Assembly: GCF_023702715.1 (NCBI RefSeq)
Contig: NZ_CP098480.1
Coordinates: 2,108,001 to 2,172,000, forward strand
Direction: 5' to 3'
Source: Acinetobacter sp. C32I
Lineage (GTDB): Bacteria; Pseudomonadota; Gammaproteobacteria; Pseudomonadales; Moraxellaceae
DNA length: 64,000 nucleotides
Under the pieces are notes generated by a model. The model searched no databases. It saw only the letters and a program-made list of their open reading frames with translations, and had not been told where the DNA came from. The stretch's first letter is position 1. Every line of letters starts with the position of its first letter. The translations under genes were made by a program, and so were the position numbers. This document shows positions 1 through 64,000 of the stretch, piece after piece.

Positions 1-73
1 TTAAAATCATGATTAAACCAACGAGCATAATCGCAACGGCGGCAACAATGCCTATTATTGTATTCATTTCCAT
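1..73 (-). CDS. zipA: Cell division protein ZipA, N-terminal fragment
   Basis: The frame opens with ATG at 73, one base beyond the smc stop codon, and runs off the left edge of the window. It encodes 24 residues that begin MEMNTIIGIVAAVAIMLVGL, which is a short N-terminal membrane anchor. ZipA is an inner-membrane protein whose N-terminal helix anchors it while its cytoplasmic C-terminal domain binds the tail of FtsZ and tethers the Z ring. Only the anchor is visible here, so the call rests on its hydrophobic N terminus and on its place directly downstream of smc, which is where zipA lies in Acinetobacter and many other gammaproteobacteria. It is probably co-transcribed with gntR and smc. Confidence 0.72.
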   Translation of the reverse strand, partial: MEMNTIIGIVAAVAIMLVGLIMIL

Positions 74-74
74 A

Positions 75-3000
75 CTAAGACTCCGCAACTAACCCGTATT
101 CTTTTGCCTGTTCTAAATCGACAGTCACTAATTTTGATGTACCTGGCTCTGGCATGGTGACTCCAAGTAAATCAGTTGCCATTGTCATCGCCAATTTATT
201 ATGTGTAATGTAAATGAATTGCACTTGTTCAGAAAGCTCTTTTACCAAATTACAATACCGTTGTACATTGGCATCATCAAGTGGCGCATCAACTTCGTCC
301 AGTACGCAGAACGGTGCAGGGTTCAATCTAAAGATTGCAAACACCAAAGCCAAAGCGGTTAGGGTCTTTTCACCACCTGAAAGCAAAGCCAAGGAACTGT
401 TACGCTTGCCGGGTGGGCGTGCCATCAGTTTGACCCCAGACTGCCAATCATCTTCAAGGCTTAAAGTTGCTTCACCACCACCAAACACCTTTGGAAACAG
501 CAGTTGCAACTCTTGATTGACCTGATCAAAAGTCGTCATAAACAGTTTACGGGTTTCCTGATCAATGCTTTTCATCGCGTCTTTGAGCTGATCAACCGTA
601 TTTTGTAGATCCTGCATCTGGTGACTCAACTCATCAAAACGTTGCGACACTTCCTCATATTCCAATGAAGCCGCCAAATTGACTGCACCGATTTTTTCGA
701 ATTGCTGCTGGGCTTTTTCCAGTTTCTGCTGGTGATCTTTAATTTCAATTGAAAGATCAGATAACGCTTCCGCATTAAGTTCTTTCAACTGTTCCAGATA
801 ATGTTCACGATCTGATTTCGCCGCTTGCCAAGCCAAACGCTTTTGTTCCAACTGCTCGCGCACCTGCTCATCTTTCTGTTGAGCTTGATGGCGTTGTTCC
901 GTCAGTTGCTGTTGTTTCTCTTGCACTTGATTCAGTTCAAGTTGCCATTCATTCCAGGTTTTTTGCAGCTTTTCAGTTTGCTGAAATTGCTCGTGGAATT
1001 GCGACTCTAAATTCGGTAGTTCAAGCTGAATTGGGTCAACAAATTTCTTGGCCTGCTCAATTTGTTCGATGATTTGACGATACTGCGTTTTCAGGAACGA
1101 GATATCTTTTTCCAATAACTCAATTTGTTGATTGGCTTGTGAGGTCTGGCGACGTAAAGCTTCACGTTGCTGCTGTTGTTGACTCAACTGCTGTTGTTGC
1201 TCATCCAACTGTTCATTCAAGTTTTCAACCTGAAATTGCAAAGTTTTATAATTCGGCAATACAGCTTCTAATTTGATTGCTAATGCATGCAGATCAATTT
1301 CTAGATCATCACGCTGCATGGCATCTTCTTCAAGCTGTAGATCAAGCTGTTTCAGTTGATCGGCCAATTGCTGTTGCTGCAACACAAAGGCCTGTGCTGT
1401 ACTTTGCAGTTTGGCAATTTGCACATCCAGCTGTTGCAGCTCTTTTTGCTTTTGCTTCAGACTTTGCTGTTGTTGCTGCAAACGCTGTTGCTGCTGTTGC
1501 AAGGTTTCCTGCAATTGAGAAAACTGATGTTCCAAGTCAAGCAACTGCGGTTGTTTTTGTGCCAGTTGCTGTTCAATTTCCTCTAAACGGACTTGATGAC
1601 TGAGCATGCCCTGTGCCGTTTGACTGTCTTCATCATAATGCAGCGCAATCACCCAATCGGCACCAACATGATAACCATCAAGCGTTAAAATGGATTGTGC
1701 GTGCTGGAGATCCGCTTGACGTTCCAACGCAATCGCTAAATTCTCTGCAACGGCTACATTTGCCCAGAGTGAAGATTGGGGGGCTTCGATCCAATCACTC
1801 AAACAAGTCAGCTCTGCAACTTGAACAAGCTGCTGTGGTGATGATTTTAACTGTCGTGCAATCCCCTCTTGGAAGGCTTGCCCATTCTCAAGCAACTGCG
1901 CTTGTAGCCACTTGGCCAAGAACTTCTCAATAATGTTTGCATGCGCTTTAGCTTGAGCACTTAAACGTAGGCTTTGCATCAATCGAACTGCATTTTGATC
2001 ATGCTTCGGACTTTGTTTTGCGACGAGCTGAGTTAAGTTCTTTTGTTCAGCCAATAAAACCTGAATCTCGGTTTTCAGACTCTGCACATCAGCCTTCTGC
2101 AACTGTTGTTGATCTTGCTGTGTCTGAACATCCTGCTGTAATTGCTCAATCGCGGTTTCTAACGCAATTATTTCCTGTTGCAGTTGCTGCTGTAATTGTT
2201 CTAACTGCGCCTGTTCATCATCCTGAACCTGAGCACGAATCTGAGTGCTTTGCGTTTGCAAGGTCTGTTTTTGCTGCTCAATCCGCAGAACATTCTTACC
2301 CAACTGCTCAATTTGCGCTGCCATCTGCAACTTTTTCTGTTGTTGCTGATCGACTTGGGTTTTCAGTTGATCAAATTGCTGTTGTGCTTGCTTGTGCTGT
2401 GCCTGAACATCAGTAAAATTTTGCTCAGCCGTTTGTGTTTGCTGCTCTAAGGCAAGCAAGCTTTCATTTTGCTCATCAAATTGAGTGCTTAAGGTTTCAA
2501 CCTGTAATTCAGAGAGTTGCAGACGCTCTTTGGTTTGTACTTTCTGCTGTTCAAGTTGCAGTAAGCTGGTACTGTTTTGCTGGAATAAACTCTGTTTTTG
2601 TTCCAAGGTCATTTTTAATTCAGACAGCTTTTTCTCGGCCTGTTGCCATTCATGCTGCAAGGGTGAAGACTGCTGAATTAAGCGTTGGAATAAAGCACTG
2701 GTGGCTTCAAGATCGTGTTCAATGGTTTGAGATTCTGAACGGACCAACTTAAAGTTTTCACCCAATGCCGTCATTTCAACCGTATATTCTTGTTGTAGCT
2801 TTTGACTTTGATTGGCTTGGAACGAAAGAATTTCAATTTTTAAAGTTCGAATCTGCCCTTCTAAGGTCTTATATTGAATCGCAGCTTCAGATTGACGTTT
2901 TAATGTTCTGAGTTGTGATTTTAGTTCAGCGGCAATATCGTCTAAACGTGCCAGATTTTGCTCAGTATGTTCTAAGTGCTGCAAGGTTTCACGACGACGC

Positions 3001-3524
3001 GCCTGATACCGAGACACTCCTGCCGCTTCTTCAATAAACACGCGCATTTCTTCAGGCTTGGCATCGACCAAACGGTTAATCATGCCCTGCTCAATCACCG
3101 CATAAGAGCGCGGCCCTAAACCTGTACCCAAGAAAATATCAGTGATATCACGACGACGGCAACGGGTGCCATTCAGGAAATATTCAGATTTACCTTCACG
3201 GGTGACTTGGCGACGGACAGCCAGCTCGCTATAAGCATTATAAGCGCCACCTAATTTGCCATAGGTATTGTCAAAACGAAGTTCAACACTGGCAACCCCG
3301 ACAGGTTTGCGTTTGGCTGTGCCGGTAAAAATGACATCCTGCATACTGCCGCCACGCAATTGACGTGCGTTGGACTCGCCCATAACCCAGCGAATTGCAT
3401 CGATGACATTTGATTTACCACAACCGTTCGGCCCAACCACTGCAGTACGGTTGGCCTTAAAATGTAATGTTGTACTATCGGCGAAAGATTTAAAGCCTGA
3501 AAGTTTTAAACTGCTTAAACGCAT
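75..3524 (-). CDS. smc: Chromosome segregation protein SMC
   Basis: SMC is the ATPase of the condensin-like SMC-ScpAB complex, which organises and segregates the chromosome. The 1149-residue length is normal. The Walker A motif GPNGCGKSN lies at residues 31-39. The ABC signature LLSGGEK is near residue 1050 and Walker B (CVLDEVD) near 1073. Between the two ATPase halves lie long coiled coils around a central hinge near residues 520-650. The coiled coils are unusually rich in glutamine, with many Gln pairs and runs, which produces repetitive codons and long antisense reading frames that are not genes. The gene follows gntR with a 10-base gap, has an AGGG ribosome binding site, and is followed immediately by zipA. 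Confidence 0.96.
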   Translation of the reverse strand: MRLSSLKLSGFKSFADSTTLHFKANRTAVVGPNGCGKSNVIDAIRWVMGESNARQLRGGSMQDVIFTGTAKRKPVGVASVELRFDNTYGKLGGAYNAYSELAVRRQVTREGKSEYFLNGTRCRRRDITDIFLGTGLGPRSYAVIEQGMINRLVDAKPEEMRVFIEEAAGVSRYQARRRETLQHLEHTEQNLARLDDIAAELKSQLRTLKRQSEAAIQYKTLEGQIRTLKIEILSFQANQSQKLQQEYTVEMTALGENFKLVRSESQTIEHDLEATSALFQRLIQQSSPLQHEWQQAEKKLSELKMTLEQKQSLFQQNSTSLLQLEQQKVQTKERLQLSELQVETLSTQFDEQNESLLALEQQTQTAEQNFTDVQAQHKQAQQQFDQLKTQVDQQQQKKLQMAAQIEQLGKNVLRIEQQKQTLQTQSTQIRAQVQDDEQAQLEQLQQQLQQEIIALETAIEQLQQDVQTQQDQQQLQKADVQSLKTEIQVLLAEQKNLTQLVAKQSPKHDQNAVRLMQSLRLSAQAKAHANIIEKFLAKWLQAQLLENGQAFQEGIARQLKSSPQQLVQVAELTCLSDWIEAPQSSLWANVAVAENLAIALERQADLQHAQSILTLDGYHVGADWVIALHYDEDSQTAQGMLSHQVRLEEIEQQLAQKQPQLLDLEHQFSQLQETLQQQQQRLQQQQQSLKQKQKELQQLDVQIAKLQSTAQAFVLQQQQLADQLKQLDLQLEEDAMQRDDLEIDLHALAIKLEAVLPNYKTLQFQVENLNEQLDEQQQQLSQQQQQREALRRQTSQANQQIELLEKDISFLKTQYRQIIEQIEQAKKFVDPIQLELPNLESQFHEQFQQTEKLQKTWNEWQLELNQVQEKQQQLTEQRHQAQQKDEQVREQLEQKRLAWQAAKSDREHYLEQLKELNAEALSDLSIEIKDHQQKLEKAQQQFEKIGAVNLAASLEYEEVSQRFDELSHQMQDLQNTVDQLKDAMKSIDQETRKLFMTTFDQVNQELQLLFPKVFGGGEATLSLEDDWQSGVKLMARPPGKRNSSLALLSGGEKTLTALALVFAIFRLNPAPFCVLDEVDAPLDDANVQRYCNLVKELSEQVQFIYITHNKLAMTMATDLLGVTMPEPGTSKLVTVDLEQAKEYGLVAES

Positions 3525-3534
3525 ACTGCCCTAA

Positions 3535-4230
3535 CTAGCGGCGTGAGCGTCTAGCCCAAGCCAATTCAATCTGTTTCATACGTGTCAGAGATTCCAACAC
3601 AAGGTTGCGCAAGTGTCGACAAAAATCTTCCATAAATAAAGCAGCTTGTTGTGATTTTCGGATCAAAATAGCATCAATCACCAACTTAAACAGGGTAAAC
3701 GATTCTTGTAGCTCTCGACGTGAGGTATTCAAGGTCAAAAAATAGCTACGGCGTAATGATGGCAGTAGTTCTTTATAGAACTGCATCAGATAGGGATTTG
3801 CCACCATTTCATGCTGGTCTGCCAGATATTTAAAGATTGCATCATAAAATTTTTCGATATCGCCCGCACGAACAAACTCGACCAGTTGATCCAATAACGC
3901 TTGCAGTTGCTCTGCTTCATTGACTCGCCAGGTTTCGCTAATCCGCTGCACAATATGCCCGAGTACCATCACATTGGTATCAAAGAGAGCTTTGACCTGT
4001 TGCGCTGACATTTCAGAGACGATCGCGCCACGACGTGGAAAAATTTCAATTAAATAAGTCCGTTCCAGTAACAACAGTGCTTCACGAACCGAGCCTCGAC
4101 TGACATCTAATTCTTTGGCAATGCGCAACTCTTGAATGCGTTCGCCTTCAACCAGCTCACCACTAATAATTTGTTCACTAATATACTTTGCAATCTGTTC
4201 AGAAAGACTATCAGCCTCTTCGAGATTCAT
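3535..4230 (-). CDS. GntR-family regulator with FCD-type C-terminal domain
   Basis: This 231-residue protein has an N-terminal winged helix-turn-helix of the GntR family (about residues 8-72, including ELDVSRGSVREALLLLE) followed by an all-helical ligand-binding domain of the FCD/FadR type. Such regulators are dimers that bind short palindromes and respond to small organic acids or similar effectors. The start at 4230 has a GAGGGG ribosome binding site. It is the first gene of a likely gntR-smc-zipA operon. A palindrome of FCD-regulator type lies 90 bases upstream (4320-4332), which suggests autoregulation. The effector cannot be read from the sequence. Confidence 0.88.
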   Translation of the reverse strand: MNLEEADSLSEQIAKYISEQIISGELVEGERIQELRIAKELDVSRGSVREALLLLERTYLIEIFPRRGAIVSEMSAQQVKALFDTNVMVLGHIVQRISETWRVNEAEQLQALLDQLVEFVRAGDIEKFYDAIFKYLADQHEMVANPYLMQFYKELLPSLRRSYFLTLNTSRRELQESFTLFKLVIDAILIRKSQQAALFMEDFCRHLRNLVLESLTRMKQIELAWARRSRR

Positions 4231-4570
4231 GAGCCCCTCGCTATCTTTGTTATACGCATTGATTCAATGCTGTTTGCGCTTTTTTGTTTTAACTGATCTC
4301 GCCCTATAAATTCTATATCATTGTCTGACAATTTTATTGCTTTTTAAGCCAATTGCGCTAAAAAATCGCAATATGATTCTCAATATGTACTAAACACTCA
4401 GTTTTTCTATATTGAATATCAAATATTTATGCTTGCAACTGATATTTAACCGCACATCTGAAAAGACATTCTCTTATCGCTTTTTAATTGATACATGTCA
4501 CAAAAAATAATATTTTCATTAATGGTATCGCATTTTAAATCTCCTACTGAATAGCTCAGTACATACATAG
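4231..4570. other. Divergent intergenic region, A+T-rich
   Basis: This 340-base gap separates the divergent gntR-smc-zipA unit from the gene pair at 4571-6105, so it should hold both promoters. Apart from the palindrome at 4320-4332 I see no RNA gene, repeat or convincing open frame. Confidence 0.6.
4320..4332. promoter_or_regulatory. Candidate GntR/FCD operator palindrome
   Basis: ATTGTCTGACAAT is a perfect inverted repeat (six-base arms around a central T). It contains the GT-N3-AC core typical of FadR-subfamily operators. It lies 90 bases upstream of the gntR start and is the clearest dyad in the gap, so autoregulation by the adjacent regulator is the natural guess. Binding is inferred only. 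Confidence 0.42.
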
Positions 4571-5548
4571 ATGAGTCATAACATGGGTGTTCATCAAGCC
4601 GTCAATATTGCCATTTTTGGACTCAGTCTCAGAACCTTAAATGAGTTAAAACAACAGGTTCAAACGGCTGTGCCACAGCATGTCCAAATCAATTGGAGCA
4701 ATATTGCCGAGCCACAACTTGATATTCTCATGATTAACCAAGTATTTTTTGACTCACCCAATATCAAGAGCCTATTGCAAAACAATAAAATCAATGTGCT
4801 GAAAATTGCCAATGATGCTGATAAAAATAGCGCCATCGAAGATGACACCTTATTTCTGCCCTTGAACCATCTTCATTCCTTGCATCACTGGCTGAGCCTT
4901 CATCTGGATGAACGCTTAAATCAAGCATCAGAGAATCTCGAAACTGAAGATGTGCCAATCTTTCATCGCAAACAAATTAAAGACCTGCTGCAAGAAATTC
5001 AAAATCCTAAGAATGGCAAGATTCAGCTGTTTGATAACCAAGGACTACTCGCCATTGCTGACCCACGCAATCAATGGCTGTGGCAACATCCTGAATTTCA
5101 CTCTTTTCAAACCGACCCAAGCCTGAACTATACCTATGCCACACAGAATGATTTGCATTGGATCGTAGATGCAGCTCAGCAAGACTTAAAACAATGGCTT
5201 TGGCAGTTACTTTGGACCTCTATGGATTTTGAGGAACTCTGTCCAGCTTCTGCCTCAAGTTTTTATCTGCAAGTCTGGCCACAGCCCAAAAATAAAGGTG
5301 ATCGCCAAGATATCTTGCGGATGTCAGCCTGTTTTGCACAAGGTGCACAGATCAGTCAGGTTGCCCAACAACTCAACCTCCCCGAACAGAAAGTCAGGCA
5401 CTTTGTTGCAGCATGCTTGGGCGCACAGTGTGGAACACTAATTAAAGATCAACAGGCAAAATATCGCCCGCAAACTCAGCAAAGCGAAACAGAACAGCAT
5501 TTTATGAAAAAACTATTTGGTCGCTTACGCCATCGTTTAGGCTTTTAA
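4571..5548 (+). CDS. Unknown protein paired with a small GTPase
   Basis: I do not recognise the family of this 325-residue protein. It has no signal peptide or membrane segment. The N-terminal portion (NIAIFGLSLRTLNELKQQV) resembles a compact alpha/beta domain. Near the C terminus the stretch ISQVAQQLNLPEQKVRHFVA looks like a helix-turn-helix. The very C terminus is basic. The next gene, a Ras-like GTPase, begins 14 bases downstream, so the two are almost certainly one operon and may be functional partners. The start is uncertain: ATG at 4571 and ATG at 4583 are both possible and neither has a strong ribosome binding site. Confidence 0.7.
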   Translation: MSHNMGVHQAVNIAIFGLSLRTLNELKQQVQTAVPQHVQINWSNIAEPQLDILMINQVFFDSPNIKSLLQNNKINVLKIANDADKNSAIEDDTLFLPLNHLHSLHHWLSLHLDERLNQASENLETEDVPIFHRKQIKDLLQEIQNPKNGKIQLFDNQGLLAIADPRNQWLWQHPEFHSFQTDPSLNYTYATQNDLHWIVDAAQQDLKQWLWQLLWTSMDFEELCPASASSFYLQVWPQPKNKGDRQDILRMSACFAQGAQISQVAQQLNLPEQKVRHFVAACLGAQCGTLIKDQQAKYRPQTQQSETEQHFMKKLFGRLRHRLGF

Positions 5549-5562
5549 GCAAGGACATATCC

Positions 5563-6105
5563 ATGATTTTACATCAATATAAAATTGTCTTCGGTGGCAC
5601 CATGGGTTCAGGTAAATCCACGGCGATCAAAGCCTTGTCTGAAATTGAGGTCCTCAGTACTGAAGCATTGAACACCGATACCGAGTCCCATGACAAATTA
5701 CTCACCACTGTTGGCATTGATTATGGTGAGCTAACCTTGGACGATGGTGTTAAGGTTGGTTTATATGGTACGCCTGGGCAAGACCGCTTTGATTTTATTT
5801 GGGCAGTGATCTGTAAGGGCGCAATCGGAACAATCGTCATGATTGACCATGCTGCTGAAAATCCTTTACTGGATTTAGAGCAATATCTTCAAGCATTTCA
5901 GCCCTTTGGTCATAATATTGTGATTGCAATTACCCATATTGACCGTATGCCAGAACGCACCTTATCCATGTATCGTGATTGGCTGGCAGCCAAAGAACTG
6001 AATTATCCGCTATTCTTTATCGATGCACGCCAGCAAGATGATGTACTTCTTCTGGTCGAAACCTTGATTGCCACCATTGAAGTACATTATGGCCTTAGTA
6101 ACTAA
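5563..6105 (+). CDS. Small Ras-like GTP-binding protein (COG2229/MglA-like)
   Basis: The protein is 180 residues long, about one G domain. The P-loop GTMGSGKST is at residues 12-20. The switch II region reads YGTPGQDRF where classic Ras proteins have DxxGQ, and the base-recognition motif is THID rather than NKxD. These variations are typical of the bacterial MglA/Rag-like small GTPases grouped in COG2229. Members act as molecular switches in polarity, motility or envelope processes, often with a Roadblock or other regulator encoded beside them. An AGGACAT ribosome binding site precedes the ATG. The upstream gene is the only obvious partner. The cellular role in this organism is not evident. 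Confidence 0.85.
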   Translation: MILHQYKIVFGGTMGSGKSTAIKALSEIEVLSTEALNTDTESHDKLLTTVGIDYGELTLDDGVKVGLYGTPGQDRFDFIWAVICKGAIGTIVMIDHAAENPLLDLEQYLQAFQPFGHNIVIAITHIDRMPERTLSMYRDWLAAKELNYPLFFIDARQQDDVLLLVETLIATIEVHYGLSN

Positions 6106-6111
6106 AACAAA

Positions 6112-6912
6112 TTAGATCAGTCCTTTATAAATAAAATAGCTACCGACCACGACCAATAAGCCTGCAAAACATTTTTTCAGCATGGCTGGCGACAAACGAT
6201 GTGCAACTTTGGCGCCAAATTTTGCGGTGATAAAACTCATGACACTGATACCCAAGAAAGCATAGATATGCACATAACCAATCGTGTTCGGCACTTCAAT
6301 CTGCTCTTTGGCACCAAACCACATAAAGCCAATTGCTCCCGCAACTGCGATGGGTAAGCCACAGGCAGCAGAAGTTGCCACTGCCTTTTGCATCACCACG
6401 CCATGACGATTTAAGTAAGGTACGGTAAGGCTACCCCCACCAATGCCAAAAATCGCAGATGCCACCCCAATGCCACCACCCGCGGCAAGTTGTAAAGGTG
6501 CTGACGGTAAATGACGATTTGGATCAACCACTGCATTTGCACCTCTAAACATTTTGTAAGCCATCCAGACTGCGAAGACACCAATCACCAACTGTAAATG
6601 CTGCCCAGACATCAGATCGGCCACACCCGCCCCCAGAAACGAACCGAGCACCAAGCCTGGTGCTAAATTGCGGAACACAGGCCATAACACTGCCCCTTTT
6701 TTATGATGTGCCATCACCGAACTGATCGAGGTCACAATAATAGTGGCCAATGAGGTTCCAACTGCAATATGCATAATCACATTCGGGTCATAATTCATTT
6801 GGGTAAAGACAATATATAAAATCGGCACAATAATTAAGCCACCACCAACCCCAAATAACCCCGCAGCAAATCCAGCAATTGCGCCAATCAGTAAATATAT
6901 GATTAACTCCAT
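6112..6912 (-). CDS. TSUP-family (TauE/SafE-type) membrane permease
   Basis: This is a hydrophobic protein of about 266 residues with around eight membrane segments. The glycine-rich motif GLFGVGGGLIIVP near the N terminus is repeated in the second half as AIFGIGGGSLTVP. This internal duplication is the hallmark of the TSUP family, which exports sulfite, sulfonates or other organic anions across the inner membrane. The substrate cannot be assigned. The gene is convergent with the GTPase gene (6-base gap) and nearly abuts birA at its start. I prefer ATG at 6912; a GTG at 6918 is also in frame and has a slightly better-spaced GAG upstream. Confidence 0.85.
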   Translation of the reverse strand: MELIIYLLIGAIAGFAAGLFGVGGGLIIVPILYIVFTQMNYDPNVIMHIAVGTSLATIIVTSISSVMAHHKKGAVLWPVFRNLAPGLVLGSFLGAGVADLMSGQHLQLVIGVFAVWMAYKMFRGANAVVDPNRHLPSAPLQLAAGGGIGVASAIFGIGGGSLTVPYLNRHGVVMQKAVATSAACGLPIAVAGAIGFMWFGAKEQIEVPNTIGYVHIYAFLGISVMSFITAKFGAKVAHRLSPAMLKKCFAGLLVVVGSYFIYKGLI

Positions 6913-6918
6913 AAACAC

Positions 6919-7695
6919 ATGACCACTCTACTTGTAAAAATGATGGATGATTTCGCAACCCGCCAGCTTCAGCAATTATTGAACGCAAAAAATCAATATC
7001 CAGAAGTGGTGCTCCTTAAAACAACCACAACCTCGACCAATGATGATACGCGTGAAATTGCGCAAAAAGGCATAACGACAGGATTGGTCTGCAGTGCACT
7101 ACAAACACAAGGTCGAGGTCAACACCAACGACAATGGGCCTCTCCTGAAGGCAACATTTATTTAAGCACACTGATCCAAAGCAAAACAGCACTGGATGGT
7201 CGCCTTGCCCTTGAAGTTGCGCTGAATATTTTACAGATGCCAAGCTTGCATGGCTTAACATTACAAGTCAAATGGCCAAATGATTTATATAGTCCACAAG
7301 GAAAATGGGGCGGAATTCTGGTTGAACCGCTTTCCCCTCATCAAGCAATTGTCGGCGTCGGCATTAACTTAAACACGCCCCCTGTGGAACATGCAGATCA
7401 ACCCATTAGCTCTCTGGAGATGCTTGGTTTAGCCCATATTGATCGTTTAACGCTGATTGCTGAACTGTATACCGCAATCCAGCAGGCAGCACAGTGGTTT
7501 GAACACGGCAGTTATAATTTAGCTGAACGTTTTAATCATCATGCAATTTGGCTGAATCAACAGGTTGAATTTGAACATACTCAAGGTAAAGTTCAGGGAC
7601 TTTTTCAAGGAATTTCCAATGACGGTGCGGTACTGATCAAAACGGATCAAACCCAACAATTCTATCAAGGTCGTTTACGTCTCGCTTCGATTTGA
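6919..7695 (+). CDS. birA: Biotin--[acetyl-CoA-carboxylase] ligase, catalytic form
   Basis: BirA activates biotin as biotinyl-AMP and transfers it to the lysine of the biotin carboxyl carrier protein of acetyl-CoA carboxylase. The biotin/ATP loop GRGQHQRQW lies near residues 65-73, STNDD near 39-43, and KWPNDLY near 114-120, followed by GGILVE and GVGINLN. At 258 residues it lacks the N-terminal DNA-binding domain of E. coli BirA, so it should be a pure ligase rather than a repressor. The start is uncertain: ATG at 6919 is used, but ATGs at 6940 and 6943 would leave more room for a promoter from the divergent permease. coaX follows 15 bases downstream, probably in one operon. Confidence 0.93.
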   Translation: MTTLLVKMMDDFATRQLQQLLNAKNQYPEVVLLKTTTTSTNDDTREIAQKGITTGLVCSALQTQGRGQHQRQWASPEGNIYLSTLIQSKTALDGRLALEVALNILQMPSLHGLTLQVKWPNDLYSPQGKWGGILVEPLSPHQAIVGVGINLNTPPVEHADQPISSLEMLGLAHIDRLTLIAELYTAIQQAAQWFEHGSYNLAERFNHHAIWLNQQVEFEHTQGKVQGLFQGISNDGAVLIKTDQTQQFYQGRLRLASI

Positions 7696-7710
7696 GGAAA
7701 TGATGATTCT

Positions 7711-8454
7711 ATGAAAAGTTTATGGCTGGATATCGGCAATACCCGCTTAAAATATTGGATCACCGCACATGATCAAGTCATTGAACATGCCGCTGAATTA
7801 CACCTGCAATCCCCTGCAGATTTATTGCTCGGCTTGATTCAGCACTTCCGCCATCAAAATTTAAGTCGCGTCGGGATTTCTTCGGTTCTGGATTCGGAAA
7901 ATAACCAACGTATTCACATGATTCTCGATATTTTGGATATTCCAATTATTTTTGCCAAAGTCCATGCTGAATATGCGGGTTTAAAGTGCGGCTATGATGT
8001 TCCAAGTCAACTCGGGATTGACCGCTGGTTACAAGTCTTGGCCATGGCAAAGCCAGATGCAAACTTTTGTGTGATTGGCTGTGGCACGGCCCTGACCATT
8101 GATCTGGTCGAAGGATTGCAACATCTGGGCGGTTATATTCTGCCCAACTTGTACCTGCAACGAGACTCTCTGATTCAAAATACCAAAGGCATTAAGATTC
8201 CAGACTCTGCCTTTGATAATTTAAAACCGGGGCATAATACTGTGGATGCGGTACACCACGGTATTTTGCTGGGCTTGATCAGTACTATTGATCAAATTAT
8301 GCAGCAATCGCCTAAAAAGCTGATTTTGACTGGCGGTGATGCTACTTTATTCGCCAAGTTCCTCAGCCATTATCAGCCCCAAGTTGAATCCGATTTATTG
8401 CTCAAGGGTTTACGTCACTATGTTCAACTGAACTCAGCTTTGAGCAAAGTTTGA
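7711..8454 (+). CDS. coaX: Type III pantothenate kinase
   Basis: CoaX phosphorylates pantothenate in the first step of coenzyme A synthesis. It belongs to the ASKHA fold and, unlike type I and II kinases, needs a monovalent cation. The phosphate-binding motif [10 protein letters not shown] occurs at residues 7-16. GIDRW is near residue 107 and [11 protein letters not shown] near 125-135, followed by GGYILP. The 247-residue length is normal. A GAGGA ribosome binding site sits 15 bases after birA, and the birA-coaX pairing is common in this group. The 3' end overlaps the convergent hydrolase gene by 31 bases. Confidence 0.94.
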
Positions 8455-9020
8455 AGTACCTGCAATAATTGTGGAAACTCACTAAAACCATCTTCTGCCC
8501 GAAAATGCCCAGCTTGACCCACCTCAATCAGTTGGGCATTGAGTAAATTAGAAAATTTAAAAGTCAGTGGCACAGGGATGACAGGATCATTACTGGAAAA
8601 GAAAACCAAACGCCTCTGGATATTGGCACGCAATAACCCACTCTCAAAAGGAGTGTGTTCAAGAAGACTGTTGAACTCGGGATGTTGAGGGATCGGATCA
8701 TTAAAGGCGGCAATAAAAATCCCTGCCTTCACTGTCGTTTGCTTTAGTTTTTTTGCTAGAAATTTGGCTACGGCAACACAAGATAAACCATGCGCCACCA
8801 CAATACTCTGCTCATTCATCCCCTTGAGTTGTGCTTCTAAGCAGGTTTGCCAAATCTCAGCTTCTGGATGATTGGCATCAGCGAGAAAAACTCGCTCAAC
8901 CCTAAGCTCTTCACTTTTCAGCTGTTGTTCCAACCATGCATACCAATGCTGTTCTGGATCAGCATTTTCACAATGCAGAATAAATACGCTATTCTTTGAA
9001 TTATGTGACATATTTAACAC
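8424..9020 (-). CDS. RBBP9/YdeN-type alpha/beta hydrolase
   Basis: This 198-residue protein resembles the small serine hydrolases of the RBBP9/YdeN (DUF1749-like) family. The early segment [19 protein letters not shown] matches the family's start. VAHGLSC supplies the nucleophile elbow serine, [10 protein letters not shown] the acid, and GQAGHF the catalytic histidine. Physiological substrates of the family are largely unknown. No signal peptide is seen, so it is cytoplasmic. The first ATG (9020) and the one three codons on are both possible. The last 31 bases overlap the end of coaX in a tail-to-tail arrangement. Confidence 0.83.
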
Positions 9021-9121
9021 TACTTTTCAATGTAAAACATAGACTTATTTTTAATTCTCTTCTTTTTAAAGCAGCTTGAATGTTGATATTTTGTATTAAA
9101 TTTATACAACACACTCGCATT

Positions 9122-9147
9122 AAAAAAGGCGCATCAAGCGCCTTTTT
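9122..9147 (-). terminator. Intrinsic terminator of ffh
   Basis: Perfect ten-base arms (AAAAAGGCGC and GCGCCTTTTT) around a five-base loop, with a T run in the minus direction just past the ffh stop. The A/T symmetry may also let it stop leftward or rightward readthrough. Confidence 0.85.
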
Positions 9148-9161
9148 AGGAAGTATAAAAC

Positions 9162-10571
9162 TTACTTTTTCTGGTCATTACTGCCAAACAAAGGCCCCAT
9201 ATTTCCACCACCACCAAATTGCTTTTGCATATTGCCTAGTGATTTCAGCATTTTGCTCATACCCGATGGATTCGCAAATTTCTTCATCATCTTCGCCATT
9301 TGCGCTTGTTGCTTGATCAACTTATTGACCTCAGCCACATCCATACCACAACCAGCTGCAATACGTTTTTTACGGCTTGGATTCATCAAATCAGGATTAC
9401 GACGCTCTTTGATCGTCATCGACTGAATGATGGCTTCCATACGCTTAACTTGTTTTTCAGGATTGGCTTTTTCAATCGCATCCTGAATACCCGCATTGCT
9501 CATACCAGGCAACTTGTCCAAGAAGCCCATCATGCCGCCCATTTTGCTCATTTGCTCAAATTGCATCAGCATATCTTCAAAGTTGAAGGTACCGCCTTTC
9601 TGCAATTTTTTCGCCATTTTTTCGGCTTTTTCTTTGTCGATTTTGCGTTCAACTTCTTCGACCAAAGAAAGGACGTCACCCATGCCCAAGATACGTTGTG
9701 CAACACGATCTGGATGGAATGGCTCAAGTGCATCTAGTTTTTCACCAATCCCCAAGAATTTGATTGGCTTACCTGTGATGGCACGAACAGAAAGTGCCGC
9801 ACCACCACGTGCATCACCATCAGTCTTCGTCAGGATCACACCAGTTAAAGCCAAAGCATCGTTAAAGGCTTTTGCTGTATTGGCAGCATCCTGACCTGTC
9901 ATCGCATCCACAACGAATAGGGTCTCGGTTGGTTTGACCGCAGCATGTAATTCTTTAATCTCATCCATCATGTCTTCATCGACATGTAGACGGCCTGCAG
10001 TATCGACAATCAAGACATCAGCAAACTGGATTTTTGCTTGCTCAATGGCACGATTCACAATATCAATTGGCTTTTCAGTTGCTTCTGAAGCAATGAAACC
10101 CACACCCACTTCATTGGATACGGTTTCTAACTGCTTGATCGCTGCTGGACGATACACGTCGGCAGAAACGGTCATGACTTTTTTCTTTTGGCGTTCTTTT
10201 AAGAAGCGCGCTAATTTTGCAGCCGTTGTGGTTTTACCCGCACCTTGCAAACCTGCAAGCAGGACAACAACAGGTGGTTTTGCACTTAAATCTAGTGTTT
10301 CATTGGCCTCACCCATCATCTTGGTGAGTTCATCATAGACAATCTTTACAAATGCCTGACCAGGAGAAAGCTGAGTCATCACTTCTTGACCAAGCGCTTC
10401 TTCCTTAACCTTCGCGATAAATTCACGAGTTACAGGTAACGCCACATCGGCTTCAAGAAGTGCCATACGTACTTCACGTAGGGTATCTTTAATATTGTCT
10501 TCGGTCAGCTGCCCTGAGCCAGTAACATTTCTTAAACTCTGTGTGAGTCGTTCTGTTAAGGTATCAAACAT
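9162..10571 (-). CDS. ffh: Signal recognition particle protein Ffh
   Basis: Ffh is the GTPase subunit of the bacterial signal recognition particle. With 4.5S RNA it delivers ribosomes making inner-membrane proteins to FtsY. The N domain covers about residues 1-90. The P-loop GLQGAGKTT is at 107-115, DTAGRLHVDEDMM near 190 and TKTDGDARGG near 250. The C-terminal M domain (from about 325) is methionine-rich (MLMQFEQMSKMGGMMGFLDK) and contains the RNA-binding SRKKRIAAGCG. The 469-residue length is normal. It is divergent from ypjD, a conserved gammaproteobacterial neighbour. Confidence 0.97.
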   Translation of the reverse strand: MFDTLTERLTQSLRNVTGSGQLTEDNIKDTLREVRMALLEADVALPVTREFIAKVKEEALGQEVMTQLSPGQAFVKIVYDELTKMMGEANETLDLSAKPPVVVLLAGLQGAGKTTTAAKLARFLKERQKKKVMTVSADVYRPAAIKQLETVSNEVGVGFIASEATEKPIDIVNRAIEQAKIQFADVLIVDTAGRLHVDEDMMDEIKELHAAVKPTETLFVVDAMTGQDAANTAKAFNDALALTGVILTKTDGDARGGAALSVRAITGKPIKFLGIGEKLDALEPFHPDRVAQRILGMGDVLSLVEEVERKIDKEKAEKMAKKLQKGGTFNFEDMLMQFEQMSKMGGMMGFLDKLPGMSNAGIQDAIEKANPEKQVKRMEAIIQSMTIKERRNPDLMNPSRKKRIAAGCGMDVAEVNKLIKQQAQMAKMMKKFANPSGMSKMLKSLGNMQKQFGGGGNMGPLFGSNDQKK

Positions 10572-10718
10572 TGCGAAATCCGCTTAAAATGGCTAGTTGC
10601 AAAAAAATCTTTCTTAAAATAGAAAATTTATGCATAAGATGCTATAGGATACTGTAGTTCGAAGCGAATTTATATCTTATATGGTGAATATTATTCATCC
10701 TCCTAAAAAAGGTTTGAC

Positions 10719-11528
10719 ATGATCAGTCTCCCCTTGGTTTACACAATTTTGGCACTCATCGCCTATACCAGCTCATTTTGGTATTTGTTTATTCGATTGA
10801 TGTCAAAACGTAGTCCAAATCTTTGGTGTTATGGTCTTATGGTTGGACTCGGGTTAGTACTGCATAGTACTGTACTCTACCAAGACATGATGACACCGAT
10901 TGGGGTGAATTATGATGTCTTTAACCTGATGTCATTTACTTCAGGGCTGATGTTGGCGCTGAGTTTGATTTTGAGCCTGATCCGCCCAATTCTTCCATTG
11001 AACCTGATTGGTACACCTGTTGCTGCCTTTGGCCTAATCTTGGGCTTTGCCTTTAGCCAACCCAACCAAATTATTGAACAACATAGCTTAGGTTTAGATT
11101 TACATATCATTCTTTCGCTATCTGCTTATGCGGTACTGCTGATGGCCACCATCCATGCGGTATTGTTGTGGTGCCAAGATCGAGAACTGAAAAAGAAACA
11201 AAAACGACGGATTTGGGTGAACTTGCTACCACCATTTCAAGTCATGGAGTCCCTGTTATTTGACTTGATTATCACAGGTTTTGGTCTACTGACGGCAGCC
11301 TTGTTATTTGGTTTCTTTACCATTGATAACTTCTTTGCTCAGCATCTGGCACATAAAACCGCCTTTAGTATTATTTCATGGTTCTTATACGGTGCCTTGC
11401 TCATCGGTCATTACAAATTTGGCTGGCGCGGTCGTAAAGCCATTCGCTTTACCATTACTGGTTTTGTCCTGCTTGCCATTGGCTTTATGGGCAGTAAATT
11501 TGTTTTAGAAATGATTTTAGGGCGCTAG
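10719..11528 (+). CDS. ypjD: YpjD/HemX-type inner-membrane protein (CcsA family)
   Basis: The 269-residue protein has about eight predicted membrane helices and belongs to the cytochrome c assembly (CcsA/HemX/YpjD) family. Family features are visible in DLHIILSLSAYAVLLMATIHAVLL near the middle and AHKTAFSIISWFLYGALL near the end, with histidines in the positions where CcsA-type proteins handle heme. In gammaproteobacteria it lies beside ffh. Its exact function is unsettled and it should not be read as a proven cytochrome c synthase. It is divergent from ffh across a 147-base region expected to carry both promoters. Confidence 0.86.
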   Translation: MISLPLVYTILALIAYTSSFWYLFIRLMSKRSPNLWCYGLMVGLGLVLHSTVLYQDMMTPIGVNYDVFNLMSFTSGLMLALSLILSLIRPILPLNLIGTPVAAFGLILGFAFSQPNQIIEQHSLGLDLHIILSLSAYAVLLMATIHAVLLWCQDRELKKKQKRRIWVNLLPPFQVMESLLFDLIITGFGLLTAALLFGFFTIDNFFAQHLAHKTAFSIISWFLYGALLIGHYKFGWRGRKAIRFTITGFVLLAIGFMGSKFVLEMILGR

Positions 11529-11607
11529 TTTTTACATTTTAATAAAAACTAGACAGCCTATCTGAAAATGCGTATAACGCTGTTTTCGCTTCTTTAGGTA
11601 ATAAATC

Positions 11608-12537
11608 GTGAAACTTGTACTCGCCCCAATGGAAGGTCTGACTGATCCGATCATGCGTGACGTGCTCACTCATGTTGGCAGTTTTGATTGGTGCGTGACT
11701 GAGTTTATTCGTATTACCGATAGCATCCTGCCAGATCATATCTACGATAGTTTCTGCCCTGAATTAAAAAATGGTGGCAAAACTGCAGCAGGTACACCTG
11801 TGCATGTGCAGTTTCTTGGTAACAACCCCGATATGCTCGCTGCCAATGCAGCCAAAGTCGTGGAACTAGGCGCACCCGCTATTGATCTGAATTTTGGTTG
11901 TCCAGCCAAAACGGTGAATCGCCATCGTGGTGGTTCTGTTTTATTAGATGAGCCTGAAACGGTACATCTGTTGGTAAAAGCAGTACGCGATGCCGTGCCT
12001 GCACATATTCCTGTTTCAGCCAAAATGCGTTTGGGTTATCTAGATGAAAATCATACGCTAGATAATGCTCATGCGATTGAAGATGCAGGTGCAAGCTGGC
12101 TCACTGTTCATGCGCGTACCAAAGCTGATGGCTATACCCCACCGGCCTATTGGGAAAAAATTCAGCCCATTACAGAAGCATTAAATATTAATGTGATTGC
12201 CAACGGCGAGATCTGGAACAATGCCGATGCGAAAGCCTGTTTAGAGCAATCGCATTGCCAAGATTTGATGATTGGTCGCGGTGCTGTCACTACCCCCGAT
12301 TTAACACTTTGTATCCGTCAAAATTTGGATCAGGCATTGTTGTCTTGGCCAGATTTGGTGGAATTACAGCTTCGCTTCTTAAGTGGTCAATATAAGACAG
12401 AAATTGGTATGGTAGGACGCTATAAGCAGTGGCTAGGGATGATGACCAAAGCCTATCCTGAAGCACAAGCCTTGTGGGGTCAAGTGAAGAAAATCAAGCA
12501 ATTAGATGAGATTATCCAGTTTCTAAAACAAAGCTAA
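11608..12537 (+). CDS. dusC: tRNA-dihydrouridine synthase, DusC type
   Basis: Dus enzymes use FMN and NADPH to reduce uridine in tRNA; DusC acts on U16. The TIM-barrel FMN domain begins LVLAPMEGLTDPIMR. The catalytic cysteine lies in NFGCPAKTVNRHRGG (about residues 94-108). VSAKMRLGY, TVHARTKADGY and VIANGEIW are the usual later motifs, and MIGRGAV precedes the helical tRNA-binding C terminus. The 309-residue length is right. Translation starts at GTG (11608) behind a TTAGGTAA ribosome binding site. It is the last core gene before the accessory minus-strand block. Confidence 0.93.
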   Translation: MKLVLAPMEGLTDPIMRDVLTHVGSFDWCVTEFIRITDSILPDHIYDSFCPELKNGGKTAAGTPVHVQFLGNNPDMLAANAAKVVELGAPAIDLNFGCPAKTVNRHRGGSVLLDEPETVHLLVKAVRDAVPAHIPVSAKMRLGYLDENHTLDNAHAIEDAGASWLTVHARTKADGYTPPAYWEKIQPITEALNINVIANGEIWNNADAKACLEQSHCQDLMIGRGAVTTPDLTLCIRQNLDQALLSWPDLVELQLRFLSGQYKTEIGMVGRYKQWLGMMTKAYPEAQALWGQVKKIKQLDEIIQFLKQS

Positions 12538-12560
12538 ATTTAGAGTTATCCCTATGTAAT

Positions 12561-12583
12561 AAAAAAGCGGCCTAAGCCGCTTT
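12561..12583 (-). terminator. Terminator of the four-gene exported-protein operon
   Basis: An eight-base stem (AAAGCGGC with GCCGCTTT) around CTAA, followed in the minus direction by a run of T. There is no T run in the plus direction, so it serves the 12632-19247 operon rather than dusC. Confidence 0.78.
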
Positions 12584-12631
12584 GGAAAACGAATTGAATT
12601 ATGTGTCATTAACAAAACAAGCTATTCCAGA

Positions 12632-13660
12632 TTACATACCATTGACTCGGATTTTTAGGTCTGTCACGGAAGCATTGGTAAAACCAATATTCCCGATTGC
12701 GCTATTTTGTAAGCCATTAAATCGATATGCAGCATCCGTTGTCGCTGGAATAGTCGCGGTATTACCAAATTGAATATTATTCAATTTTAAATCGACATTA
12801 TCTGATTTTCCTTCATTTCCAAAAACCAGTGCCCCATCACCTTGCCCCGCAGCAGATTCCCCAATAACTCCAGCATAAAACTTATCTAAACTAAATCCAG
12901 TTGGATTTGATGCCTTGAGCTGAAAATTAAAGCTAGCCCCAATTGGATTATTACTTCCATCATAACCAGAAACAAGCATCATATTACAGCCTGAACCAGT
13001 ACCACAAATTGAGTCAATTGCACCACCAAAACGAACCATTTTACCTTGAGGCGCAGATCCTAATTGAATATTCATCTTTGGCTTATTGCTTGATAGGAAT
13101 TTAACATTCAAGCCATTTTGAAGTCTTAATATCTCTTTTACACCGCTTTTAAGTGTGCTTTGATTAGAGTCAAAAATAGAACCTCTGATATAATTTGATC
13201 CAACCAAACTAGATAAAACACCAGTGCTATCGCTTGCTGCATAAACTGATAATGGAGAAATTACAAATTCATCTACATTCCCAAATGTCAAAGCAATATT
13301 GGCAAATGGGCCACTTGCACCCACTCCCTTATCCGTATCGATAACGGCTTTTAGCCCCAAATCGCTTGCGACCCCACCTGCTTTGAAGGTGATGTTCGGA
13401 TTAGATACAACCGCATTTGGACTTTGTGCAAATACTAAACCTGCACGGCCACGATATTCACTAGCTGCTGCGTTTTTAGTATCCCAACCATCACTATCTA
13501 CCACAGAAATTTGTTTAAATTCGACTTTTGAAACATTTACACCAATATTCAAACCATCTTGCCCTGTTGTAGTCGATAAGCTTTGGTCATCAAGTGGCTG
13601 CATCGCCATAGCAAATGGAGTTAACAACAAAGACAAACATCCAATTATTTTATTCATCAT
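12632..13660 (-). CDS. Exported protein with N-terminal TGQ motif (DUF6160-like), 342 aa
   Basis: A cleavable signal peptide ends at FAMA (about residue 19-20). The mature protein starts MQPLDDQSLSTTTGQDGLNI, the motif shared by seven other exported proteins of this block. The rest is rich in Gly, Asn, Ser and beta-branched residues, as in beta-rich surface or outer-membrane-associated proteins, with one cysteine pair (SICGTGSGCNMM). The N-terminal motif resembles proteins grouped as DUF6160/FilA-like in Acinetobacter; I give that from memory and with reserve. It is the last gene of a tight operon, starting 8 bases after the previous stop with an AAGGAT ribosome binding site. Function unknown. 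Confidence 0.78.
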   Translation of the reverse strand: MMNKIIGCLSLLLTPFAMAMQPLDDQSLSTTTGQDGLNIGVNVSKVEFKQISVVDSDGWDTKNAAASEYRGRAGLVFAQSPNAVVSNPNITFKAGGVASDLGLKAVIDTDKGVGASGPFANIALTFGNVDEFVISPLSVYAASDSTGVLSSLVGSNYIRGSIFDSNQSTLKSGVKEILRLQNGLNVKFLSSNKPKMNIQLGSAPQGKMVRFGGAIDSICGTGSGCNMMLVSGYDGSNNPIGASFNFQLKASNPTGFSLDKFYAGVIGESAAGQGDGALVFGNEGKSDNVDLKLNNIQFGNTATIPATTDAAYRFNGLQNSAIGNIGFTNASVTDLKIRVNGM

Positions 13661-13668
13661 GCCTATCC

Positions 13669-16257
13669 TTAGTTTCGAGGAATAATTCCTAGTTGCCCTG
13701 TTATGCGTCCCCCTGTGAGAACAGCTTCACCTAAACGTTGTGGTGCACTTGTTGCTGATGGTGGATAGAAATTGATATCCCGAACACGTAATACACCATC
13801 AATTTTATCTTGGGCTGATCCCACTCCTGTGGTTCCAGCAGGGTTAAACGTTAAACCAGCTTTAAATGAAACCATTCCATCACAACCAGCAGTAGGACAT
13901 GTACCTCTTGTATCTGGTGCAATAATAATTGCATTGTTAAATGCAACTTTACCATCAATATTGTCAAAACCAACGGTTGAACCATCCAAAGGATCACTCA
14001 ATTGGATGGCACTTTTACCGCCATCTTTTACCGCTTTTAATTCTAGCTCACCGACAACACTTAAACGACTCCCATCTGTACTGGTATATTCACTATTAGG
14101 AATGAGAGACAGATCAATTTTTTTACCGTCTAAACGAAGTTTCGTTGAAAGGAGTACATCATTATTATTAGAAAAGTCAGCTGATGATGCTAATGCAGCT
14201 GTAGATGTTCCCGCATATCTTGCCCCTGGTAAATAACCACCCGCAATTTGTGCAGATAAGATAATTAATATATCTTTTAAGCTTGCATTAAAACTACCAT
14301 TTTCAAGTCCTAGCGTTCCTGTCCCTCTCAATAACATATCAATATTACGTAAACCCATATAACGAACTGAGTTTGTATCCGCATTATCCAATAATAAAAT
14401 TGACGTGGTTTTTTGCTTGGTTGGATCTGTACTACCATTCATACCTGTAGTACTCATCGCAAGAGAGAAACCTAAACGTTCAGATCCCGCAACAACAGTA
14501 TATCGTGTTCCATTCAGATCATAATAATAAGCATCTGTTGGAGCAGTTGTACCATACATAGCCAAATTAGCATTCAAATCATAGAATGGTAATGCCAAGC
14601 CCCATGTATTTCCCGCTGTATCATTAATTTTTGGAATGGTTGTTCCAACTGTTCTTGCACTGTTGGTAAACCGACCACTTCGTGAAAATGCCTGAAACTC
14701 CGCACCACGAATTGCAGCGAGTATTGCATATGGATTTTGGTTCGTTGTTCCATTGTGTATACTCTGAACATAATCAGCATCAGTCGTCAGTGTGGTGGAT
14801 GTAGAACCATTCCAATATCGACTGGTTTGTAATGCTTTATTCGCAGGTAACAAAACTGTTTTAGTATCGACTAAATTTAAATAAACATTACCTGTATCAA
14901 ATGAACCTCGGTTTTGCAGGTTTAAACCTGTCAATTCACCAAACTCAAAGCCATAAGTATTAAAGCCAGCTCCACCAATTTCTAAAGTCGTCGCCTTTGA
15001 ATTATCCCCTTCCAGCATCGGATCATTTTTCTTGGTAAAATCCGCTCTCATACGGAAAGCAATACCTGTATCCCCTATGATATTTTGAGTTCCGGCTGCA
15101 GTCACTGCATTATTGGCTTTTCCTAAAATATTAGTATTGTCAGGATTACCATATTGATTTGTTGCGGTATTATAGACAGGATCAGTTCGAGTAAATCCAT
15201 CCGAGCTATTGGTATTTGTACCTCTTACCTGAACTGAACCATTCACCATACGACCACTTGCGCCTAAACGAATTAGGCCTTTTGCAGTATCCGAAGCAAC
15301 TTGTCCATTTAGCGGCGTTTTTGTTGCATCGACTGAATAAGGAGTGTTGGCATTCACATTCTTATTGAGCATGAACTCAAGATTTAAGCCCGCATTACTT
15401 GCCGTAGCGGAGTAAGTATTTCCTGTAATCGTCCCAGGATTTGCAGGATCATTTACGCGAGTAAAATCAACATACCCATAAGTTGAATTCGGCTTGGTAC
15501 TCGTTGCTGTATTCACTGAACCATCAGCGTTATAGTTAATTACAGCATTAGTTGCATTAGCGGCATTGGTTCTTACAATAAAACCATCTGTACCATCAAT
15601 ATACATCACACCCTTGGCTGAAAAATTAAAGTTAAAATTCTTAAGAATCAGCTGATTAAGGATTTGACTTGTTGAAGGACCTGTTTTTTGTCCTAAATAA
15701 ATATTGGCATTTCGTGAACTGAAGATTAACTCACTCTGACCATCTTTACTAAAAAGACCATCTCTAGTTTTAAAACTAATACTGGTATCTGAGTTAGTTT
15801 GTACTGCAATATCGCCCACAGGACTACCGCATGCTGCCGTATCACAAACTTTAAACTTATTCATGCTAATCAATACAGGTGCAACTTTTAAATTAAAATC
15901 GAGACCTGATTTACCCGCTTGACTACCACTATTGAGTTGAATATCAACATTCGGATTTATTGCTGGTGTTGACGTATGCGACTGGATTTTAAAGTTTTCA
16001 CCTTCAGCACGTAAAGTTGTATCAGCGGCTTTGCCCGCACTTCCTCTTCCAGCATTATCTTGCCAGAAGAACGTCCCAACATTCACCTCTTTAAAATCTA
16101 AATTGACATGTAGACCATCTTGACCATTGACATTACTCAGGGATTTATCATCAAGTTCTTGCAGGGCGTAGACAGAATGGCTAATCAATAGCAGACTCGC
16201 TGCAAGTGCACTCAGTACAAAACATCCTGTTTTCAGCTTTTGATTATTTTTTTTCAT
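13669..16257 (-). CDS. Large exported protein with N-terminal TGQ-like motif (DUF6160-like), 862 aa
   Basis: The signal peptide is long, with a hydrophobic core and likely cleavage after HSVYA near residue 31. Mature LQELDDKSLSNVNGQDGLHV matches the block's common motif, with N for T before GQ. The body is Asn/Thr/Gly-rich and beta-rich. It has a cysteine-containing segment near residue 137 (VCDTAACG) and another near the C terminus (RGTCPTAGCDG). No repeat array or membrane segment was seen. It is the third gene of the operon, beginning 26 bases after the stop of the preceding gene with an AAAGGA ribosome binding site. It is most likely envelope- or surface-located; its molecular role is unknown. 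Confidence 0.78.
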   Translation of the reverse strand: MKKNNQKLKTGCFVLSALAASLLLISHSVYALQELDDKSLSNVNGQDGLHVNLDFKEVNVGTFFWQDNAGRGSAGKAADTTLRAEGENFKIQSHTSTPAINPNVDIQLNSGSQAGKSGLDFNLKVAPVLISMNKFKVCDTAACGSPVGDIAVQTNSDTSISFKTRDGLFSKDGQSELIFSSRNANIYLGQKTGPSTSQILNQLILKNFNFNFSAKGVMYIDGTDGFIVRTNAANATNAVINYNADGSVNTATSTKPNSTYGYVDFTRVNDPANPGTITGNTYSATASNAGLNLEFMLNKNVNANTPYSVDATKTPLNGQVASDTAKGLIRLGASGRMVNGSVQVRGTNTNSSDGFTRTDPVYNTATNQYGNPDNTNILGKANNAVTAAGTQNIIGDTGIAFRMRADFTKKNDPMLEGDNSKATTLEIGGAGFNTYGFEFGELTGLNLQNRGSFDTGNVYLNLVDTKTVLLPANKALQTSRYWNGSTSTTLTTDADYVQSIHNGTTNQNPYAILAAIRGAEFQAFSRSGRFTNSARTVGTTIPKINDTAGNTWGLALPFYDLNANLAMYGTTAPTDAYYYDLNGTRYTVVAGSERLGFSLAMSTTGMNGSTDPTKQKTTSILLLDNADTNSVRYMGLRNIDMLLRGTGTLGLENGSFNASLKDILIILSAQIAGGYLPGARYAGTSTAALASSADFSNNNDVLLSTKLRLDGKKIDLSLIPNSEYTSTDGSRLSVVGELELKAVKDGGKSAIQLSDPLDGSTVGFDNIDGKVAFNNAIIIAPDTRGTCPTAGCDGMVSFKAGLTFNPAGTTGVGSAQDKIDGVLRVRDINFYPPSATSAPQRLGEAVLTGGRITGQLGIIPRN

Positions 16258-16283
16258 TGCTCAATCCTTTGAAACCGATAAAC

Positions 16284-17060
16284 TTAACAACGCGCATGAT
16301 TACTACAAGCAAAAATCTGAACTTTACCTTCCATTGCAAGGTTGCCATTCATTTTCAATCCCATGAAACCTGTTTCTTTATTGGTATCATAATTATTTGC
16401 TGTGGTGCCTGTTGCACCAATACTTTGTGGGACTGCACTATAAGTTGCTGTTTTCAAGAATCCATAATCTTGTGGGTTGCTACTCGTTTCTTCAATCAGT
16501 TTTCCTGATGCATCAAAATAAGATAGAACTTTATCCTGTTCTATCGACAAAGCATTAAAACCAAAATCACGAATTTGAATCGGTTTAGTTGGATCAAATG
16601 AAAACTGCATTGCAGGTTTAATCATTGAACCTGAGGCAGCTCCATTCACGTATTTGGTATAATTTAAATCAATCCCCTCTAGACCAATTTTTTGGATATT
16701 CAAAGTGCCTTGCAAGCCTTTAAAAACCACCCACAATTTACGTGCTTTGTTTGCACTGGTTGGGTCACTTGCGGCCAAAGACCACACATCAGATGAATCA
16801 CCTGATTGGAATTGAACAAAGCGTTTATTTACAGAAACAGCTAAACGGCAATACTCCAAGTTTGTACAATTAAATGTCGGTACGGTACCTGCCAATAAAG
16901 CACTATCGGTTAGCACGTTTTGGTTCAAAGAGACTTTTAATGATAAATCTGCCCCACCTTGGCCTTGAATAGATTGAAGTGTTTCATTATCTAAAGCTTG
17001 TAACTCAGCATAAGATAGGCTTGAGGTTAAGGATAAGAGCAAAGCGAATATTTTTTTCAT
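16284..17060 (-). CDS. Exported protein with N-terminal motif (DUF6160-like), 258 aa
   Basis: The signal peptide (MKKIFALLLSLTSSLSYA) is followed by ELQALDNETLQSIQGQGGAD, a divergent version of the block's shared motif. The mature part is beta-rich, includes the cysteine-containing stretch FNCTNLEYC, and ends with FACSNHARC, so the last residue is a cysteine, as in the four larger paralogs at 21-28 kb. It is the second and smallest gene of the operon, 12 bases after the 724-residue gene, with an AGGAGAG ribosome binding site. It might be a minor subunit of a structure built by its neighbours; this is inference from operon structure only. Confidence 0.76.
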   Translation of the reverse strand: MKKIFALLLSLTSSLSYAELQALDNETLQSIQGQGGADLSLKVSLNQNVLTDSALLAGTVPTFNCTNLEYCRLAVSVNKRFVQFQSGDSSDVWSLAASDPTSANKARKLWVVFKGLQGTLNIQKIGLEGIDLNYTKYVNGAASGSMIKPAMQFSFDPTKPIQIRDFGFNALSIEQDKVLSYFDASGKLIEETSSNPQDYGFLKTATYSAVPQSIGATGTTANNYDTNKETGFMGLKMNGNLAMEGKVQIFACSNHARC

Positions 17061-17072
17061 GTGTATGCTCTC

Positions 17073-19247
17073 CTATAGTCCTGTGGTTGTAATTTTTAAA
17101 TGCTGAATAAGCAAACCATCAATCACAGCTGAACCAAAGTTGTTATTCGGTATCGTTGGAGTTGGAGCGGTATTGGTTGTTGGAATCACAGTACCCGTTG
17201 TTCCATTCGAGGATCCAATAAAGCTATCTAAAATTGGATTAGCCGTCGTACGCCATGCCGCACCATTTAAATTTGTATCCGACCATGTCCGGTTACCAAC
17301 AGTGGCATATTTAGGCGTTGAAGTATCAGAAGCATTATTATTACAACTTCCTGAAGTGCCACTACCAGTGCCACACAATGTCGCACTCGTTGGCGTGTTG
17401 GTCCAACCTGTTGCTGAATTTACTAAAGTCCCTGAACCATTATAATATTGCCACTGATACACAGAACCTGTGGTATTGCTCACAGCAGTACAATTCCCCC
17501 AAATACTACTACTTGTACATCGACTATTAGTAATCCAAGTAGAAGTATTCATTTCGCGTTGTGCATAGCGTACCTGTGTTGCGGTATTGGTTGTAACATT
17601 ACTTAAAATACCCGCTGGGTTTTGCATATTCCCAAAAGAAATACCCACTGCATCATCAACACCAGCGGTTCCTTTATAGGCTTGTAAGGTTTTACCACCA
17701 TCACTGCTATAAACAGAACCTAAGCTAATACTACTGTGTGTTGCTAGCTTCTTACCAGAAAGCGCCGCAGTCGAATAATCTGTTCGTGCTGAACCGCCCT
17801 GATAACCCGCGATATCTGAGGTACCACATTGATAGACATTACAGGTTGAACCTAAATAAGACGTATCCGCGCCTGTATAATCTGTATAGATCTTCTTATA
17901 AATTGCAGGATTATTTGGAATACGGGCAATTTCGAGACTAAAATTTCGACCATTCGAACCTAGAATAACAGGTTGATATAAGCCCCCTAATACAAGGTTG
18001 ATGTTCGGGTTATAAATAAATATCCCTTCATTGGCATCGAAACTTGGTGCTGTTGCACTACTCGACAACGCTGGTGTTTCCAAACATTTAGTAGGATTGG
18101 TCGCACAGTCATAAGCTGTCGTTTCCCGTGTACTTAGTCTTAAAACACTGTTGGTTGGCACATTCCATACACGCTTGATTTGCTGAGTATCTGTCCGAGT
18201 TTGCTTTTGAACAATAAACTTACATCCTGTAGATGTGTTGTCAAATGAACCTGTTCCCGCATTACCACAACTGCCAGTCGCAGCTGTTTTCGATGTTCCT
18301 AATGTTGCATCTTGACCATTATGAATGGTTGTCCATGCCGAGGCTGTCCCAACGCTTCCCAATTGGGTATCGGTATAAGTCGCTTTTAAATTCGCGCCAT
18401 CCCCACTATTGATGCGAATAACACCAGCTAGACCTAAAGTATTATTATAAAAAGAGCTCATACCGTTGGCATTACTTGAACCAGCTAGAGTCTGAAAAAC
18501 CTGCAAGCTACTACCATTTATACTAAAACCATTCATAATCGCCTGTAAGCGTAAACGGTTTGCACGATTGGCATCACTGGTACTAAACAATTCACCTAAA
18601 TTAAATTGATCAGCAGCACCATCCGCTTTACTTTGGTCACGAACAAAAGCATCAGCCCAGAAAGCAAGCTTTAAGTTATAAGCATCCACGCCAGTCTTCG
18701 CACCTGTTTCATATAATGGTGCTTCTAAATTCAGGTAGGTTACAGATCCATCTACACCAGCAAAGTTTGGAACATTTGCTGCTGTTTTTGCTTTTAATAC
18801 CCATGGATTCTCAGCTGTTCCCCAACTCGCAATCTGTGGTGAAACTGAATCAAAACGGCTATTTGTGTCATTATTATTATTTTTAGATAAGGCAAGGCCA
18901 TATAAATAAATATCGGCCTTACCCACTGAATGGTCAGATGAGTTTACAACACCGTCTTTATTGGTATCTTGTGCGAGTGAGGTTAGACCACCAACAGGGA
19001 GGTAATGAATATAACCTGTATCTTTACTACGGTCATTCAATATAGCAGAGGTCGTCTCATTCCCTGTATTTGCACCACGAAAAACAAAATCAAAATTGGT
19101 TGGTAGAATCGCAATCCCTTCACCTGTCGTCTGACTTAAGGCCTCATCCGAAATTTCCTGCAATGCAAAAGCATATCGGCTTAAGCACAAGCCAATCAAT
19201 GTTGCTAAAACAGTTCGTTTAAATGATACCGTATGAAATGTCGTCAT
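17073..19247 (-). CDS. Large exported protein with N-terminal TGE/TGQ motif (DUF6160-like), 724 aa
   Basis: The first gene of the four-gene operon. The signal peptide ends near SRYAFA (about residue 28). Mature LQEISDEALSQTTGEGIAIL carries the shared motif with E replacing Q. The body is rich in Asn, Thr, Ser and Gly. It has clusters of cysteines in short loops, such as CGNAGTGSF, YDCATNPTKC and CNVYQCG, suggesting disulfide-pinned loops in an extracytoplasmic protein. A GGAAGG ribosome binding site precedes ATG 19247. The 255-base gap to the halogenase-like gene is the only place for a dedicated promoter, but none stands out. Function unknown. Confidence 0.77.
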   Translation of the reverse strand: MTTFHTVSFKRTVLATLIGLCLSRYAFALQEISDEALSQTTGEGIAILPTNFDFVFRGANTGNETTSAILNDRSKDTGYIHYLPVGGLTSLAQDTNKDGVVNSSDHSVGKADIYLYGLALSKNNNNDTNSRFDSVSPQIASWGTAENPWVLKAKTAANVPNFAGVDGSVTYLNLEAPLYETGAKTGVDAYNLKLAFWADAFVRDQSKADGAADQFNLGELFSTSDANRANRLRLQAIMNGFSINGSSLQVFQTLAGSSNANGMSSFYNNTLGLAGVIRINSGDGANLKATYTDTQLGSVGTASAWTTIHNGQDATLGTSKTAATGSCGNAGTGSFDNTSTGCKFIVQKQTRTDTQQIKRVWNVPTNSVLRLSTRETTAYDCATNPTKCLETPALSSSATAPSFDANEGIFIYNPNINLVLGGLYQPVILGSNGRNFSLEIARIPNNPAIYKKIYTDYTGADTSYLGSTCNVYQCGTSDIAGYQGGSARTDYSTAALSGKKLATHSSISLGSVYSSDGGKTLQAYKGTAGVDDAVGISFGNMQNPAGILSNVTTNTATQVRYAQREMNTSTWITNSRCTSSSIWGNCTAVSNTTGSVYQWQYYNGSGTLVNSATGWTNTPTSATLCGTGSGTSGSCNNNASDTSTPKYATVGNRTWSDTNLNGAAWRTTANPILDSFIGSSNGTTGTVIPTTNTAPTPTIPNNNFGSAVIDGLLIQHLKITTTGL

Positions 19248-19502
19248 CTTGACCTTCCTGTTACACGATGCTCCGCACCAGTATTATTTTTCTAAATCTT
19301 GCTGAGTGACTTCCTACTACACAAACTCGCAGTTTAAGGATATGCTTCCAAGCATCACTCGAAACTTAGGCAGAATTTACCTACTCAATCTCAGTTTTTA
19401 TTATGCCTACTATTTACGCAAATGCAAAAAAAACCAGTTAAAAGTTACATTTTTCCGATGTATGAAAATAAACATAACGTTCTACTGGCTTCATTCAATA
19501 AC

Positions 19503-20990
19503 TTACAAAGATAAATGATGTTTTATCTCCTGCAAATATTTCGCTAATTTTTGCTTTTTTTCTGATGATAGTGCGTAAAGTTCCGCTGAAGTTGCTTCTG
19601 GCTTAATGACCCCAACCCCAGCCCCTACAGCAAACCAGTTGGCAGTACTAAACATCGACATCCCACCCATATTATATTCTACAAAATCAATATCTCGCGG
19701 TGTTCGGTACGCCCAACATTTTTTCAACTCCTGGTAACTTTTAGACTGTGGAACGGTCAGCATATATTGCCAAAATGGGGTGTCTGAACGCCCAGTATCA
19801 TAATGCATACGAATAAAATCACATATACCTTGCCAATATTGAGCATTTTGCTGGTTATAAAAATCTATATTTTGTTGCGAAATGACACCATGATTTTCTT
19901 GTATAAAAGAGATCAACAGTTGTAACTGACTCAGCATCTGTCCAATTGATGTTGCCTCCAATGGCTCAATAAACCCTGATGCCAAACCAATACCCACTAC
20001 ATTTTTAATCCAAACTTGCTGAAAATAACCTGCCTCAAATGCAATCGGTTTAACTGGATGAATTGGATGCCCTAACCATTGTTCAACCTCTTGTTGCGCT
20101 TGCTGATCACTAATAAACTGATCATGGTAGACATAACCTGCCCCTATCCGCTCTTGTAATGGAATTTGCCAGACCCAACCAGAGCTCATAGCCGTTGCCC
20201 GTGTTACCAATTCAATTTTATTTGTATGGGGAAGATGAAAAGGTAAAGCTTTATTCATCGGTAAAGTATCGGCAAAAGAACACCAGTGGCTTTGATATTT
20301 TTTCCCAATCAAGAGTTTTGAAAACCCAGAAGCATCTATCACAAAGTCACAACTTAGCTTTTCATCTACACATTGTATAGCTGAAACATAGCCTGTTATC
20401 GGGTTCAGCTCAAAATCCTCTATTTTCTTTTCAACATGAATAATTCCCCTAGATAAAGCGATTTTCTTTAGATATTGACCGACCCGAAAAGTATCAAAAT
20501 GTAACGAAGCTCCGAAATTATTTTTACCTTCTAATAAAATCTGTAAAACCTCTTGAAACGGTTTTCGGTCTTCACTGAATTGATAAGAGGCCATATAGCG
20601 GCTAATATCAATGCCATGATTGAATAGTCCTGATAAATAAGGATTAAACCCAAATTCATTCCATGCAAAATCTGGTGTTGGCAATGAGAAAAGATGATAA
20701 TAATAATCGTCTGCTTTGCCAGTTCTCCAACGTTCATAGCGAAACCCCAATTTAAGTGTTGATCCTGTTTTATCTATAAAATCTTTTAGATCAACATTTA
20801 AATTATGTAATACAGTGAGCAAGTTGAGTACCCCACCCTCGCCAACGCCAACAATTGGAATCTCTGGTGCAGAAACAACCACGACCTCAACAGATGAGCT
20901 AAACACTTGTCTCAGTTGCAATGCAGCAAACCAACCTGCTGTCCCCCCCCCCACTACCACAATTCGATTTAATCCCCTCAAATTTAGCAT
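19503..20990 (-). CDS. Flavin-dependent tryptophan-halogenase-like enzyme
   Basis: The 495-residue protein belongs to the FAD-dependent tryptophan halogenase family, whose members use FADH2, oxygen and halide to make a lysine-bound halogenating species. The FAD motif GGGTAGW is at residues 14-20. The active-site lysine of the family matches K80 in STLKLGFRYERW. WxWxIP, which separates halogenases from monooxygenases, is present as WVWQIP at 272-277. The glutamate of the EPLEST motif is E345 in EPLEATS, where S is replaced by A. There is no signal peptide, so it is cytoplasmic. No flavin reductase is adjacent. I place the start at 20990 (GAAGGG ribosome binding site) rather than at an in-frame upstream ATG at 21038. 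Substrate unknown. Confidence 0.88.
   Translation of the reverse strand: MLNLRGLNRIVVVGGGTAGWFAALQLRQVFSSSVEVVVVSAPEIPIVGVGEGGVLNLLTVLHNLNVDLKDFIDKTGSTLKLGFRYERWRTGKADDYYYHLFSLPTPDFAWNEFGFNPYLSGLFNHGIDISRYMASYQFSEDRKPFQEVLQILLEGKNNFGASLHFDTFRVGQYLKKIALSRGIIHVEKKIEDFELNPITGYVSAIQCVDEKLSCDFVIDASGFSKLLIGKKYQSHWCSFADTLPMNKALPFHLPHTNKIELVTRATAMSSGWVWQIPLQERIGAGYVYHDQFISDQQAQQEVEQWLGHPIHPVKPIAFEAGYFQQVWIKNVVGIGLASGFIEPLEATSIGQMLSQLQLLISFIQENHGVISQQNIDFYNQQNAQYWQGICDFIRMHYDTGRSDTPFWQYMLTVPQSKSYQELKKCWAYRTPRDIDFVEYNMGGMSMFSTANWFAVGAGVGVIKPEATSAELYALSSEKKQKLAKYLQEIKHHLSL
20943..20952 (-). repeat. Homopolymer of ten G (coding strand) inside the halogenase-like gene
   Basis: Ten consecutive C on the plus strand read as ten G in the coding strand and span codons 13-16 (the end of Val and three Gly of the FAD-binding motif). 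A change of one or two bases would shift the frame at the very start of the protein, so this is a candidate contingency tract. Confidence 0.9.
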
Positions 20991-21010
20991 CAGATTTCCC
21001 TTCAATATAA

Positions 21011-21038
21011 ATAAAAAGTGGAAGCCTGAAACTCCCAC
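21011..21038 (-). terminator. Terminator or attenuator ahead of the halogenase-like gene
   Basis: GTGGGAG and CTTCCAC pair (one G-T wobble) around a seven-base loop and are followed by TTTTTATTT in the minus direction. The T run ends only about 20 bases before the halogenase start, so there is no room for a promoter between them. Its expression must read through this site, or start upstream of it. Confidence 0.66.
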
Positions 21039-21075
21039 TTAAATTAGATTAAAAACAATTCAATTTTAGATAAAC

Positions 21076-22617
21076 TTAACAGAATGATAATGAGCCATAG
21101 CAGTTTGTTGGAACTTTTTGATTTCTTAGTTGTTGATTTTCTAGAGTCAATGTCGCCGCAGGACTATTGCTTAAATTAATATTCAGTTGCTTTGAAAGAA
21201 CACCATTTGTAAGTGCCGTCCAAGAATCACCCAAACCACTCACATCGATACGATCACCAGCTAATAAAGCTGTTGTAGCAAAACTTGCTACCTGTGGAAG
21301 AACCGCACTAATATCCACTTTATTTTGTGCTTGTAGATAACCAAGTTGTACAGGTTGTGCAAAAGACATCCACCAGCCTTTTTGAGCTATATCATCAGAG
21401 TTCGCACCAGGCCATTGTAATGCTTGTTTCTGTAAAGACAAATATCCACCAGTCCCTGTTAATGGGATATTGTGAATCATGCTCAATGCTTGTTTAAATG
21501 TAATATCAACATTCAAATCTGTAATTGAAGAGCCAGCAGCCATGGCAAAGTTAGAATTGGTCACTAAACAGATAACAAGGCTTAGGCAAGACCCTGTCCA
21601 TGTAGTGCTATTACCATCTTCTGTTAAAAGAACTCGTAACTTGTCATTACTAAAATTCACTCCTGCAATTTGTGAATTTGCTGCGGCACAGCTTGCTGCA
21701 TATTCAGCGGGACACCCCCCAGCTGCTGCAATTGGTAACCATGGAATTTTTGCGCTAACATGCTCTGCAACCGCTTGTGTCTGACGAGTACCATTTACTG
21801 TAAAGGCGGGTAAAGTAAAGTCTACTTTTAAACTAGGGACTGTAATACCCGTCGTTCCACTATCACTCGGTAAACTTCTAAAATATTTTCCACCTAATAT
21901 AGTTTGAATTTTACCACCGATTGATTCACATCCTGTTCCTCTAGGCAAACAGTTGGAATTACCTAGACCAAATGTTGATTCCTTTGTATATACATGGCCT
22001 GTAGTATTTGCAATTTGCATATAACCACTCAAGCTTTGGATACCATCTGTAGTTGATGGTGTTGCATTATTAGTAATACCAGCTGTTAATAATGCATTAA
22101 TTTTTTCTGCACTTAACCTCAGACCAACAAATTCACGGGTTGATGCGCTGTTTGGATTTTTAATTGCAAACTCAATGAATGGATTGGTAATTTCTGCACT
22201 CGTTGATGCACGGCCATTACTAAAAGTTGGACTACCTTCACTCGGATTTGTGGACCCAGCCTCTACTCCATCGTTTAAACCACTTAGTGATAAATTTTTA
22301 ATATCAATATCGCAACCACCAGTGCCATTTGTGCCACCACACCCAAGTTGCAAATTCCGAATATTTGCATTTAACTCTAGTTTTGCTTCTAAACCAAGTT
22401 TATAAAACCCAACTCCTTGCTCGCCTCCAGAACGTTGTCTTTCTAAATTAGCAGCATCATTAGGTGCGATATAAGACAGGCTCATTAAAGCCTGACCTGT
22501 GGTTGCTGATAATTCACTATCTGACATTGACTGCAAAGTTGTAGAAGTTGCATATGCAGAATGGTTACATACACCCATGGCCCCTAAAAAAACCATAGAT
22601 AAATATCTATTTTTCAT
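21076..22617 (-). CDS. Tandem exported paralog, subtype I (copy A), 513 aa
   Basis: The signal peptide ends near NHSAYA (residue 23). The mature start is TSTTLQSMSDSELSATTGQA, the shared block motif. Next come LSYIAPNDAANLERQR, the cysteine pair LGCGGTNGTGGCDIDI and NPFIEFAIKNPNSASTREFVG, all conserved in the other three paralogs. Later ALQWPGA and GWWMSFAQPVQLG recur in all copies with variation. The protein ends NCYGSLSFC. It is closest to the 24589-26088 copy, with a variable central region of extra cysteines. The body looks beta-rich, with no membrane helix. It is probably exported to the periplasm or surface. The family is unknown to me. Confidence 0.8.
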   Translation of the reverse strand: MKNRYLSMVFLGAMGVCNHSAYATSTTLQSMSDSELSATTGQALMSLSYIAPNDAANLERQRSGGEQGVGFYKLGLEAKLELNANIRNLQLGCGGTNGTGGCDIDIKNLSLSGLNDGVEAGSTNPSEGSPTFSNGRASTSAEITNPFIEFAIKNPNSASTREFVGLRLSAEKINALLTAGITNNATPSTTDGIQSLSGYMQIANTTGHVYTKESTFGLGNSNCLPRGTGCESIGGKIQTILGGKYFRSLPSDSGTTGITVPSLKVDFTLPAFTVNGTRQTQAVAEHVSAKIPWLPIAAAGGCPAEYAASCAAANSQIAGVNFSNDKLRVLLTEDGNSTTWTGSCLSLVICLVTNSNFAMAAGSSITDLNVDITFKQALSMIHNIPLTGTGGYLSLQKQALQWPGANSDDIAQKGWWMSFAQPVQLGYLQAQNKVDISAVLPQVASFATTALLAGDRIDVSGLGDSWTALTNGVLSKQLNINLSNSPAATLTLENQQLRNQKVPTNCYGSLSFC

Positions 22618-22725
22618 TATAAAAATCCTTTTTAGATTCTAAAACTTAAAGTGAAATACTTATCTCCATGAACTCCACTTACAGACAATAAAGTTAGTGA
22701 GCTAACCACATACCATCTTACGCTT

Positions 22726-22790
22726 CCCAATATAAACTCAATTATTGTTAAATAATAGACAATTTCCGATAAAAGTGGCCTAAAAGGTTG
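22726..22790 (-). repeat. Conserved intergenic element, copy upstream of paralog A
   Basis: This element shares about 60 bases with the one at 26190-26250, including the 19-base TTAAATAATAGACAATTTC, and a shorter core with 24431-24490. In gene orientation the core reads TTAACAATAATTGAG and then TTATATT. A promoter or regulator site is likely, but no canonical -35/-10 spacing is evident. Confidence 0.6.
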
Positions 22791-22864
22791 TAAGTAAAAT
22801 TTAACAATTAACTAAATAATTAATTTTCCAAATAGATGATTTAAATGTGTATAAAACAAAAAGA

Positions 22865-24319
22865 TTAACAGAATTTAATGCCACCATAACAATTGGGAGC
22901 AAAATTTTGCCCATTTAGCTGTAAATTTGATAGATTCATCTGCAAAGGTGAAACATTCGATAAATCTACATTACCAATATTTGCATCTAAACCGCTTCCA
23001 CTAATGATTCCAGCAAGATCATTCGTTGTGGCTGGGTTTTGTTGTAAATAATCTCCAGCTTTTGTAGCAAATTGACCTAGCAATGGCTCAATACTTAACT
23101 TTTGGGTTGGCTGTACTCGACCAATACTAATAGGATCTGCTAGTGCTAACCACCATCCAGGTTGTGCGACATTTAAAGCTTCTGAACCTGGCCATAATAA
23201 ATTCTGATTCTGTAAACTTAAAGATGCAGCAGAATTGACCTCTAAACGGTGGATAAAACCAAGGGCTTCTTGAAAATTTACTGTCGCTTTTGCACCACTG
23301 ACAGTACCACTCATTCGAATATTCGTGAACTCACGCCCTGTTGGTGCCGCCAGACATGCGGGTATAATAAATACCGTATTTTCACAGCCTGTGATTTTAG
23401 CATTTACAGGATTACCAGCCGTATATACAGCAGTGGTTGTTCCGTTCGCATCACTCGTTGTTCTACCTGTTGCGGGGTAATCACTGCCTGTCCCTAAGTT
23501 GATTGTTGGTATATTAACAGATGCAGATAGCCCCACAGATGTTCTCCGATTACCCACAACAACAATTTGTGATGTTTCAAACGGGAGATTATTCATCTCA
23601 GGTATACTAAATCCCCCTCCCGTAGTAACAAAACTTGCATTTGCTAATCCAATTGCAACTAAATTCCCATTAATCGGATATGTACCTAAGTTCATAAATT
23701 GTGCAGCAGTATTTGCATATCCTTTAATTTTACTTTGCTCGGCTGCCGTTGTCCCAATCCCTGATTGAACTTTCATATAGCCAGAGAAGCTGTTTAATCC
23801 ATTTGCAACGGCAGAGTTTTCAGTTCCCAAAGTCAATAAGCCTAAAACCTTTTCAGCACTTAGTCTTAATCCGACCACCTCTCTAGTTGATGACTGGCTT
23901 GGATTTTTTATTGCAAATTCAATAAAAGGATTTGTTAATTTTGCACTAGAGCTGGCTCTACCCGTACTCGTGTCAGAAATGCCACTTAAACTTACATTAT
24001 CAATATCGATATCACACCCACCAGCTCCATTTGCCCCCCCGCAACCTAATTGCAGTTTCTTGATATTGGCATTCAATTCTAATTCAGCTTCCATGCCTAG
24101 GCGATAAAAACCTATATTCTGGCTACCACCAGCACGCTGCCTTTCCAAGTTGGCTGCGTCAGTTGGCGCTATATAAGACAAGCTCATTAAGGCCTGACCT
24201 GTAATCGCAGACATCTCACTATCTGACATAGATTGTAAAGTCAAAGAGTTGGCATATACAGAATTCCCACAAAAACTGATTACCCCTAAAAAGGCCATTG
24301 ATAAATATTTATTGTTCAC
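22865..24319 (-). CDS. Tandem exported paralog, subtype II (copy B), 484 aa
   Basis: I use GTG at 24319. It aligns with the starts of copies A and C (YLSMxFLG) and has the same AAAGGATTTTTTATA leader; an in-frame ATG 39 bases upstream is less likely. The signal peptide ends near NSVYA. Mature LQSMSDSEMSAITGQALMSL is the shared motif, followed by LGCGGANGAGGCDIDI and NPFIEFAIKNPSQSSTRE. Its middle and C-terminal half (GGGFSIPEMNNLP, DYPATGRTTSDANG, FQEALGFIHRLE) match the 26350-27813 copy and not copies A or C. WPG and GWW motifs are present. It ends NCYGGIKFC, the most divergent of the four tails. No terminator is visible behind it. Confidence 0.8.
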   Translation of the reverse strand: MNNKYLSMAFLGVISFCGNSVYANSLTLQSMSDSEMSAITGQALMSLSYIAPTDAANLERQRAGGSQNIGFYRLGMEAELELNANIKKLQLGCGGANGAGGCDIDIDNVSLSGISDTSTGRASSSAKLTNPFIEFAIKNPSQSSTREVVGLRLSAEKVLGLLTLGTENSAVANGLNSFSGYMKVQSGIGTTAAEQSKIKGYANTAAQFMNLGTYPINGNLVAIGLANASFVTTGGGFSIPEMNNLPFETSQIVVVGNRRTSVGLSASVNIPTINLGTGSDYPATGRTTSDANGTTTAVYTAGNPVNAKITGCENTVFIIPACLAAPTGREFTNIRMSGTVSGAKATVNFQEALGFIHRLEVNSAASLSLQNQNLLWPGSEALNVAQPGWWLALADPISIGRVQPTQKLSIEPLLGQFATKAGDYLQQNPATTNDLAGIISGSGLDANIGNVDLSNVSPLQMNLSNLQLNGQNFAPNCYGGIKFC

Positions 24320-24430
24320 TATAAAAAATCCTTTTTTCGGGTTTAAAGATTTAAACAACCATCCTTATCAAATTCGCTTACAGGCATGAAATTATCAAAC
24401 GAACGATTTTCATATTATGTATTACATACA

Positions 24431-24490
24431 CTAATATAAGCTCAATTATTGTTAATTGGTATGCAATATAAAATAAAATGGCCTATAAAG
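24431..24490 (-). repeat. Conserved intergenic element, copy upstream of paralog B
   Basis: It shares the core TTAACAATAATTGAG plus TTATATT (gene orientation) with the element at 22726-22790. The flanking part (GGCCATTTTATTTTATATTG) is more diverged. Confidence 0.5.
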
Positions 24491-24545
24491 TTATGGCTAA
24501 TATTTAAAGAATTAATTTTTAGATAGGTAATATGTTTTCACATAA

Positions 24546-24573
24546 AATAAAAAGACAGCCTAAGCTGCCTTCT
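24546..24573 (-). terminator. Intrinsic terminator of paralog C
   Basis: AAGGCAGC and GCTGTCTT pair around TTAG in the minus direction and are followed by TTTATTTT. The stem resembles the one behind paralog D. Confidence 0.8.
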
Positions 24574-24588
24574 TTTTACTAAATAAAA

Positions 24589-26088
24589 TTAGCAAAAACT
24601 TAAACTGCCATAGCAATTTGTTGGAATTTTTTGATTTTTTAATTGCTGGTTTTCTAAAACCAAGCTTGCTCGATTCGAACTTACAGGAATTGTTAATGTT
24701 TTAACAATAGGTTGATTAACTGCCGCCCCCAATGCATCTATGAGATTAACATTAATAGGATCACTAGCATATAATTGCTGTGTCACAAAAGTTGCGACTT
24801 GTGGGAGTACGTTACTGATATCAACTTGCTGAGAAGCTTTCAAATACCCTAATTGCACAGGTTCAGCGAAAGACATCCACCAACCCGATTGTGCAATATC
24901 ATCCGTATTTGCACCCGGCCACTGTAATGCTTGTTTCTGCAAAGATAGATATCCACCCGTCCCTTTCAAGGGTATATTATGAATCATACTCAATGACTGT
25001 TTAAAAGTAATATCAATATTTAAATCAGTAAGCTTCGATCCAGCCCCCATTTTGAACTTAGCAGTGCAAATCCAGAGAACACAGTCTTCATTAGATAAAT
25101 TACTTGCATTACGTAAACTAACCATGAGCTGATCATTTCGATAAAGGTCATTACATGCTGCACTTTCACTACAGCCATTAGCTCTTGCAATTGCAATTTC
25201 AGGAATCTTTGCCGTTACATTTGGGGCAATTGCTTGAGTTTGACGCTTACCATTTACTGTAAATGGATTTAAAGTAAAACCTACATTCATACTTGGAATA
25301 CTGATTCCGGATGTACCACTATCAGCAGGTAAACTTGCAAAATCTTTTCGGCCAAATAATGCGACATCCAATTTACCAGCAATTGATTGACATGCAGTAG
25401 GTCCACTCATCTGTGGCATACAGTTAGAGCCACTTTTACCAAATGTTGCTGCCTGAGTCCAAACATCCCCTGTTGTTCCTGCAATTTGCATATAACCACT
25501 TAGACTTTGAATACCATCTGTTGTGGATGGTGTTGCTCCATTTGCAATACCTGCTGTTAATAATGCATTAATTTTTTCGGCACTTAGTCTTAAGCCCAAA
25601 AACTCTCGAGTTGAAGCACTGTTTGGATTTTTAATGGCAAACTCAATAAATGGATTGGTAATTTCAGCACTGGTTGATGCGCGACCATTATTAAAAGTCG
25701 GGCTACCTTCATTCGGATTTGTAGAACCACTCTCTACTCCATCATTTAAACCGCTCAGTGATAAGTTTTTAATATCAATATCACAACCACCAACACCATT
25801 TGAACCACCACATCCAAGTTGTAGATTTCGAATATTGGCATTTAATTCTAGTTTTGCCTCTAGCCCTAATTTATAGAATCCTACACTTTGTTCGCCACCA
25901 GCACGTTGCCTTTCTAAATTGGCTGTATCATTAGGTGCTATATAAGATAAACTCATTAGCGCCTGACCTGTAGTCGCTGACATTTCACTATCAGACATAG
26001 ATTGTAGAGTCGTAGAATTGGCATATACAGAGTTCGTATAAAAACCAATTGCTCCTAAAAACACCATTGATAAATATGTATTTTTCAT
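24589..26088 (-). CDS. Tandem exported paralog, subtype I (copy C), 499 aa
   Basis: The signal peptide ends near NSVYA (residue 23), followed by NSTTLQSMSDSEMSATTGQA. The protein is very similar to copy A over its first 200 residues (LGCGGSNGVGGCDIDIKNLS; NPFIEFAIKNPNSASTREFLG; DGIQSLSGYMQIA) and again near the C terminus (MIHNIPLKGTGGYLSLQKQA; GWWMSFAEPVQLGYL). The middle is variable. It ends NCYGSLSFC. The leader AAAGGATTTTTATA before ATG 26088 matches copy A almost exactly. A terminator follows at 24546-24573, so it may be its own transcription unit. Function unknown. Confidence 0.8.
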   Translation of the reverse strand: MKNTYLSMVFLGAIGFYTNSVYANSTTLQSMSDSEMSATTGQALMSLSYIAPNDTANLERQRAGGEQSVGFYKLGLEAKLELNANIRNLQLGCGGSNGVGGCDIDIKNLSLSGLNDGVESGSTNPNEGSPTFNNGRASTSAEITNPFIEFAIKNPNSASTREFLGLRLSAEKINALLTAGIANGATPSTTDGIQSLSGYMQIAGTTGDVWTQAATFGKSGSNCMPQMSGPTACQSIAGKLDVALFGRKDFASLPADSGTSGISIPSMNVGFTLNPFTVNGKRQTQAIAPNVTAKIPEIAIARANGCSESAACNDLYRNDQLMVSLRNASNLSNEDCVLWICTAKFKMGAGSKLTDLNIDITFKQSLSMIHNIPLKGTGGYLSLQKQALQWPGANTDDIAQSGWWMSFAEPVQLGYLKASQQVDISNVLPQVATFVTQQLYASDPINVNLIDALGAAVNQPIVKTLTIPVSSNRASLVLENQQLKNQKIPTNCYGSLSFC

Positions 26089-26189
26089 TATAAAAATCCT
26101 TTTCTAGATTTTTCATATTTAAATAATTATCTTTTAAAGTTTACTTATAAATAAAATATTAGCGTACTCGCCAGATGTCATATGACACC

Positions 26190-26250
26190 GCCCAATATAA
26201 AGCCATTTTTTGTTAAATAATAGACAATTTCCGACAAAAGTGACCCATGA
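26190..26250 (-). repeat. Conserved intergenic element, copy upstream of paralog C
   Basis: It matches 22726-22790 closely, including TTAAATAATAGACAATTTC and the following CCGA-AAAAGTG segment. A and C are also the two most similar proteins, so promoter and gene appear to have been duplicated together. Confidence 0.6.
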
Positions 26251-26310
26251 CGATAAATAAATCGATTTCTAAAGAGAACTTATTTTTTCTTTATATAAAG
26301 CCCAATATAA

Positions 26311-26340
26311 TAAAAAAGACAGCTTATGCTGTCTTTTTTA
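26311..26340 (-). terminator. Intrinsic terminator of paralog D
   Basis: Perfect twelve-base arms (AAAAAAGACAGC and GCTGTCTTTTTT) around a four-base loop, ten bases after the stop codon. Confidence 0.88.
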
Positions 26341-26349
26341 TTAAAAAAA

Positions 26350-27813
26350 CTAGCAGAAACTTAAACTCCCATAACAATTTGGCGCAAAATTTTGCCCATT
26401 GAGCTGCAAATTAGATAAATTCATCTGTAAGGCAGCAACATTAGACAAGTCTACATTTCCTATTTCTGCATCTATACCATTTCCAAGCATGACTCCGAGA
26501 AGATCATTTGTTCTGGCAGGATTCTGTTTTAAATAATCCCCAGCTTTTGTTGCAAATTGCCCCAACAATGGCTCAATACTCAATCTTTGCGTTGGTTCTA
26601 CACGTCCAATACTCACAGGATCTTGTAATGCCAGCCACCAGCCTGATTGGGCAATATTTGCAGTATCCGAATCAGGCCATAAAATATTTTGACTTTGTAA
26701 ACTTAAAGATGCTGCCGAATTTATTTCTAAACGGTGAATAAACCCAAGTGCTTCTTGGAAATTTACCGTCGCCTTTGCTCCACTAACTGAACCACTCATT
26801 TTAATATTGCTAAACTGACGACCTTCCCATGCAACCAAGCATGTAGGAGCCAGAGTTAAATTTCTACAACCTGTAACCACAGCATCAACAGGATTCCCCG
26901 CCGTATAGACTGCTGTTGTTGTTCCATTAGCATCTGAGGTAGTTCGACCAGATGCTGGATAATCATTACCCGTGCCTAAATAAATTGTTGGGATATTGAT
27001 GGTTGCATTTAAACCGATTGAGGTATTTCTTTTACCATTGACTACAATTTGTGGGGTTTCAATTGGTAGATTATTCATTTCTGGAATACTAAAGCCACCG
27101 CCATTGGTTCTAAAATCTGCATCAGCTAAATCAACCAGTACATTTGCAATTAAACGCCCTTCAATCGGATAGGTTGCTAAACTCATATATTGCGCTGCTG
27201 TATTGGCAGAAACCTTAATTTTGCTTCTTTCTAATTCCGTATCCCCAATCCCAGATTGTACCTTCATATAACCAGAGAGACTATTTATCCCATTAGCAGT
27301 AGAGGAGTTCTCAGTACCCAATGTCAATAACCCGAGAACTTTTTCAGCACTTAACCTCAACCCGACAACATTTCGAGTGGAAGCCTGATTAGGATTTTTA
27401 ATCGCAAATTCAATAAAAGGGTTGGTTAATTTTGCACTTGAACCTGCTCGCCCTTCACGCGTATCTGAAATTCCACTTAGGCTTAAATGATCAATATCAA
27501 TATCACATCCACCCGCTCCATTCCTACCACCGCAGCCTAACTGCAATTTTTTTATATTGGCATTTAACTCCAATTCAGCTTCCATTCCTAAACGATAAAA
27601 ACCTAGATTTGGATCTCCATCCGAACGCTGATTTTCTAAATTTCTAGCATCTGTAGGTGCAATATAAGACATACTCAACAATGCCTGCCCTGTTGTCGCG
27701 GACATTTCAGAATCAGATAAGCGATGTAAGGTTGTAGAAGTTGCATAAGCAGAATTTAAGCAGAGACTACCTAAAGTCAACATTGCGTAATGAAGAGACT
27801 TGAAGTATCGCAT
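26350..27813 (-). CDS. Tandem exported paralog, subtype II (copy D), 487 aa
   Basis: The first of the four tandem paralogs in transcription order. The signal peptide ends near NSAYA (residue 24) and differs from those of the other three, which share a YLSMxFLG start. The mature start is TSTTLHRLSDSEMSATTGQA. LGCGGRNGAGGCDIDI, NPFIEFAIKNPNQASTRNVVG, GGGFSIPEMNNLP and DYPASGRTTSDANG place it with copy B. The tail is NCYGSLSFC, as in copies A and C. A strong GGAGGT ribosome binding site precedes ATG 27813. The upstream region lacks the element found before A, B and C, so its control may differ. Function unknown. Confidence 0.8.
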   Translation of the reverse strand: MRYFKSLHYAMLTLGSLCLNSAYATSTTLHRLSDSEMSATTGQALLSMSYIAPTDARNLENQRSDGDPNLGFYRLGMEAELELNANIKKLQLGCGGRNGAGGCDIDIDHLSLSGISDTREGRAGSSAKLTNPFIEFAIKNPNQASTRNVVGLRLSAEKVLGLLTLGTENSSTANGINSLSGYMKVQSGIGDTELERSKIKVSANTAAQYMSLATYPIEGRLIANVLVDLADADFRTNGGGFSIPEMNNLPIETPQIVVNGKRNTSIGLNATINIPTIYLGTGNDYPASGRTTSDANGTTTAVYTAGNPVDAVVTGCRNLTLAPTCLVAWEGRQFSNIKMSGSVSGAKATVNFQEALGFIHRLEINSAASLSLQSQNILWPDSDTANIAQSGWWLALQDPVSIGRVEPTQRLSIEPLLGQFATKAGDYLKQNPARTNDLLGVMLGNGIDAEIGNVDLSNVAALQMNLSNLQLNGQNFAPNCYGSLSFC

Positions 27814-28233
27814 TATTGACCTCCGTGTTTAACACATCCATATTTGTTTATTTTTATAGTGTTCCTATATCAATCACCGACGATTTTCTAATCTATAAAT
27901 CTTCTGTGATGTGTATAAAAACAAATCATTTAAAAAATTATATGTTAATTATTTTTAAATACTAGTTTTATTTTTCTAAACAATTAAGGCCAAAAAATTA
28001 AAAACCTTTTATTTATGTCACAAAAAAAGCTCACCATATTTTTTATATGCTGAGCTGTACTATATTTTTATTTAAAAATTAAACAACTGATATTTATTAG
28101 AAAAATAAATATATCTATTTTTTCTATAAAAATAATCCCACAACGATATTACTCTTCATGCAAAAGAATAACCCTATTCTAAAAACACAGAAAATTAATA
28201 ATATTTACAAATAAATATATTCATTGATTTAAA
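27814..28233. other. 420-base gene-free region between the TPS pair and the paralog array
   Basis: Very A+T-rich. It holds the terminator of the TPS operon (28022-28056). The roughly 200 bases nearest paralog D should contain its promoter and end in its GGAGGT site. No open frame or repeat of note. Confidence 0.6.
28022..28056 (-). terminator. Terminator of the tpsA-tpsB unit
   Basis: AGCTCAGCATAT and ATATGGTGAGCT pair with a single mismatch around AAAAA and are followed by eight T in the minus direction. It lies about 180 bases beyond the tpsB stop. Confidence 0.7.
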
Positions 28234-29937
28234 TTAAAATCTCCATCCAATACCAAACTGCAAGCGTGGTTGCTGATCCTTGTCGCTTTTCGCTGCTGAA
28301 GTATTTCGCCATGCAAGTGTCGCATTATAGTCAAAGTCTTGATAGCCACCGCCAAAACCAATCCCTGTACTTGCCAAAGCGCGGGTATTTTTATCACTAA
28401 GATATGGATTTTTATTTTGCTGTATTCGTCCAACATCTTGGAATAAATAAGTATTTAGCCATGGTGTTAGTTGATAATAAAAATTAATTGATGCCCCCCA
28501 ACCTTGATCTCCAAGTCCTTCTGCTACTGGATAAGCACGCATTTGGTTCAAGGAAAATTTCTCGGCGGAATCAAGATTCTTAGATGCAAGTTGTCCATAT
28601 AACTCACTGGTCAACCATGAAGATGCTGTTAATCTTTGCTGTCTGGAAAGCTTAAGTTCATATTTATTGAAACTGCCTTGGGTCTTTGCAGATAAACGAT
28701 CGATATTCAAAGCCGATGGGCTTTGTATGTTCAGATTGCCAATCGTCGTGATCAACTCAAATTGATTAATACCACCTTTGGCATCTCCAATTCCCCAATC
28801 ATCCATTCGACTAAAACTGAGTGAGATACGACTCGCCTCTATCTGTTTGGTTGTCTCTGTATTCGTCGCCGCGATTTCATCAAATAATTTTCTTTTTTCA
28901 GCCAAAAGCTTCAAATTCAGATTGGTTTTCGGACTTCGGATCAATGGATAAATGAGGTTTATATTATAGTTTTCAGAGGTCCCTGTAGCATCCAATTGCT
29001 TAAACTGTTCACCCAGTTCATATTCAGTTCTACTATAACCACCGCCCAGCCATAGACCCGTTCCTGTTATAGGTAATCGGGCATTTAGACTTCCTGAAAC
29101 CAAATCTTGATTACTTCCGAGTAATTGAGCAGATAGCTTCTCTCCATATCCCAACAAACTATTACTTTCGAGATAGCCTGAAAGTCGATATTTTCCTGTA
29201 TAGCTACTTCCAGCGTTATCAATACCAATTCGTCCGAGCCAAGTTGGCTGTCCCAGAATGTCCAGAACAAGGTCGGTTTGCCCAATCTGTTCGCCAGCCT
29301 GTAGGTTTGCCTGAATTTGCCCCACACCTGCTAGGTCTGAAATAAGGAGCAAAGTCTGATTACTTTGCTGTCGTTGTAACGCCTGATGATGAGGAATTTG
29401 ATCGGTAAAGCGCTGAATGGTTGTATCTTTAATTCTAGACTGGTTATTTAAAATAACTTGCCCCAGTTGTCCTTCTAAAATTCGGATCACCAATATTCCA
29501 TTTTCTAATTTTTGTTTGGGTAGATAAGCTTTCGCTAGAAAGTAACCCTGTTTTTTATAGTATTGGGTGATTCGTTCTGCACTAAGCTGTAAATCAGCCA
29601 GTACCTTATTTTTATTTTCCAGTGATTTGACTAAATCATGTAAAACTGCTGTAGCAATTTGTCGATTCCCTTCTATCTGGACTTTTGTGACCCAAATAGG
29701 GGTTTGATCCTGACTATAATTTTGCTGCGATGAATCAGCGCCAAAGTACTGTTGGTCTGTTTTTGGTGTCTCTTTGAATTGTTCAGGACTTAATTGCTTC
29801 GTAATAATGCCACTATCAGGAATCATAACATCTGCACGGACAATAGATGAACCAGCAACCAAAATGCTAATCCCTCCCATTACTTGAAGGAGTGTTCTAT
29901 TGCGCATCCCTGCTTGTTTATATAAATAAAATTTCAT
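28234..29937 (-). CDS. Two-partner secretion transporter, TpsB/FhaC/ShlB type
   Basis: An outer-membrane beta-barrel of the Omp85-related TpsB family that exports its TpsA partner from periplasm to surface. With the start at ATG 29937 (AGAGAAATA upstream; a TTG seven codons earlier is less likely) it has 567 residues. The signal region is near residues 15-37. A POTRA-type domain begins about residue 80 (WVTKVQIEGNRQIATAVL; YYKKQGYFLAKAYLP). The C-terminal barrel ends in FGIGWRF, with the terminal phenylalanine recognised by the BAM complex. MRAYPVAEGLGDQGW matches the conserved L6-loop motif (VRGYP in many members) with Gly replaced by Ala. It lies just downstream of its TpsA gene. Confidence 0.93.
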   Translation of the reverse strand: MKFYLYKQAGMRNRTLLQVMGGISILVAGSSIVRADVMIPDSGIITKQLSPEQFKETPKTDQQYFGADSSQQNYSQDQTPIWVTKVQIEGNRQIATAVLHDLVKSLENKNKVLADLQLSAERITQYYKKQGYFLAKAYLPKQKLENGILVIRILEGQLGQVILNNQSRIKDTTIQRFTDQIPHHQALQRQQSNQTLLLISDLAGVGQIQANLQAGEQIGQTDLVLDILGQPTWLGRIGIDNAGSSYTGKYRLSGYLESNSLLGYGEKLSAQLLGSNQDLVSGSLNARLPITGTGLWLGGGYSRTEYELGEQFKQLDATGTSENYNINLIYPLIRSPKTNLNLKLLAEKRKLFDEIAATNTETTKQIEASRISLSFSRMDDWGIGDAKGGINQFELITTIGNLNIQSPSALNIDRLSAKTQGSFNKYELKLSRQQRLTASSWLTSELYGQLASKNLDSAEKFSLNQMRAYPVAEGLGDQGWGASINFYYQLTPWLNTYLFQDVGRIQQNKNPYLSDKNTRALASTGIGFGGGYQDFDYNATLAWRNTSAAKSDKDQQPRLQFGIGWRF

Positions 29938-29973
29938 TATTTCTCTAAATTTAATCAATATCTTATTATTTAG

Positions 29974-29997
29974 GACCAGAGGCTTAAGCCTCTGGTC
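29974..29997. other. Perfect hairpin between tpsA and tpsB
   Basis: Ten-base arms (GACCAGAGGC and GCCTCTGGTC) around TTAA, with the TTAA itself symmetric. There is no T run on either side, so it is not a standard terminator. Its position between the two cistrons suits an mRNA-stabilising or processing element. Confidence 0.6.
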
Positions 29998-30023
29998 TTA
30001 TATCTTAATAATCTCTTTTAATC

Positions 30024-32981
30024 TTAATGATTATAGCGAAGCCATGGGGTTGTATTATCTTCATCAATCACCCATGTCGAGCTTGAGTTTGGATCCGAAG
30101 CATCGGCAATATCCCAACCTGAAAAAATCAGAATTTTTTGCAGTTCTGCTGTGGTTTTTCCAGTGCCGCCTGCACTACTAGATTGACCAGAAGTTTCGAT
30201 ATTCCAGTAACTATTAATGACTATACCATTAGCATAAGGGTCATCTCCAATGAGCCCCCCGACATGATTTACCCCAGTTACAGCTCCATTTGAATAACTA
30301 TTTTCAACCGTTCCAATATTATATCCAATGAGCCCTCCAACTGAAGTTGCACCTTCAGTTATACTTGTTGAATATGAATTTGTAACAATACCATCATTTC
30401 GACCAACAAGCCCACCAACCGAAGATTCTCCTTTTACCTTTCCTCCAGACAAACTTTGTTGAATTATACTATTAGGTGTATTGTAACCAACTAGTCCTCC
30501 AACATATTGACTTTGGACAGCACTATTCCCAATCACATCACCAGTAGCATAACTATTATTAACATACAAACGCGATGTTTCAGAATTAGCTACAATCTGG
30601 CCCACTAAACCTCCCAACGCAGTTAGGCCACTTACATTTCCAGTTGCATAACTATGATCTATATAATAATTTTCATTTTGTCCTGGAGAATAAGCGAGCA
30701 CTCCAGCTAAACCACCAGCACCAGCAAAAGCAAACTCTGGATGCCAGTTTCCATTGATATATGCCCCTGATAAAATATCGCCTGTCGCATAGCTATTATA
30801 AATTCCGACTGACTGACCAGCTAAGCCTCCCGCATATAAGCCAAATGTTACTCCAGTATTATCTTTGTCCCATTGTTCTGCTAATCGCGATAAATCAGAG
30901 AAAGTAATATCCCCAGTAGCATAACTGTCGTAAATTGGTAGAAGGCTCATTCCTACTAAACCTCCAACCCCCACAAAGCCTTTTACTTGCGCAGTTGAAT
31001 AGCTTTGACTAATTTTACCTTGATTAACTTCAAAATACGGGACACCTGCTTGGCCAATCAAACCACCAGTCAATAACAGTCCATCCACACGACCTGTACT
31101 ATAAGCATTTTTAATATCTCCCCCTAGATATAGTCCAGTTAAAGCACCAACATAAGCGAATCCATCCAAAGATATGTTAGTCAAACCTACATCTCTGAGC
31201 TCACTCTTATAGGTCACTCCAAATAAACCTTGTGGAATAGCTCCTAATTGATCAACACCTTCAGGTTTATGAATCGTTAAACCTTCTATCTGATGACCTA
31301 AACCATGAAAACCACCTTGAAAAGCGGGTACAGCTGAAGAGATTCCTTCACCTTGTAAATATTGGTAGACATCACTGACTTTCAGCTGCCCAATTGCCTC
31401 AAAGCCTTTACCATTATTCCAATTCACCGTATCAGACGCATCAATATTGCTACCTAAAGCATAGTTACCAGTCAGGTTATTTTGCATGCCCTGTAAGGTA
31501 TTGCTACTTGTATCCCCCTCGACACCCAGGTCATTAATTACAATATATGATTTATCATTAATCACTAAATCAGGTGATGAACCGCTGATATTAATCTTGG
31601 CACCATTATTTAAGTTGTAATCCGAACCAGCTCCATAGTTCATGGCAAGCTTGGCTTTATCTCCACTTAAGTCCAAATCGCTATTAAAATTAATATCTTT
31701 AGTTGCGGTTAGTGTTAGTGCGGTATTGGCGTTCCAACTGCTTGCATCATTGAGATTAATATTGCCTTGGCCTTCTGCCGTACCAATCGCATTCAAGCTG
31801 ACGTTACCTTTGTTTAAAGCATCACCCAAAGTGGTACTACTGACACTGCCACCAAAGAAATCGACATCAACATTTTTGGCTTTCAACTCCCAGCCACTGG
31901 TGGTCGGCGGTAAGCTGCTCGTACTATTTCGCTGTGTCGTGATATTGGTTCCTGAATTGATGTTTACCTCTGCCGCAGAGGTTTTAATCTGCCCACCATT
32001 ACCACCGTTCGGGGCGGATGCATCGAGGGTACCGCTAACATTTACCTTACCGCTGCTTAAATCACTGCCGAGCTCAATCACACCGCGAACATTATTCACC
32101 GTTTGTGCTTGGATCACGCCAACACTATTCACCACCGCATTACTTAATTCATCAATGCCTTTTGCAGTAAGGATCACTTTACCGCCATCGGCTTGAATCA
32201 TACCACCTGAGTTAATCAAGGCCTGTGCTTTACCTTGATTAATGGTGTAACCCAATAGGCTGCCATTATTTAGACTCAGGGTAATATCACCACCTGCTGC
32301 CAATAATACATTGCCCTGCGGTGCTTTGATCGTACCAGTCTGTTTTACTGTTGGGGCAATCAATGCCACTGTACCGCCTGTAGGTACCGTGATTTTGCCG
32401 CGGTTCTCAATGGTTTTGTTATTGCTAGTATTATTAAAATTAAAGAGATTATTATTAAAATCAGCATTACTCAGGTTTAAAGTCGATGCCACCAAACCCG
32501 CGGTATTCACCTGTGAGGTACTGCCAAATAGCACCCCATTCGGGTTAATAATAAACACTTGTCCATTGGCATTTAACTGACCATTTAAGTTGGATGCACT
32601 TGTACCTGTGACGCGGTTTAAGGTAATCGAGCTGCTATTCGGTTGCACGAAATTCACAATTTCATTGCTATTGGTGGAAAAGCTGCTCCAGTCAATTGCA
32701 GCTTTTGCGGTGGACTGGTTAATCGTGGTGGTGGTACCTGCGGTTGAAATGCTCGCTGTTCCAGAACTCACCACCCCACCTGTTGGTCCTGCAAATACAA
32801 TACTTGCACTCAATACATTCACCGCAAACAACGCTGCTAGTTTTACTGTATGGGCAACTGAGCTTTTAGATTTGATTTTTGTTGTTGATTGCGTTGCAAC
32901 AATGCCTCCTTTGGCCTTCTCACTCACGGCTTGCCAGCAAAGATGTGTTGCATTCCATACTACTTGATAGATTTTATTCAC
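30024..32981 (-). CDS. Two-partner secretion exoprotein (TpsA, haemagglutinin-like adhesin)
   Basis: The 985-residue protein begins with an extended signal peptide region (MNKIYQVVWNATHLCWQAVS, residues 1-20). This is followed by a basic stretch and a classic signal peptide cleaved after VFA (residue 64). The TPS domain follows, with the hallmark NPNG at 146-149 (VFIINPNGVLFG) and parallel beta-helix style repeats. The C-terminal third is a series of about nine GLUG-type repeats (VGGLVGxN; NSYATGDV). Such proteins are secreted adhesins of the HMW1/FHA kind. Translation starts at GTG 32981 with an AGGTGGG site. It is smaller than many TpsA proteins and lacks an obvious toxin domain. Confidence 0.93.
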   Translation of the reverse strand: MNKIYQVVWNATHLCWQAVSEKAKGGIVATQSTTKIKSKSSVAHTVKLAALFAVNVLSASIVFAGPTGGVVSSGTASISTAGTTTTINQSTAKAAIDWSSFSTNSNEIVNFVQPNSSSITLNRVTGTSASNLNGQLNANGQVFIINPNGVLFGSTSQVNTAGLVASTLNLSNADFNNNLFNFNNTSNNKTIENRGKITVPTGGTVALIAPTVKQTGTIKAPQGNVLLAAGGDITLSLNNGSLLGYTINQGKAQALINSGGMIQADGGKVILTAKGIDELSNAVVNSVGVIQAQTVNNVRGVIELGSDLSSGKVNVSGTLDASAPNGGNGGQIKTSAAEVNINSGTNITTQRNSTSSLPPTTSGWELKAKNVDVDFFGGSVSSTTLGDALNKGNVSLNAIGTAEGQGNINLNDASSWNANTALTLTATKDINFNSDLDLSGDKAKLAMNYGAGSDYNLNNGAKINISGSSPDLVINDKSYIVINDLGVEGDTSSNTLQGMQNNLTGNYALGSNIDASDTVNWNNGKGFEAIGQLKVSDVYQYLQGEGISSAVPAFQGGFHGLGHQIEGLTIHKPEGVDQLGAIPQGLFGVTYKSELRDVGLTNISLDGFAYVGALTGLYLGGDIKNAYSTGRVDGLLLTGGLIGQAGVPYFEVNQGKISQSYSTAQVKGFVGVGGLVGMSLLPIYDSYATGDITFSDLSRLAEQWDKDNTGVTFGLYAGGLAGQSVGIYNSYATGDILSGAYINGNWHPEFAFAGAGGLAGVLAYSPGQNENYYIDHSYATGNVSGLTALGGLVGQIVANSETSRLYVNNSYATGDVIGNSAVQSQYVGGLVGYNTPNSIIQQSLSGGKVKGESSVGGLVGRNDGIVTNSYSTSITEGATSVGGLIGYNIGTVENSYSNGAVTGVNHVGGLIGDDPYANGIVINSYWNIETSGQSSSAGGTGKTTAELQKILIFSGWDIADASDPNSSSTWVIDEDNTTPWLRYNH

Positions 32982-33337
32982 AATTATCCCACCTATTCTT
33001 AATATTTTTTAAAAAATTGCGGTTTATTTTTAACATATCTTTTTTATTATTTGATTAATTTATATATTTTCCTGACTAATGGTTAAAACTTTATCAAAGG
33101 ATAAATAAATCACATGCTAGCAATTATCTGTATTTGACAGTATTAAATTGAAAAAAGTGAGAAGAATAAAGAGTTTTGCTTAGATTGATAAAATTTAATC
33201 GACTTTAAATAAGAAAATACTAAAACTCTAAAAATTATTATTCGTTAAAAGCGATAAGAATTATATTTAACTTTTACGGAGAGGGTATTAACCATTGACC
33301 CTTTGATCAATGGTTAAAAACTTAAAACGATTAAAAA
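32982..33337. other. A+T-rich gap upstream of tpsA with an inverted repeat
   Basis: The promoter of tpsA should lie here. At 33288-33317, eleven-base arms (TTAACCATTGA and TCAATGGTTAA) form a hairpin about 20 bases past the dcd stop, but without a T run in the dcd direction. It may be a weak dcd terminator or a regulatory dyad. Nothing else was seen. Confidence 0.5.
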
Positions 33338-33907
33338 TTAGGTCTTTGGTAAAGTCACACCGGTTTGACCTTGATATTTACCACCACGGTCTTTATATGA
33401 TGTTTCACATACTTCATCGCTTTCAAAGAACAACATTTGTGCAACACCTTCACCTGCATAAATACGCGCTGGCAAATTGGTTGTATTTGAGAACTCTAGG
33501 GTAACGTGACCTTCCCACTCTGGCTCTAACGGCGTTACATTCACAATGATACCGCAACGCGCATAAGTTGATTTACCCAAGCAAACCGTGAGGACATTTC
33601 GTGGAATACGGAAGTATTCAATGGTACGTGCTAGCGCAAATGAGTTTGGTGGAATGATACACACATCAGATTCGATATCGATAAAGCTTTTATCATCGAA
33701 GTTCTTTGGGTCAACAATCGCTGAATGGACGTTGGTAAACACCTTAAACTCACGTGCACAACGGACATCGTAGCCATAGCTCGATACCCCATAAGAAATC
33801 AACTTTTCTCCGTTTTCATCAAAACGAACTTGATTCTCTGCATAAGGTTCAATCATGCCGTGTTTTTCGCTCATTTCACGAATCCAACGATCAGATTTTA
33901 TTGCCAT
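33338..33907 (-). CDS. dcd: dCTP deaminase
   Basis: Dcd converts dCTP to dUTP, the main source of dUMP for thymidylate synthesis in gammaproteobacteria. The 189-residue length is typical. The motif [23 protein letters not shown] is visible in parts at about 110-133 and carries the catalytic glutamate. [13 protein letters not shown] near residues 37-49 and [10 protein letters not shown] near 155-165 are also family features, as is the C-terminal [11 protein letters not shown] lid. It marks the return to core genome order (dcd, mrp, metG) after the accessory block. Confidence 0.96.
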
Positions 33908-34008
33908 GACTTTTTATCCATAGACGAAGTTAATAATTGGCGAGTACTTTAACGTAAAATGGTATCAATGAAAACAACAGCACTATCCTGTTATGTAGAT
34001 AACGCTGT

Positions 34009-34060
34009 CAAAGTTATAAATTGATCAATGCTGACAAAGTTATAAATTGATCAATGCTGA
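34009..34060. repeat. Perfect tandem duplication of 26 bases at the end of a LysE-type gene
   Basis: Two identical 26-base units (34009-34034 and 34035-34060) abut. The right-hand unit contains the last codons and stop of the exporter gene, and the left-hand unit lies in its 3' untranslated region, so the protein is not altered. Confidence 0.9.
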
Positions 34061-34633
34061 ATAGCTAATGGGGATGGCAAAAGCCATAAGTACTACAGAT
34101 GCAGTGCGCTGTAATTTTGATTGAGACAACCATGCAACTTTATTCGTTGCTAACATTGCACCAACTGAAATCCAGAATAATGCAATTGGCAAAATCAAGC
34201 CGACAAAGGTGCTCATATGTGCCATATAAAGCTCTTGGCTTTTCCATACTGCAACAGGAAAAATCGCTGAAGCAAATAACAGTGCTTTAGGATTGAGCAA
34301 GGTCGCGCATAACAATTCTCTAGGTCGAATGGTCGGTTGATTTAAAGCCACTTCTTGGTTCGCAGTGCGCCATAATTTAATCGCAAGAAAGACGATATAA
34401 CCCGCACTTAATAATTTCAGAAAAATCGGCAAGGCAGGCAAAGTCGCTGAGACTTTACCAATCAGCAGGCCCCATGCACTAATTGCAATGATATAGCCAA
34501 TCGCTTCTGCAGGAATCAATAATAAAGATCGACGTAAACCGACCTGAATCCCCGAAGATGCCAATAAGGTATTGGTAGGGCCAGGCGTCAGCAGAATGGT
34601 AATGACTAAACCAATAAAGAACCATGAAATCAT
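34040..34633 (-). CDS. LysE/RhtB-family amino acid exporter
   Basis: The 197-residue integral membrane protein has about six helices. The family N-terminal motif appears as ILLTPGPTNTLLASSG, matching the conserved TPGP region of RhtB/LysE exporters, and LLNPKALLFASAIFP is the second conserved loop. Such proteins export amino acids or homoserine lactone-like compounds; the substrate is not predictable. A GAGGTC ribosome binding site precedes ATG 34633. The gene stands alone on the minus strand. Its 3' end is part of a 26-base tandem duplication. Confidence 0.86.
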   Translation of the reverse strand: MISWFFIGLVITILLTPGPTNTLLASSGIQVGLRRSLLLIPAEAIGYIIAISAWGLLIGKVSATLPALPIFLKLLSAGYIVFLAIKLWRTANQEVALNQPTIRPRELLCATLLNPKALLFASAIFPVAVWKSQELYMAHMSTFVGLILPIALFWISVGAMLATNKVAWLSQSKLQRTASVVLMAFAIPISYSALINL

Positions 34634-34949
34634 TGAATGACCTCACTAGAAGATCGTTTCAGATTAATCCAATTCCTAAACCATAGCAAAAAATTAACTG
34701 TAAACAGTTATGACCAAATATAACTTAAACAACTGTTTTATATTTACTTTATGGATTTCAAGTCAACTCTACTCAACAGTCACAGCATAAAAAGTGCCTA
34801 TTTAAAATACAAGAAATGTAAGCTATTCGCCTGAGTCTTGTTTTTAGTGCAATAATGTTCAGCGCTATTTTAAGTTTTCACTAAGTAAATCGTGTTATTT
34901 TTTATACAATTTCCTGTTTATCTATTCTATTGGGTCTATTTCCGCATTT
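34634..34949. other. Divergent intergenic region with a palindrome
   Basis: This gap lies between the exporter and the DUF2062 gene. A 16-base palindrome (TAACTGT-AA-ACAGTTA) at 34695-34710, about 60 bases upstream of the exporter start, could be an operator. A related half-site, AACTGTTT, occurs 30 bases further on. No other feature seen. Confidence 0.4.
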
Positions 34950-35507
34950 ATGCCTAAGCAATTCTTTCACAAGTGGCTGCCTTCATCAGAGAAAGTCGCG
35001 AGCTTAAAGCTAATGAAAATTTTTGGTGATCGCGCCTTAAATCCATTGCTTTGGTATGTGAATCGTCGCTCAATTGCAAAAGCCATGTTTATTGGTACCT
35101 TCTGGGGTATTTTACCTGTTCCATTCCATAGTCTGTTTATTATTCTGACGGTGTTATTTTTTGAGGTAAATTTACCGATTGGCCTCTGTATGGCTTGGCT
35201 CACTAATCCTTTTACCGTGGTGCCAATTCTGTATTTAGGCTTTTGGTTTGGGACAAAAATTTATCATGTCAATATGATTAATAAAGAGATGCTACTTGGT
35301 GTTCTGCATCAAATTTTAAACTGGATTAAGAACTTTGGGCATGGTCATATTGATTTTAGTTTGGCCAAAATTCTAGTTTCAGGTCTAATCATTGAAGCTG
35401 TTTTATTTGCCATTTTATTTTATCTAGCGACTCACCTGATGTGGCGCTGGATCGTGATTCGAAGCTGGCGCAAACGAGAAAAACAACAGCGAGAAGAAAC
35501 CATTTAA
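34950..35507 (+). CDS. DUF2062 membrane protein
   Basis: A 185-residue membrane protein whose segment MFIGTFWGILPVPFHSLFIILTVLFF and following WLTNPFTVVPILYLGFWFGTK are characteristic of DUF2062. It has about three to four membrane segments and a very basic C-terminal tail (RSWRKREKQQREE) likely to face the cytoplasm. The family is widespread in proteobacteria and lacks an established function. The ATG at 34950 has only a weak ribosome binding site. No operon partner. Confidence 0.84.
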   Translation: MPKQFFHKWLPSSEKVASLKLMKIFGDRALNPLLWYVNRRSIAKAMFIGTFWGILPVPFHSLFIILTVLFFEVNLPIGLCMAWLTNPFTVVPILYLGFWFGTKIYHVNMINKEMLLGVLHQILNWIKNFGHGHIDFSLAKILVSGLIIEAVLFAILFYLATHLMWRWIVIRSWRKREKQQREETI

Positions 35508-35531
35508 ATGATTTCCTCTCGATCACATTAA

Positions 35532-36407
35532 TTATTTAGCGTCCACTTTCGCCTTCATATATTGCTCAGCGACCTCAAGTGCATAGTCCTGACACGCTTC
35601 GCCTGTTGCAGGGTCATAGGCACCATTATTGGTAATATTATTCGATAAGATACGCACCCCAAGGAATGGTACTTTGAACTGTTGCGCAATTTGAGCCACC
35701 GATGCGGCTTCCATTTCTTCTACAGAGGTTCCGTATTTGGTATGGAAAAAGTTGATACGATCAAGTTCATTATTCCAGGTATCTGCTGAACCGATGGTGC
35801 CTTCAACCACTTGTCCTTTACTGTAATACACTTTAGCTTTATAAGCAGCGACCAATAACTCCTTATCCCCTTCGAATTTACGAATCGCAATCGGTTCTGG
35901 ATCAGACTCATCTTCTGGTAATACGTCAAAGGCCTCATTCCATTCCAACGCATTTGAACCACCGCCAATCGGTTTATTTGGCGTTTTAAATGCACCAATA
36001 TTGGTGGTGTATTTGCCTAATACAATATCAAACACCTTGAGGTCTGGATCATGTCCACCCGAGGTTCCCTGATTGATAATCGCAATCGGTTGATAATGCT
36101 GAATTGCAATGGCTGTCGCTGCGGCCGAGTTGCTCATGCCCATACGGGTTTTAGAGATCACCATTGGATAACCTTTATAGGTACCTTTCCAAAATTTCCA
36201 GCCACCAATGGTTTCAACACTGACATTTTCTAGTTTTGATGCCATTCGCTCTGATTCAACAGGCAATGCGCCTTGGATCACTATCGGCTGTAATTTTGCT
36301 TGTTCTTGAGGTTGAGTCGAATTTGAATTGCCGTCACCATTACATGCACCTAAAAATAGAGCCATACATACACTGGCAATACCGATAAAATATTTAACTT
36401 GCATCAT
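35532..36407 (-). CDS. Lipoprotein of the MTA/SAH nucleosidase (PNP/UDP) superfamily
   Basis: The N terminus is a lipoprotein signal peptide with lipobox LGAC (Cys about residue 22). The rest matches the nucleoside phosphorylase/MTA-SAH nucleosidase fold. IQGALPVESERM corresponds to the start with its conserved glutamate, NQGTSGG to the substrate loop, and VEEMEAASVAQIAQ to the ribose-binding helix. The segment that carries the catalytic aspartate in cytoplasmic enzymes (RxxSD) reads RILSNN here. A membrane-anchored periplasmic nucleosidase-like protein is unusual; it may act on exogenous nucleosides, or bind without catalysis. The gene is alone, with two adjacent ATG starts. Confidence 0.85.
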   Translation of the reverse strand: MMQVKYFIGIASVCMALFLGACNGDGNSNSTQPQEQAKLQPIVIQGALPVESERMASKLENVSVETIGGWKFWKGTYKGYPMVISKTRMGMSNSAAATAIAIQHYQPIAIINQGTSGGHDPDLKVFDIVLGKYTTNIGAFKTPNKPIGGGSNALEWNEAFDVLPEDESDPEPIAIRKFEGDKELLVAAYKAKVYYSKGQVVEGTIGSADTWNNELDRINFFHTKYGTSVEEMEAASVAQIAQQFKVPFLGVRILSNNITNNGAYDPATGEACQDYALEVAEQYMKAKVDAK

Positions 36408-36510
36408 TAACCTGTCTTAAAAAAGAAACCCTATACAAAGCAAGTAACGTACCTACTTTGCTGTTAAGGTGAGTTTTGAAATGGCCTAAATAAAAAGTGA
36501 TTTGCTTTAG

Positions 36511-36544
36511 AAAGCAAAAACCCAACATCAGCATGTTGGGTTTT
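36511..36544 (-). terminator. Intrinsic terminator of mrp/apbC
   Basis: Twelve-base arms (AAAACCCAACAT and ATGTTGGGTTTT) around a four-base loop, with five T at the minus-strand exit, nine bases past the stop. Confidence 0.88.
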
Positions 36545-36552
36545 CTGTGTAC

Positions 36553-37782
36553 TTAAAAAATACGTTTATCGTCTTTCTGGCGTTTTGGTAACTTATCCAT
36601 TTGTTGCAATACGGCTTGTGCAATATTGAGATAACTGTCTGCGGCTGCATCCTTTGCGATCACACTTGGTGTGCCTTTATCTGCATGTTCACGAATTTTT
36701 GCATCTAAAGGTAAATGACCGAGCAAAGGAATATGATATTGCTCTGACAACTGATCACCGCCGCCTGTACCAAAGATTTGCTCTTCATGACCACAATTCG
36801 AGCAAATATGCGTCGACATATTTTCAATCACACCGAGTACAGGAATATTCACTTTATTAAATAATTCAATACCCTTGGTTGCATCCATCAACGCAACATT
36901 CTGTGGCGTGGTAACAATCACTGCACCTGTCACAGGAATACGTTGTGCCAGAGTCAGTTGGATATCGCCTGTGCCAGGTGGCATATCAATCACCAATACA
37001 TCTAGATCAGGCCATAAAGTCTGATTGAATAACTGCATCAATGCACCAGTGGCTTTTGGACCACGCCATGCCACAGGCGTATTATGCGCACCAATTAAAT
37101 GCCCAATCGACAGCACCGCCATACCATAAGCATCTAAGGGCACAAAGTGTTCATTTTCAATCTGCGGGGTTCTGCCCGCATTGCCCAACATGGTTGGGAT
37201 ACTTGGTCCGTAAATATCGGCATCCAAGACACCGACTTTTAAACCGAGTTGTTGTAATGCAAGTGCAAGGTTGACCGTGGTGGTAGATTTACCTACGCCG
37301 CCTTTACCCGAGGAAACTAAAATCACATTTTGGATACGCGGATGTGCAGCCACATCGCGTTGTTGTGGTGCAGCTTTTTGAATCGGAGGATTATTCGGAT
37401 CAGCTTCCGCTTTAGGTGACGCATCCATCACAGGAGGTAAATTGCTGTTTTCTGCTTTTGGCTTTGATGAGCAACTATGACCTGCTTCACCATGCGCCGC
37501 ATGTTTTTGTTGGATAATATGTAAGTTTAATTCTTGGATACCGCATTTTTCCAAGGCTTCAGCCAGTTCGTCATGAATCTGCTGTAAATGATCTTTTTCT
37601 TCAGGAAAGGTATTCACTGTAAGTTGTAAAATACGGCCTTGTACATTCACTTGGCTAATGCGTTCTTTGAGCGCATTGTCTGAATGTGGCAGTACATAAT
37701 TTTGTAGAACTGTTTGAATCTCGTCTTCCTTCACTTCTTGTGCTGGTGAAAAAACAGATTTTAAGGAAGAAAGCCACGACAT
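36553..37782 (-). CDS. apbC: Iron-sulfur cluster carrier protein ApbC/Mrp
   Basis: A P-loop ATPase of the Mrp/NBP35 family that carries and delivers Fe-S clusters. The 409-residue protein has an N-terminal DUF59/MIP18-like domain (about residues 15-90), a linker rich in Pro, Ala and Lys, and then the ATPase domain. The deviant Walker A, SSGKGGVGKSTT, is near residue 157-168. IDMPPGTGDIQLTL and the cluster-binding CSNCGHEEQIFG (CxxC) follow. A GGAG ribosome binding site precedes ATG 37782. In many gammaproteobacteria mrp is divergent from metG; here about 4 kb of small genes lie between them. Confidence 0.94.
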   Translation of the reverse strand: MSWLSSLKSVFSPAQEVKEDEIQTVLQNYVLPHSDNALKERISQVNVQGRILQLTVNTFPEEKDHLQQIHDELAEALEKCGIQELNLHIIQQKHAAHGEAGHSCSSKPKAENSNLPPVMDASPKAEADPNNPPIQKAAPQQRDVAAHPRIQNVILVSSGKGGVGKSTTTVNLALALQQLGLKVGVLDADIYGPSIPTMLGNAGRTPQIENEHFVPLDAYGMAVLSIGHLIGAHNTPVAWRGPKATGALMQLFNQTLWPDLDVLVIDMPPGTGDIQLTLAQRIPVTGAVIVTTPQNVALMDATKGIELFNKVNIPVLGVIENMSTHICSNCGHEEQIFGTGGGDQLSEQYHIPLLGHLPLDAKIREHADKGTPSVIAKDAAADSYLNIAQAVLQQMDKLPKRQKDDKRIF

Positions 37783-38046
37783 TTTGTTTACTCCAAAAAC
37801 AGATCAACATTTCACTGAGTTTGGCTAGTTTAGCAGTATTGGAGAATTGACGCTCATATCAAAGCAGATAATTGCTCATTTTTTATAGCAACTTTTCTGC
37901 TTTAAATTTCAATCTTCAGCAACTGATACTTTTCACAGGAATGGGATATCTTGTTAAGCTGATCATATCGACCATGAAAAATATGGGATTACGCTTTCAT
38001 CATATGCAGAGTCACATGATGTTTATGCTTCACTTGGGAGTATTCA

Positions 38047-38718
38047 ATGACACGATATTATTTAGTGATATGTAGTTTATTTGCTTGCTTCCCGCTATTC
38101 GCTCAAGAATCGATTAATCCTGCTGTTTATCAATTGCCACCACAAACAGAAATTGTGGTAAATGAACAAACCCCTTCGTCTGAAATTAAGATATCAATTA
38201 GAATCAGCCCAGAAAAAAATGGATTAAAGATTCAATTATTTAAGACAAGCAACTCAGAGCGACTTAATCGGCATGCTTTAGCACTTGCGCAACAGATAAA
38301 GCCAGAGGATTTACCCACTCAGGAGGCTTCGGCAGAACAACGTGATCACAATAATCAACGCCTATTCTCAAACTACGAGCAAGTTTATTATTTTATTTCC
38401 ATGCAAGATCAAGCTGTTATACAACGTATTCGACGGGTTGCATCACCGTCGTCCTTAACTGAAATGGCCTGTTTGCTTTTACAAAAAAGTGTTCCATTAG
38501 AAGGTGAATCGTTCAGATTGAATGTCAAACTCTACATCGATAAAGAAGGAAAAATACACCTCCAAGAAACTCAGCCATCCTTAGAAACAGCATTAATGAA
38601 TCAGCTTTTCCCTGATCAAAAACGTACTCAGCCCTTTTATAAGATTTTCGATCTAGAACGCCAACAATACATTGATATGCCCATCAATCAACCAGTACGA
38701 TTTATTTGCACGGCCTGA
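38047..38718 (+). CDS. Secreted protein of unknown function, 223 aa
   Basis: I do not recognise this family. A signal peptide (MTRYYLVICSLFACFPLFA) is followed by a hydrophilic mature protein of about 200 residues. It includes two cysteines, one in MACLLLQKSV and one in the C-terminal RFICTA, which could form a disulfide in the periplasm. The stretch FRLNVKLYIDKEGKIHLQE reads like alternating beta strands, reminiscent of the C-terminal domains of TonB-like periplasmic proteins, but this is weak. A GGGAG ribosome binding site precedes ATG 38047. The gene is flanked by convergent and divergent neighbours, so it is probably monocistronic. Confidence 0.68.
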   Translation: MTRYYLVICSLFACFPLFAQESINPAVYQLPPQTEIVVNEQTPSSEIKISIRISPEKNGLKIQLFKTSNSERLNRHALALAQQIKPEDLPTQEASAEQRDHNNQRLFSNYEQVYYFISMQDQAVIQRIRRVASPSSLTEMACLLLQKSVPLEGESFRLNVKLYIDKEGKIHLQETQPSLETALMNQLFPDQKRTQPFYKIFDLERQQYIDMPINQPVRFICTA

Positions 38719-38746
38719 TAGAAACCAATTTAAAAATATTCAAATA

Positions 38747-38780
38747 AAAATCCTCAAACATACGTTACATATGTTTGAGG
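38747..38780 (-). terminator. Intrinsic terminator of the LEA-like gene
   Basis: Eleven-base arms (CCTCAAACATA and TATGTTTGAGG) followed in the minus direction by ATTTTTATTT. Confidence 0.78.
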
Positions 38781-38812
38781 AAGATCTTCAGTCGATCACT
38801 GGGTTAGCAAGC

Positions 38813-39262
38813 TTAACCTTTGAATTTATTGATGGTATCTGTTGCAGCTTTCTTTAAATCATCCAATTTATGGCTTGCTTGGGCTTTTAGATCATCAAAC
38901 TTTGCAGCAGCTTCATCTTTCAATTCCGATGCTTTGGCTTTGGCATCATCCAGTTTATGGCCAGCTTCTTCTTTAAACTGATCAAACTTATCTTGAACTG
39001 CGTGTTGGGTATCTTCAAGTTTGGCTTTGATATCATCCACTTTAGATGAAACAGCCTCTTTACCTGCTGCATTTTGCTCAGAGACATCTTTCTTTAAATC
39101 ATCAAGGGCTTTTTCACCTTTTAACTTAAGCTCCTCCGCGGAGTGTTTTAAGTCATCCACTGCTTTTTCACCTTGTAGCTGAGCTTCTTTTGCTTTGTAT
39201 TTTAAGTCATTACCCAATTCTGCTGCTTGGTCTTTTAATTCATCAAGTTTTTCGTTTGTCAT
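38813..39262 (-). CDS. Helix-repeat, LEA/hydrophilin-like protein, 149 aa
   Basis: A highly charged, cysteine-free protein with no signal peptide. It is built from repeats of about eleven residues with Lys, Asp, Glu and Ala in amphipathic order, for example KLDDLKKAA, KALDDLKKDV, KFDDLKAQA and KLDDAKAKA. This undecad pattern is that of group 3 late-embryogenesis-abundant proteins and related bacterial stress proteins, which protect proteins or membranes during drying or freezing. Hydrophilins with a role in desiccation tolerance have been described in Acinetobacter baumannii; whether this is an orthologue cannot be told here. A GAGGAAA ribosome binding site precedes ATG 39262, and a terminator follows. 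Confidence 0.8.
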   Translation of the reverse strand: MTNEKLDELKDQAAELGNDLKYKAKEAQLQGEKAVDDLKHSAEELKLKGEKALDDLKKDVSEQNAAGKEAVSSKVDDIKAKLEDTQHAVQDKFDQFKEEAGHKLDDAKAKASELKDEAAAKFDDLKAQASHKLDDLKKAATDTINKFKG

Positions 39263-39449
39263 GATATTTCCTCACTATAGGTAAAAAACATATTGTTTGG
39301 ATCAGTCTTAGTTATACCGTGTTTGAGGTTTTTTTTTGCCCATTGCTGCAAATTGAAACAAATGGGATACAGGAAGATTCAATTGATTGCGGATTGATAA
39401 AGCTTTTAATTTTTAGATATAAAAATCATATAAATGAATAACATCCCAT

Positions 39450-39986
39450 TTATTCAACAAAATCAGATCGTAGAATCTCATACAGCACATGCCAGCTTAA
39501 AGGATGCTCTGAGGCTAAAGCGGGATGCTGAAAGTTAGACACTTTTTTCATCTGTAATTTTCGCATCACGGCTTGTGATTTGGCATTTTCCAAAGTGGTA
39601 AATGCAACAACTTTCTCCAGTTTCAATTGATCAAAAGCAAATGCAAGTGCCGCTTGGGCAGCTTCTGGTGCATAACCCTGCCCCCAATAGGCTTGATCGA
39701 GTCGCCATCCAATTTCCACACAAGGCGAAAATGAAAATTGTGTCGGTTGATCATGCAAACCAACAAAACCAATAAACTGTTGATTGTGCTTTAACTCAAC
39801 CGCCCATAAGCCCCAGCCTTGTGCGTCGATAATTGATTTCATTTTATCGATCATGGCATCGCTTTCTGCTCGAGTCAGAAGTTTGGGGAAATACTCCATC
39901 ACTTGTGGATTGGTCCCCATTGCGGCAAAGGATGCATAGTCCTCTACTTGCCATTGTCTTAAGCGTAATCGTGCAGTTTCGATCAT
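39450..39986 (-). CDS. GNAT-family N-acetyltransferase (RimJ/RimL type)
   Basis: The 178-residue protein opens with IETARLRLRQWQVEDYASF, the standard start of RimJ/RimL-type acetyltransferases. It continues with FIGFVGLH, EIGWRLDQAYWGQGYAPEAAQAALAF (the acetyl-CoA pyrophosphate-binding region) and FTTLENAKSQAVMRKLQMKK. It acetylates an amino group of an unknown substrate using acetyl-CoA. I choose ATG 39986 because the family starts there; a TTG thirteen codons upstream is in frame but unlikely. It is divergent from the unknown gene pair at 40096-41124. Confidence 0.87.
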   Translation of the reverse strand: MIETARLRLRQWQVEDYASFAAMGTNPQVMEYFPKLLTRAESDAMIDKMKSIIDAQGWGLWAVELKHNQQFIGFVGLHDQPTQFSFSPCVEIGWRLDQAYWGQGYAPEAAQAALAFAFDQLKLEKVVAFTTLENAKSQAVMRKLQMKKVSNFQHPALASEHPLSWHVLYEILRSDFVE

Positions 39987-40095
39987 TTTTACAACCAATA
40001 AATTTGTATTAAAAACTATTAACAATATAAGGAGATAGTTCGGATATACTTCCGCAATATCTCAATCATAGACCTCGTTGTCAGAATTACCTAAT

Positions 40096-40593
40096 ATGAA
40101 TGAAAATGAACTCTTAGAAATTCAGCAGGAACTTCAAGCCCAAGAAAAACGTTTGAAGTATATTCTTTCAAGTAAAAGAAGAATCCAGAACATGATTCTT
40201 TCATTTGAAAAGGATCTTGCTGAACAGTTAATCCCAGTGATTGATCAACAGAGTGATGATAAAGCACCTGTTGAAAGCAGTCTGGCGCTTACGATCTGCT
40301 GGAAATTTTCTAAAGCTGAATTTCCTAAAACCGAACATTGGTGCAGTGAACTCAGTATTACTGAGCTTGAATTCACAGATGAATTTACGGTGGCATTAAA
40401 AGCACAAGCGTGGTTAGGAACTTTAGGCAGTGATGAACTTTGGCAGACGCCAATGTTTGCTGAAATTACCCTTGATCCGAAAACGGACGGCTTAAAGAGC
40501 TATCACATTCATTTCCTATCCAAAGGAAAGATTATCTCTTTAAGAAAAAATTCAAAGCACAGTGTCACAGTAAAACAAATGCAGAGTATGTAA
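40096..40593 (+). CDS. Unknown protein, first of a tandem paralog pair, 165 aa
   Basis: I do not recognise the family. The start at ATG 40096 is chosen because it lines up with the start of the next gene; a TTG at 40078 is in frame. The N-terminal 50 residues form a charged coiled coil with the conserved segment SSKRRIQNMILSFEKDLAE. Next come a conserved CWKFSKAEF, a WC pair, and a C-terminal beta-rich part (AWLGTLGSDELWQTP; KSYHIHFLS). There is no signal peptide or membrane segment. The paralog at 40666 shares the same layout with diverged sequence. Confidence 0.65.
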   Translation: MNENELLEIQQELQAQEKRLKYILSSKRRIQNMILSFEKDLAEQLIPVIDQQSDDKAPVESSLALTICWKFSKAEFPKTEHWCSELSITELEFTDEFTVALKAQAWLGTLGSDELWQTPMFAEITLDPKTDGLKSYHIHFLSKGKIISLRKNSKHSVTVKQMQSM

Positions 40594-40665
40594 TCCTTCG
40601 GGATGCATACTTTTTTCTCAACTTAATAATCAAAAACTCATAGATAAAACGACTCAAAATCGAAT

Positions 40666-41124
40666 ATGAATAAAGAAGAACTTGCACTGCAAAAACAAGA
40701 AGATGAAAGGTATGTAAAGTGGTCAAAATATGTTTATTCCAGCAAAAGAAGAATTCAACGTAGAATCTTGGCTATAGAGCGTGATATTGCCCAAACTATT
40801 CTTCAATTCAAGACATATAAACAAAGCGAAGACTTAGAAACCTTGATTGCTTTTTTAAGTTGCTGGAAATTTTCTAAAGTAAATTTTGGTCAAAATACAT
40901 TCTGGTGCGATACAGTCTATTTTAATGAATTCACAATTCAAGATGATCGTACGTTTACATTTAGTGGACATGCTTGGATTGGCTTTACTGAGAATACAGA
41001 GAAACAATGGCAAGTACCCTGTTCAGGTTATTTCACCATGAATGGACATCAAACTAAACTCAAAAGCTACGGTGTTTATTTCTACCACGAAACAAAAAAG
41101 CTTCAGTTAATTAAAAGTACTTAA
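40666..41124 (+). CDS. Unknown protein, second of a tandem paralog pair, 152 aa
   Basis: A paralog of the preceding gene. SSKRRIQRRILAIERDIAQ, CWKFSKVNF, a WC pair, HAWIGFTENTEKQWQVP and KSYGVYFY align with its neighbour in order and spacing. The gap of 72 bases suggests co-transcription, though a promoter could fit. Cytoplasmic by sequence; function unknown. Its last four bases overlap the convergent membrane-protein gene. Confidence 0.65.
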   Translation: MNKEELALQKQEDERYVKWSKYVYSSKRRIQRRILAIERDIAQTILQFKTYKQSEDLETLIAFLSCWKFSKVNFGQNTFWCDTVYFNEFTIQDDRTFTFSGHAWIGFTENTEKQWQVPCSGYFTMNGHQTKLKSYGVYFYHETKKLQLIKST

Positions 41125-41576
41125 CTAAAAGCACTTTTATACTGTTTCTTGCACATCAACACATAACAACTATTTGCACTGATACAACCCACTGCAAGTA
41201 CGGGCAAAACCGCAACAAAAATGAAAAGACTCACGGCCAATGTTTCAAAATCAAAGCCATTCACTTGATCTTCAAATAAAATCAGCAGCACTAAGCTTAT
41301 CCACCCCGTAAAAAAGACCAGACTGACTTTTAGAAACTGCACCAAATCAAAAATTTTGCTGGGTAATTTCAATATTGATAAAACAATGACGTAAAAGAGA
41401 AAAGCAAGCACGATCAGAAATGGAGTGAGATATAGCATCACTTGCATCGCATTGCTGACCACATGCAATAAATGGTTTTGTTGAAAGTTTAAGAACAAAC
41501 AATAGGGAATCACAAAACTAAAAACCGATGCCACACTTGCGCAAAAAGATGCGCAAAGCAAATGCCAAGACCTCAT
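41121..41576 (-). CDS. Small four-helix membrane protein of unknown function
   Basis: The 151-residue protein has about four hydrophobic segments (near residues 8-30, 45-70, 80-102 and 112-140) with a short acidic loop, EDQVNGFDFE, between the third and fourth. It ends in a basic tail, CKKQYKSAFS. No family motif is recognised. It is convergent with the unknown paralog pair (4-base overlap) and divergent from metG, so it is probably monocistronic. Confidence 0.6.
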   Translation of the reverse strand: MRSWHLLCASFCASVASVFSFVIPYCLFLNFQQNHLLHVVSNAMQVMLYLTPFLIVLAFLFYVIVLSILKLPSKIFDLVQFLKVSLVFFTGWISLVLLILFEDQVNGFDFETLAVSLFIFVAVLPVLAVGCISANSCYVLMCKKQYKSAFS

Positions 41577-41780
41577 GATTATTTCCTTTCCTTATTGACC
41601 ATGCAGCCATTATCGATAAAGGAAATGTGTTTTGATTGAAGTACAAGTGAAGCTTGCATGAAGTCGTGAAAATAGACCCATAATGCAGCTTGAAAAGATT
41701 TCACTGAATCCCTTGTGCAAGTCGGGGCCAAGTCATGTAAAATCATCTGCCTTGCAAATACGAATGAGAGAACAATATCC

Positions 41781-43838
41781 GTGCGTAAAATTTTAGTCAC
41801 CAATGCCCTACCTTATGCCAATGGTCCTATCCATATGGGTCACTTACTCGGTTATATCCAAGCAGATATTTGGGTTCGTGCGATGCGTGCAATGGGCCAT
41901 GATGTGACTTATGTATGTGCGGATGATGCTCACGGTACAGCAATCATGCTACGCGCTGAAGCCAACGGGATTAGCCCAGAACAACAAATTGCCAATGTTC
42001 AGAAAGAACATATCCGTGACTTTGATGGTTTTGGTGTACATTTCGATCACTATGATTCAACCAATAGTGACGAGAATAAAGCACGCTCAGAAGAGATTTA
42101 TATTAAAAACCGTGAAGCAGGCAATATTGCGATTCGTCCTGTAACGCAGTTATTTGATCCTGAGAAAGGTATGTTCCTGTCTGACCGCTTCATTAAAGGC
42201 ACATGCCCGAAATGTAAATCGGAAGATCAATACGGCGACGCTTGTGAAGTGTGTGGTACAACCTATAACGCCACCGAATTAGAAAATCCACGCTCTACCT
42301 TAAGCGGTGCGACACCTGTTGAGAAATCATCGGATCACTACTTCTTTAAATTGCCGAATTTCTCAGAATACTTACAGAAATGGACCCGTGACCAAGGTCG
42401 TTTGCCTGTTTCGATCGCTAACAAGCTAGACGAATGGTTTGAGGCGGGTTTATCGGATTGGGATATTTCGCGTGATGCGCCTTATTTCGGTTTTGAAATT
42501 CCAGATGCGCCAAACAAATATTTCTATGTATGGGTTGATGCACCGATTGGTTATATGTCGAGTTTTGAAAACTACATCAAAACTAAACGTCCAGATTTAA
42601 GCTTTGATGACTTCTGGAAAAAAGACAGCGATAAAGAAGTCTATCACTTCATCGGTAAAGACATTGTGTACTTCCATGCGCTGTTCTGGCCAGCAATGCT
42701 TGAAGGTGCAAACTACCGTACGCCATCAGGTTTATTCGTGAATGGTTTCTTGACGGTGAATGGTCAGAAGATGTCGAAATCTCGCGGTACATTCATCAAA
42801 GCTGAAACCTATTTAGAACATTTGAATCCTGAATATCTACGTTATTACTTTGCGTCTAAGCTTTCTGACAAAGTTGAAGATTCTGATTTAAACCTAGATG
42901 ACTTCGTTCAAAAAGTGAATTCTGACCTTGTCGGTAAAGTGGTGAATATTGCCAGCCGTTGTGCAAAATTCATTAACACCAACTTCAATAATACTTTGTC
43001 GAATACATGTGCAGAGTCTGAACTGGTGCAAAGCTTTATTGATGCGGGTGATTCAATCGCACAAGCCTATGAAGCACGTGAATTCTCAGCTGCAATCCGT
43101 GAAATCATGGCGTTGGCTGACCGCGCGAATCAATATATCGATGAGAAAAAACCATGGGCACTTGCGAAGCAAGAAGGTCAGGAACAACAAGTTCATGATG
43201 TGTGTTCGGTGGGTATTAACCTATTCCGTCAACTTGCGATTTACTTGGCGCCTGTGTTGCCAACACTTGCAGCTCAAGTTCAAGCCTTCTTACAACTTGA
43301 AAGCTTTGACTTTGCATCACGTCAGCAGATCTTGGTTGGTCATGAAATTGCTCAATTCCAGCCATTGATGCAACGTGTTGATGCCAAAGCTGTTGCGGCA
43401 ATGGTCGATGCATCTAAAGATTCTTTAGCTGCGGCGGCAGAAGCGCCAAAAGCAGAGAAGAAAAAAGAAAAGAAAGCCGAGAAGAAGCCTGAGCCGAAAG
43501 TAGGTGAAGCTGAAATTATCGGTATTGAAGACTTTATGAAGGTTGACCTTCGTGTTGCTCAAGTACTTGAGGCAGCAACCGTTGAAGGTTCTGATAAATT
43601 GCTTCAATTGACTTTGGATGTGGGTGAAGCTGAGCCGCGTAATGTGTTTAGTGGTATCCGTGAGTTTTATCAGCCAGAAGATCTAAAAGACAAATTGGTG
43701 GTGATGGTGGCTAACCTTGCACCGCGTAAGATGCGCTTTGGTATTTCTAACGGTATGGTACTTGCCGCAGGTAATGGCGAAGGTGTTTGGGTGATTTCAC
43801 CTGAATCTGGCGCTAAACCAGGCGATAAAGTGTCTTAA
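41781..43838 (+). CDS. metG: Methionyl-tRNA synthetase
   Basis: MetG charges tRNA-Met. I use GTG 41781 (GAGAGAA upstream), giving the standard [14 protein letters not shown] start and 685 residues; an in-frame GTG 66 bases earlier adds a non-family extension. The HIGH motif is HMGH at 18-21. The zinc knuckle is CPKC-(N)-CEVC near 144-160, and KMSKS lies near residue 330. The anticodon-binding helical domain is followed by a Lys/Ala/Glu-rich linker and a C-terminal EMAP-type tRNA-binding domain ([13 protein letters not shown]), which dimerises the enzyme in long-form MetRS. A terminator follows. Confidence 0.97.
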
Positions 43839-43854
43839 TATATAAAACTGATGT

Positions 43855-43881
43855 AAGGGTTTCTTCGGAAGCCCTTTTTTT
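43855..43881 (+). terminator. Intrinsic terminator of metG
   Basis: AAGGGTTTC and GAAGCCCTT pair (one G-T wobble) around a TTCG tetraloop, followed by seven T. Confidence 0.88.
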
Positions 43882-43935
43882 ATTTCTATAATTCAACCAA
43901 AATATTAAATGAACGATAAATACATTAGGTAAAAC

Positions 43936-44625
43936 ATGTTCCAGAAAATAATCACCGTCTTCTTTTTCAGCATTTTTTCTTTTCAAATTGCTTTAGCTCA
44001 GGAAATTCAATCTCAATTTAGCCCTCAAGTACAACAAGCTAAAGATCAAGTTCAACTAATATTCAATACTTTATTTCAATCGGATGACGAAAACCCAAAT
44101 ATAAAAGTTGATCCTACATTAAAACAGCTACTTTCAGAAAATAAGGAGGAGAAGGCAAAAGAATATATCGATCAACAACAAAACTTATTTTTAAAGCAAA
44201 TGAATCGTTATATCAAACAAGGAGACCCAACTGCATCTGTTGCACTTTTAGAATTTGCTCTATTTTCACAAGATTCAGCGCTAAAAGAACAAATCGATCT
44301 TAAGCCAATTCAAAAGCTTTCCAATCAAAAGGATGCTTATGCAAGTTATTTGCTGGCGCAATACTATTCAACTACTGAACAATACATCCCCTTACTCGAA
44401 AAAGCAGGACAGCAAGGTTCTGTTGCTGCACAAATGACACTTGCAGATGAATATGGATTTCGACTGCCCGTTGAGCAGCAAGATGCCAAAAAAGCTGAGT
44501 TTTGGGCAAATAAAGCCAAACAGAATTTAGGTGAGGCGGCCTATACTGAGCAGAAGTGTGCACTGGCAAATTGTGATCTTGAAGAGTTTGAAATGGTGGA
44601 TTTTTCCAAGATACCCCAGCAGTAA
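43936..44625 (+). CDS. Secreted protein with Sel1/TPR-like helical repeats, 229 aa
   Basis: A signal peptide (cleavage near QIALA, residue 22) is followed by a helical protein. The C-terminal half contains Sel1-like units: AYASYLLAQYYSTTEQYIPLLEK is visible in outline, followed by GQQGSVAAQMTLADEYGFRL and DAKKAEFWANKAKQ. Sel1 repeats scaffold protein interactions. A cysteine pair (KCALANC) lies near the C terminus, in keeping with a periplasmic protein. The partner is unknown. It has its own terminator downstream. Confidence 0.72.
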   Translation: MFQKIITVFFFSIFSFQIALAQEIQSQFSPQVQQAKDQVQLIFNTLFQSDDENPNIKVDPTLKQLLSENKEEKAKEYIDQQQNLFLKQMNRYIKQGDPTASVALLEFALFSQDSALKEQIDLKPIQKLSNQKDAYASYLLAQYYSTTEQYIPLLEKAGQQGSVAAQMTLADEYGFRLPVEQQDAKKAEFWANKAKQNLGEAAYTEQKCALANCDLEEFEMVDFSKIPQQ

Positions 44626-44654
44626 GGCCATACGGTAAGACTAGAACATCCCAT

Positions 44655-44683
44655 AAAATCCGCTTACAAAAGCGGATTTTTTT
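44655..44683 (+). terminator. Intrinsic terminator
   Basis: Eleven-base arms (AAAATCCGCTT and AAGCGGATTTT) around ACAA, with seven T at the exit. It closes the Sel1-like gene at 43936-44625. Confidence 0.88.
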
Positions 44684-44754
44684 CTGCGCTCAAACACCCC
44701 ATTTTATTTGAATTCATGGTAAAAAAGTTTTTCTCTAATAAATTTAATGATTCT

Positions 44755-45732
44755 ATGAAAAAAACAGCCCTCCTCCTTTCTATCTCATTCTTGAGCAGCT
44801 TCCCTTTACTTAGCCATGCAGAAACAAGCAAAACCCTGCCGATCATTGAACAACAAAAACAGGTTGCCGGCTACTATCAACACCAAGTCGGTGATGTACA
44901 AATTACCGCCCTGCTCGATGGCACTAACTTTATGTCACCAAGCTTGTTTAAAGATATTTCACCGCAACAAGTCCAGCAAATCTTAAAGAAATACTACGCC
45001 GATCAAGATAAAGGCGTACAGACCTCCATCAATGCTTTTCTCGTCAATACAGGAAAATCACTGGTTTTAGTCGATAGCGGTGCTGCCAGTTGTTTTGGTG
45101 CACATTTAGGCTCGATTCTAAAAAACCTCGAAGCTTCAGGCTATAAACCTGAACAAGTCGATACCATTTTACTCACCCATTTGCATCCAGACCATGTCTG
45201 TGGCATCAGCAAAGATGGCGTTGCTAACTTCCCTAATGCAACTGTGTATGTATCCAATGACGAAGCCAATTATTGGCTTGATCCAAAACAGGCTGCTAAG
45301 CTTCCTAAAGACAAACAAGCGGGTTATGAAGCAACCGTAAAGCACATTAAACAGGCCATTGCCCCGTACCAAGCCCAACAACGCTTTAAAACCTATAAAC
45401 TCGGTGATGACATTCAAGGCTTTAAAGTCATTAACACGGCGGGACATACGCCTGGTCATTTTAGCTATGAATTAAAAAGCAAAGGTGAAAGCGTGGTGTT
45501 TATTGGCGATATCGTGCATTCACATACTGTGCAATTTGATCAACCTGAAACTGCGATTGAATATGATATTGATCCAAAACAAGCCGTCGCTACACGCTTA
45601 AAGCAGTTTGCTGATTTCGCCAAGAATGGACAAACCATTGCTGCTCCCCATTTACCTTTCCCAGGGATTGGGCATATTTATTCTGCTGATGGAAAAAGCT
45701 ATCAATGGATTCCTGTGCATTTTAAAGATTAA
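44755..45732 (+). CDS. Exported metallo-beta-lactamase-fold hydrolase
   Basis: The MBL-fold metal site is clear: THLHPDHVCGI provides HxHxDH, NTAGHTPGHFSYEL the next histidine, and FIGDIVHSH the bridging aspartate and nearby histidines. A signal peptide (MKKTALLLSISFLSSFPLLS, then HA) indicates export to the periplasm. I therefore prefer ATG 44755 (325 residues) over an in-frame ATG 39 bases upstream, although neither has a strong ribosome binding site. The family includes lactonases and other hydrolases. Nothing shows true beta-lactamase activity and I do not call it a resistance gene. Confidence 0.86.
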   Translation: MKKTALLLSISFLSSFPLLSHAETSKTLPIIEQQKQVAGYYQHQVGDVQITALLDGTNFMSPSLFKDISPQQVQQILKKYYADQDKGVQTSINAFLVNTGKSLVLVDSGAASCFGAHLGSILKNLEASGYKPEQVDTILLTHLHPDHVCGISKDGVANFPNATVYVSNDEANYWLDPKQAAKLPKDKQAGYEATVKHIKQAIAPYQAQQRFKTYKLGDDIQGFKVINTAGHTPGHFSYELKSKGESVVFIGDIVHSHTVQFDQPETAIEYDIDPKQAVATRLKQFADFAKNGQTIAAPHLPFPGIGHIYSADGKSYQWIPVHFKD

Positions 45733-45757
45733 GTTGCATGCACTGAGTCTAGGCAAT

Positions 45758-45785
45758 AAAAAAGCGACCTTCTCGGTCGCTTTTT
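45758..45785. terminator. Bidirectional terminator
   Basis: Eleven-base arms (AAAAAGCGACC and GGTCGCTTTTT) around TTCTC, lying between two convergent genes with A/T runs on both sides. Confidence 0.86.
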
Positions 45786-45793
45786 CTGCGCTA

Positions 45794-46417
45794 TTATTTC
45801 ATGCCAAAGATCAGCTTTAATCCCAGCAAGGTCATTACCCCACCCGCGATGCGATCAAATATCGATTTTGATTTTAGATAAACTTTACGTGGGCCTTCGG
45901 CTGACAATGCCACCGCAACCAACGAATACCAACCTGCATCAATAAAGAAGCACAGCATTGGCAACACCACATAGTAATAACTTGGAATGTCTTTCGGTAA
46001 TAAGGCGGTAAAAATACTGGCAAGGATAATCGCAATCTTCGGATTACTGAGTTGAGTAATCAGCCCTAAACGAAAGGCTTGTGCATAACTCATCTGATTC
46101 ACAGTGCCATTCACCGCTTCCATTGGTTCTTTAGCATGTTTGATAATTTTATAAGCCAGCCAAAGCAAGTACAGACCACCAAATATTTTTAGTGCGATAT
46201 AAGCAGAAGGTACGGCTAATAAAATTGCCTGCAATCCCATCACAGCCAGCAAACCAAATAAAGCTGCACCGGTGCCTGTTCCCAAGGCGGTAAACAGTCC
46301 ATGCTTGCGAGAAATCGCAATTGAGTTTTTAGCCACATAAATAAATGTAGGACCTGGGCTAATTGCACCCAACATTAACGCCAAAGCAATGGAGCCTAAA
46401 ATCAATAACGATTCCAA
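45794..46417 (-). CDS. LysE/RhtB-family exporter
   Basis: A 207-residue, six-helix protein. LMLGAISPGPTFIYVAKNSIAIS is the conserved PGP-containing start. GGLYLLWLAYKIIKHAKEP and FRLGLITQLSNPKIAIILASIF are the usual second and third conserved segments. It is an inner-membrane exporter of amino acids or related small molecules with unknown substrate. It is the second such gene in the window, but only distantly similar to the one at 34040-34633. Confidence 0.87.
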   Translation of the reverse strand: MESLLILGSIALALMLGAISPGPTFIYVAKNSIAISRKHGLFTALGTGTGAALFGLLAVMGLQAILLAVPSAYIALKIFGGLYLLWLAYKIIKHAKEPMEAVNGTVNQMSYAQAFRLGLITQLSNPKIAIILASIFTALLPKDIPSYYYVVLPMLCFFIDAGWYSLVAVALSAEGPRKVYLKSKSIFDRIAGGVMTLLGLKLIFGMK

Positions 46418-46775
46418 GTGAAACCTCTAGATTAGAATAATTTTCAAATATTAATTTTACTGAAAAAGCATCGCCAGAAGATATAAAAATTTTGACTAAT
46501 CTCAGCAATTTTGTGCGCTTTAATCAATAGAAGTTAATGAGAAAGTCTCAAGCTAGAGCAAAGACTCAATTTACAATGAATATCAAACACTTAAAAATAG
46601 CATATTCATCTTCATCATGGATCGAGTATCCGATTTTTCTATAAAACTAATTTTATGATCAAAATTTGTCATCCATTTTAGTGTAACTTTCATTTATTTT
46701 TAGCGACTTAAATCCCATAATAAATTTATGGAATTAAATTCATTTTCATCAATAACGATAACCGAGGCACATTAG
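46418..46775. other. 358-base upstream region of oleate hydratase
   Basis: A+T-rich divergent gap between the exporter and the hydratase gene. It should contain promoters for both. I see no clear dyad, open frame or RNA gene. Confidence 0.5.
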
Positions 46776-48398
46776 ATGCAAACTAAAAAATTGAAAAATT
46801 TAGACCCTTCACAATCACATCTGTGGATTATTGGCGGAGGTATTGCTGGTATGGCAGCAGCAGCCTTTGCCATTCGTGATGCCAAAGTCCCTGCCCAAAA
46901 CATTCATATTTTAGAAGAGCTTGAGGTCTCAGGCGGTTCAATGGATGGTGGACATAACCCACTCAATCCAAACCATGCATGGGTGACTCGAGGCGGAAGA
47001 ATGTTGACCGATGAAACCTACCTCTGCACATGGGATCTATTCTCTAGCATCCCCTCACTGGAAGATCCCAACATTTCTGTCCGCGAAGAATGCCGTGAAT
47101 TTAATGAAAAAATTAAAACCCATGCCCAAGCCCGCTTAATCGATGCCAACCATGTCATTGCAGAAGCCGAAAAGCTTGGCTTATCCACTTTGAATCGAGC
47201 ACAAATGCTACGCCTGTTGGCACTCAAAGAAGAACGGATTGGCAGTCGCCGTATTGATGAATTTTTTGATGATGCATTTTTCCAAAGCAATTTCTGGCGG
47301 ATGTGGCGCACGACCTTTGCCTTCCAGAAATGGCATAGTGCAGCGGAATTACGCCGCTATTTCTTACGCTTTATTCAGGAATTACCCCGTATTCATACCT
47401 TGGCTGGGGTTAAGCGTACTAAATACAATCAATATGATTCGATGATCTATCCCTTACAACGTTGGTTGGTCGAACAAGGTGTGGATGTCCGTTTTGGTAC
47501 TTATGTCACCGATGCTGATTTTATTGAAGATGAGCAAAGCAAACAACGTAAGGCAAGCAAGCTTTATCTCAATCTCCCAGAAGGGACTGAACAGATTATC
47601 TTAGGTGAACATGATCTCGTCTTATTTACCTTAGGCTCGATTACAGCCGATTCACGTTATGGTGGTCAAAATGATGTGCCAGCCTTAATTCGTGATCGAC
47701 AGGATCATGGCTGGCGCTTATGGGAAACCCTTGCACAAAAAGCACCTGATTTTGGTCGCCCAATGACCTTTAATGGCAATATCGACGAACATAAATGGAA
47801 GTCTTTTACCCTGACCCTGCATGATGATGTGCTGCTTAAACGCATCATTGATTACACAGGTAATGAACCGGGAACGGGTGCACTGATGACTTGGTTTGAA
47901 TCGGGCTGGCATTTATCCATCGTCCTTCCTGCACAGCCACATTTTGCTGACCTACCTGAAGGCAAATTTACTCTATGGGGCTATGGCTTTGAAATTGACC
48001 ACATCGGTGACTACATCAAAAAACCAATGAGTGAAGCCACTGGGCAAGAAATTGTGATTGAGTTAATTCATCAACTCGGATTCGACGATATTTTGGATCA
48101 TGTACTGGCACATAGTGACATTAGCACCGTGATGATGCCCTATGCTTCTGCCCTGTTTGCTTGTCGTAAAGCGGGCGACCGTCCCTTACTGATTCCAGAG
48201 AATGCCGTTAATTTTGCTTTCTTGGGGCAATTTGTGGAGCTGGAAGATGATGTGGTGTTTACCGTGGAATATTCCATCCGTGGTGCCATGCTCGCTATCT
48301 ATCAACTCTTAGGCGTAGATCGTGAAGTTCCGGAAATCTATAACGGCTTGCTCGACCCTAAAGTGGGTTTAAAAGCTTTGGAAACCGTATTTCATTAA
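46776..48398 (+). CDS. ohyA: Oleate hydratase (FAD-dependent fatty acid hydratase)
   Basis: The enzyme adds water to the cis-9 double bond of unsaturated fatty acids, giving 10-hydroxystearate from oleate. It detoxifies host or environmental unsaturated fatty acids. The FAD-binding IIGGGIAGMAAAAFAIRDA lies near residues 18-36. The conserved SGGSMDGGHNP and WVTRGGRML segments, which include active-site residues, follow. FWRMWRTTFAFQKWHSAAE is also typical, and the protein ends at 540 residues, within the family's usual range. No signal peptide. It stands alone between two gaps; no fatty-acid regulator is adjacent. Confidence 0.93.
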   Translation: MQTKKLKNLDPSQSHLWIIGGGIAGMAAAAFAIRDAKVPAQNIHILEELEVSGGSMDGGHNPLNPNHAWVTRGGRMLTDETYLCTWDLFSSIPSLEDPNISVREECREFNEKIKTHAQARLIDANHVIAEAEKLGLSTLNRAQMLRLLALKEERIGSRRIDEFFDDAFFQSNFWRMWRTTFAFQKWHSAAELRRYFLRFIQELPRIHTLAGVKRTKYNQYDSMIYPLQRWLVEQGVDVRFGTYVTDADFIEDEQSKQRKASKLYLNLPEGTEQIILGEHDLVLFTLGSITADSRYGGQNDVPALIRDRQDHGWRLWETLAQKAPDFGRPMTFNGNIDEHKWKSFTLTLHDDVLLKRIIDYTGNEPGTGALMTWFESGWHLSIVLPAQPHFADLPEGKFTLWGYGFEIDHIGDYIKKPMSEATGQEIVIELIHQLGFDDILDHVLAHSDISTVMMPYASALFACRKAGDRPLLIPENAVNFAFLGQFVELEDDVVFTVEYSIRGAMLAIYQLLGVDREVPEIYNGLLDPKVGLKALETVFH

Positions 48399-48419
48399 AT
48401 CTTTCTGAAATACTAAAAT

Positions 48420-48444
48420 GAAGTAGATCTTGGTGATCTACTTC
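48420..48444. other. Hairpin after oleate hydratase
   Basis: Ten-base arms (GAAGTAGATC and GATCTACTTC) around TTGGT, about 20 bases past the stop. It lacks a T run, so it is at best a weak terminator or an mRNA 3' stabiliser. Confidence 0.5.
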
Positions 48445-48494
48445 ATCCACTTGATTATTCCTTAGCTCTAAGTCGAATTTGCTGAGTAGTACGC

Positions 48495-49028
48495 TTATTC
48501 TTGAAGCAGCAGCTTGCCATTTTCTTTCAGTAATTTTCCATCATAGCTATAAATTATCTTCTTCTGAGCAACTTTGCGTTCTTGCTCCTCACTTTCTGGT
48601 GCCCCCATAAAATCAGGCATGCTCACAATAATTTGATTGGGCTTCGCTGAAACTTTGATAAGATCCGAACATGAACCAAAAACAGGCGAAACCGTCACTT
48701 TCTGGTTTGGACTGATTTTCACAAAATTCAGTTGGATGGGACAACCACTGCCGCCAATGTCTTGCACCAAAACCACATCATCCATTTGTAATTTATAAAT
48801 GCCTTCAATCGACAGACCATTATTGCCCTCAATTTTTGGCAACACCATCTTATGATTAAAATATAGCGTTTCTTGCCCAGTCTCAGGACTGACTTTAATT
48901 TGAACTTGCCCATAACGTGTTTTCTTGACGCTTTCCGCAGCAAAAGCAGTCTGTGTAGCAACCAATACCGTGGCAGCAAGCACCAATTTCAACATCTTAT
49001 TTTGTGTCATCATTTTAATTTTACTCAT
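48495..49028 (-). CDS. Secreted protein of unknown function, 177 aa
   Basis: A signal peptide ends near TQTAFA (about residue 30). The mature protein is beta-rich with two cysteines (GSGCPIQLNF and FGSCSDLIK) that could pair in the periplasm. No family is recognised. The ATG at 49028 lies inside the stop region of the upstream gene (8-base overlap) with an AAGGCG site, so translation is probably coupled; a second ATG pair at 49013 is possible. Confidence 0.68.
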   Translation of the reverse strand: MSKIKMMTQNKMLKLVLAATVLVATQTAFAAESVKKTRYGQVQIKVSPETGQETLYFNHKMVLPKIEGNNGLSIEGIYKLQMDDVVLVQDIGGSGCPIQLNFVKISPNQKVTVSPVFGSCSDLIKVSAKPNQIIVSMPDFMGAPESEEQERKVAQKKIIYSYDGKLLKENGKLLLQE

Positions 49029-49629
49029 CGCCTTGTTTAATGATTTTAGGTTTTAAACTACATGGATTTTCAACTTTGATCTCCTGTAGGTAACTCTCTC
49101 CGTCTTCTTTCGCATCATAGCCAAAATTAAACGAGCCATCGCTCTCATCAAAGAAGGTAGAATAGCCAATCTGTCCCATCTCGCTAAACTTTGGATCTTT
49201 TTTACTGATGCTTAAATAAGGCTTGAGTTCAGGCAGTCGGTAAAACACCACTTTGTCATGTTCTTTATCCAATGGCTGTTTGGTCACAAAGCACTTTTTA
49301 TTGGGTGACATTTTTAATAATTCAAAGAATTCCTGCTGCTTATTATTTTGATCATACACTGTAAGGATATGCGCACTGCCAGTTGCACCGAGTTGAAAAC
49401 CGATCAGTTTTGGGGTGAATTGGTAAGCCCTTGCCGTCTTATTCCATTGCGATATTAAGACTTTGTCTTGACCTTTATAGGTTTTAATATAGTCACAGGC
49501 ATCAGTTTTCACATTGCAGTTTCGTTTAATAATTTTGACCTCACCCGCTTGAGCCAAAACTTCGGTTTTAGCCCATAGCGCGCTACTGCAACAGAGCAAA
49601 CTGATTGCTAAAATTAATCTACTTGTCAT
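49021..49629 (-). CDS. Secreted protein of unknown function, 202 aa
   Basis: A signal peptide (cleavage near SALWA, residue 20) is followed by a mature domain with a cysteine pair near its start (NCNVKTDAC) and two further cysteines (KKCFVTKQ, ENPCSLKPK). No family is recognised. It overlaps the next secreted protein by 8 bases, so the two are an operon and may form a periplasmic pair. Confidence 0.68.
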   Translation of the reverse strand: MTSRLILAISLLCCSSALWAKTEVLAQAGEVKIIKRNCNVKTDACDYIKTYKGQDKVLISQWNKTARAYQFTPKLIGFQLGATGSAHILTVYDQNNKQQEFFELLKMSPNKKCFVTKQPLDKEHDKVVFYRLPELKPYLSISKKDPKFSEMGQIGYSTFFDESDGSFNFGYDAKEDGESYLQEIKVENPCSLKPKIIKQGDE

Positions 49630-49732
49630 TTTATAATATACCCAATTGATTTAAGCCGTGGTCTAAGTGCCACAAAATAGACAGCTTATTCTGCTTAGAA
49701 TAGATTGGGAATTCAATGTTTTATTGCTGACC

Positions 49733-50500
49733 TCATCCACATGACGTTGAAAGCACCAAATATAACACCTCACTGCGGAATGAACCATCTGCTTGAATAC
49801 GATAATATTGCTGGGTTTGATCAGATGCCTTGTTCTGTAAATGACGAATAGTCTGAATCGCATATTCAGGGGTTTGCATTCGCGCTGTCCAGCTCTGGAA
49901 CTCTAAATCTAAATATTGCTTTTCAACAGTCTCGACCCTAAAAGCTGCAAATTCAGCAAAGCGCATCCATTCCTGCAAACTATAATTGCGTACATGACTT
50001 GGGTCTCGAATGGTTTCAATGCTCTGAAAGAAGGTATCCATCACTGGATTTGAGTGCCCTAAAATATCGACAATAATCACCTTGCCTTGAGGCGCCAATA
50101 CACGGCGAATTTCCGCCATCGCCTGTGCGACGTTGTGCCAATGATGTGCTGAATAACGGGTAATCACACAATCAAAGCGTTGATCGGCAAAGGGTAAGCT
50201 CTCTGCTGCGCCTTGCTGAGTGATCACATTATTCAAGCCCTTTTGCTTGGCCTGTTGTGCCACCAATTCTACCATCGACGGCGTTAAATCATAAGCCGTT
50301 ACTTGATCGGTAAATGGTGCGATCTGATAACTGACATGCCCACCGCCACAACCTAAGTCCAACACGGTCTTCAATTGATGTGACTGGATCAAATGCTGCA
50401 TTTTTGCAAACTCAACACCTTGCGCATGCACGGTGCTGTTTAAATAGGCTTGGGATTTATCTTGATATTGCTGTTGATTAACTTGATGCTGGGTATTCAT
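49733..50500 (-). CDS. Class I SAM-dependent methyltransferase
   Basis: A UbiE/Methyltransf_11-type enzyme. Motif I is VLDLGCGGGHVSYQIAP. Next come VTAYDLTPSMVELVAQQA, the acidic FDCVITRYSAHHW and the post-core EIRRVLAPQGKVIIVDILG. I use ATG 50500 (AAGGATAAGAAG just upstream), giving 255 residues; an in-frame ATG 48 bases earlier is less likely. The methyl acceptor is unknown. Confidence 0.87.
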   Translation of the reverse strand: MNTQHQVNQQQYQDKSQAYLNSTVHAQGVEFAKMQHLIQSHQLKTVLDLGCGGGHVSYQIAPFTDQVTAYDLTPSMVELVAQQAKQKGLNNVITQQGAAESLPFADQRFDCVITRYSAHHWHNVAQAMAEIRRVLAPQGKVIIVDILGHSNPVMDTFFQSIETIRDPSHVRNYSLQEWMRFAEFAAFRVETVEKQYLDLEFQSWTARMQTPEYAIQTIRHLQNKASDQTQQYYRIQADGSFRSEVLYLVLSTSCG

Positions 50501-50600
50501 CTTCTTATCCTTGCGCTGTGGTTTAGCTTCAAAAATAGCCAACCTCAATCAAAAATAAAAATGATCAATTTTTTATTAATTAATAAAAAATATTTATCAA

Positions 50601-51278
50601 TTAAAGACCAATCAAACTGGCTGCGACATTAATCGCCACCGCCAAGATCACGGTGTTAAAAATAAAAGCCAAGACACAATGAAAAATATTCAGATGTCGG
50701 AGCTCTGAGCTGGTAATCGAGATATCAGCCGTTTGTGCAGAGGTACCAATGATATAACTGAAATAGATAAAATCGAGATAATCAGGTTGATCGGTTTTAG
50801 GAAAATCCAAACCTGCTTCTTGATGACGACTTTTGGCAAGGTAGTAATCATGCGCATAATGAATCGCAAATAACGTATGCAGTAATAACCACGTTGAAAA
50901 AATCGTGCCGATGGTCAGTAAAATCAGGGCACTTTTTAAAATCGGCTGATCTTTAGGCACATGCCCCAATTGCACCACAATCGAAATAAAGCAAATTACA
51001 ATGGCAACCAGCACTACGGTCAAGATCATCCACTTGCCTTCATCTTGTTGCTTGGCGCGTTGTAAAATATGGGTGGCGTCCAAGTGCCACATCATTTTCA
51101 AGGTCAGAAATAAATACAGCCAAATCGCAATATTCCAACCCAACTGTAAGCAGGTTGCCCAATGCCACTGGGTAAGCAGATGCAAAGCCCCATAAATCAA
51201 TAGTCCCAAAGAAAAAGTCGCAGACAAATATGGCCGATACTTTATTCCTTTTAGCAAGCGCGGGATCAATCCTTGCAT
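50601..51278 (-). CDS. DUF1345 membrane protein
   Basis: A 225-residue protein with about five membrane helices. The segment YLDFIYFSYIIGTSAQTADISI is the signature of DUF1345, a family of uncharacterised inner-membrane proteins common in proteobacteria. No domain gives a function. It starts at ATG 51278, divergent from the TetR-family gene. Confidence 0.85.
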   Translation of the reverse strand: MQGLIPRLLKGIKYRPYLSATFSLGLLIYGALHLLTQWHWATCLQLGWNIAIWLYLFLTLKMMWHLDATHILQRAKQQDEGKWMILTVVLVAIVICFISIVVQLGHVPKDQPILKSALILLTIGTIFSTWLLLHTLFAIHYAHDYYLAKSRHQEAGLDFPKTDQPDYLDFIYFSYIIGTSAQTADISITSSELRHLNIFHCVLAFIFNTVILAVAINVAASLIGL

Positions 51279-51412
51279 TTTTCACCTATTTGTATTTTTT
51301 ATGCATGCGTAATTTACCCTTATTTTTTAACACTGTATGGCCTTAGAAAAATCACTCAGAACGGCAATTTAACCGAAATTAAACAAAATAAAGTTTCTCA
51401 GCATATTTACTT

Positions 51413-51428
51413 CGGACAAAAATGTCCG
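51413..51428. promoter_or_regulatory. Candidate TetR-family operator
   Basis: CGGACAAAAATGTCCG is a perfect inverted repeat (six-base arms, four-base spacer) 35 bases upstream of the regulator start. Its size and position suit an operator for the adjacent TetR-type protein. Confidence 0.5.
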
Positions 51429-51462
51429 TTTAATTCACCTTATCTCCCAAGAAATTTGAATC

Positions 51463-52011
51463 ATGGCAAAACGTCAGCAATTGGCAGCGCATAATCGTGA
51501 TGAACTTCTGAATGCGGCTGAAGAAATCTTTCGCAAGCAAGGGGTTCATGTGCCTTTACAAGCCATTATTGATCATGCTGGCGTGGGACGTGCAACCTTT
51601 TACCGTAATTTTGCAGATCGTAAAGCCTTGATGACAGCATTACTGGAACGTGCCATTGAACGTTTGGAACAACGTACGCTTGCCTTACAAGACTTTGATG
51701 ATGGCTTTATTCGTCTGATCGAGGGTCATATCGAACAATTGCCCCATCTGGTGGTTCTGATTGATTACTGGCGCATTATTGATCGGCAAGACCCAATCAT
51801 GCTAAACATTTATGAGCGGCGTGATAAAGCACTGCAACCCTTGATTGATCGCGCCATAAAACACAAATTGTGTCGTCCAGATTTAACGCCACACGATTTT
51901 GCCATGATCACGGCGATTTTGGGTTCCTCATTTCAAGGACATCATGCCTCTGATCAAGTGCGCTTAGCCAAACGAGCAATAGAATTATTATTAAACGGCA
52001 TTAAAGTTTAG
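51463..52011 (+). CDS. TetR/AcrR-family regulator of the adjacent efflux genes
   Basis: The 182-residue protein has the usual N-terminal helix-turn-helix (VPLQAIIDHAGVGRATFYRNFADRKALMTALL, shown in parts near residues 30-60) and a helical ligand domain. It is the first gene of a three-gene unit with an MFS pump (13-base gap) and a membrane fusion protein. A TetR repressor that releases its own operon on binding a toxic compound is the common arrangement. A palindrome at 51413-51428 is the likely operator. The inducer is unknown. Confidence 0.88.
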   Translation: MAKRQQLAAHNRDELLNAAEEIFRKQGVHVPLQAIIDHAGVGRATFYRNFADRKALMTALLERAIERLEQRTLALQDFDDGFIRLIEGHIEQLPHLVVLIDYWRIIDRQDPIMLNIYERRDKALQPLIDRAIKHKLCRPDLTPHDFAMITAILGSSFQGHHASDQVRLAKRAIELLLNGIKV

Positions 52012-52024
52012 TTCGAGGAATAAT

Positions 52025-53671
52025 ATGGATAAAAGCCCTCGCTATCTAGAGACTCCTCCGGATTGGTCTGCCGATGAGCGCCCAACCTTACCAGGCTCGC
52101 CTGCTGCAATTGCACATGCCCGACCAAAACGCTTTGCCTATTTTTTTATTGGTCTGTTTATATGTATTGCAGCCAGTTTAAGTAATGGTTTTATCGTTGC
52201 CAATTTACCGATTTTCCAAGGTGAATATGGTCTCACCCCATCGCAAGCAGCATGGCTACCTGCGGCCTATGTAATGGCCAATGTCAGCTCTAACCTGATT
52301 CTGTTTAAAGCCCGCCAACAATATGGTTTGCGCTTATTTTCAGAAATTGGTCTGTTGGCTTTTATTGGTGTGCTGGTATTACATATCTTTGTTCAAACCT
52401 ATGAAGTTGCCTTATTTGTGCGCTTTATTGCAGGTTTGGCAGCTGCGCCTTTAAGCTCGCTAGGGATGTATTACACCATGCAAGCCTTTGGTAAGGCGGA
52501 TATGGCCAAAGGGATTTATCTGGCCTTCGGCTTTCAGCAACTTGGCCTGCCTTTGGCATGGATCATCTCGCCTTTTCTGCTCAGTGCCAATCAGTGGGAT
52601 GTGATTTATACCTTTGAATTAGGTTTGGCAATTTGTTGTTTTGCCATGGTAGTGGCGTTAAAACTGCCACGCAGCCTACGCTTGGAGGTATTCGAGAAGC
52701 AGGACTTCTTTACCTTTGCCTTGCTTGCACCCGGTTTTGCCTGTCTGTGTATCGTACTCACCCAAGGGCCGATTTTATGGTGGTTCAATAGTCCTTGGTT
52801 GGCCTACACCTTAATCGTCGGTTTTTGTTTGATTGTGTTGGGACTGACTTATGAACACTATCGCAGCAATCCACTGATTATGACTCGTTGGTTAGCCGCA
52901 GGTGATCTGCTCAGTTTTGTGGTCAGTGCCTTCGCCCTACGCTTACTCATGTCAGAACAAAGCTATGCTGCGGTCAACTTCCTTAAGACCATGGGCATGG
53001 GGCCCGACCAGTTTGTACCACTGTATGTGGTGATCTTCTGCGGCACCATTGCAGGTTCGGTATTTAGTGCATTGACCTTTCATCGTGAACGACTGATTCT
53101 GAATTTGTTCCTTGCTGAAATCCTGATTTTGATTGCTTGTGCGCTGGATTATCACCTGACCAGTGATGTACGTCCTGCCAACTTTTACCGCAGTCAATTT
53201 CTCGTCAGCTTTGCAGGTGGTGTGTTTATCGGCCCACTGCTGCTGATGGGCTTTATGCGTACCCTACAACGCGGCCCGCAATATGTGGTGACCTTCATTG
53301 TACTGTTTTCAGCCACACAGAATTTTGGTGGCTTGGTCGGCTCCTCCTTTTTCAACACCTATCAGCAACGCCATACCTATGATTATAAAGTCGAAATCAA
53401 TAGCAATCTTGATCCGACAAATCCAATTGTGGCACAGCGTTTACAGGCCTATCAGCATAGTGCCATGGTCAGTAGCAATGACCCTGTTTTGCAAAATAAC
53501 CAAGCCTTGCAAAACCTGAATAAGGTGGTCACCCGTGAGGCTCAGGTACGTGCCTATAACGATGTAATCGTATTAAACGGTATTTTTGCAGTGGTGTTAT
53601 TGCTGTGGGGGCTATTTAAATATGCACGGGATAAATACAAAACCCGAAAAAATCTGCAAGCAGCCAGTTAG
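52025..53671 (+). CDS. MFS efflux transporter (DHA2/EmrB type)
   Basis: A 548-residue proton-driven exporter with about fourteen predicted membrane helices, the number of the DHA2 group. It has a hydrophilic Pro-rich N terminus of about 38 residues before the first helix. ANLPIFQGEYGLTPSQAAWLPAAYVMAN and RFIAGLAAAPLSSLG resemble motifs of EmrB-like pumps. Long periplasmic segments precede the last helix. A GAGGAATAAT site leads its start. The following HlyD-type gene should supply the adaptor. The substrate range cannot be read from sequence. Confidence 0.9.
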   Translation: MDKSPRYLETPPDWSADERPTLPGSPAAIAHARPKRFAYFFIGLFICIAASLSNGFIVANLPIFQGEYGLTPSQAAWLPAAYVMANVSSNLILFKARQQYGLRLFSEIGLLAFIGVLVLHIFVQTYEVALFVRFIAGLAAAPLSSLGMYYTMQAFGKADMAKGIYLAFGFQQLGLPLAWIISPFLLSANQWDVIYTFELGLAICCFAMVVALKLPRSLRLEVFEKQDFFTFALLAPGFACLCIVLTQGPILWWFNSPWLAYTLIVGFCLIVLGLTYEHYRSNPLIMTRWLAAGDLLSFVVSAFALRLLMSEQSYAAVNFLKTMGMGPDQFVPLYVVIFCGTIAGSVFSALTFHRERLILNLFLAEILILIACALDYHLTSDVRPANFYRSQFLVSFAGGVFIGPLLLMGFMRTLQRGPQYVVTFIVLFSATQNFGGLVGSSFFNTYQQRHTYDYKVEINSNLDPTNPIVAQRLQAYQHSAMVSSNDPVLQNNQALQNLNKVVTREAQVRAYNDVIVLNGIFAVVLLLWGLFKYARDKYKTRKNLQAAS

Positions 53672-53694
53672 TCCTTTTTGATTGAGAAAAGCTT

Positions 53695-54858
53695 ATGTCC
53701 GAACAAGAGAAACCTGAAAATAATAATGCTCAAACCACTGAGCAAAATGAGACAGCTCAAGCAGCCAAGGTGCCTGAGACTGTCGCTCAAATGCCGCCTC
53801 CACCACCACCACCGACCAGTAAACTCATTAAAACTAAACGCTCTACCCTGTGGTGGATGCTACTGGTGTTAATGGTCGGGATCACCATTATTTTATGGGC
53901 GTGGCGCATTGGCCCCTTTCATACGGCGGTTGAACAAACCGACAATAGCTATGTGAAAGGTAAAACCACCATCCTGTCTTCGCAGATCAATGGCTATATC
54001 AAAGATGTCTTAGTCAAAGACTTTGATCAAGTCAAACAGGGTCAGGTGTTGATGCATATTGATGCTACAACCTATGACCAAAAAGTGACGCAAGCAGCAT
54101 CTGGCGTTGAGCAAGCCGAAAACAGTCTTGCTAATCAAACCCAAGCCATTGCGCAACGTCAGGCCGATGTTGTGGCCGCACAAGCCAAACTGGATCAAGT
54201 CAAGGCACAGTATGATTTATCTGTAGCCCAGCTAAAACGCTACCAACAATTGGGCGATAGCGGTGCGGCGTCTAAATCTGAACAAGATAAAGCCGCGGCA
54301 GATGCGCAGAATAATCACGCCTTACTAAAACAAGCCGAAGCCAATATCTTGGTGGCACAAGAAGCTTTAAAAACTGCGCAAGTGGCACAGTCTGGCTTAA
54401 AAGCACAAGTCAATAGTGCACAAGCACAACTCGACCAAGCCAATACCACCAAAGACTACAGCACCATTGTTGCACCACTGGATGGACAATTGGGTGAGGT
54501 CAATCCACGAGTCGGTCAATATGTCGCAGCGGGAACACAATTGCTTTATCTGATTCCGACACAAACGTGGGTGATTGCCAACTTTAAAGAAACCCAAATT
54601 GCCAATATGAAAATTGGGCAAAAAGCATATTTCACCGTCGATGCGATGAATCATCAGAAATTTACAGGACATGTTGAACAGATTTCCCCTGCCGCAGGTT
54701 CAGAATTTAGCGTGCTGAAACCCGACAATGCCACAGGTAATTTCACCAAAGTGGTACAACGTATTTCAGTCCGTATCGCCATCGACCCGAATCAAAAAGG
54801 CATCGAAAACTTACGTCCTGGGATGTCGGTAATTACCTCTGTGGATACCGACTCCTAA
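53695..54858 (+). CDS. HlyD/EmrA-family membrane fusion protein
   Basis: A 387-residue periplasmic adaptor. The acidic, Gln/Pro-rich cytoplasmic N terminus includes a run of prolines (MPPPPPPPTSKL). A single membrane anchor follows near residues 55-75 (LWWMLLVLMVGITIILWAW), then a split lipoyl domain beginning DNSYVKGKTTILSSQI. A long alpha-hairpin of Ala/Gln-rich helices (about 130-250) and a beta-barrel segment (VGQYVAAGTQLLYLIP) come next. With the MFS pump and an outer-membrane TolC-like channel encoded elsewhere it should form a tripartite pump. Confidence 0.91.
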   Translation: MSEQEKPENNNAQTTEQNETAQAAKVPETVAQMPPPPPPPTSKLIKTKRSTLWWMLLVLMVGITIILWAWRIGPFHTAVEQTDNSYVKGKTTILSSQINGYIKDVLVKDFDQVKQGQVLMHIDATTYDQKVTQAASGVEQAENSLANQTQAIAQRQADVVAAQAKLDQVKAQYDLSVAQLKRYQQLGDSGAASKSEQDKAAADAQNNHALLKQAEANILVAQEALKTAQVAQSGLKAQVNSAQAQLDQANTTKDYSTIVAPLDGQLGEVNPRVGQYVAAGTQLLYLIPTQTWVIANFKETQIANMKIGQKAYFTVDAMNHQKFTGHVEQISPAAGSEFSVLKPDNATGNFTKVVQRISVRIAIDPNQKGIENLRPGMSVITSVDTDS

Positions 54859-54924
54859 TACAACACTGACATTCTCAATCAAATCCATTTACAATGTGAT
54901 CAAATCTATTTCTCTTGTTCGAAA

Positions 54925-55791
54925 ATGTTTGATCACATTGCTTTTCCCACCCCCTATCAAACATTAGCACTTCCCAGTTCGGTTCAACTGACCATTAAGC
55001 GTTTGGATCTGATTCATCCGCATATTTCAGGCAATAAATTTTATAAGCTGAAATACAACCTGCTTGCAGCACAACAACAAGCTTTGACCCAAGTCCTGAC
55101 TTTTGGCGGTGCATTCTCAAATCATATTGCCGCAACCGCCTATGCCGCACAGCACTTTGGCTTGCAAAGCATTGGCATAATTCGTGGTGAAGAACTTGCA
55201 ACTCAAGACTTAAACCCTACCCTACAGACAGCACAAGATTTTGGTATGCAATTGCATTTTGTCAGTCGGGCTGAGTATCGGCTACGCCATGAAGCGGAAT
55301 ATTTACAACAACTTCAACAGCAATATCCTCAAGCCTTTATTATTCCAGAAGGTGGCAGCAATGCACTTGCACTGCAAGGAACACAGGAAATTCTGAGCAA
55401 AGATGATCGAGAAAATTATGATGTGATTTGTTGTGCAGTTGGAACAGGTGGCACCATTGCTGGACTGATTGAAAGCAGCTCTGCACAACAGCAGGTTTTA
55501 GGCTTTTCAGCATTGAAAGGCGACTTCCTAAAACAGGATATTCAACAGTGGACCAATAAAAGTAATTGGTCTTTAACCGATGCCTATTGCTGTGGTGGTT
55601 ATGCCAAAACCACAGCTGAGTTGCTGCAATTTATGCAACACTTCGAACAACAATATGCAATTCCTTTGGAACAGGTCTATACCGCCAAGATGATGCTGGG
55701 GTTATTCGATTTAATCCAGCAGCAGTATTTTCCTGAACATACACGTATTTTGGCGATCCATACCGGTGGACTACAAGGTCGCTTAAAATAA
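54925..55791 (+). CDS. PLP-dependent D-cysteine desulfhydrase / ACC deaminase-type enzyme
   Basis: The 288-residue protein belongs to the fold-type II PLP family of 1-aminocyclopropane-1-carboxylate deaminases and D-cysteine desulfhydrases. ISGNKFYKLKYNL carries the PLP lysine. FGGAFSNHIAATAYAA is the substrate-carboxylate loop, IPEGGSNALALQGTQEI a family motif, and VGTGGTIAGL the phosphate-binding loop. It is shorter than the roughly 330 residues common in the family, with a compact middle. D-cysteine desulfhydrase is a more likely activity than ACC deaminase, but I cannot separate them here. Confidence 0.86.
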   Translation: MFDHIAFPTPYQTLALPSSVQLTIKRLDLIHPHISGNKFYKLKYNLLAAQQQALTQVLTFGGAFSNHIAATAYAAQHFGLQSIGIIRGEELATQDLNPTLQTAQDFGMQLHFVSRAEYRLRHEAEYLQQLQQQYPQAFIIPEGGSNALALQGTQEILSKDDRENYDVICCAVGTGGTIAGLIESSSAQQQVLGFSALKGDFLKQDIQQWTNKSNWSLTDAYCCGGYAKTTAELLQFMQHFEQQYAIPLEQVYTAKMMLGLFDLIQQQYFPEHTRILAIHTGGLQGRLK

Positions 55792-55815
55792 AAAGCCACT
55801 CGCAAGTGACTTTTT
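55791..55815. terminator. Bidirectional terminator
   Basis: AAAAG-C-CACT and AGTG-A-CTTTT pair with one mismatch around CGCA, with T runs on both exits, between two convergent genes. Confidence 0.78.
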
Positions 55816-55834
55816 ATTTGATCGAATCAAGTGC

Positions 55835-56200
55835 TTAAAACCAGCCATCACCAATCGGCTTATTGTCCATAAACACCACTAAACCTTTGACAATACGATA
55901 AATAAACCAGATTGATGCTGCAAATAGAATCGGAATGCCAATGAGTACAAAAGACAAGATAAATCCAATAATTGCAGCAATGAGAGTGATCCAAAAGGTT
56001 TTGATTTGCCACTCAAAATGACTGGCCAACCATGTTCCTTTTACCTCGTCACGCTTCATATAGTTCATAATAATGGCAGCAATACTGGTTAATCCCACAA
56101 AAATACTGGCCGCATAAAGCCCATACGCAATTAAGGTATATTGTCTGAGCTGATCTTGCTGATGAGGCGGAGTGCCTTCTAAAAAAGTCTTATCATTCAT
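55835..56200 (-). CDS. DUF4870-type membrane protein
   Basis: A 121-residue protein with about three membrane segments. The loop MKRDEVKGTWLASHFEWQIKTFW between the first and second helices, and GLVVFMDNKPIGDGW at the end, are typical of the DUF4870/YtxG-like small membrane proteins. Function unknown. I use ATG 56200 behind a GGGGATAA site; an ATG nine codons upstream is also in frame. Confidence 0.78.
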   Translation of the reverse strand: MNDKTFLEGTPPHQQDQLRQYTLIAYGLYAASIFVGLTSIAAIIMNYMKRDEVKGTWLASHFEWQIKTFWITLIAAIIGFILSFVLIGIPILFAASIWFIYRIVKGLVVFMDNKPIGDGWF

Positions 56201-56341
56201 TATTGTTATCCCCTTTATTGAGACCAATTTTATAACATGCTTTGATTTTAAAAGTATCTTTTTTAATCAAACAATCAACATACTCAAAAGGCTTTAAATC
56301 TTTTATAATTGCCCGCTTTTCTTCCCTTGAGTATTTCCCCC

Positions 56342-57538
56342 ATGGTTCATCAAGTTGATGTTGTTGTTTTAGGTGCAGGTGCATCGGGCTTGATGTTGGC
56401 TGCAGAAGCAGGCAAACGTGGGCGCTCGGTTGTGGTCTTAGAAAAAGCCAATAAAGTCGGCAAAAAGATTTTGATGTCAGGTGGTGGTAAATGTAACTTT
56501 ACCAATCTGGAGGTCGAAGCTGCCAATTATTTGTCTGAAAACCCACATTTCGTCATCTCAGCCTTAACGCGATACACCAATTGGGACTTTATTGGTTTAG
56601 TGTGTGAATACGGCATCGAGTATGAAGAACGCAAGCACGGGCAATTATTTACCCTCAAAGGATCTAAAGAGATTCTGGAACTATTACTTTCAGAATGTGA
56701 CAAAGCCAAACGTGTCCAGATTCAAACTCATTGTGAAGTACAGCAAGTGAAGGCGCAGGCAGATTCCAGTTTTATGATTGAAACCAGTCAAGGGACTTAT
56801 CACTGTGAGTCTTTGGTGGTGGCAACGGGTGGATTATCCATTCCAACTCTTGGTGGCTCAGGTTTTGGTTATGAACTGGCGCAACAGTTCGGACATCATG
56901 TCTACCCAACCCGTGCGGGTCTGGTTCCTTTCACCTTCTCAGATCAGTTTAAAGAAGTCACCACCCGCTTGAGTGGCAATGCATTAGACGCAACCTTGGT
57001 CAATGATCGTCATCAATTTACCGAAGCTTTGCTGTTTACCCATCGTGGTCTCAGTGGTCCAAGCTCACTGCAACTTTCGAACTACTGGCATGTTGGGGAA
57101 AGCTTTAAAATTGATTTCTTCCCAAGCCAAGACTTTGCACAATTCTTTAAAGATAAGAAAAAGTCACAGCCTAAAGTTCTACTACGCACCTTAATCAGTG
57201 AATTTACCGCCAAAAGTATTGTACTTGAATTACAGCAACTGATTTGGGCAGATCAAAGTGAAACACCAATTGGCAATCTCAGTGATGTACAGCTCGAACA
57301 TATAGCAGCGCAATTGCATGCATTTACGGTAAAACCATCAGGTACCGAAGGTTATCGAACTGCCGAAGTCACACTGGGTGGGGTCGATACCAGTGAAGTG
57401 TCTTCCAAAACCATGGAAAGTAAAAAACAGAAAGGCCTCTATTTTATCGGTGAAGTACTCGATGTAACAGGACACTTAGGCGGCTATAACTTTCAGTGGG
57501 CATGGTCTTCTGCGCAAGCCGCAGCTCAATTCGTTTAA
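56342..57538 (+). CDS. HI0933-family (YhiN-like) flavoprotein
   Basis: A 398-residue FAD-binding protein. The dinucleotide motif VVVLGAGASGLMLAAEAGKRG is near residues 7-27. VGKKILMSGGGKCNFTN and LVVATGGLSIPTLGGSGFGYE are the signature segments of the HI0933/BaiN/YhiN group, and it ends with GEVLDVTGHLGGYNFQWAWSSA. Substrates of these oxidoreductases are mostly unknown. I use ATG 56342; a TTG at 56309 adds an extension outside the family. Confidence 0.9.
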   Translation: MVHQVDVVVLGAGASGLMLAAEAGKRGRSVVVLEKANKVGKKILMSGGGKCNFTNLEVEAANYLSENPHFVISALTRYTNWDFIGLVCEYGIEYEERKHGQLFTLKGSKEILELLLSECDKAKRVQIQTHCEVQQVKAQADSSFMIETSQGTYHCESLVVATGGLSIPTLGGSGFGYELAQQFGHHVYPTRAGLVPFTFSDQFKEVTTRLSGNALDATLVNDRHQFTEALLFTHRGLSGPSSLQLSNYWHVGESFKIDFFPSQDFAQFFKDKKKSQPKVLLRTLISEFTAKSIVLELQQLIWADQSETPIGNLSDVQLEHIAAQLHAFTVKPSGTEGYRTAEVTLGGVDTSEVSSKTMESKKQKGLYFIGEVLDVTGHLGGYNFQWAWSSAQAAAQFV

Positions 57539-57578
57539 TGCAATCTCGCACTGTGGGCTTGATTAAATGCAACCCGCT

Positions 57579-57758
57579 TTAGTTGCGTGGCTCAGAAGAG
57601 TTTGCCGCTTCTGAGGTTGTGATGTGCTGCGTATTTTCAATACTTTTCTCTTTAGAAGGGTTTGATTTAGCAACCACAAACTTATAAGCACTCGCCAAGA
57701 ATCCAACAGTAATCCCTGCAATAATAATCGGTGCGAATACTCGGTTTGGCCTCTTCAT
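57579..57758 (-). CDS. Small single-membrane-segment protein, 59 aa
   Basis: A short gene found by reading the gap: ATG 57758 behind an AGGAGAA ribosome binding site, stop TAA at 57579. It encodes 59 residues: a basic start (MKRPNRVFAP), one hydrophobic segment (IIIAGITVGFLASAYKFVVA), then a polar tail rich in Ser, Glu and Asn. This is the layout of a small inner-membrane protein with the tail in the periplasm or cytoplasm. No family is recognised. It is convergent with the flavoprotein gene. Confidence 0.6.
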   Translation of the reverse strand: MKRPNRVFAPIIIAGITVGFLASAYKFVVAKSNPSKEKSIENTQHITTSEAANSSEPRN

Positions 57759-57907
57759 TTCATTCTCCTATCGACTTTTTATTTAGAGACTATTGATACT
57801 TGGATAATAAATGAATTGCTTTTGAGGTCAAATTGCTTCAATAAAGCATCTAAACCCGCTTAAAACACCCAATTACCATCCCAAATAACACCCAATAATG
57901 CTGATAC

Positions 57908-57939
57908 AAACAAAACGACCACCCTGCTTAGAGTGGTCG
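57908..57939 (-). terminator. Intrinsic terminator of the CmpX-like gene
   Basis: CGACCACTCT and AGGGTGGTCG pair (one wobble) around AAGC, followed by TTTTGTTT in the minus direction, about 30 bases after the stop. Confidence 0.82.
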
Positions 57940-57970
57940 AATTGATCAAAAAAATCAAAGATTATTTTTT

Positions 57971-59557
57971 CTATTCATCTGAATACGGCGGTGTCGGTGG
58001 GGTCGGATTCACCGTATTGGTTGAGGTTGGTGCTGTTGGATTCGCAGATTCAACGGATTCCTTATGTAAAGGATTTGGTTGTTTTGCTTCAGTTTTTGCC
58101 TTATCCAGCAAATCGCTGAGCAAACGTTCTGCGGGTTGACGTCCACCTAAGCCAAAGGCCAAGGCAAAAGCCACAGCAACTGAGCCAAGTGTTAAGCCAA
58201 AAGCCAAATTCACAATCGAGTCTGCGATACCCATGGCTTTTAAGCCCATTGCAATCACTAAACCCATAATGAGAATGCGGACCAGATTCGCCAACCAGCG
58301 TGAACTGTTGTATTCACCACGTTGAACGATATTGGCAACCACATTGGCCAACCAGAAGCCGATCACTAGAATCACTGCACCCAGCAGGATACTGGCACCG
58401 AACTGGATAAACATCGCAATCAGTACACTGACCTGCTCTAAACCAAGTCGATTGGCTGCTTCTGAAACCGCAAACAACATGGTAAAGAAAACGATTAGAT
58501 AACCGACAACATCAGAAACACGGGTCTGTCCCAAGAAGCGTTGTAAATCAAGCTTCATCGGGATTTCATCCACCCCAGCCCCAGAAATCAGTTCCGCGAC
58601 TAAACGTCCCACAAAACGCGATACGATATAGGCCACAATTAGAATCAGACCAGCTGCAATGATTTGTGGAATTGCATACATGATTTGATTGAGCATGGCG
58701 GTTGCAGGTTGAGAAATTGCTTGGATACCCAAGGCTTCAAAAGCTACAATTAAAGTCGTAATAATGATGATGGCAAATACAAATGAACCTAAGAACTTCG
58801 CCACATTCGAGTTTTTAAATAGACCAACTTTTTCTGCTTGTGCTTGTAGGCCAAGACTATTACTCAATCCCTCAACAATACCACGGACAATTTTCGCCAG
58901 AATATATCCCACGAAAATAATGACAGCGGTGATGAACAGATTAGGTAGATAAGCAATCGCTTCATTCACCATATTCTGTACAGGAATCAATAAGCCCGTC
59001 AGACCAAGAATTGATAAAACGATTGGCAAGAACAGTAATAGCACCAACCAATAAAAAATCTCGCCAATATTGGTACTGAGTGAACTGACACCGACTTCAT
59101 TACTCAGCTTCTCATCCAGTTCAGTCTTGGACAACACATTGGTCAGCCCCGCACGAACCAGACGTGCGATAATCCATCCAATAAAGCCCACGGCGACTGC
59201 TGCCAATAAGTTTGGTATATAGGCCAACACACGACCGATCATATTGCTGAACGGATCGCTGACACCACTGATATTTAAGACATTAAGTGCACCTACTACG
59301 GCCAGAATCATCACAAACCAGAACACCAATTTGGAGACCAGATTTTCGATATTTGGGGTACGGCCAGTTGCAGAAGACAATTTATGATTGGTATCAAGTT
59401 TTTGCAGTAATTTTTTCACACCTGCTGCAATCACTAAAGCGACAATCCATCCCACCAATAGGATGACAACTGCCGCAAAAATAGGATGAAACTGATCCCA
59501 ATAATACATTGCATCAAATCCTCCACGATTGGAGGGGTCACTAAAAAAATCATTCAT
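57971..59557 (-). CDS. CmpX-like mechanosensitive channel-family protein
   Basis: The 528-residue protein has about ten to twelve hydrophobic segments that form repeated units of the conserved-TM-helix type (for example AYIPNLLAAVAVGFIGWIIARLVR, AYLPNLFITAVIIFVGYILAKIVR and YAIPQIIAAGLILIVAYIVSRFVG). It ends in an MscS-like pore motif (LAFGLTLGSVAVAFALAFGLGGR) and a Pro/Thr-rich cytoplasmic tail. This matches CmpX-type proteins, which affect envelope tension and signalling in Pseudomonas. I use ATG 59557 (AAGGATAACAAA upstream). Confidence 0.86.
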   Translation of the reverse strand: MNDFFSDPSNRGGFDAMYYWDQFHPIFAAVVILLVGWIVALVIAAGVKKLLQKLDTNHKLSSATGRTPNIENLVSKLVFWFVMILAVVGALNVLNISGVSDPFSNMIGRVLAYIPNLLAAVAVGFIGWIIARLVRAGLTNVLSKTELDEKLSNEVGVSSLSTNIGEIFYWLVLLLFLPIVLSILGLTGLLIPVQNMVNEAIAYLPNLFITAVIIFVGYILAKIVRGIVEGLSNSLGLQAQAEKVGLFKNSNVAKFLGSFVFAIIIITTLIVAFEALGIQAISQPATAMLNQIMYAIPQIIAAGLILIVAYIVSRFVGRLVAELISGAGVDEIPMKLDLQRFLGQTRVSDVVGYLIVFFTMLFAVSEAANRLGLEQVSVLIAMFIQFGASILLGAVILVIGFWLANVVANIVQRGEYNSSRWLANLVRILIMGLVIAMGLKAMGIADSIVNLAFGLTLGSVAVAFALAFGLGGRQPAERLLSDLLDKAKTEAKQPNPLHKESVESANPTAPTSTNTVNPTPPTPPYSDE

Positions 59558-59718
59558 TTTGTTATCCTTATATTGTGTTTTTAAATCTTGATACACATCC
59601 ACCTAAGAACGTTCTGCAATTAAGAACATGATTTATGGATGCTTCCACCTTAGTTTTTGTCTATTTTCCAATCAATCAATGGCATCACTAATACAACAAA
59701 AAAGTCTCAAAATATTGC

Positions 59719-59750
59719 AAAAAAGCTCATTGATTCACATCAATGAGCTT
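59719..59750 (-). terminator. Intrinsic terminator of a small membrane-protein gene
   Basis: AAGCTCATTGAT and ATCAATGAGCTT pair around a four-base loop, with six T at the minus-strand exit. Confidence 0.85.
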
Positions 59751-59786
59751 TATCATAAATAGGTTTTGGTCTAAAGATATGCTTGC

Positions 59787-59987
59787 TTAAGCATTCAGAA
59801 TGGCCGACTGCATATGTGACATGATCACTTGAGCAGTTGGATTGGCTGAATGATCAGCAACCATATAAACAAGTAATGCAATCAGGAAGATTCCCACCAT
59901 AATCAAAATATAAACGGGCAATCTTCTCTTTTTGGTAATTTCTTCTTTGCTGGCCACATGAGGTTGTGGCTTACTAAAATCATGCAT
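59787..59987 (-). CDS. Small single-membrane-segment protein, 66 aa
   Basis: I place the start at ATG 59987 (GAGGG upstream); a longer in-frame start at 60017 is less likely. A basic cytoplasmic stretch ending in EEITKKRRLP precedes one strong membrane helix (VYILIMVGIFLIALLVYMVA) and a short polar tail. No family recognised. It has its own terminator. Confidence 0.66.
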   Translation of the reverse strand: MHDFSKPQPHVASKEEITKKRRLPVYILIMVGIFLIALLVYMVADHSANPTAQVIMSHMQSAILNA

Positions 59988-60133
59988 GATAGCAGCCCTC
60001 ATCCTTTTACTTTTCAAGTTTTATATTAGCAACATCAACTGTTGCATTGTGTGAAAAAGCTTCGGACTATCGTTGCACTGTTTGCAGAACTCTACTTTTC
60101 ATTGATCTTCTTTTTGTTTAAAATATAGGCGGT

Positions 60134-60161
60134 TTTAGTATGGGTTAAAATAAGCTATAAT
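60134..60161 (+). promoter_or_regulatory. Sigma-70-type promoter of the 60192 gene
   Basis: A perfect TATAAT (60156-60161) lies 30 bases before the ATG. A weak TTTAGT (60134-60139) sits 16 bases upstream of it as the -35. Confidence 0.6.
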
Positions 60162-60191
60162 ACGCGCCTCATTTCTCAACCGTTCTGCTTT

Positions 60192-60614
60192 ATGTCCTAT
60201 AGCCAACAAAGCATCTCCCTCGAATTAGACACTGATGTGACCCATCAATGTTTTTTACATCACACACGCGATGAACATTTGATTGGAATTATTGAGTTCA
60301 ATAAGCCGAGCTATATCTTAAAATGGGGTGATTTAGAATACTTCCGTCGCCGTACTGAAGAATTTTCGGTGATGCCTTTGCCCGACTGTATCAATGCCAT
60401 GATTGTCGATATTCGCAATGTACAGCCTTTTTTGGATAATGAAGTCCCGATTCTACCTTGGCGTCTACTTGAAGAAGATTGCCCAGTCCGTCTGGTCGTG
60501 CCACAAGATCGTTTGGAACATTATATTGGCTTGTTTGAACCGACTTGGTTAACCACCGATGTGGATACCGCTATTCAAGAAATTCGTGAATTTATGGATA
60601 TGTTTGTACATTAA
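60192..60614 (+). CDS. Cytoplasmic protein of unknown function, 140 aa
   Basis: I do not recognise the family. It is a small alpha/beta-looking protein: strands in HLIGIIEFNKPSYILKWGDLEY, AMIVDIRNVQPF and VRLVVPQ, helices between them, and an acidic C-terminal helix (DTAIQEIREFMDMF). The layout recalls small STAS-like domains, but no motif confirms that. It has a clear promoter and is convergent with the next gene. Confidence 0.68.
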   Translation: MSYSQQSISLELDTDVTHQCFLHHTRDEHLIGIIEFNKPSYILKWGDLEYFRRRTEEFSVMPLPDCINAMIVDIRNVQPFLDNEVPILPWRLLEEDCPVRLVVPQDRLEHYIGLFEPTWLTTDVDTAIQEIREFMDMFVH

Positions 60615-60644
60615 GATCAGACATAAATCATTTTCTGATTGGGT

Positions 60645-60968
60645 TTAATTTCCCGCAAAAAACAATAATATCAACACAACTGCTAAACCATGTAATCCCA
60701 TAGCCCAATTCGTTGGAGACAAATCCAAGTTGGGCTGCTTGTGAGAAACCACCCAAAGGCACAACGAGCAAATAAAAAAGAACAGGGAATAGGCGGCAAA
60801 AGCCAACAACGTTAGCCCAACCATGATATTTCGACTTAAATCTCCCCACCCACCAGTATATATCGTCGTATAACTGTAGATAAGTAAGATGCTCATCATG
60901 AGCATTCCTACAAAAAAAGCGATATAAGGAACTTTGCCAACCGCCTTTTTTCCGACTTGCTCCCCCAT
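60645..60968 (-). CDS. Small three-helix membrane protein, 107 aa
   Basis: Three hydrophobic segments (near residues 14-36, 48-73 and 88-104) separated by short loops, GGWGDLSRN and SHKQPNLDLSPTNW. No family recognised. An AAGGAAA site precedes ATG 60968. It lies 55 bases downstream of the fpr stop on the same strand, so it may be co-transcribed with fpr. Confidence 0.65.
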   Translation of the reverse strand: MGEQVGKKAVGKVPYIAFFVGMLMMSILLIYSYTTIYTGGWGDLSRNIMVGLTLLAFAAYSLFFFICSLCLWVVSHKQPNLDLSPTNWAMGLHGLAVVLILLFFAGN

Positions 60969-61023
60969 CCTATTCTTTTTCCTTATTCTTATTGAAACAA
61001 CTAAAAGTGATGATGTATTTGCT

Positions 61024-61785
61024 TTACCAATAATTCTCTACGGCAATATTACCTTCACCACGACGATTCATAATTAAACCACGCTGCTTCAGGGCTTCTT
61101 TGGTATCTTCCACCATTTGTGGATTGCCACATAACATCACATGACTGCTGTCCCGGTTAAAAGAGAGTCCTGCTGCTTTTTCTAATTCACCATTGCCAAT
61201 TAAAACAGGTAAACGATCATGCAGGGCTGCATTCGGATCACGGGTAATAATTGGAATAAATTTAAAGCCCGTATGGCCTTCACCAAATAAGTCTGCAATC
61301 TCTTGAATACGCTCGACATAAGCCAACTCAGATTCAGTCCGTACGCTATACACTAGATTGATCTGCTGATATTTGTTCCATGTTTCAAAGTCTTGTAACA
61401 TCGATAAAAACGGCGCAAGACCTGTTCCTGTTCCCAATAACCATAAATCCTGTGGTAACGGTTGTTGATAACGCGCCAGCGTTAAATAGCCATAGGAAAT
61501 TTTTTCCAGATACAACTCATCACCGACTTTGAGGTGCTGCAGATTCGAGGTAAAAGCGCCATCTGGTACCACAATTGAAAAGAATTCTAAAGTTTCATCA
61601 AAAGGTGAAGAAACAACAGAATAGGCACGTACAACCAATTCTCCCTCAACCATTAAACCAATACGGGCAAATTGCCCTGCAGTAAATTTGAAATGTGCTG
61701 GACGGGTCATGGTGAAGCTAAAAAGATTATGAGTCCAACGGTGTACAGATAAAACCTTTTCTACGCTAAATTTTTCAATTGACAT
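61024..61785 (-). CDS. fpr: Ferredoxin/flavodoxin--NADP(+) reductase
   Basis: Fpr moves electrons between NADPH and ferredoxin or flavodoxin and supports Fe-S repair and oxidative stress responses. FAD binding is shown by RAYSVVSSP (about 53-61) and the following FFSIVVPDGAFTSNLQ. NADP binding is shown by LLGTGTGLAPFLSML and CGNPQMVEDT. The C terminus VENYW is of the bacterial subclass with an aromatic end. The 253-residue length is normal. It is divergent from the LysR gene at 61870, the arrangement of fpr and finR in Pseudomonas. Confidence 0.94.
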   Translation of the reverse strand: MSIEKFSVEKVLSVHRWTHNLFSFTMTRPAHFKFTAGQFARIGLMVEGELVVRAYSVVSSPFDETLEFFSIVVPDGAFTSNLQHLKVGDELYLEKISYGYLTLARYQQPLPQDLWLLGTGTGLAPFLSMLQDFETWNKYQQINLVYSVRTESELAYVERIQEIADLFGEGHTGFKFIPIITRDPNAALHDRLPVLIGNGELEKAAGLSFNRDSSHVMLCGNPQMVEDTKEALKQRGLIMNRRGEGNIAVENYW

Positions 61786-61869
61786 GATGAGAACGTGGCA
61801 CGAAACAGTGCGCTCATGTTAGCATGATCGAATAATTGATGGATACTCAAAACATTAAGGCTATTTAAC
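61786..61869. promoter_or_regulatory. Divergent control region between fpr and the LysR gene
   Basis: Only 84 bases separate the two starts, so both promoters and the regulator's binding site must be here or run into the coding regions. No long dyad is obvious; a T-N11-A type LysR site was not convincingly located. Confidence 0.45.
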
Positions 61870-62754
61870 ATGCGCATGACATTACGCCAGTTGGCTGTTT
61901 TTGTGGCGGTCGCTCAGGAAGGAACGGTTACCAAAGCGAGCGATGCTGTCCGACTCACACAAAGTGCGGCAAGTATGGCCTTAGCTGATTTAGAAGATGG
62001 TCTTGGCGCACCGCTGTTTGACCGTTTAGGTAAACGATTACAACTCAATGATTTGGGACGCTTCTTGCTCCCACAAGCCTTAGAAATTTTAGGTCGCTGT
62101 GAATCTTTTGAACAAGCTGCTAAGGGTGAACTCCAAAGCATTGACTTACGTTTAGGCGCCACGCTCACCATTAGCGACTATTTGATGCCAGATTTGATGG
62201 CGGATTTTTTACAACGTCATCCACAAGCACATCTGCAACTGCAAGTGGGCAATACCCGTCAAATGATTGAGGCAGTCAATCAATTTCAACTGGATCTGGC
62301 TTTGATCGAAGGGTCTTGTCATTTGCCTCAACTGCAATGTATCCATTGGCGTGATGATGAGCTAGCCGTATGCTGTGCGCCTGATCATCCCTTAGCACAG
62401 CTGAATCGCCCTGTGAGCCCAACTGATTTCCTAGATGTGGAGTGGATTCTACGTGAGGAAGGTTCAGGTACACGTGAAGTGTTTGATAATGCCATTTTGC
62501 AAGATCTGCCTGATGCCAATATCCGTTTAACCTTGGGTCATAATGAAGCGATCTTAAAAATTGTCGCGGGTGGTTTAGGCATGTCCTGCGTATCACGCCT
62601 CGCGATTGAACCGCTACAAGAGAAAGGTCAGTTGGTGATCTTGGATACTCCATTCTGGCAATTAACCCGCCCGCTCTATATGTTAGTGCATCGTCAAAAG
62701 TATCAAGGACCGGGTTTAAAAGCCTTTTTGCAGTTCTGTGAAAATAAAATTTAA
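61870..62754 (+). CDS. finR: LysR-family regulator, FinR-like
   Basis: A 294-residue LysR-type protein. The winged helix-turn-helix covers residues 3-62 (LRQLAVFVAVAQEGTVTKAS; RLTQSAASMALADLEDGLGAPLF). The two-lobe effector domain begins near residue 90 (LRLGATLTISDYLMP). In Pseudomonas the LysR regulator next to and divergent from fpr (FinR) activates fpr under redox stress. The neighbourhood here is the same, so I give the symbol with moderate confidence. The related regulators CysL and YeiE look similar and cannot be fully excluded. Confidence 0.82.
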   Translation: MRMTLRQLAVFVAVAQEGTVTKASDAVRLTQSAASMALADLEDGLGAPLFDRLGKRLQLNDLGRFLLPQALEILGRCESFEQAAKGELQSIDLRLGATLTISDYLMPDLMADFLQRHPQAHLQLQVGNTRQMIEAVNQFQLDLALIEGSCHLPQLQCIHWRDDELAVCCAPDHPLAQLNRPVSPTDFLDVEWILREEGSGTREVFDNAILQDLPDANIRLTLGHNEAILKIVAGGLGMSCVSRLAIEPLQEKGQLVILDTPFWQLTRPLYMLVHRQKYQGPGLKAFLQFCENKI

Positions 62755-62767
62755 TTATTTCGAAAAT

Positions 62768-62797
62768 AAAAAACGCTTCCAATTGGAAGCGTTTTTT
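62768..62797. terminator. Bidirectional terminator
   Basis: Thirteen-base arms (AAAAAACGCTTCC and GGAAGCGTTTTTT) around AATT, between the convergent LysR and receptor genes. Confidence 0.92.
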
Positions 62798-62810
62798 ATT
62801 GGCATTCGAT

Positions 62811-64000
62811 TTAGAAGTCGAAGCTAACACCCAATTTATAGGTACGACCTGCGCCTACTGTGGTAAAGCCACTGGTGAACACACCATCCCAATATTTCTT
62901 GTCTGCAACATTATCGACATTGGCACGGAAAGTTGTGTTGACCCCACCGAGTTTAGTTGCATACTTCGCACCTAAATCAACCAGGGTATAATCAGGTAAC
63001 TTGAGTGTGTTATCCGCCGTTAAATATTGCTCATCAACATAAGTCGCAAAGGCATTGACGCTTAAACCTTCAATAAATGGGATTTGGTAGTCAAGTCCAA
63101 CACCTGCAGTAAATTCAGGCGTACCTTCAATGGTTTTACCTGAAAGATTCACACCACTTGAAATCGCTTTTTTATATTCGGTATCGATATAAGCCAGATT
63201 ACCGTAAACAATCAGGTCATCAGTGACTTTACCTGAAAAACCATATTCAACCCCTTTGGATTCAGTCTTCGCACCATCGGTTGTGATTTGTGTTGTTTTA
63301 CCATCTACATATCGTGGATCATCTTTTGCCAACAGCATTGTCATCGTACTTGGCTTTTTAATCTGATACAGTGCTAGAGTATGTAACCAACGATCTCCTT
63401 GATATTTGGCACCGACTTCATATTGTTTGCTTTCAAAGGGCGCAAAGGTTTTATTATTATTTACATCCGTAGCCACATTCACGGTTGCCCCTCTCACCAG
63501 ACCTTCCACATAGCTGGCATAGAACGAGGTTTCCTCACCAAAAGGTTTCACAACAATGGCTGCACTTGGAGATACTTTATCATCCTTTAATTTAATATTG
63601 GTCGTCAGTGCTTTTAAATCCATGTCTTGATAACGTACACCTAAAATAAACTGTAGCTTATCATCCAGCATGGAAATCTGGTCACTCAGACTATAGCTGA
63701 CATATACATCATCCGCAGTAGGAACAATCTCTGGCCATGTATCTGGCATATGCCCTTCATTGCTTGGATTGTAAATATTGGTTGGGAAATAGACCTCTGT
63801 TGCCCCTCGCCCTTTATGTTGGCTGTATTTACGTTTGAGATAATCCGCACGGAATGCCAACGTATGAGAAATATCACCCGTGAAAATTTGACCTTCTAAA
63901 CCCGCATTAAAAGTCGTGTTATGTTCCTTTGAACCGACACGATAATATTGTGCCAGTGCATCACCATTCGCCCCAATCAAAGCAGGATTATTCATTCCCA
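62811..64000 (-). CDS. TonB-dependent (siderophore-type) receptor, C-terminal part
   Basis: The reading frame is open to the right edge, so this is the C-terminal portion of a longer gene; the in-frame ATG at 63995 is internal. The 396 visible residues form the second half of an outer-membrane beta-barrel: FILGVRYQDMDL, FESKQYEVGAKYQG, SKGVEYGFSGKVTDDLIVYGN and the closing NVADKKYWDG plus YKLGVSFDF with terminal Phe. These are typical of FhuA/FpvA-like ferric-siderophore receptors. The plug domain and TonB box are outside the window, so the ligand cannot be named. Confidence 0.9.
   Translation of the reverse strand, partial: GMNNPALIGANGDALAQYYRVGSKEHNTTFNAGLEGQIFTGDISHTLAFRADYLKRKYSQHKGRGATEVYFPTNIYNPSNEGHMPDTWPEIVPTADDVYVSYSLSDQISMLDDKLQFILGVRYQDMDLKALTTNIKLKDDKVSPSAAIVVKPFGEETSFYASYVEGLVRGATVNVATDVNNNKTFAPFESKQYEVGAKYQGDRWLHTLALYQIKKPSTMTMLLAKDDPRYVDGKTTQITTDGAKTESKGVEYGFSGKVTDDLIVYGNLAYIDTEYKKAISSGVNLSGKTIEGTPEFTAGVGLDYQIPFIEGLSVNAFATYVDEQYLTADNTLKLPDYTLVDLGAKYATKLGGVNTTFRANVDNVADKKYWDGVFTSGFTTVGAGRTYKLGVSFDF

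Follow-up and report, generated by a model that had tools for sequence, protein, structure and literature searches.

The block of genes described here is best read as the form taken in this strain by a cassette of exported proteins that is conserved and evolves fast; a counterpart with four slots exists in other genera of the order. In the window, that is, the whole 64 kb stretch of DNA that was analysed, eight exported proteins of 258-862 aa, all encoded on the minus strand, have in common a tag of 15 residues with the consensus LxxLxDxxLSxxxGQ, which lies directly behind a Sec-type signal peptide (called by eye). If unlike proteins of one operon share a tag at their mature N termini, this would be a sorting signal additional to the lipobox, LPXTG, PEP-CTERM, the T9SS tail and the TPS domain, none of which, to our knowledge, covers it. 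The conserved set of tagged proteins suggests that surface proteins may be sorted in a manner not yet described. The features of the block are the following:

12564..12583, minus strand: terminator-like hairpin past FA342, at the block end (pattern match only)
12632..13660, minus strand: FA342, exported protein of 342 aa with the tag MQPLDDQSLSTTTGQ at 13559-13603, FilA-like/DUF6160
13669..16257, minus strand: F862, exported DUF6160 protein of 862 aa with the tag LQELDDKSLSNVNGQ at 16120-16164
16284..17060, minus strand: F258, exported DUF6160 protein of 258 aa with the tag LQALDNETLQSIQGQ at 16959-17003
17073..19247, minus strand: F724, tagged exported protein, 724 aa; tag LQEISDEALSQTTGE at 19119-19163
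19503..20990, minus strand: HAL, homologue of flavin-dependent (tryptophan) halogenases, 495 aa
20943..20952, no strand assigned: run of ten G in HAL (C10 on the plus strand), in the codons of the FAD motif GGGTAGW
21016..21040, minus strand: terminator-like hairpin between P513 and HAL, 11 pairs and then T-rich (pattern match only)
21076..22617, minus strand: P513, P-family tagged protein; tag LQSMSDSELSATTGQ at 22492-22536
22865..24319, minus strand: P497, P-family tagged protein; tag at 24194-24238
24589..26088, minus strand: P499, P-family tagged protein; tag at 25963-26007
26350..27813, minus strand: P487, P-family tagged protein; tag LHRLSDSEMSATTGQ at 27685-27729
28234..29958, minus strand: TpsB-like outer-membrane transporter, optional neighbour (ShlB 58.2 bits, POTRA_2 56.2 bits)
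30024..32981, minus strand: TpsA-like protein with a filamentous haemagglutinin domain, optional neighbour (TIGR01901 79.8 bits, cut-off 29.1)

The tag and the proteins that carry it

The initial annotation had described eight exported proteins with one post-signal motif, and all searches agree with this description. A regular expression for the tag gave exactly eight matches in the six frames of the window. In the whole genome, a profile of 25 columns, built from 56 rows, among them the tags of the window and the FilA of this genome, matched nine proteins, the eight of the window and FilA (about 116 kb away from the block), with E values of 1.0e-12 to 1.1e-8; beyond these nine there was only noise, the next match having an E value of 1.16. 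An independent profile made from 55 tags of other genera (up to 19 loci) recovered all eight proteins as well (E 1.1e-8 to 1.5e-5; next match 2.1). Occurrence of the motif in unrelated cytoplasmic proteins had been named as an outcome that would count against one system, and no other protein of the genome was found to carry the tag. In the four P proteins the tag begins about 4-5 residues past the A-x-A. It ends with GQ in seven of the eight window proteins and with GE in one, while position 19 in the 55 tags from other genera is occupied by Q (36), A (9), E (6) or R (4).

The remainder of the proteins had been regarded as mostly unrelated. This holds for nine of ten family pairs, in which the resemblance is confined to the signal peptide and the tag, but not for the P family, whose members of 513, 497, 499 and 487 aa are paralogues with 40-76% identity over their full length, nor for F862 and FA342, which have about 110 residues in common. 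The Pfam family DUF6160 (PF19657) spans the signal peptide, the tag and the next stretch, and its cut-off of 27 bits is passed by FA342 (35.3 bits), F862 (45.9 bits) and F258 (29.3 bits), which therefore belong to it; F724 and the P proteins carry the tag yet give no match and 13.3-17.1 bits, respectively. For F724, the Pfam search found no family at all. The name DUF6160 was found in the literature only inside a list of domains, and the names listed for cassette proteins are mostly "hypothetical" or DUF6160, with F862 homologues being called "heme utilization protein" or DUF6160 in some sources.

The start of P497 is probably the GTG at 24319, which fits its paralogues, although the listed ORF reaches a TTG at 24358. 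Structure models were obtained for F862 (pLDDT 81.8) and P499 (pLDDT 85.9). The C-termini read CSNHARC in F258, NCYGSLSFC in P513 and LLIQHLKITTTGL in F724.

Linkage and divergence of the cassette

The core cassette consists of P, F724, F258, F862 and mostly FA342, and its usual site is between dcd and dusC. P and F862 were each found in 110 of the 129 sampled Acinetobacter genomes, the same 19 lacking both. Among 40 fetched cassettes, every one picked via an F862 match and six picked for the halogenase or its remains, F258 and F862 are adjacent in all 40, and F724-F258-F862 are contiguous in 37, the remaining three having a P gene between F724 and F258; P lies within the stretch in 38 cassettes and FA342 in 36. 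Because of this linkage, the genes are not scattered without a neighbourhood link, and the earlier idea of one system, with a tag common to unlike exported proteins, is upheld by the specificity of the tag in the genome together with the conserved gene order. Beyond the genus, 20 order-level loci picked for DUF6160 displayed four slots in 14 cases and three slots in four, some of the slot assignments being weak (profile scores of 12-30 bits).

The comparison with Acinetobacter sp. Ac_5812 illustrates how fast the cassette evolves between conserved flanks: the flanking dcd, dusC and ccsA proteins are 99.3-100% identical (dN 0.002-0.006) versus 43-87% (dN 0.08-0.61) for the seven cassette genes compared (FA342, F862, F258, F724, HAL and two P). 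This combination, in a cassette so widespread in a genus with clinically important species, adds to its relevance.

The optional halogenase and its candidate substrate

The presence of a halogenase-like enzyme in the block, already noted in the initial annotation, is supported by the PF04820 score of HAL (356.8 bits, cut-off 21) and by its catalytic signatures. GGGTAGW, GWVWQIP, K96 and E361 are invariant or nearly so in 15 aligned rows, with K96, E361, G287, W290 and P293 invariant in 15/15, and HAL aligns with solved halogenases. We take these signatures to be the FAD motif GxGxxG, the WxWxIP motif and the catalytic Lys and Glu, as in flavin-dependent halogenases. The start of HAL is most likely the ATG at 20990, which gives the 495-aa form also present in the database, rather than the listed GTG at 21038. 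HAL has no tag, and no signal peptide was recognised by eye.

The supposition that the halogenase is a core part of the system did not hold, because only 11 of the 129 genomes carry HAL, against 110 for P. All 11 have the cassette, as expected in part from its base rate of 110/129. Nine cassettes hold HAL, which lies directly after P in seven of them; A. venetianus RAG-1 is among the strains that have both the cassette and HAL. Their HALs are 49-94% identical, and the eight placed in the tree form one exclusive clade (support 100/99), so that HAL differs from other flavin-dependent halogenases by having a clade of its own within an exported-protein cassette. The distances between HALs correlate more weakly with those of the neighbouring P than with those of the other cassette proteins.

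HAL most likely modifies a cassette product, for which P would be the first candidate. Flavin-dependent halogenases do include peptide-modifying members, and one of the structures matched by HAL, 5uao, is presumably MibH. Another such member is the leader-guided RiPP brominase described in PMC10858898. The optional presence of HAL offers a natural test case for whether bacteria halogenate their surface proteins.

A serious competitor, to which we give somewhat less than an even chance, is that HAL halogenates a small molecule (free tryptophan, indole) and that its position represents an insertion tolerated at a recombining locus, unrelated to the tagged proteins. The patchy presence of HAL fits this view, as does the predominance of tryptophan halogenases and their kin among the closest solved structures. 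Relatives of HAL elsewhere also have other types of neighbours: those of Sinorhizobium (identity to the A. populi enzyme about 40%) adjoin nif and nodD2/LysR genes, without an adhesin in the stretch, those of Reyranella are beside LysR genes, and that of Diaphorobacter is next to a LysE gene. Moreover, none of the Trp residues conserved across all HAL-bearing cassettes is peculiar to them; the nearest candidate, Trp583 of F724, occurs in 6/9 cassettes with HAL versus 1/34 without it, in a stretch that is mostly gap, and the Trp content of F724 does not differ between cassettes with and without HAL (p 0.75). Against the small-molecule substrate stand the exclusive clade and the recurrent place after P, since a chance insertion would hardly be kept in the cassette over such a range of HAL identity. 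Furthermore, two other HAL clades include genes adjoining giant adhesin-like genes. Seven of the 14 non-cassette relatives with flanking sequence have such a neighbour, and the other seven have no adhesin in the stretch, two of these stretches ending near HAL.

A comparable arrangement has been reported for ant Bartonella and B. tamiae, in which a Trp-halogenase gene adjoins the gene of a giant T1SS protein with Ig-like repeats (PMC5156944); the authors of that report remarked on the neighbourhood and proposed products such as antibiotics. As described there, the locus is like the cassette in having a Trp halogenase gene beside a giant exported protein, and unlike it in that this neighbour is a T1SS protein. 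Observations on the cassette itself also weigh against the tailoring of its products by HAL, namely that HAL distances follow those of P less closely than those of the other cassette proteins, that most cassettes are devoid of HAL and that the terminator-like hairpin parts P513 from HAL.

Possible roles of the tag and neighbouring systems

The proposal that we favour combines a fast-evolving exported cassette, a single tag that would act after Sec in sorting or assembly, and a halogenase as an optional tailoring enzyme, and taken as a whole we consider its chances about even. The cassette proteins would exit the cytoplasm via Sec, after which the tag would lie exposed at the newly formed N terminus or close to it. 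There it could be recognised on all of them alike in a subsequent step, by which they would be delivered to the outer membrane or the surface, or assembled there. HAL would have been taken into the cassette as an optional enzyme, with a predicted activity on one of its products before export. The type II secretion system would be a plausible export route: a GspD match was found in all 18 genomes with three or four slots (E 1.0e-157 or better), which is only mildly above the base rate of 265/341 over the cut-off, the genomes not being independent. Only weak GspD matches were obtained in 4 of the 45 DUF6160 genomes (G052, G222, G250 and G298).

Alternatively, the tag might have no sorting role and represent a conserved N-terminal segment, made up of signal peptide and helix, that has been inherited and serves folding or stability only. 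The signal peptide is indeed part of the similarity, and the P model has a short helix in the tag (residues 33-38, low to moderate confidence) before the first strand. This explanation appears rather unlikely, as the tag heads families that are otherwise dissimilar in nine of ten pairs and is kept across genera.

Leaders of the double-glycine type, found in bacteriocins and RiPPs, follow the consensus L-S-x-x-E-L-x-x-[IV]-x-G, and the tag is similar to them in spacing. It gave sub-threshold matches to Mersacidin, ComC and bacteriocin_sig, and similarly weak ones to the unrelated PTS, RskA_N and ChW. The tag was rejected as a double-glycine leader because the GG cleavage motif is absent, its end being GQ, GE, GA or GR; in addition, it follows a Sec signal peptide and belongs to large proteins. 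A bolder and improbable version of our proposal is that the tag is nonetheless leader-like and is read post-Sec, on proteins that are otherwise dissimilar, by one extracytoplasmic machine for surface assembly, with some species first halogenating the precursors inside the cell by means of the cassette's own HAL. If true, the surface adhesins of ordinary bacteria would bear halogenated aromatic residues, which would be a case of protein-scale halogenation beyond peptide natural products.

Export of the tagged proteins by the neighbouring TPS pair is very unlikely. The pair is adjacent and on the same strand in the window, but TpsB lies within the stretch in just three of the 40 fetched cassettes, and for this reason the pair is not regarded as a core part of the system. 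Domain-profile searches gave no match between the eight tagged proteins and the TPS or haemagglutinin N-terminal domain, and TpsA, whose gene has its 5' end at position 32981, is without the tag.

An identity of the block with the known fil ("putative pilus") operon can be dismissed: FA342 matches NCBIfam FilA (NF050077) over its length with 96.7 bits, under the cut-off of 220, while the genuine FilA (325 bits) is encoded at another locus of the same genome, and after it come five genes whose order fits FilB-FilF. These five genes have neither the tag nor a profile match to P, F724, F258 or F862, so that FilA is the only tag carrier there, whereas the neighbours of FA342, in the window and in relatives, are cassette genes and dusC. 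The earlier "FilA-like" label consequently survives as a distant kinship of FA342, and not as an assignment to the fil system. This operon comprises six genes (PMC4751259), and its lipoprotein FilF is reported not to be released by gspD or gspN mutants, its export being T2SS/GspN-dependent (PMC12802150). Separate as they are, the two loci have a link in FilA, which bears the same tag and is kin of FA342, and the FilA match is missing in the same 19 of the 129 genomes that are devoid of P and F862.

The tagged gene block

The block comprises eleven minus-strand genes, in the order TpsA, TpsB (a two-partner secretion pair, TPS), four P-family genes, HAL (a flavin-dependent halogenase homologue), F724, F258, F862 and FA342, where the numbers give the length in residues. 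Three of them are untagged:

30024-32981, minus strand, TpsA
28234-29958, minus strand, TpsB
19503-20990, minus strand, HAL, halogenase homologue

The other eight encode a signal peptide, recognized by eye, followed by LxxLxDxxLSxxxGQ or GE, and a regular expression for this tag matches at those eight places only in the six frames of the window. A profile of 25 columns, made from 56 tags that included those of the window and the genome's own FilA (from the separate fil operon), was run against the whole genome in six frames and gave nine matches at E 1.0e-12 to 1.1e-8, namely the eight window genes and FilA, with the next match only at E 1.16. Because members match their own profile, a second one was made with 55 tags that came from other genera (up to 19 loci; one locus labelled as the same genus was excluded). 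With E-values of 1.1e-8 to 1.5e-5 it again picked out the eight window genes, and its next match stood at 2.1. The tag is thus a real and specific feature, and the profile search of the whole genome found no further copy beyond the eight and FilA.

The initial annotation had described the remainder of the tagged proteins as mostly unrelated. This applies to the families and not to all eight proteins, because the P proteins form a group of four paralogues that are 40-76% identical, while profile-profile comparison of the five families confines similarity to the first 34-56 residues in nine of ten pairs; only F862 and FA342 share more, to about residue 110-126. The P proteins end in N-C-x-G-x4-C (e.g., window 21079-21105), with N491, C492, G494 and C499 invariant in 60 aligned sequences, and F258 ends in C-x5 or 6-C in 8/8; a C-terminal disulphide loop is possible.

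Conservation and a possible export route

P and F862 were each found in 110 of the 129 sampled genus genomes, the same 19 lacking both; FilA has a match in 110 (106 above the cut-off) and is absent from these 19 as well. Forty cassettes were fetched through F862 matches, the first six picked for HAL or its remains, so that HAL and TPS frequencies among them are no fair sample: TpsB occurs in three, HAL intact in five and broken in one. F258 and F862 are neighbours in all 40, F724-F258-F862 form an unbroken row in 37 (L135-L137 have a P gene between F724 and F258), P lies within the stretch in 38, with none to four copies per cassette, and FA342 in 36. As a rule, dcd and dusC flank the cassette at opposite ends. 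With matches below 120 bits excluded, the strict tag pattern fits 72/75 P, 43/44 F724 and 39/40 FA342 sequences, and 32/44 each of F862 and F258, where at least some misses are close variants outside the strict pattern.

Outside the genus, DUF6160 was found in 45/341 genomes of the order (23/131 genera) and in 11/339 genomes of a phylum sample, ten of these eleven from the same order or nearer. Twenty loci were picked from DUF6160 matches, mostly ones that encode a protein of roughly 800 aa (one locus, L201, is labelled as the same genus). In 14 there are four adjoining slots whose sizes resemble P, F724, F258 and F862 and which nearly all carry the tag or match a family profile; four loci have three slots, and L204 and L205 do not fit. 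Since some family matches are weak (12-30 bits), order, size and tag also enter into the slot assignment. When the ORFs of the 20 loci were clustered, no other family turned up in more than eight of them; judged by eye, the start of one such minor family resembles leuA and that of another rimI.

Overall, the tagged exported proteins make up a system that is real and conserved, and the literature searched yielded no earlier description of it. The proposal of one system with a shared tag is supported by the specificity of the tag in the genome and by the adjacency of the genes in the fetched cassettes. In the most likely scheme, each tagged protein would be exported by Sec, with signal peptidase cutting ahead of the tag or near it, and a shared step would then read the tag and place or assemble the proteins at the outer membrane. 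Of this mechanism, only the opening part can be read from sequence. The tag resembles double-glycine leaders at a sub-threshold level (1-3 of the 56 tags per leader family), and unrelated families such as PTS match it similarly weakly; the likeness suggests that the tag may act as a recognition helix and that a second cleavage might follow GQ. A type II secretion (T2SS) route is plausible, if weakly so, because FilF, a lipoprotein of the fil operon, is reported to need T2SS (PMC12802150) and because GspD matches at E 1.0e-157 or better in 18/18 genomes with three or four slots, against a base rate in the order of 265/341 above the cut-off; in 4/45 DUF6160 genomes GspD matches are only weak. 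In one fil locus, the gene that is FilD by order (L174 7647-9314) reads by eye like a FadL-type outer-membrane protein; it seems doubtful whether the operon deserves its "pilus" label.

The halogenase homologue

HAL matches PF04820 at 356.8 bits and conserves K96, E361, GWxWxIP and the FAD motif; among solved structures, it aligns best with tryptophan-halogenase-type enzymes (LooH, 202 bits). HAL occurs in 11/129 genus genomes (eight intact cassettes, one copy elsewhere in G019, one weak in G091 and one broken in G101), and the combination with a halogenase, singled out in the initial annotation, is thus real but optional within the system. Counting strain 15BJ from a scan of named genomes, there are nine HAL cassettes, seven of them with HAL immediately behind P and two with HAL behind FA342. 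On an F862 tree of 44 rows the distribution of HAL requires five or more changes and shows clustering (1/500 shuffles as low); on the HAL tree, the eight cassette HALs form a single clade (support 100/99).

A peptide or protein substrate is suggested, and only suggested, by weak matches (18-33 bits, cut-offs 240-400) to QhpG, LodB and GoxB, which act on peptides or proteins. HALs with adhesin neighbours occupy two other places on the tree, one with A. populi, an avian Acinetobacter MAG and Stenoxybacter, the other with Bartonella. The adhesin-like frames directly beside them are about 900-3300 aa long and end in LLANHQIIIG or a close variant, and the one scanned contains Ig-like domains; in one of the Bartonella loci a TolC-type gene comes next. 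Such a neighbourhood in Bartonella, HAL beside a giant protein, has already been noted in print (PMC5156944). Fourteen HAL loci outside cassettes have at least some flanking sequence (a fifteenth, L031, is too short); an adhesin-like gene of this type adjoins HAL in seven of them and not in the other seven, two of which end close to HAL. The giant adhesin-like proteins beside HAL relatives (L034 75-5666, L035, L036, L041, L043-L045) share a C-terminus of the ELLANHQIIIG type, close to which Trp positions look conserved by eye; they are possible HAL substrates.

Alternatively, the substrate may not be a protein. HAL relatives on Sinorhizobium plasmids (L221-L223) have nif genes on one side and, on the other, nodD2 or another gene of the LysR type, which speaks against a protein, as does the lack of any conserved residue special to HAL-bearing cassettes except a single Phe and a single Cys whose meaning is doubtful; the Trp nearest to an association is F724 Trp583 (6/9 with HAL versus 1/34 without). 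In a Moraxellaceae MAG, a HAL relative (L032 4843-6287) appears as two overlapping reading frames and is therefore either broken or carrying a sequence error.

Divergence and homopolymer runs

Compared with Acinetobacter sp. Ac_5812, the flanking ccsA, dusC and dcd show 99.3-100% protein identity (dS 0.35-0.62), versus 43-87% (dS 0.95-2.4) for FA342, F862, F258, F724, HAL and two P genes; TpsB reaches 93% and TpsA 78%. This pattern fits an exchange of divergent alleles together with fast protein change. Such divergence is usual for exposed proteins, and exposure of the cassette proteins is not thereby proven.

The HAL gene carries a G10 tract within its first 50 bases (window 20943-20952), the sole G/C run of at least 8 in the window; the longest runs in 16 other HAL sequences (one genome twice) are 4-7, and 42/5000 synonymous-codon shuffles of the gene reach a run of 10. 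The tract could make HAL phase-variable. Furthermore, G/C runs of at least 7 are in excess in 239 cassette genes (L124-L163 and the window), with 19 observed versus a shuffle mean of 9.5 (2/300 synonymous-codon shuffles as high), and below expectation in 356 flanking ORFs (one versus a mean of 3.9). Such runs number 17 in the cassette families of the 40 loci, against two elsewhere in them.
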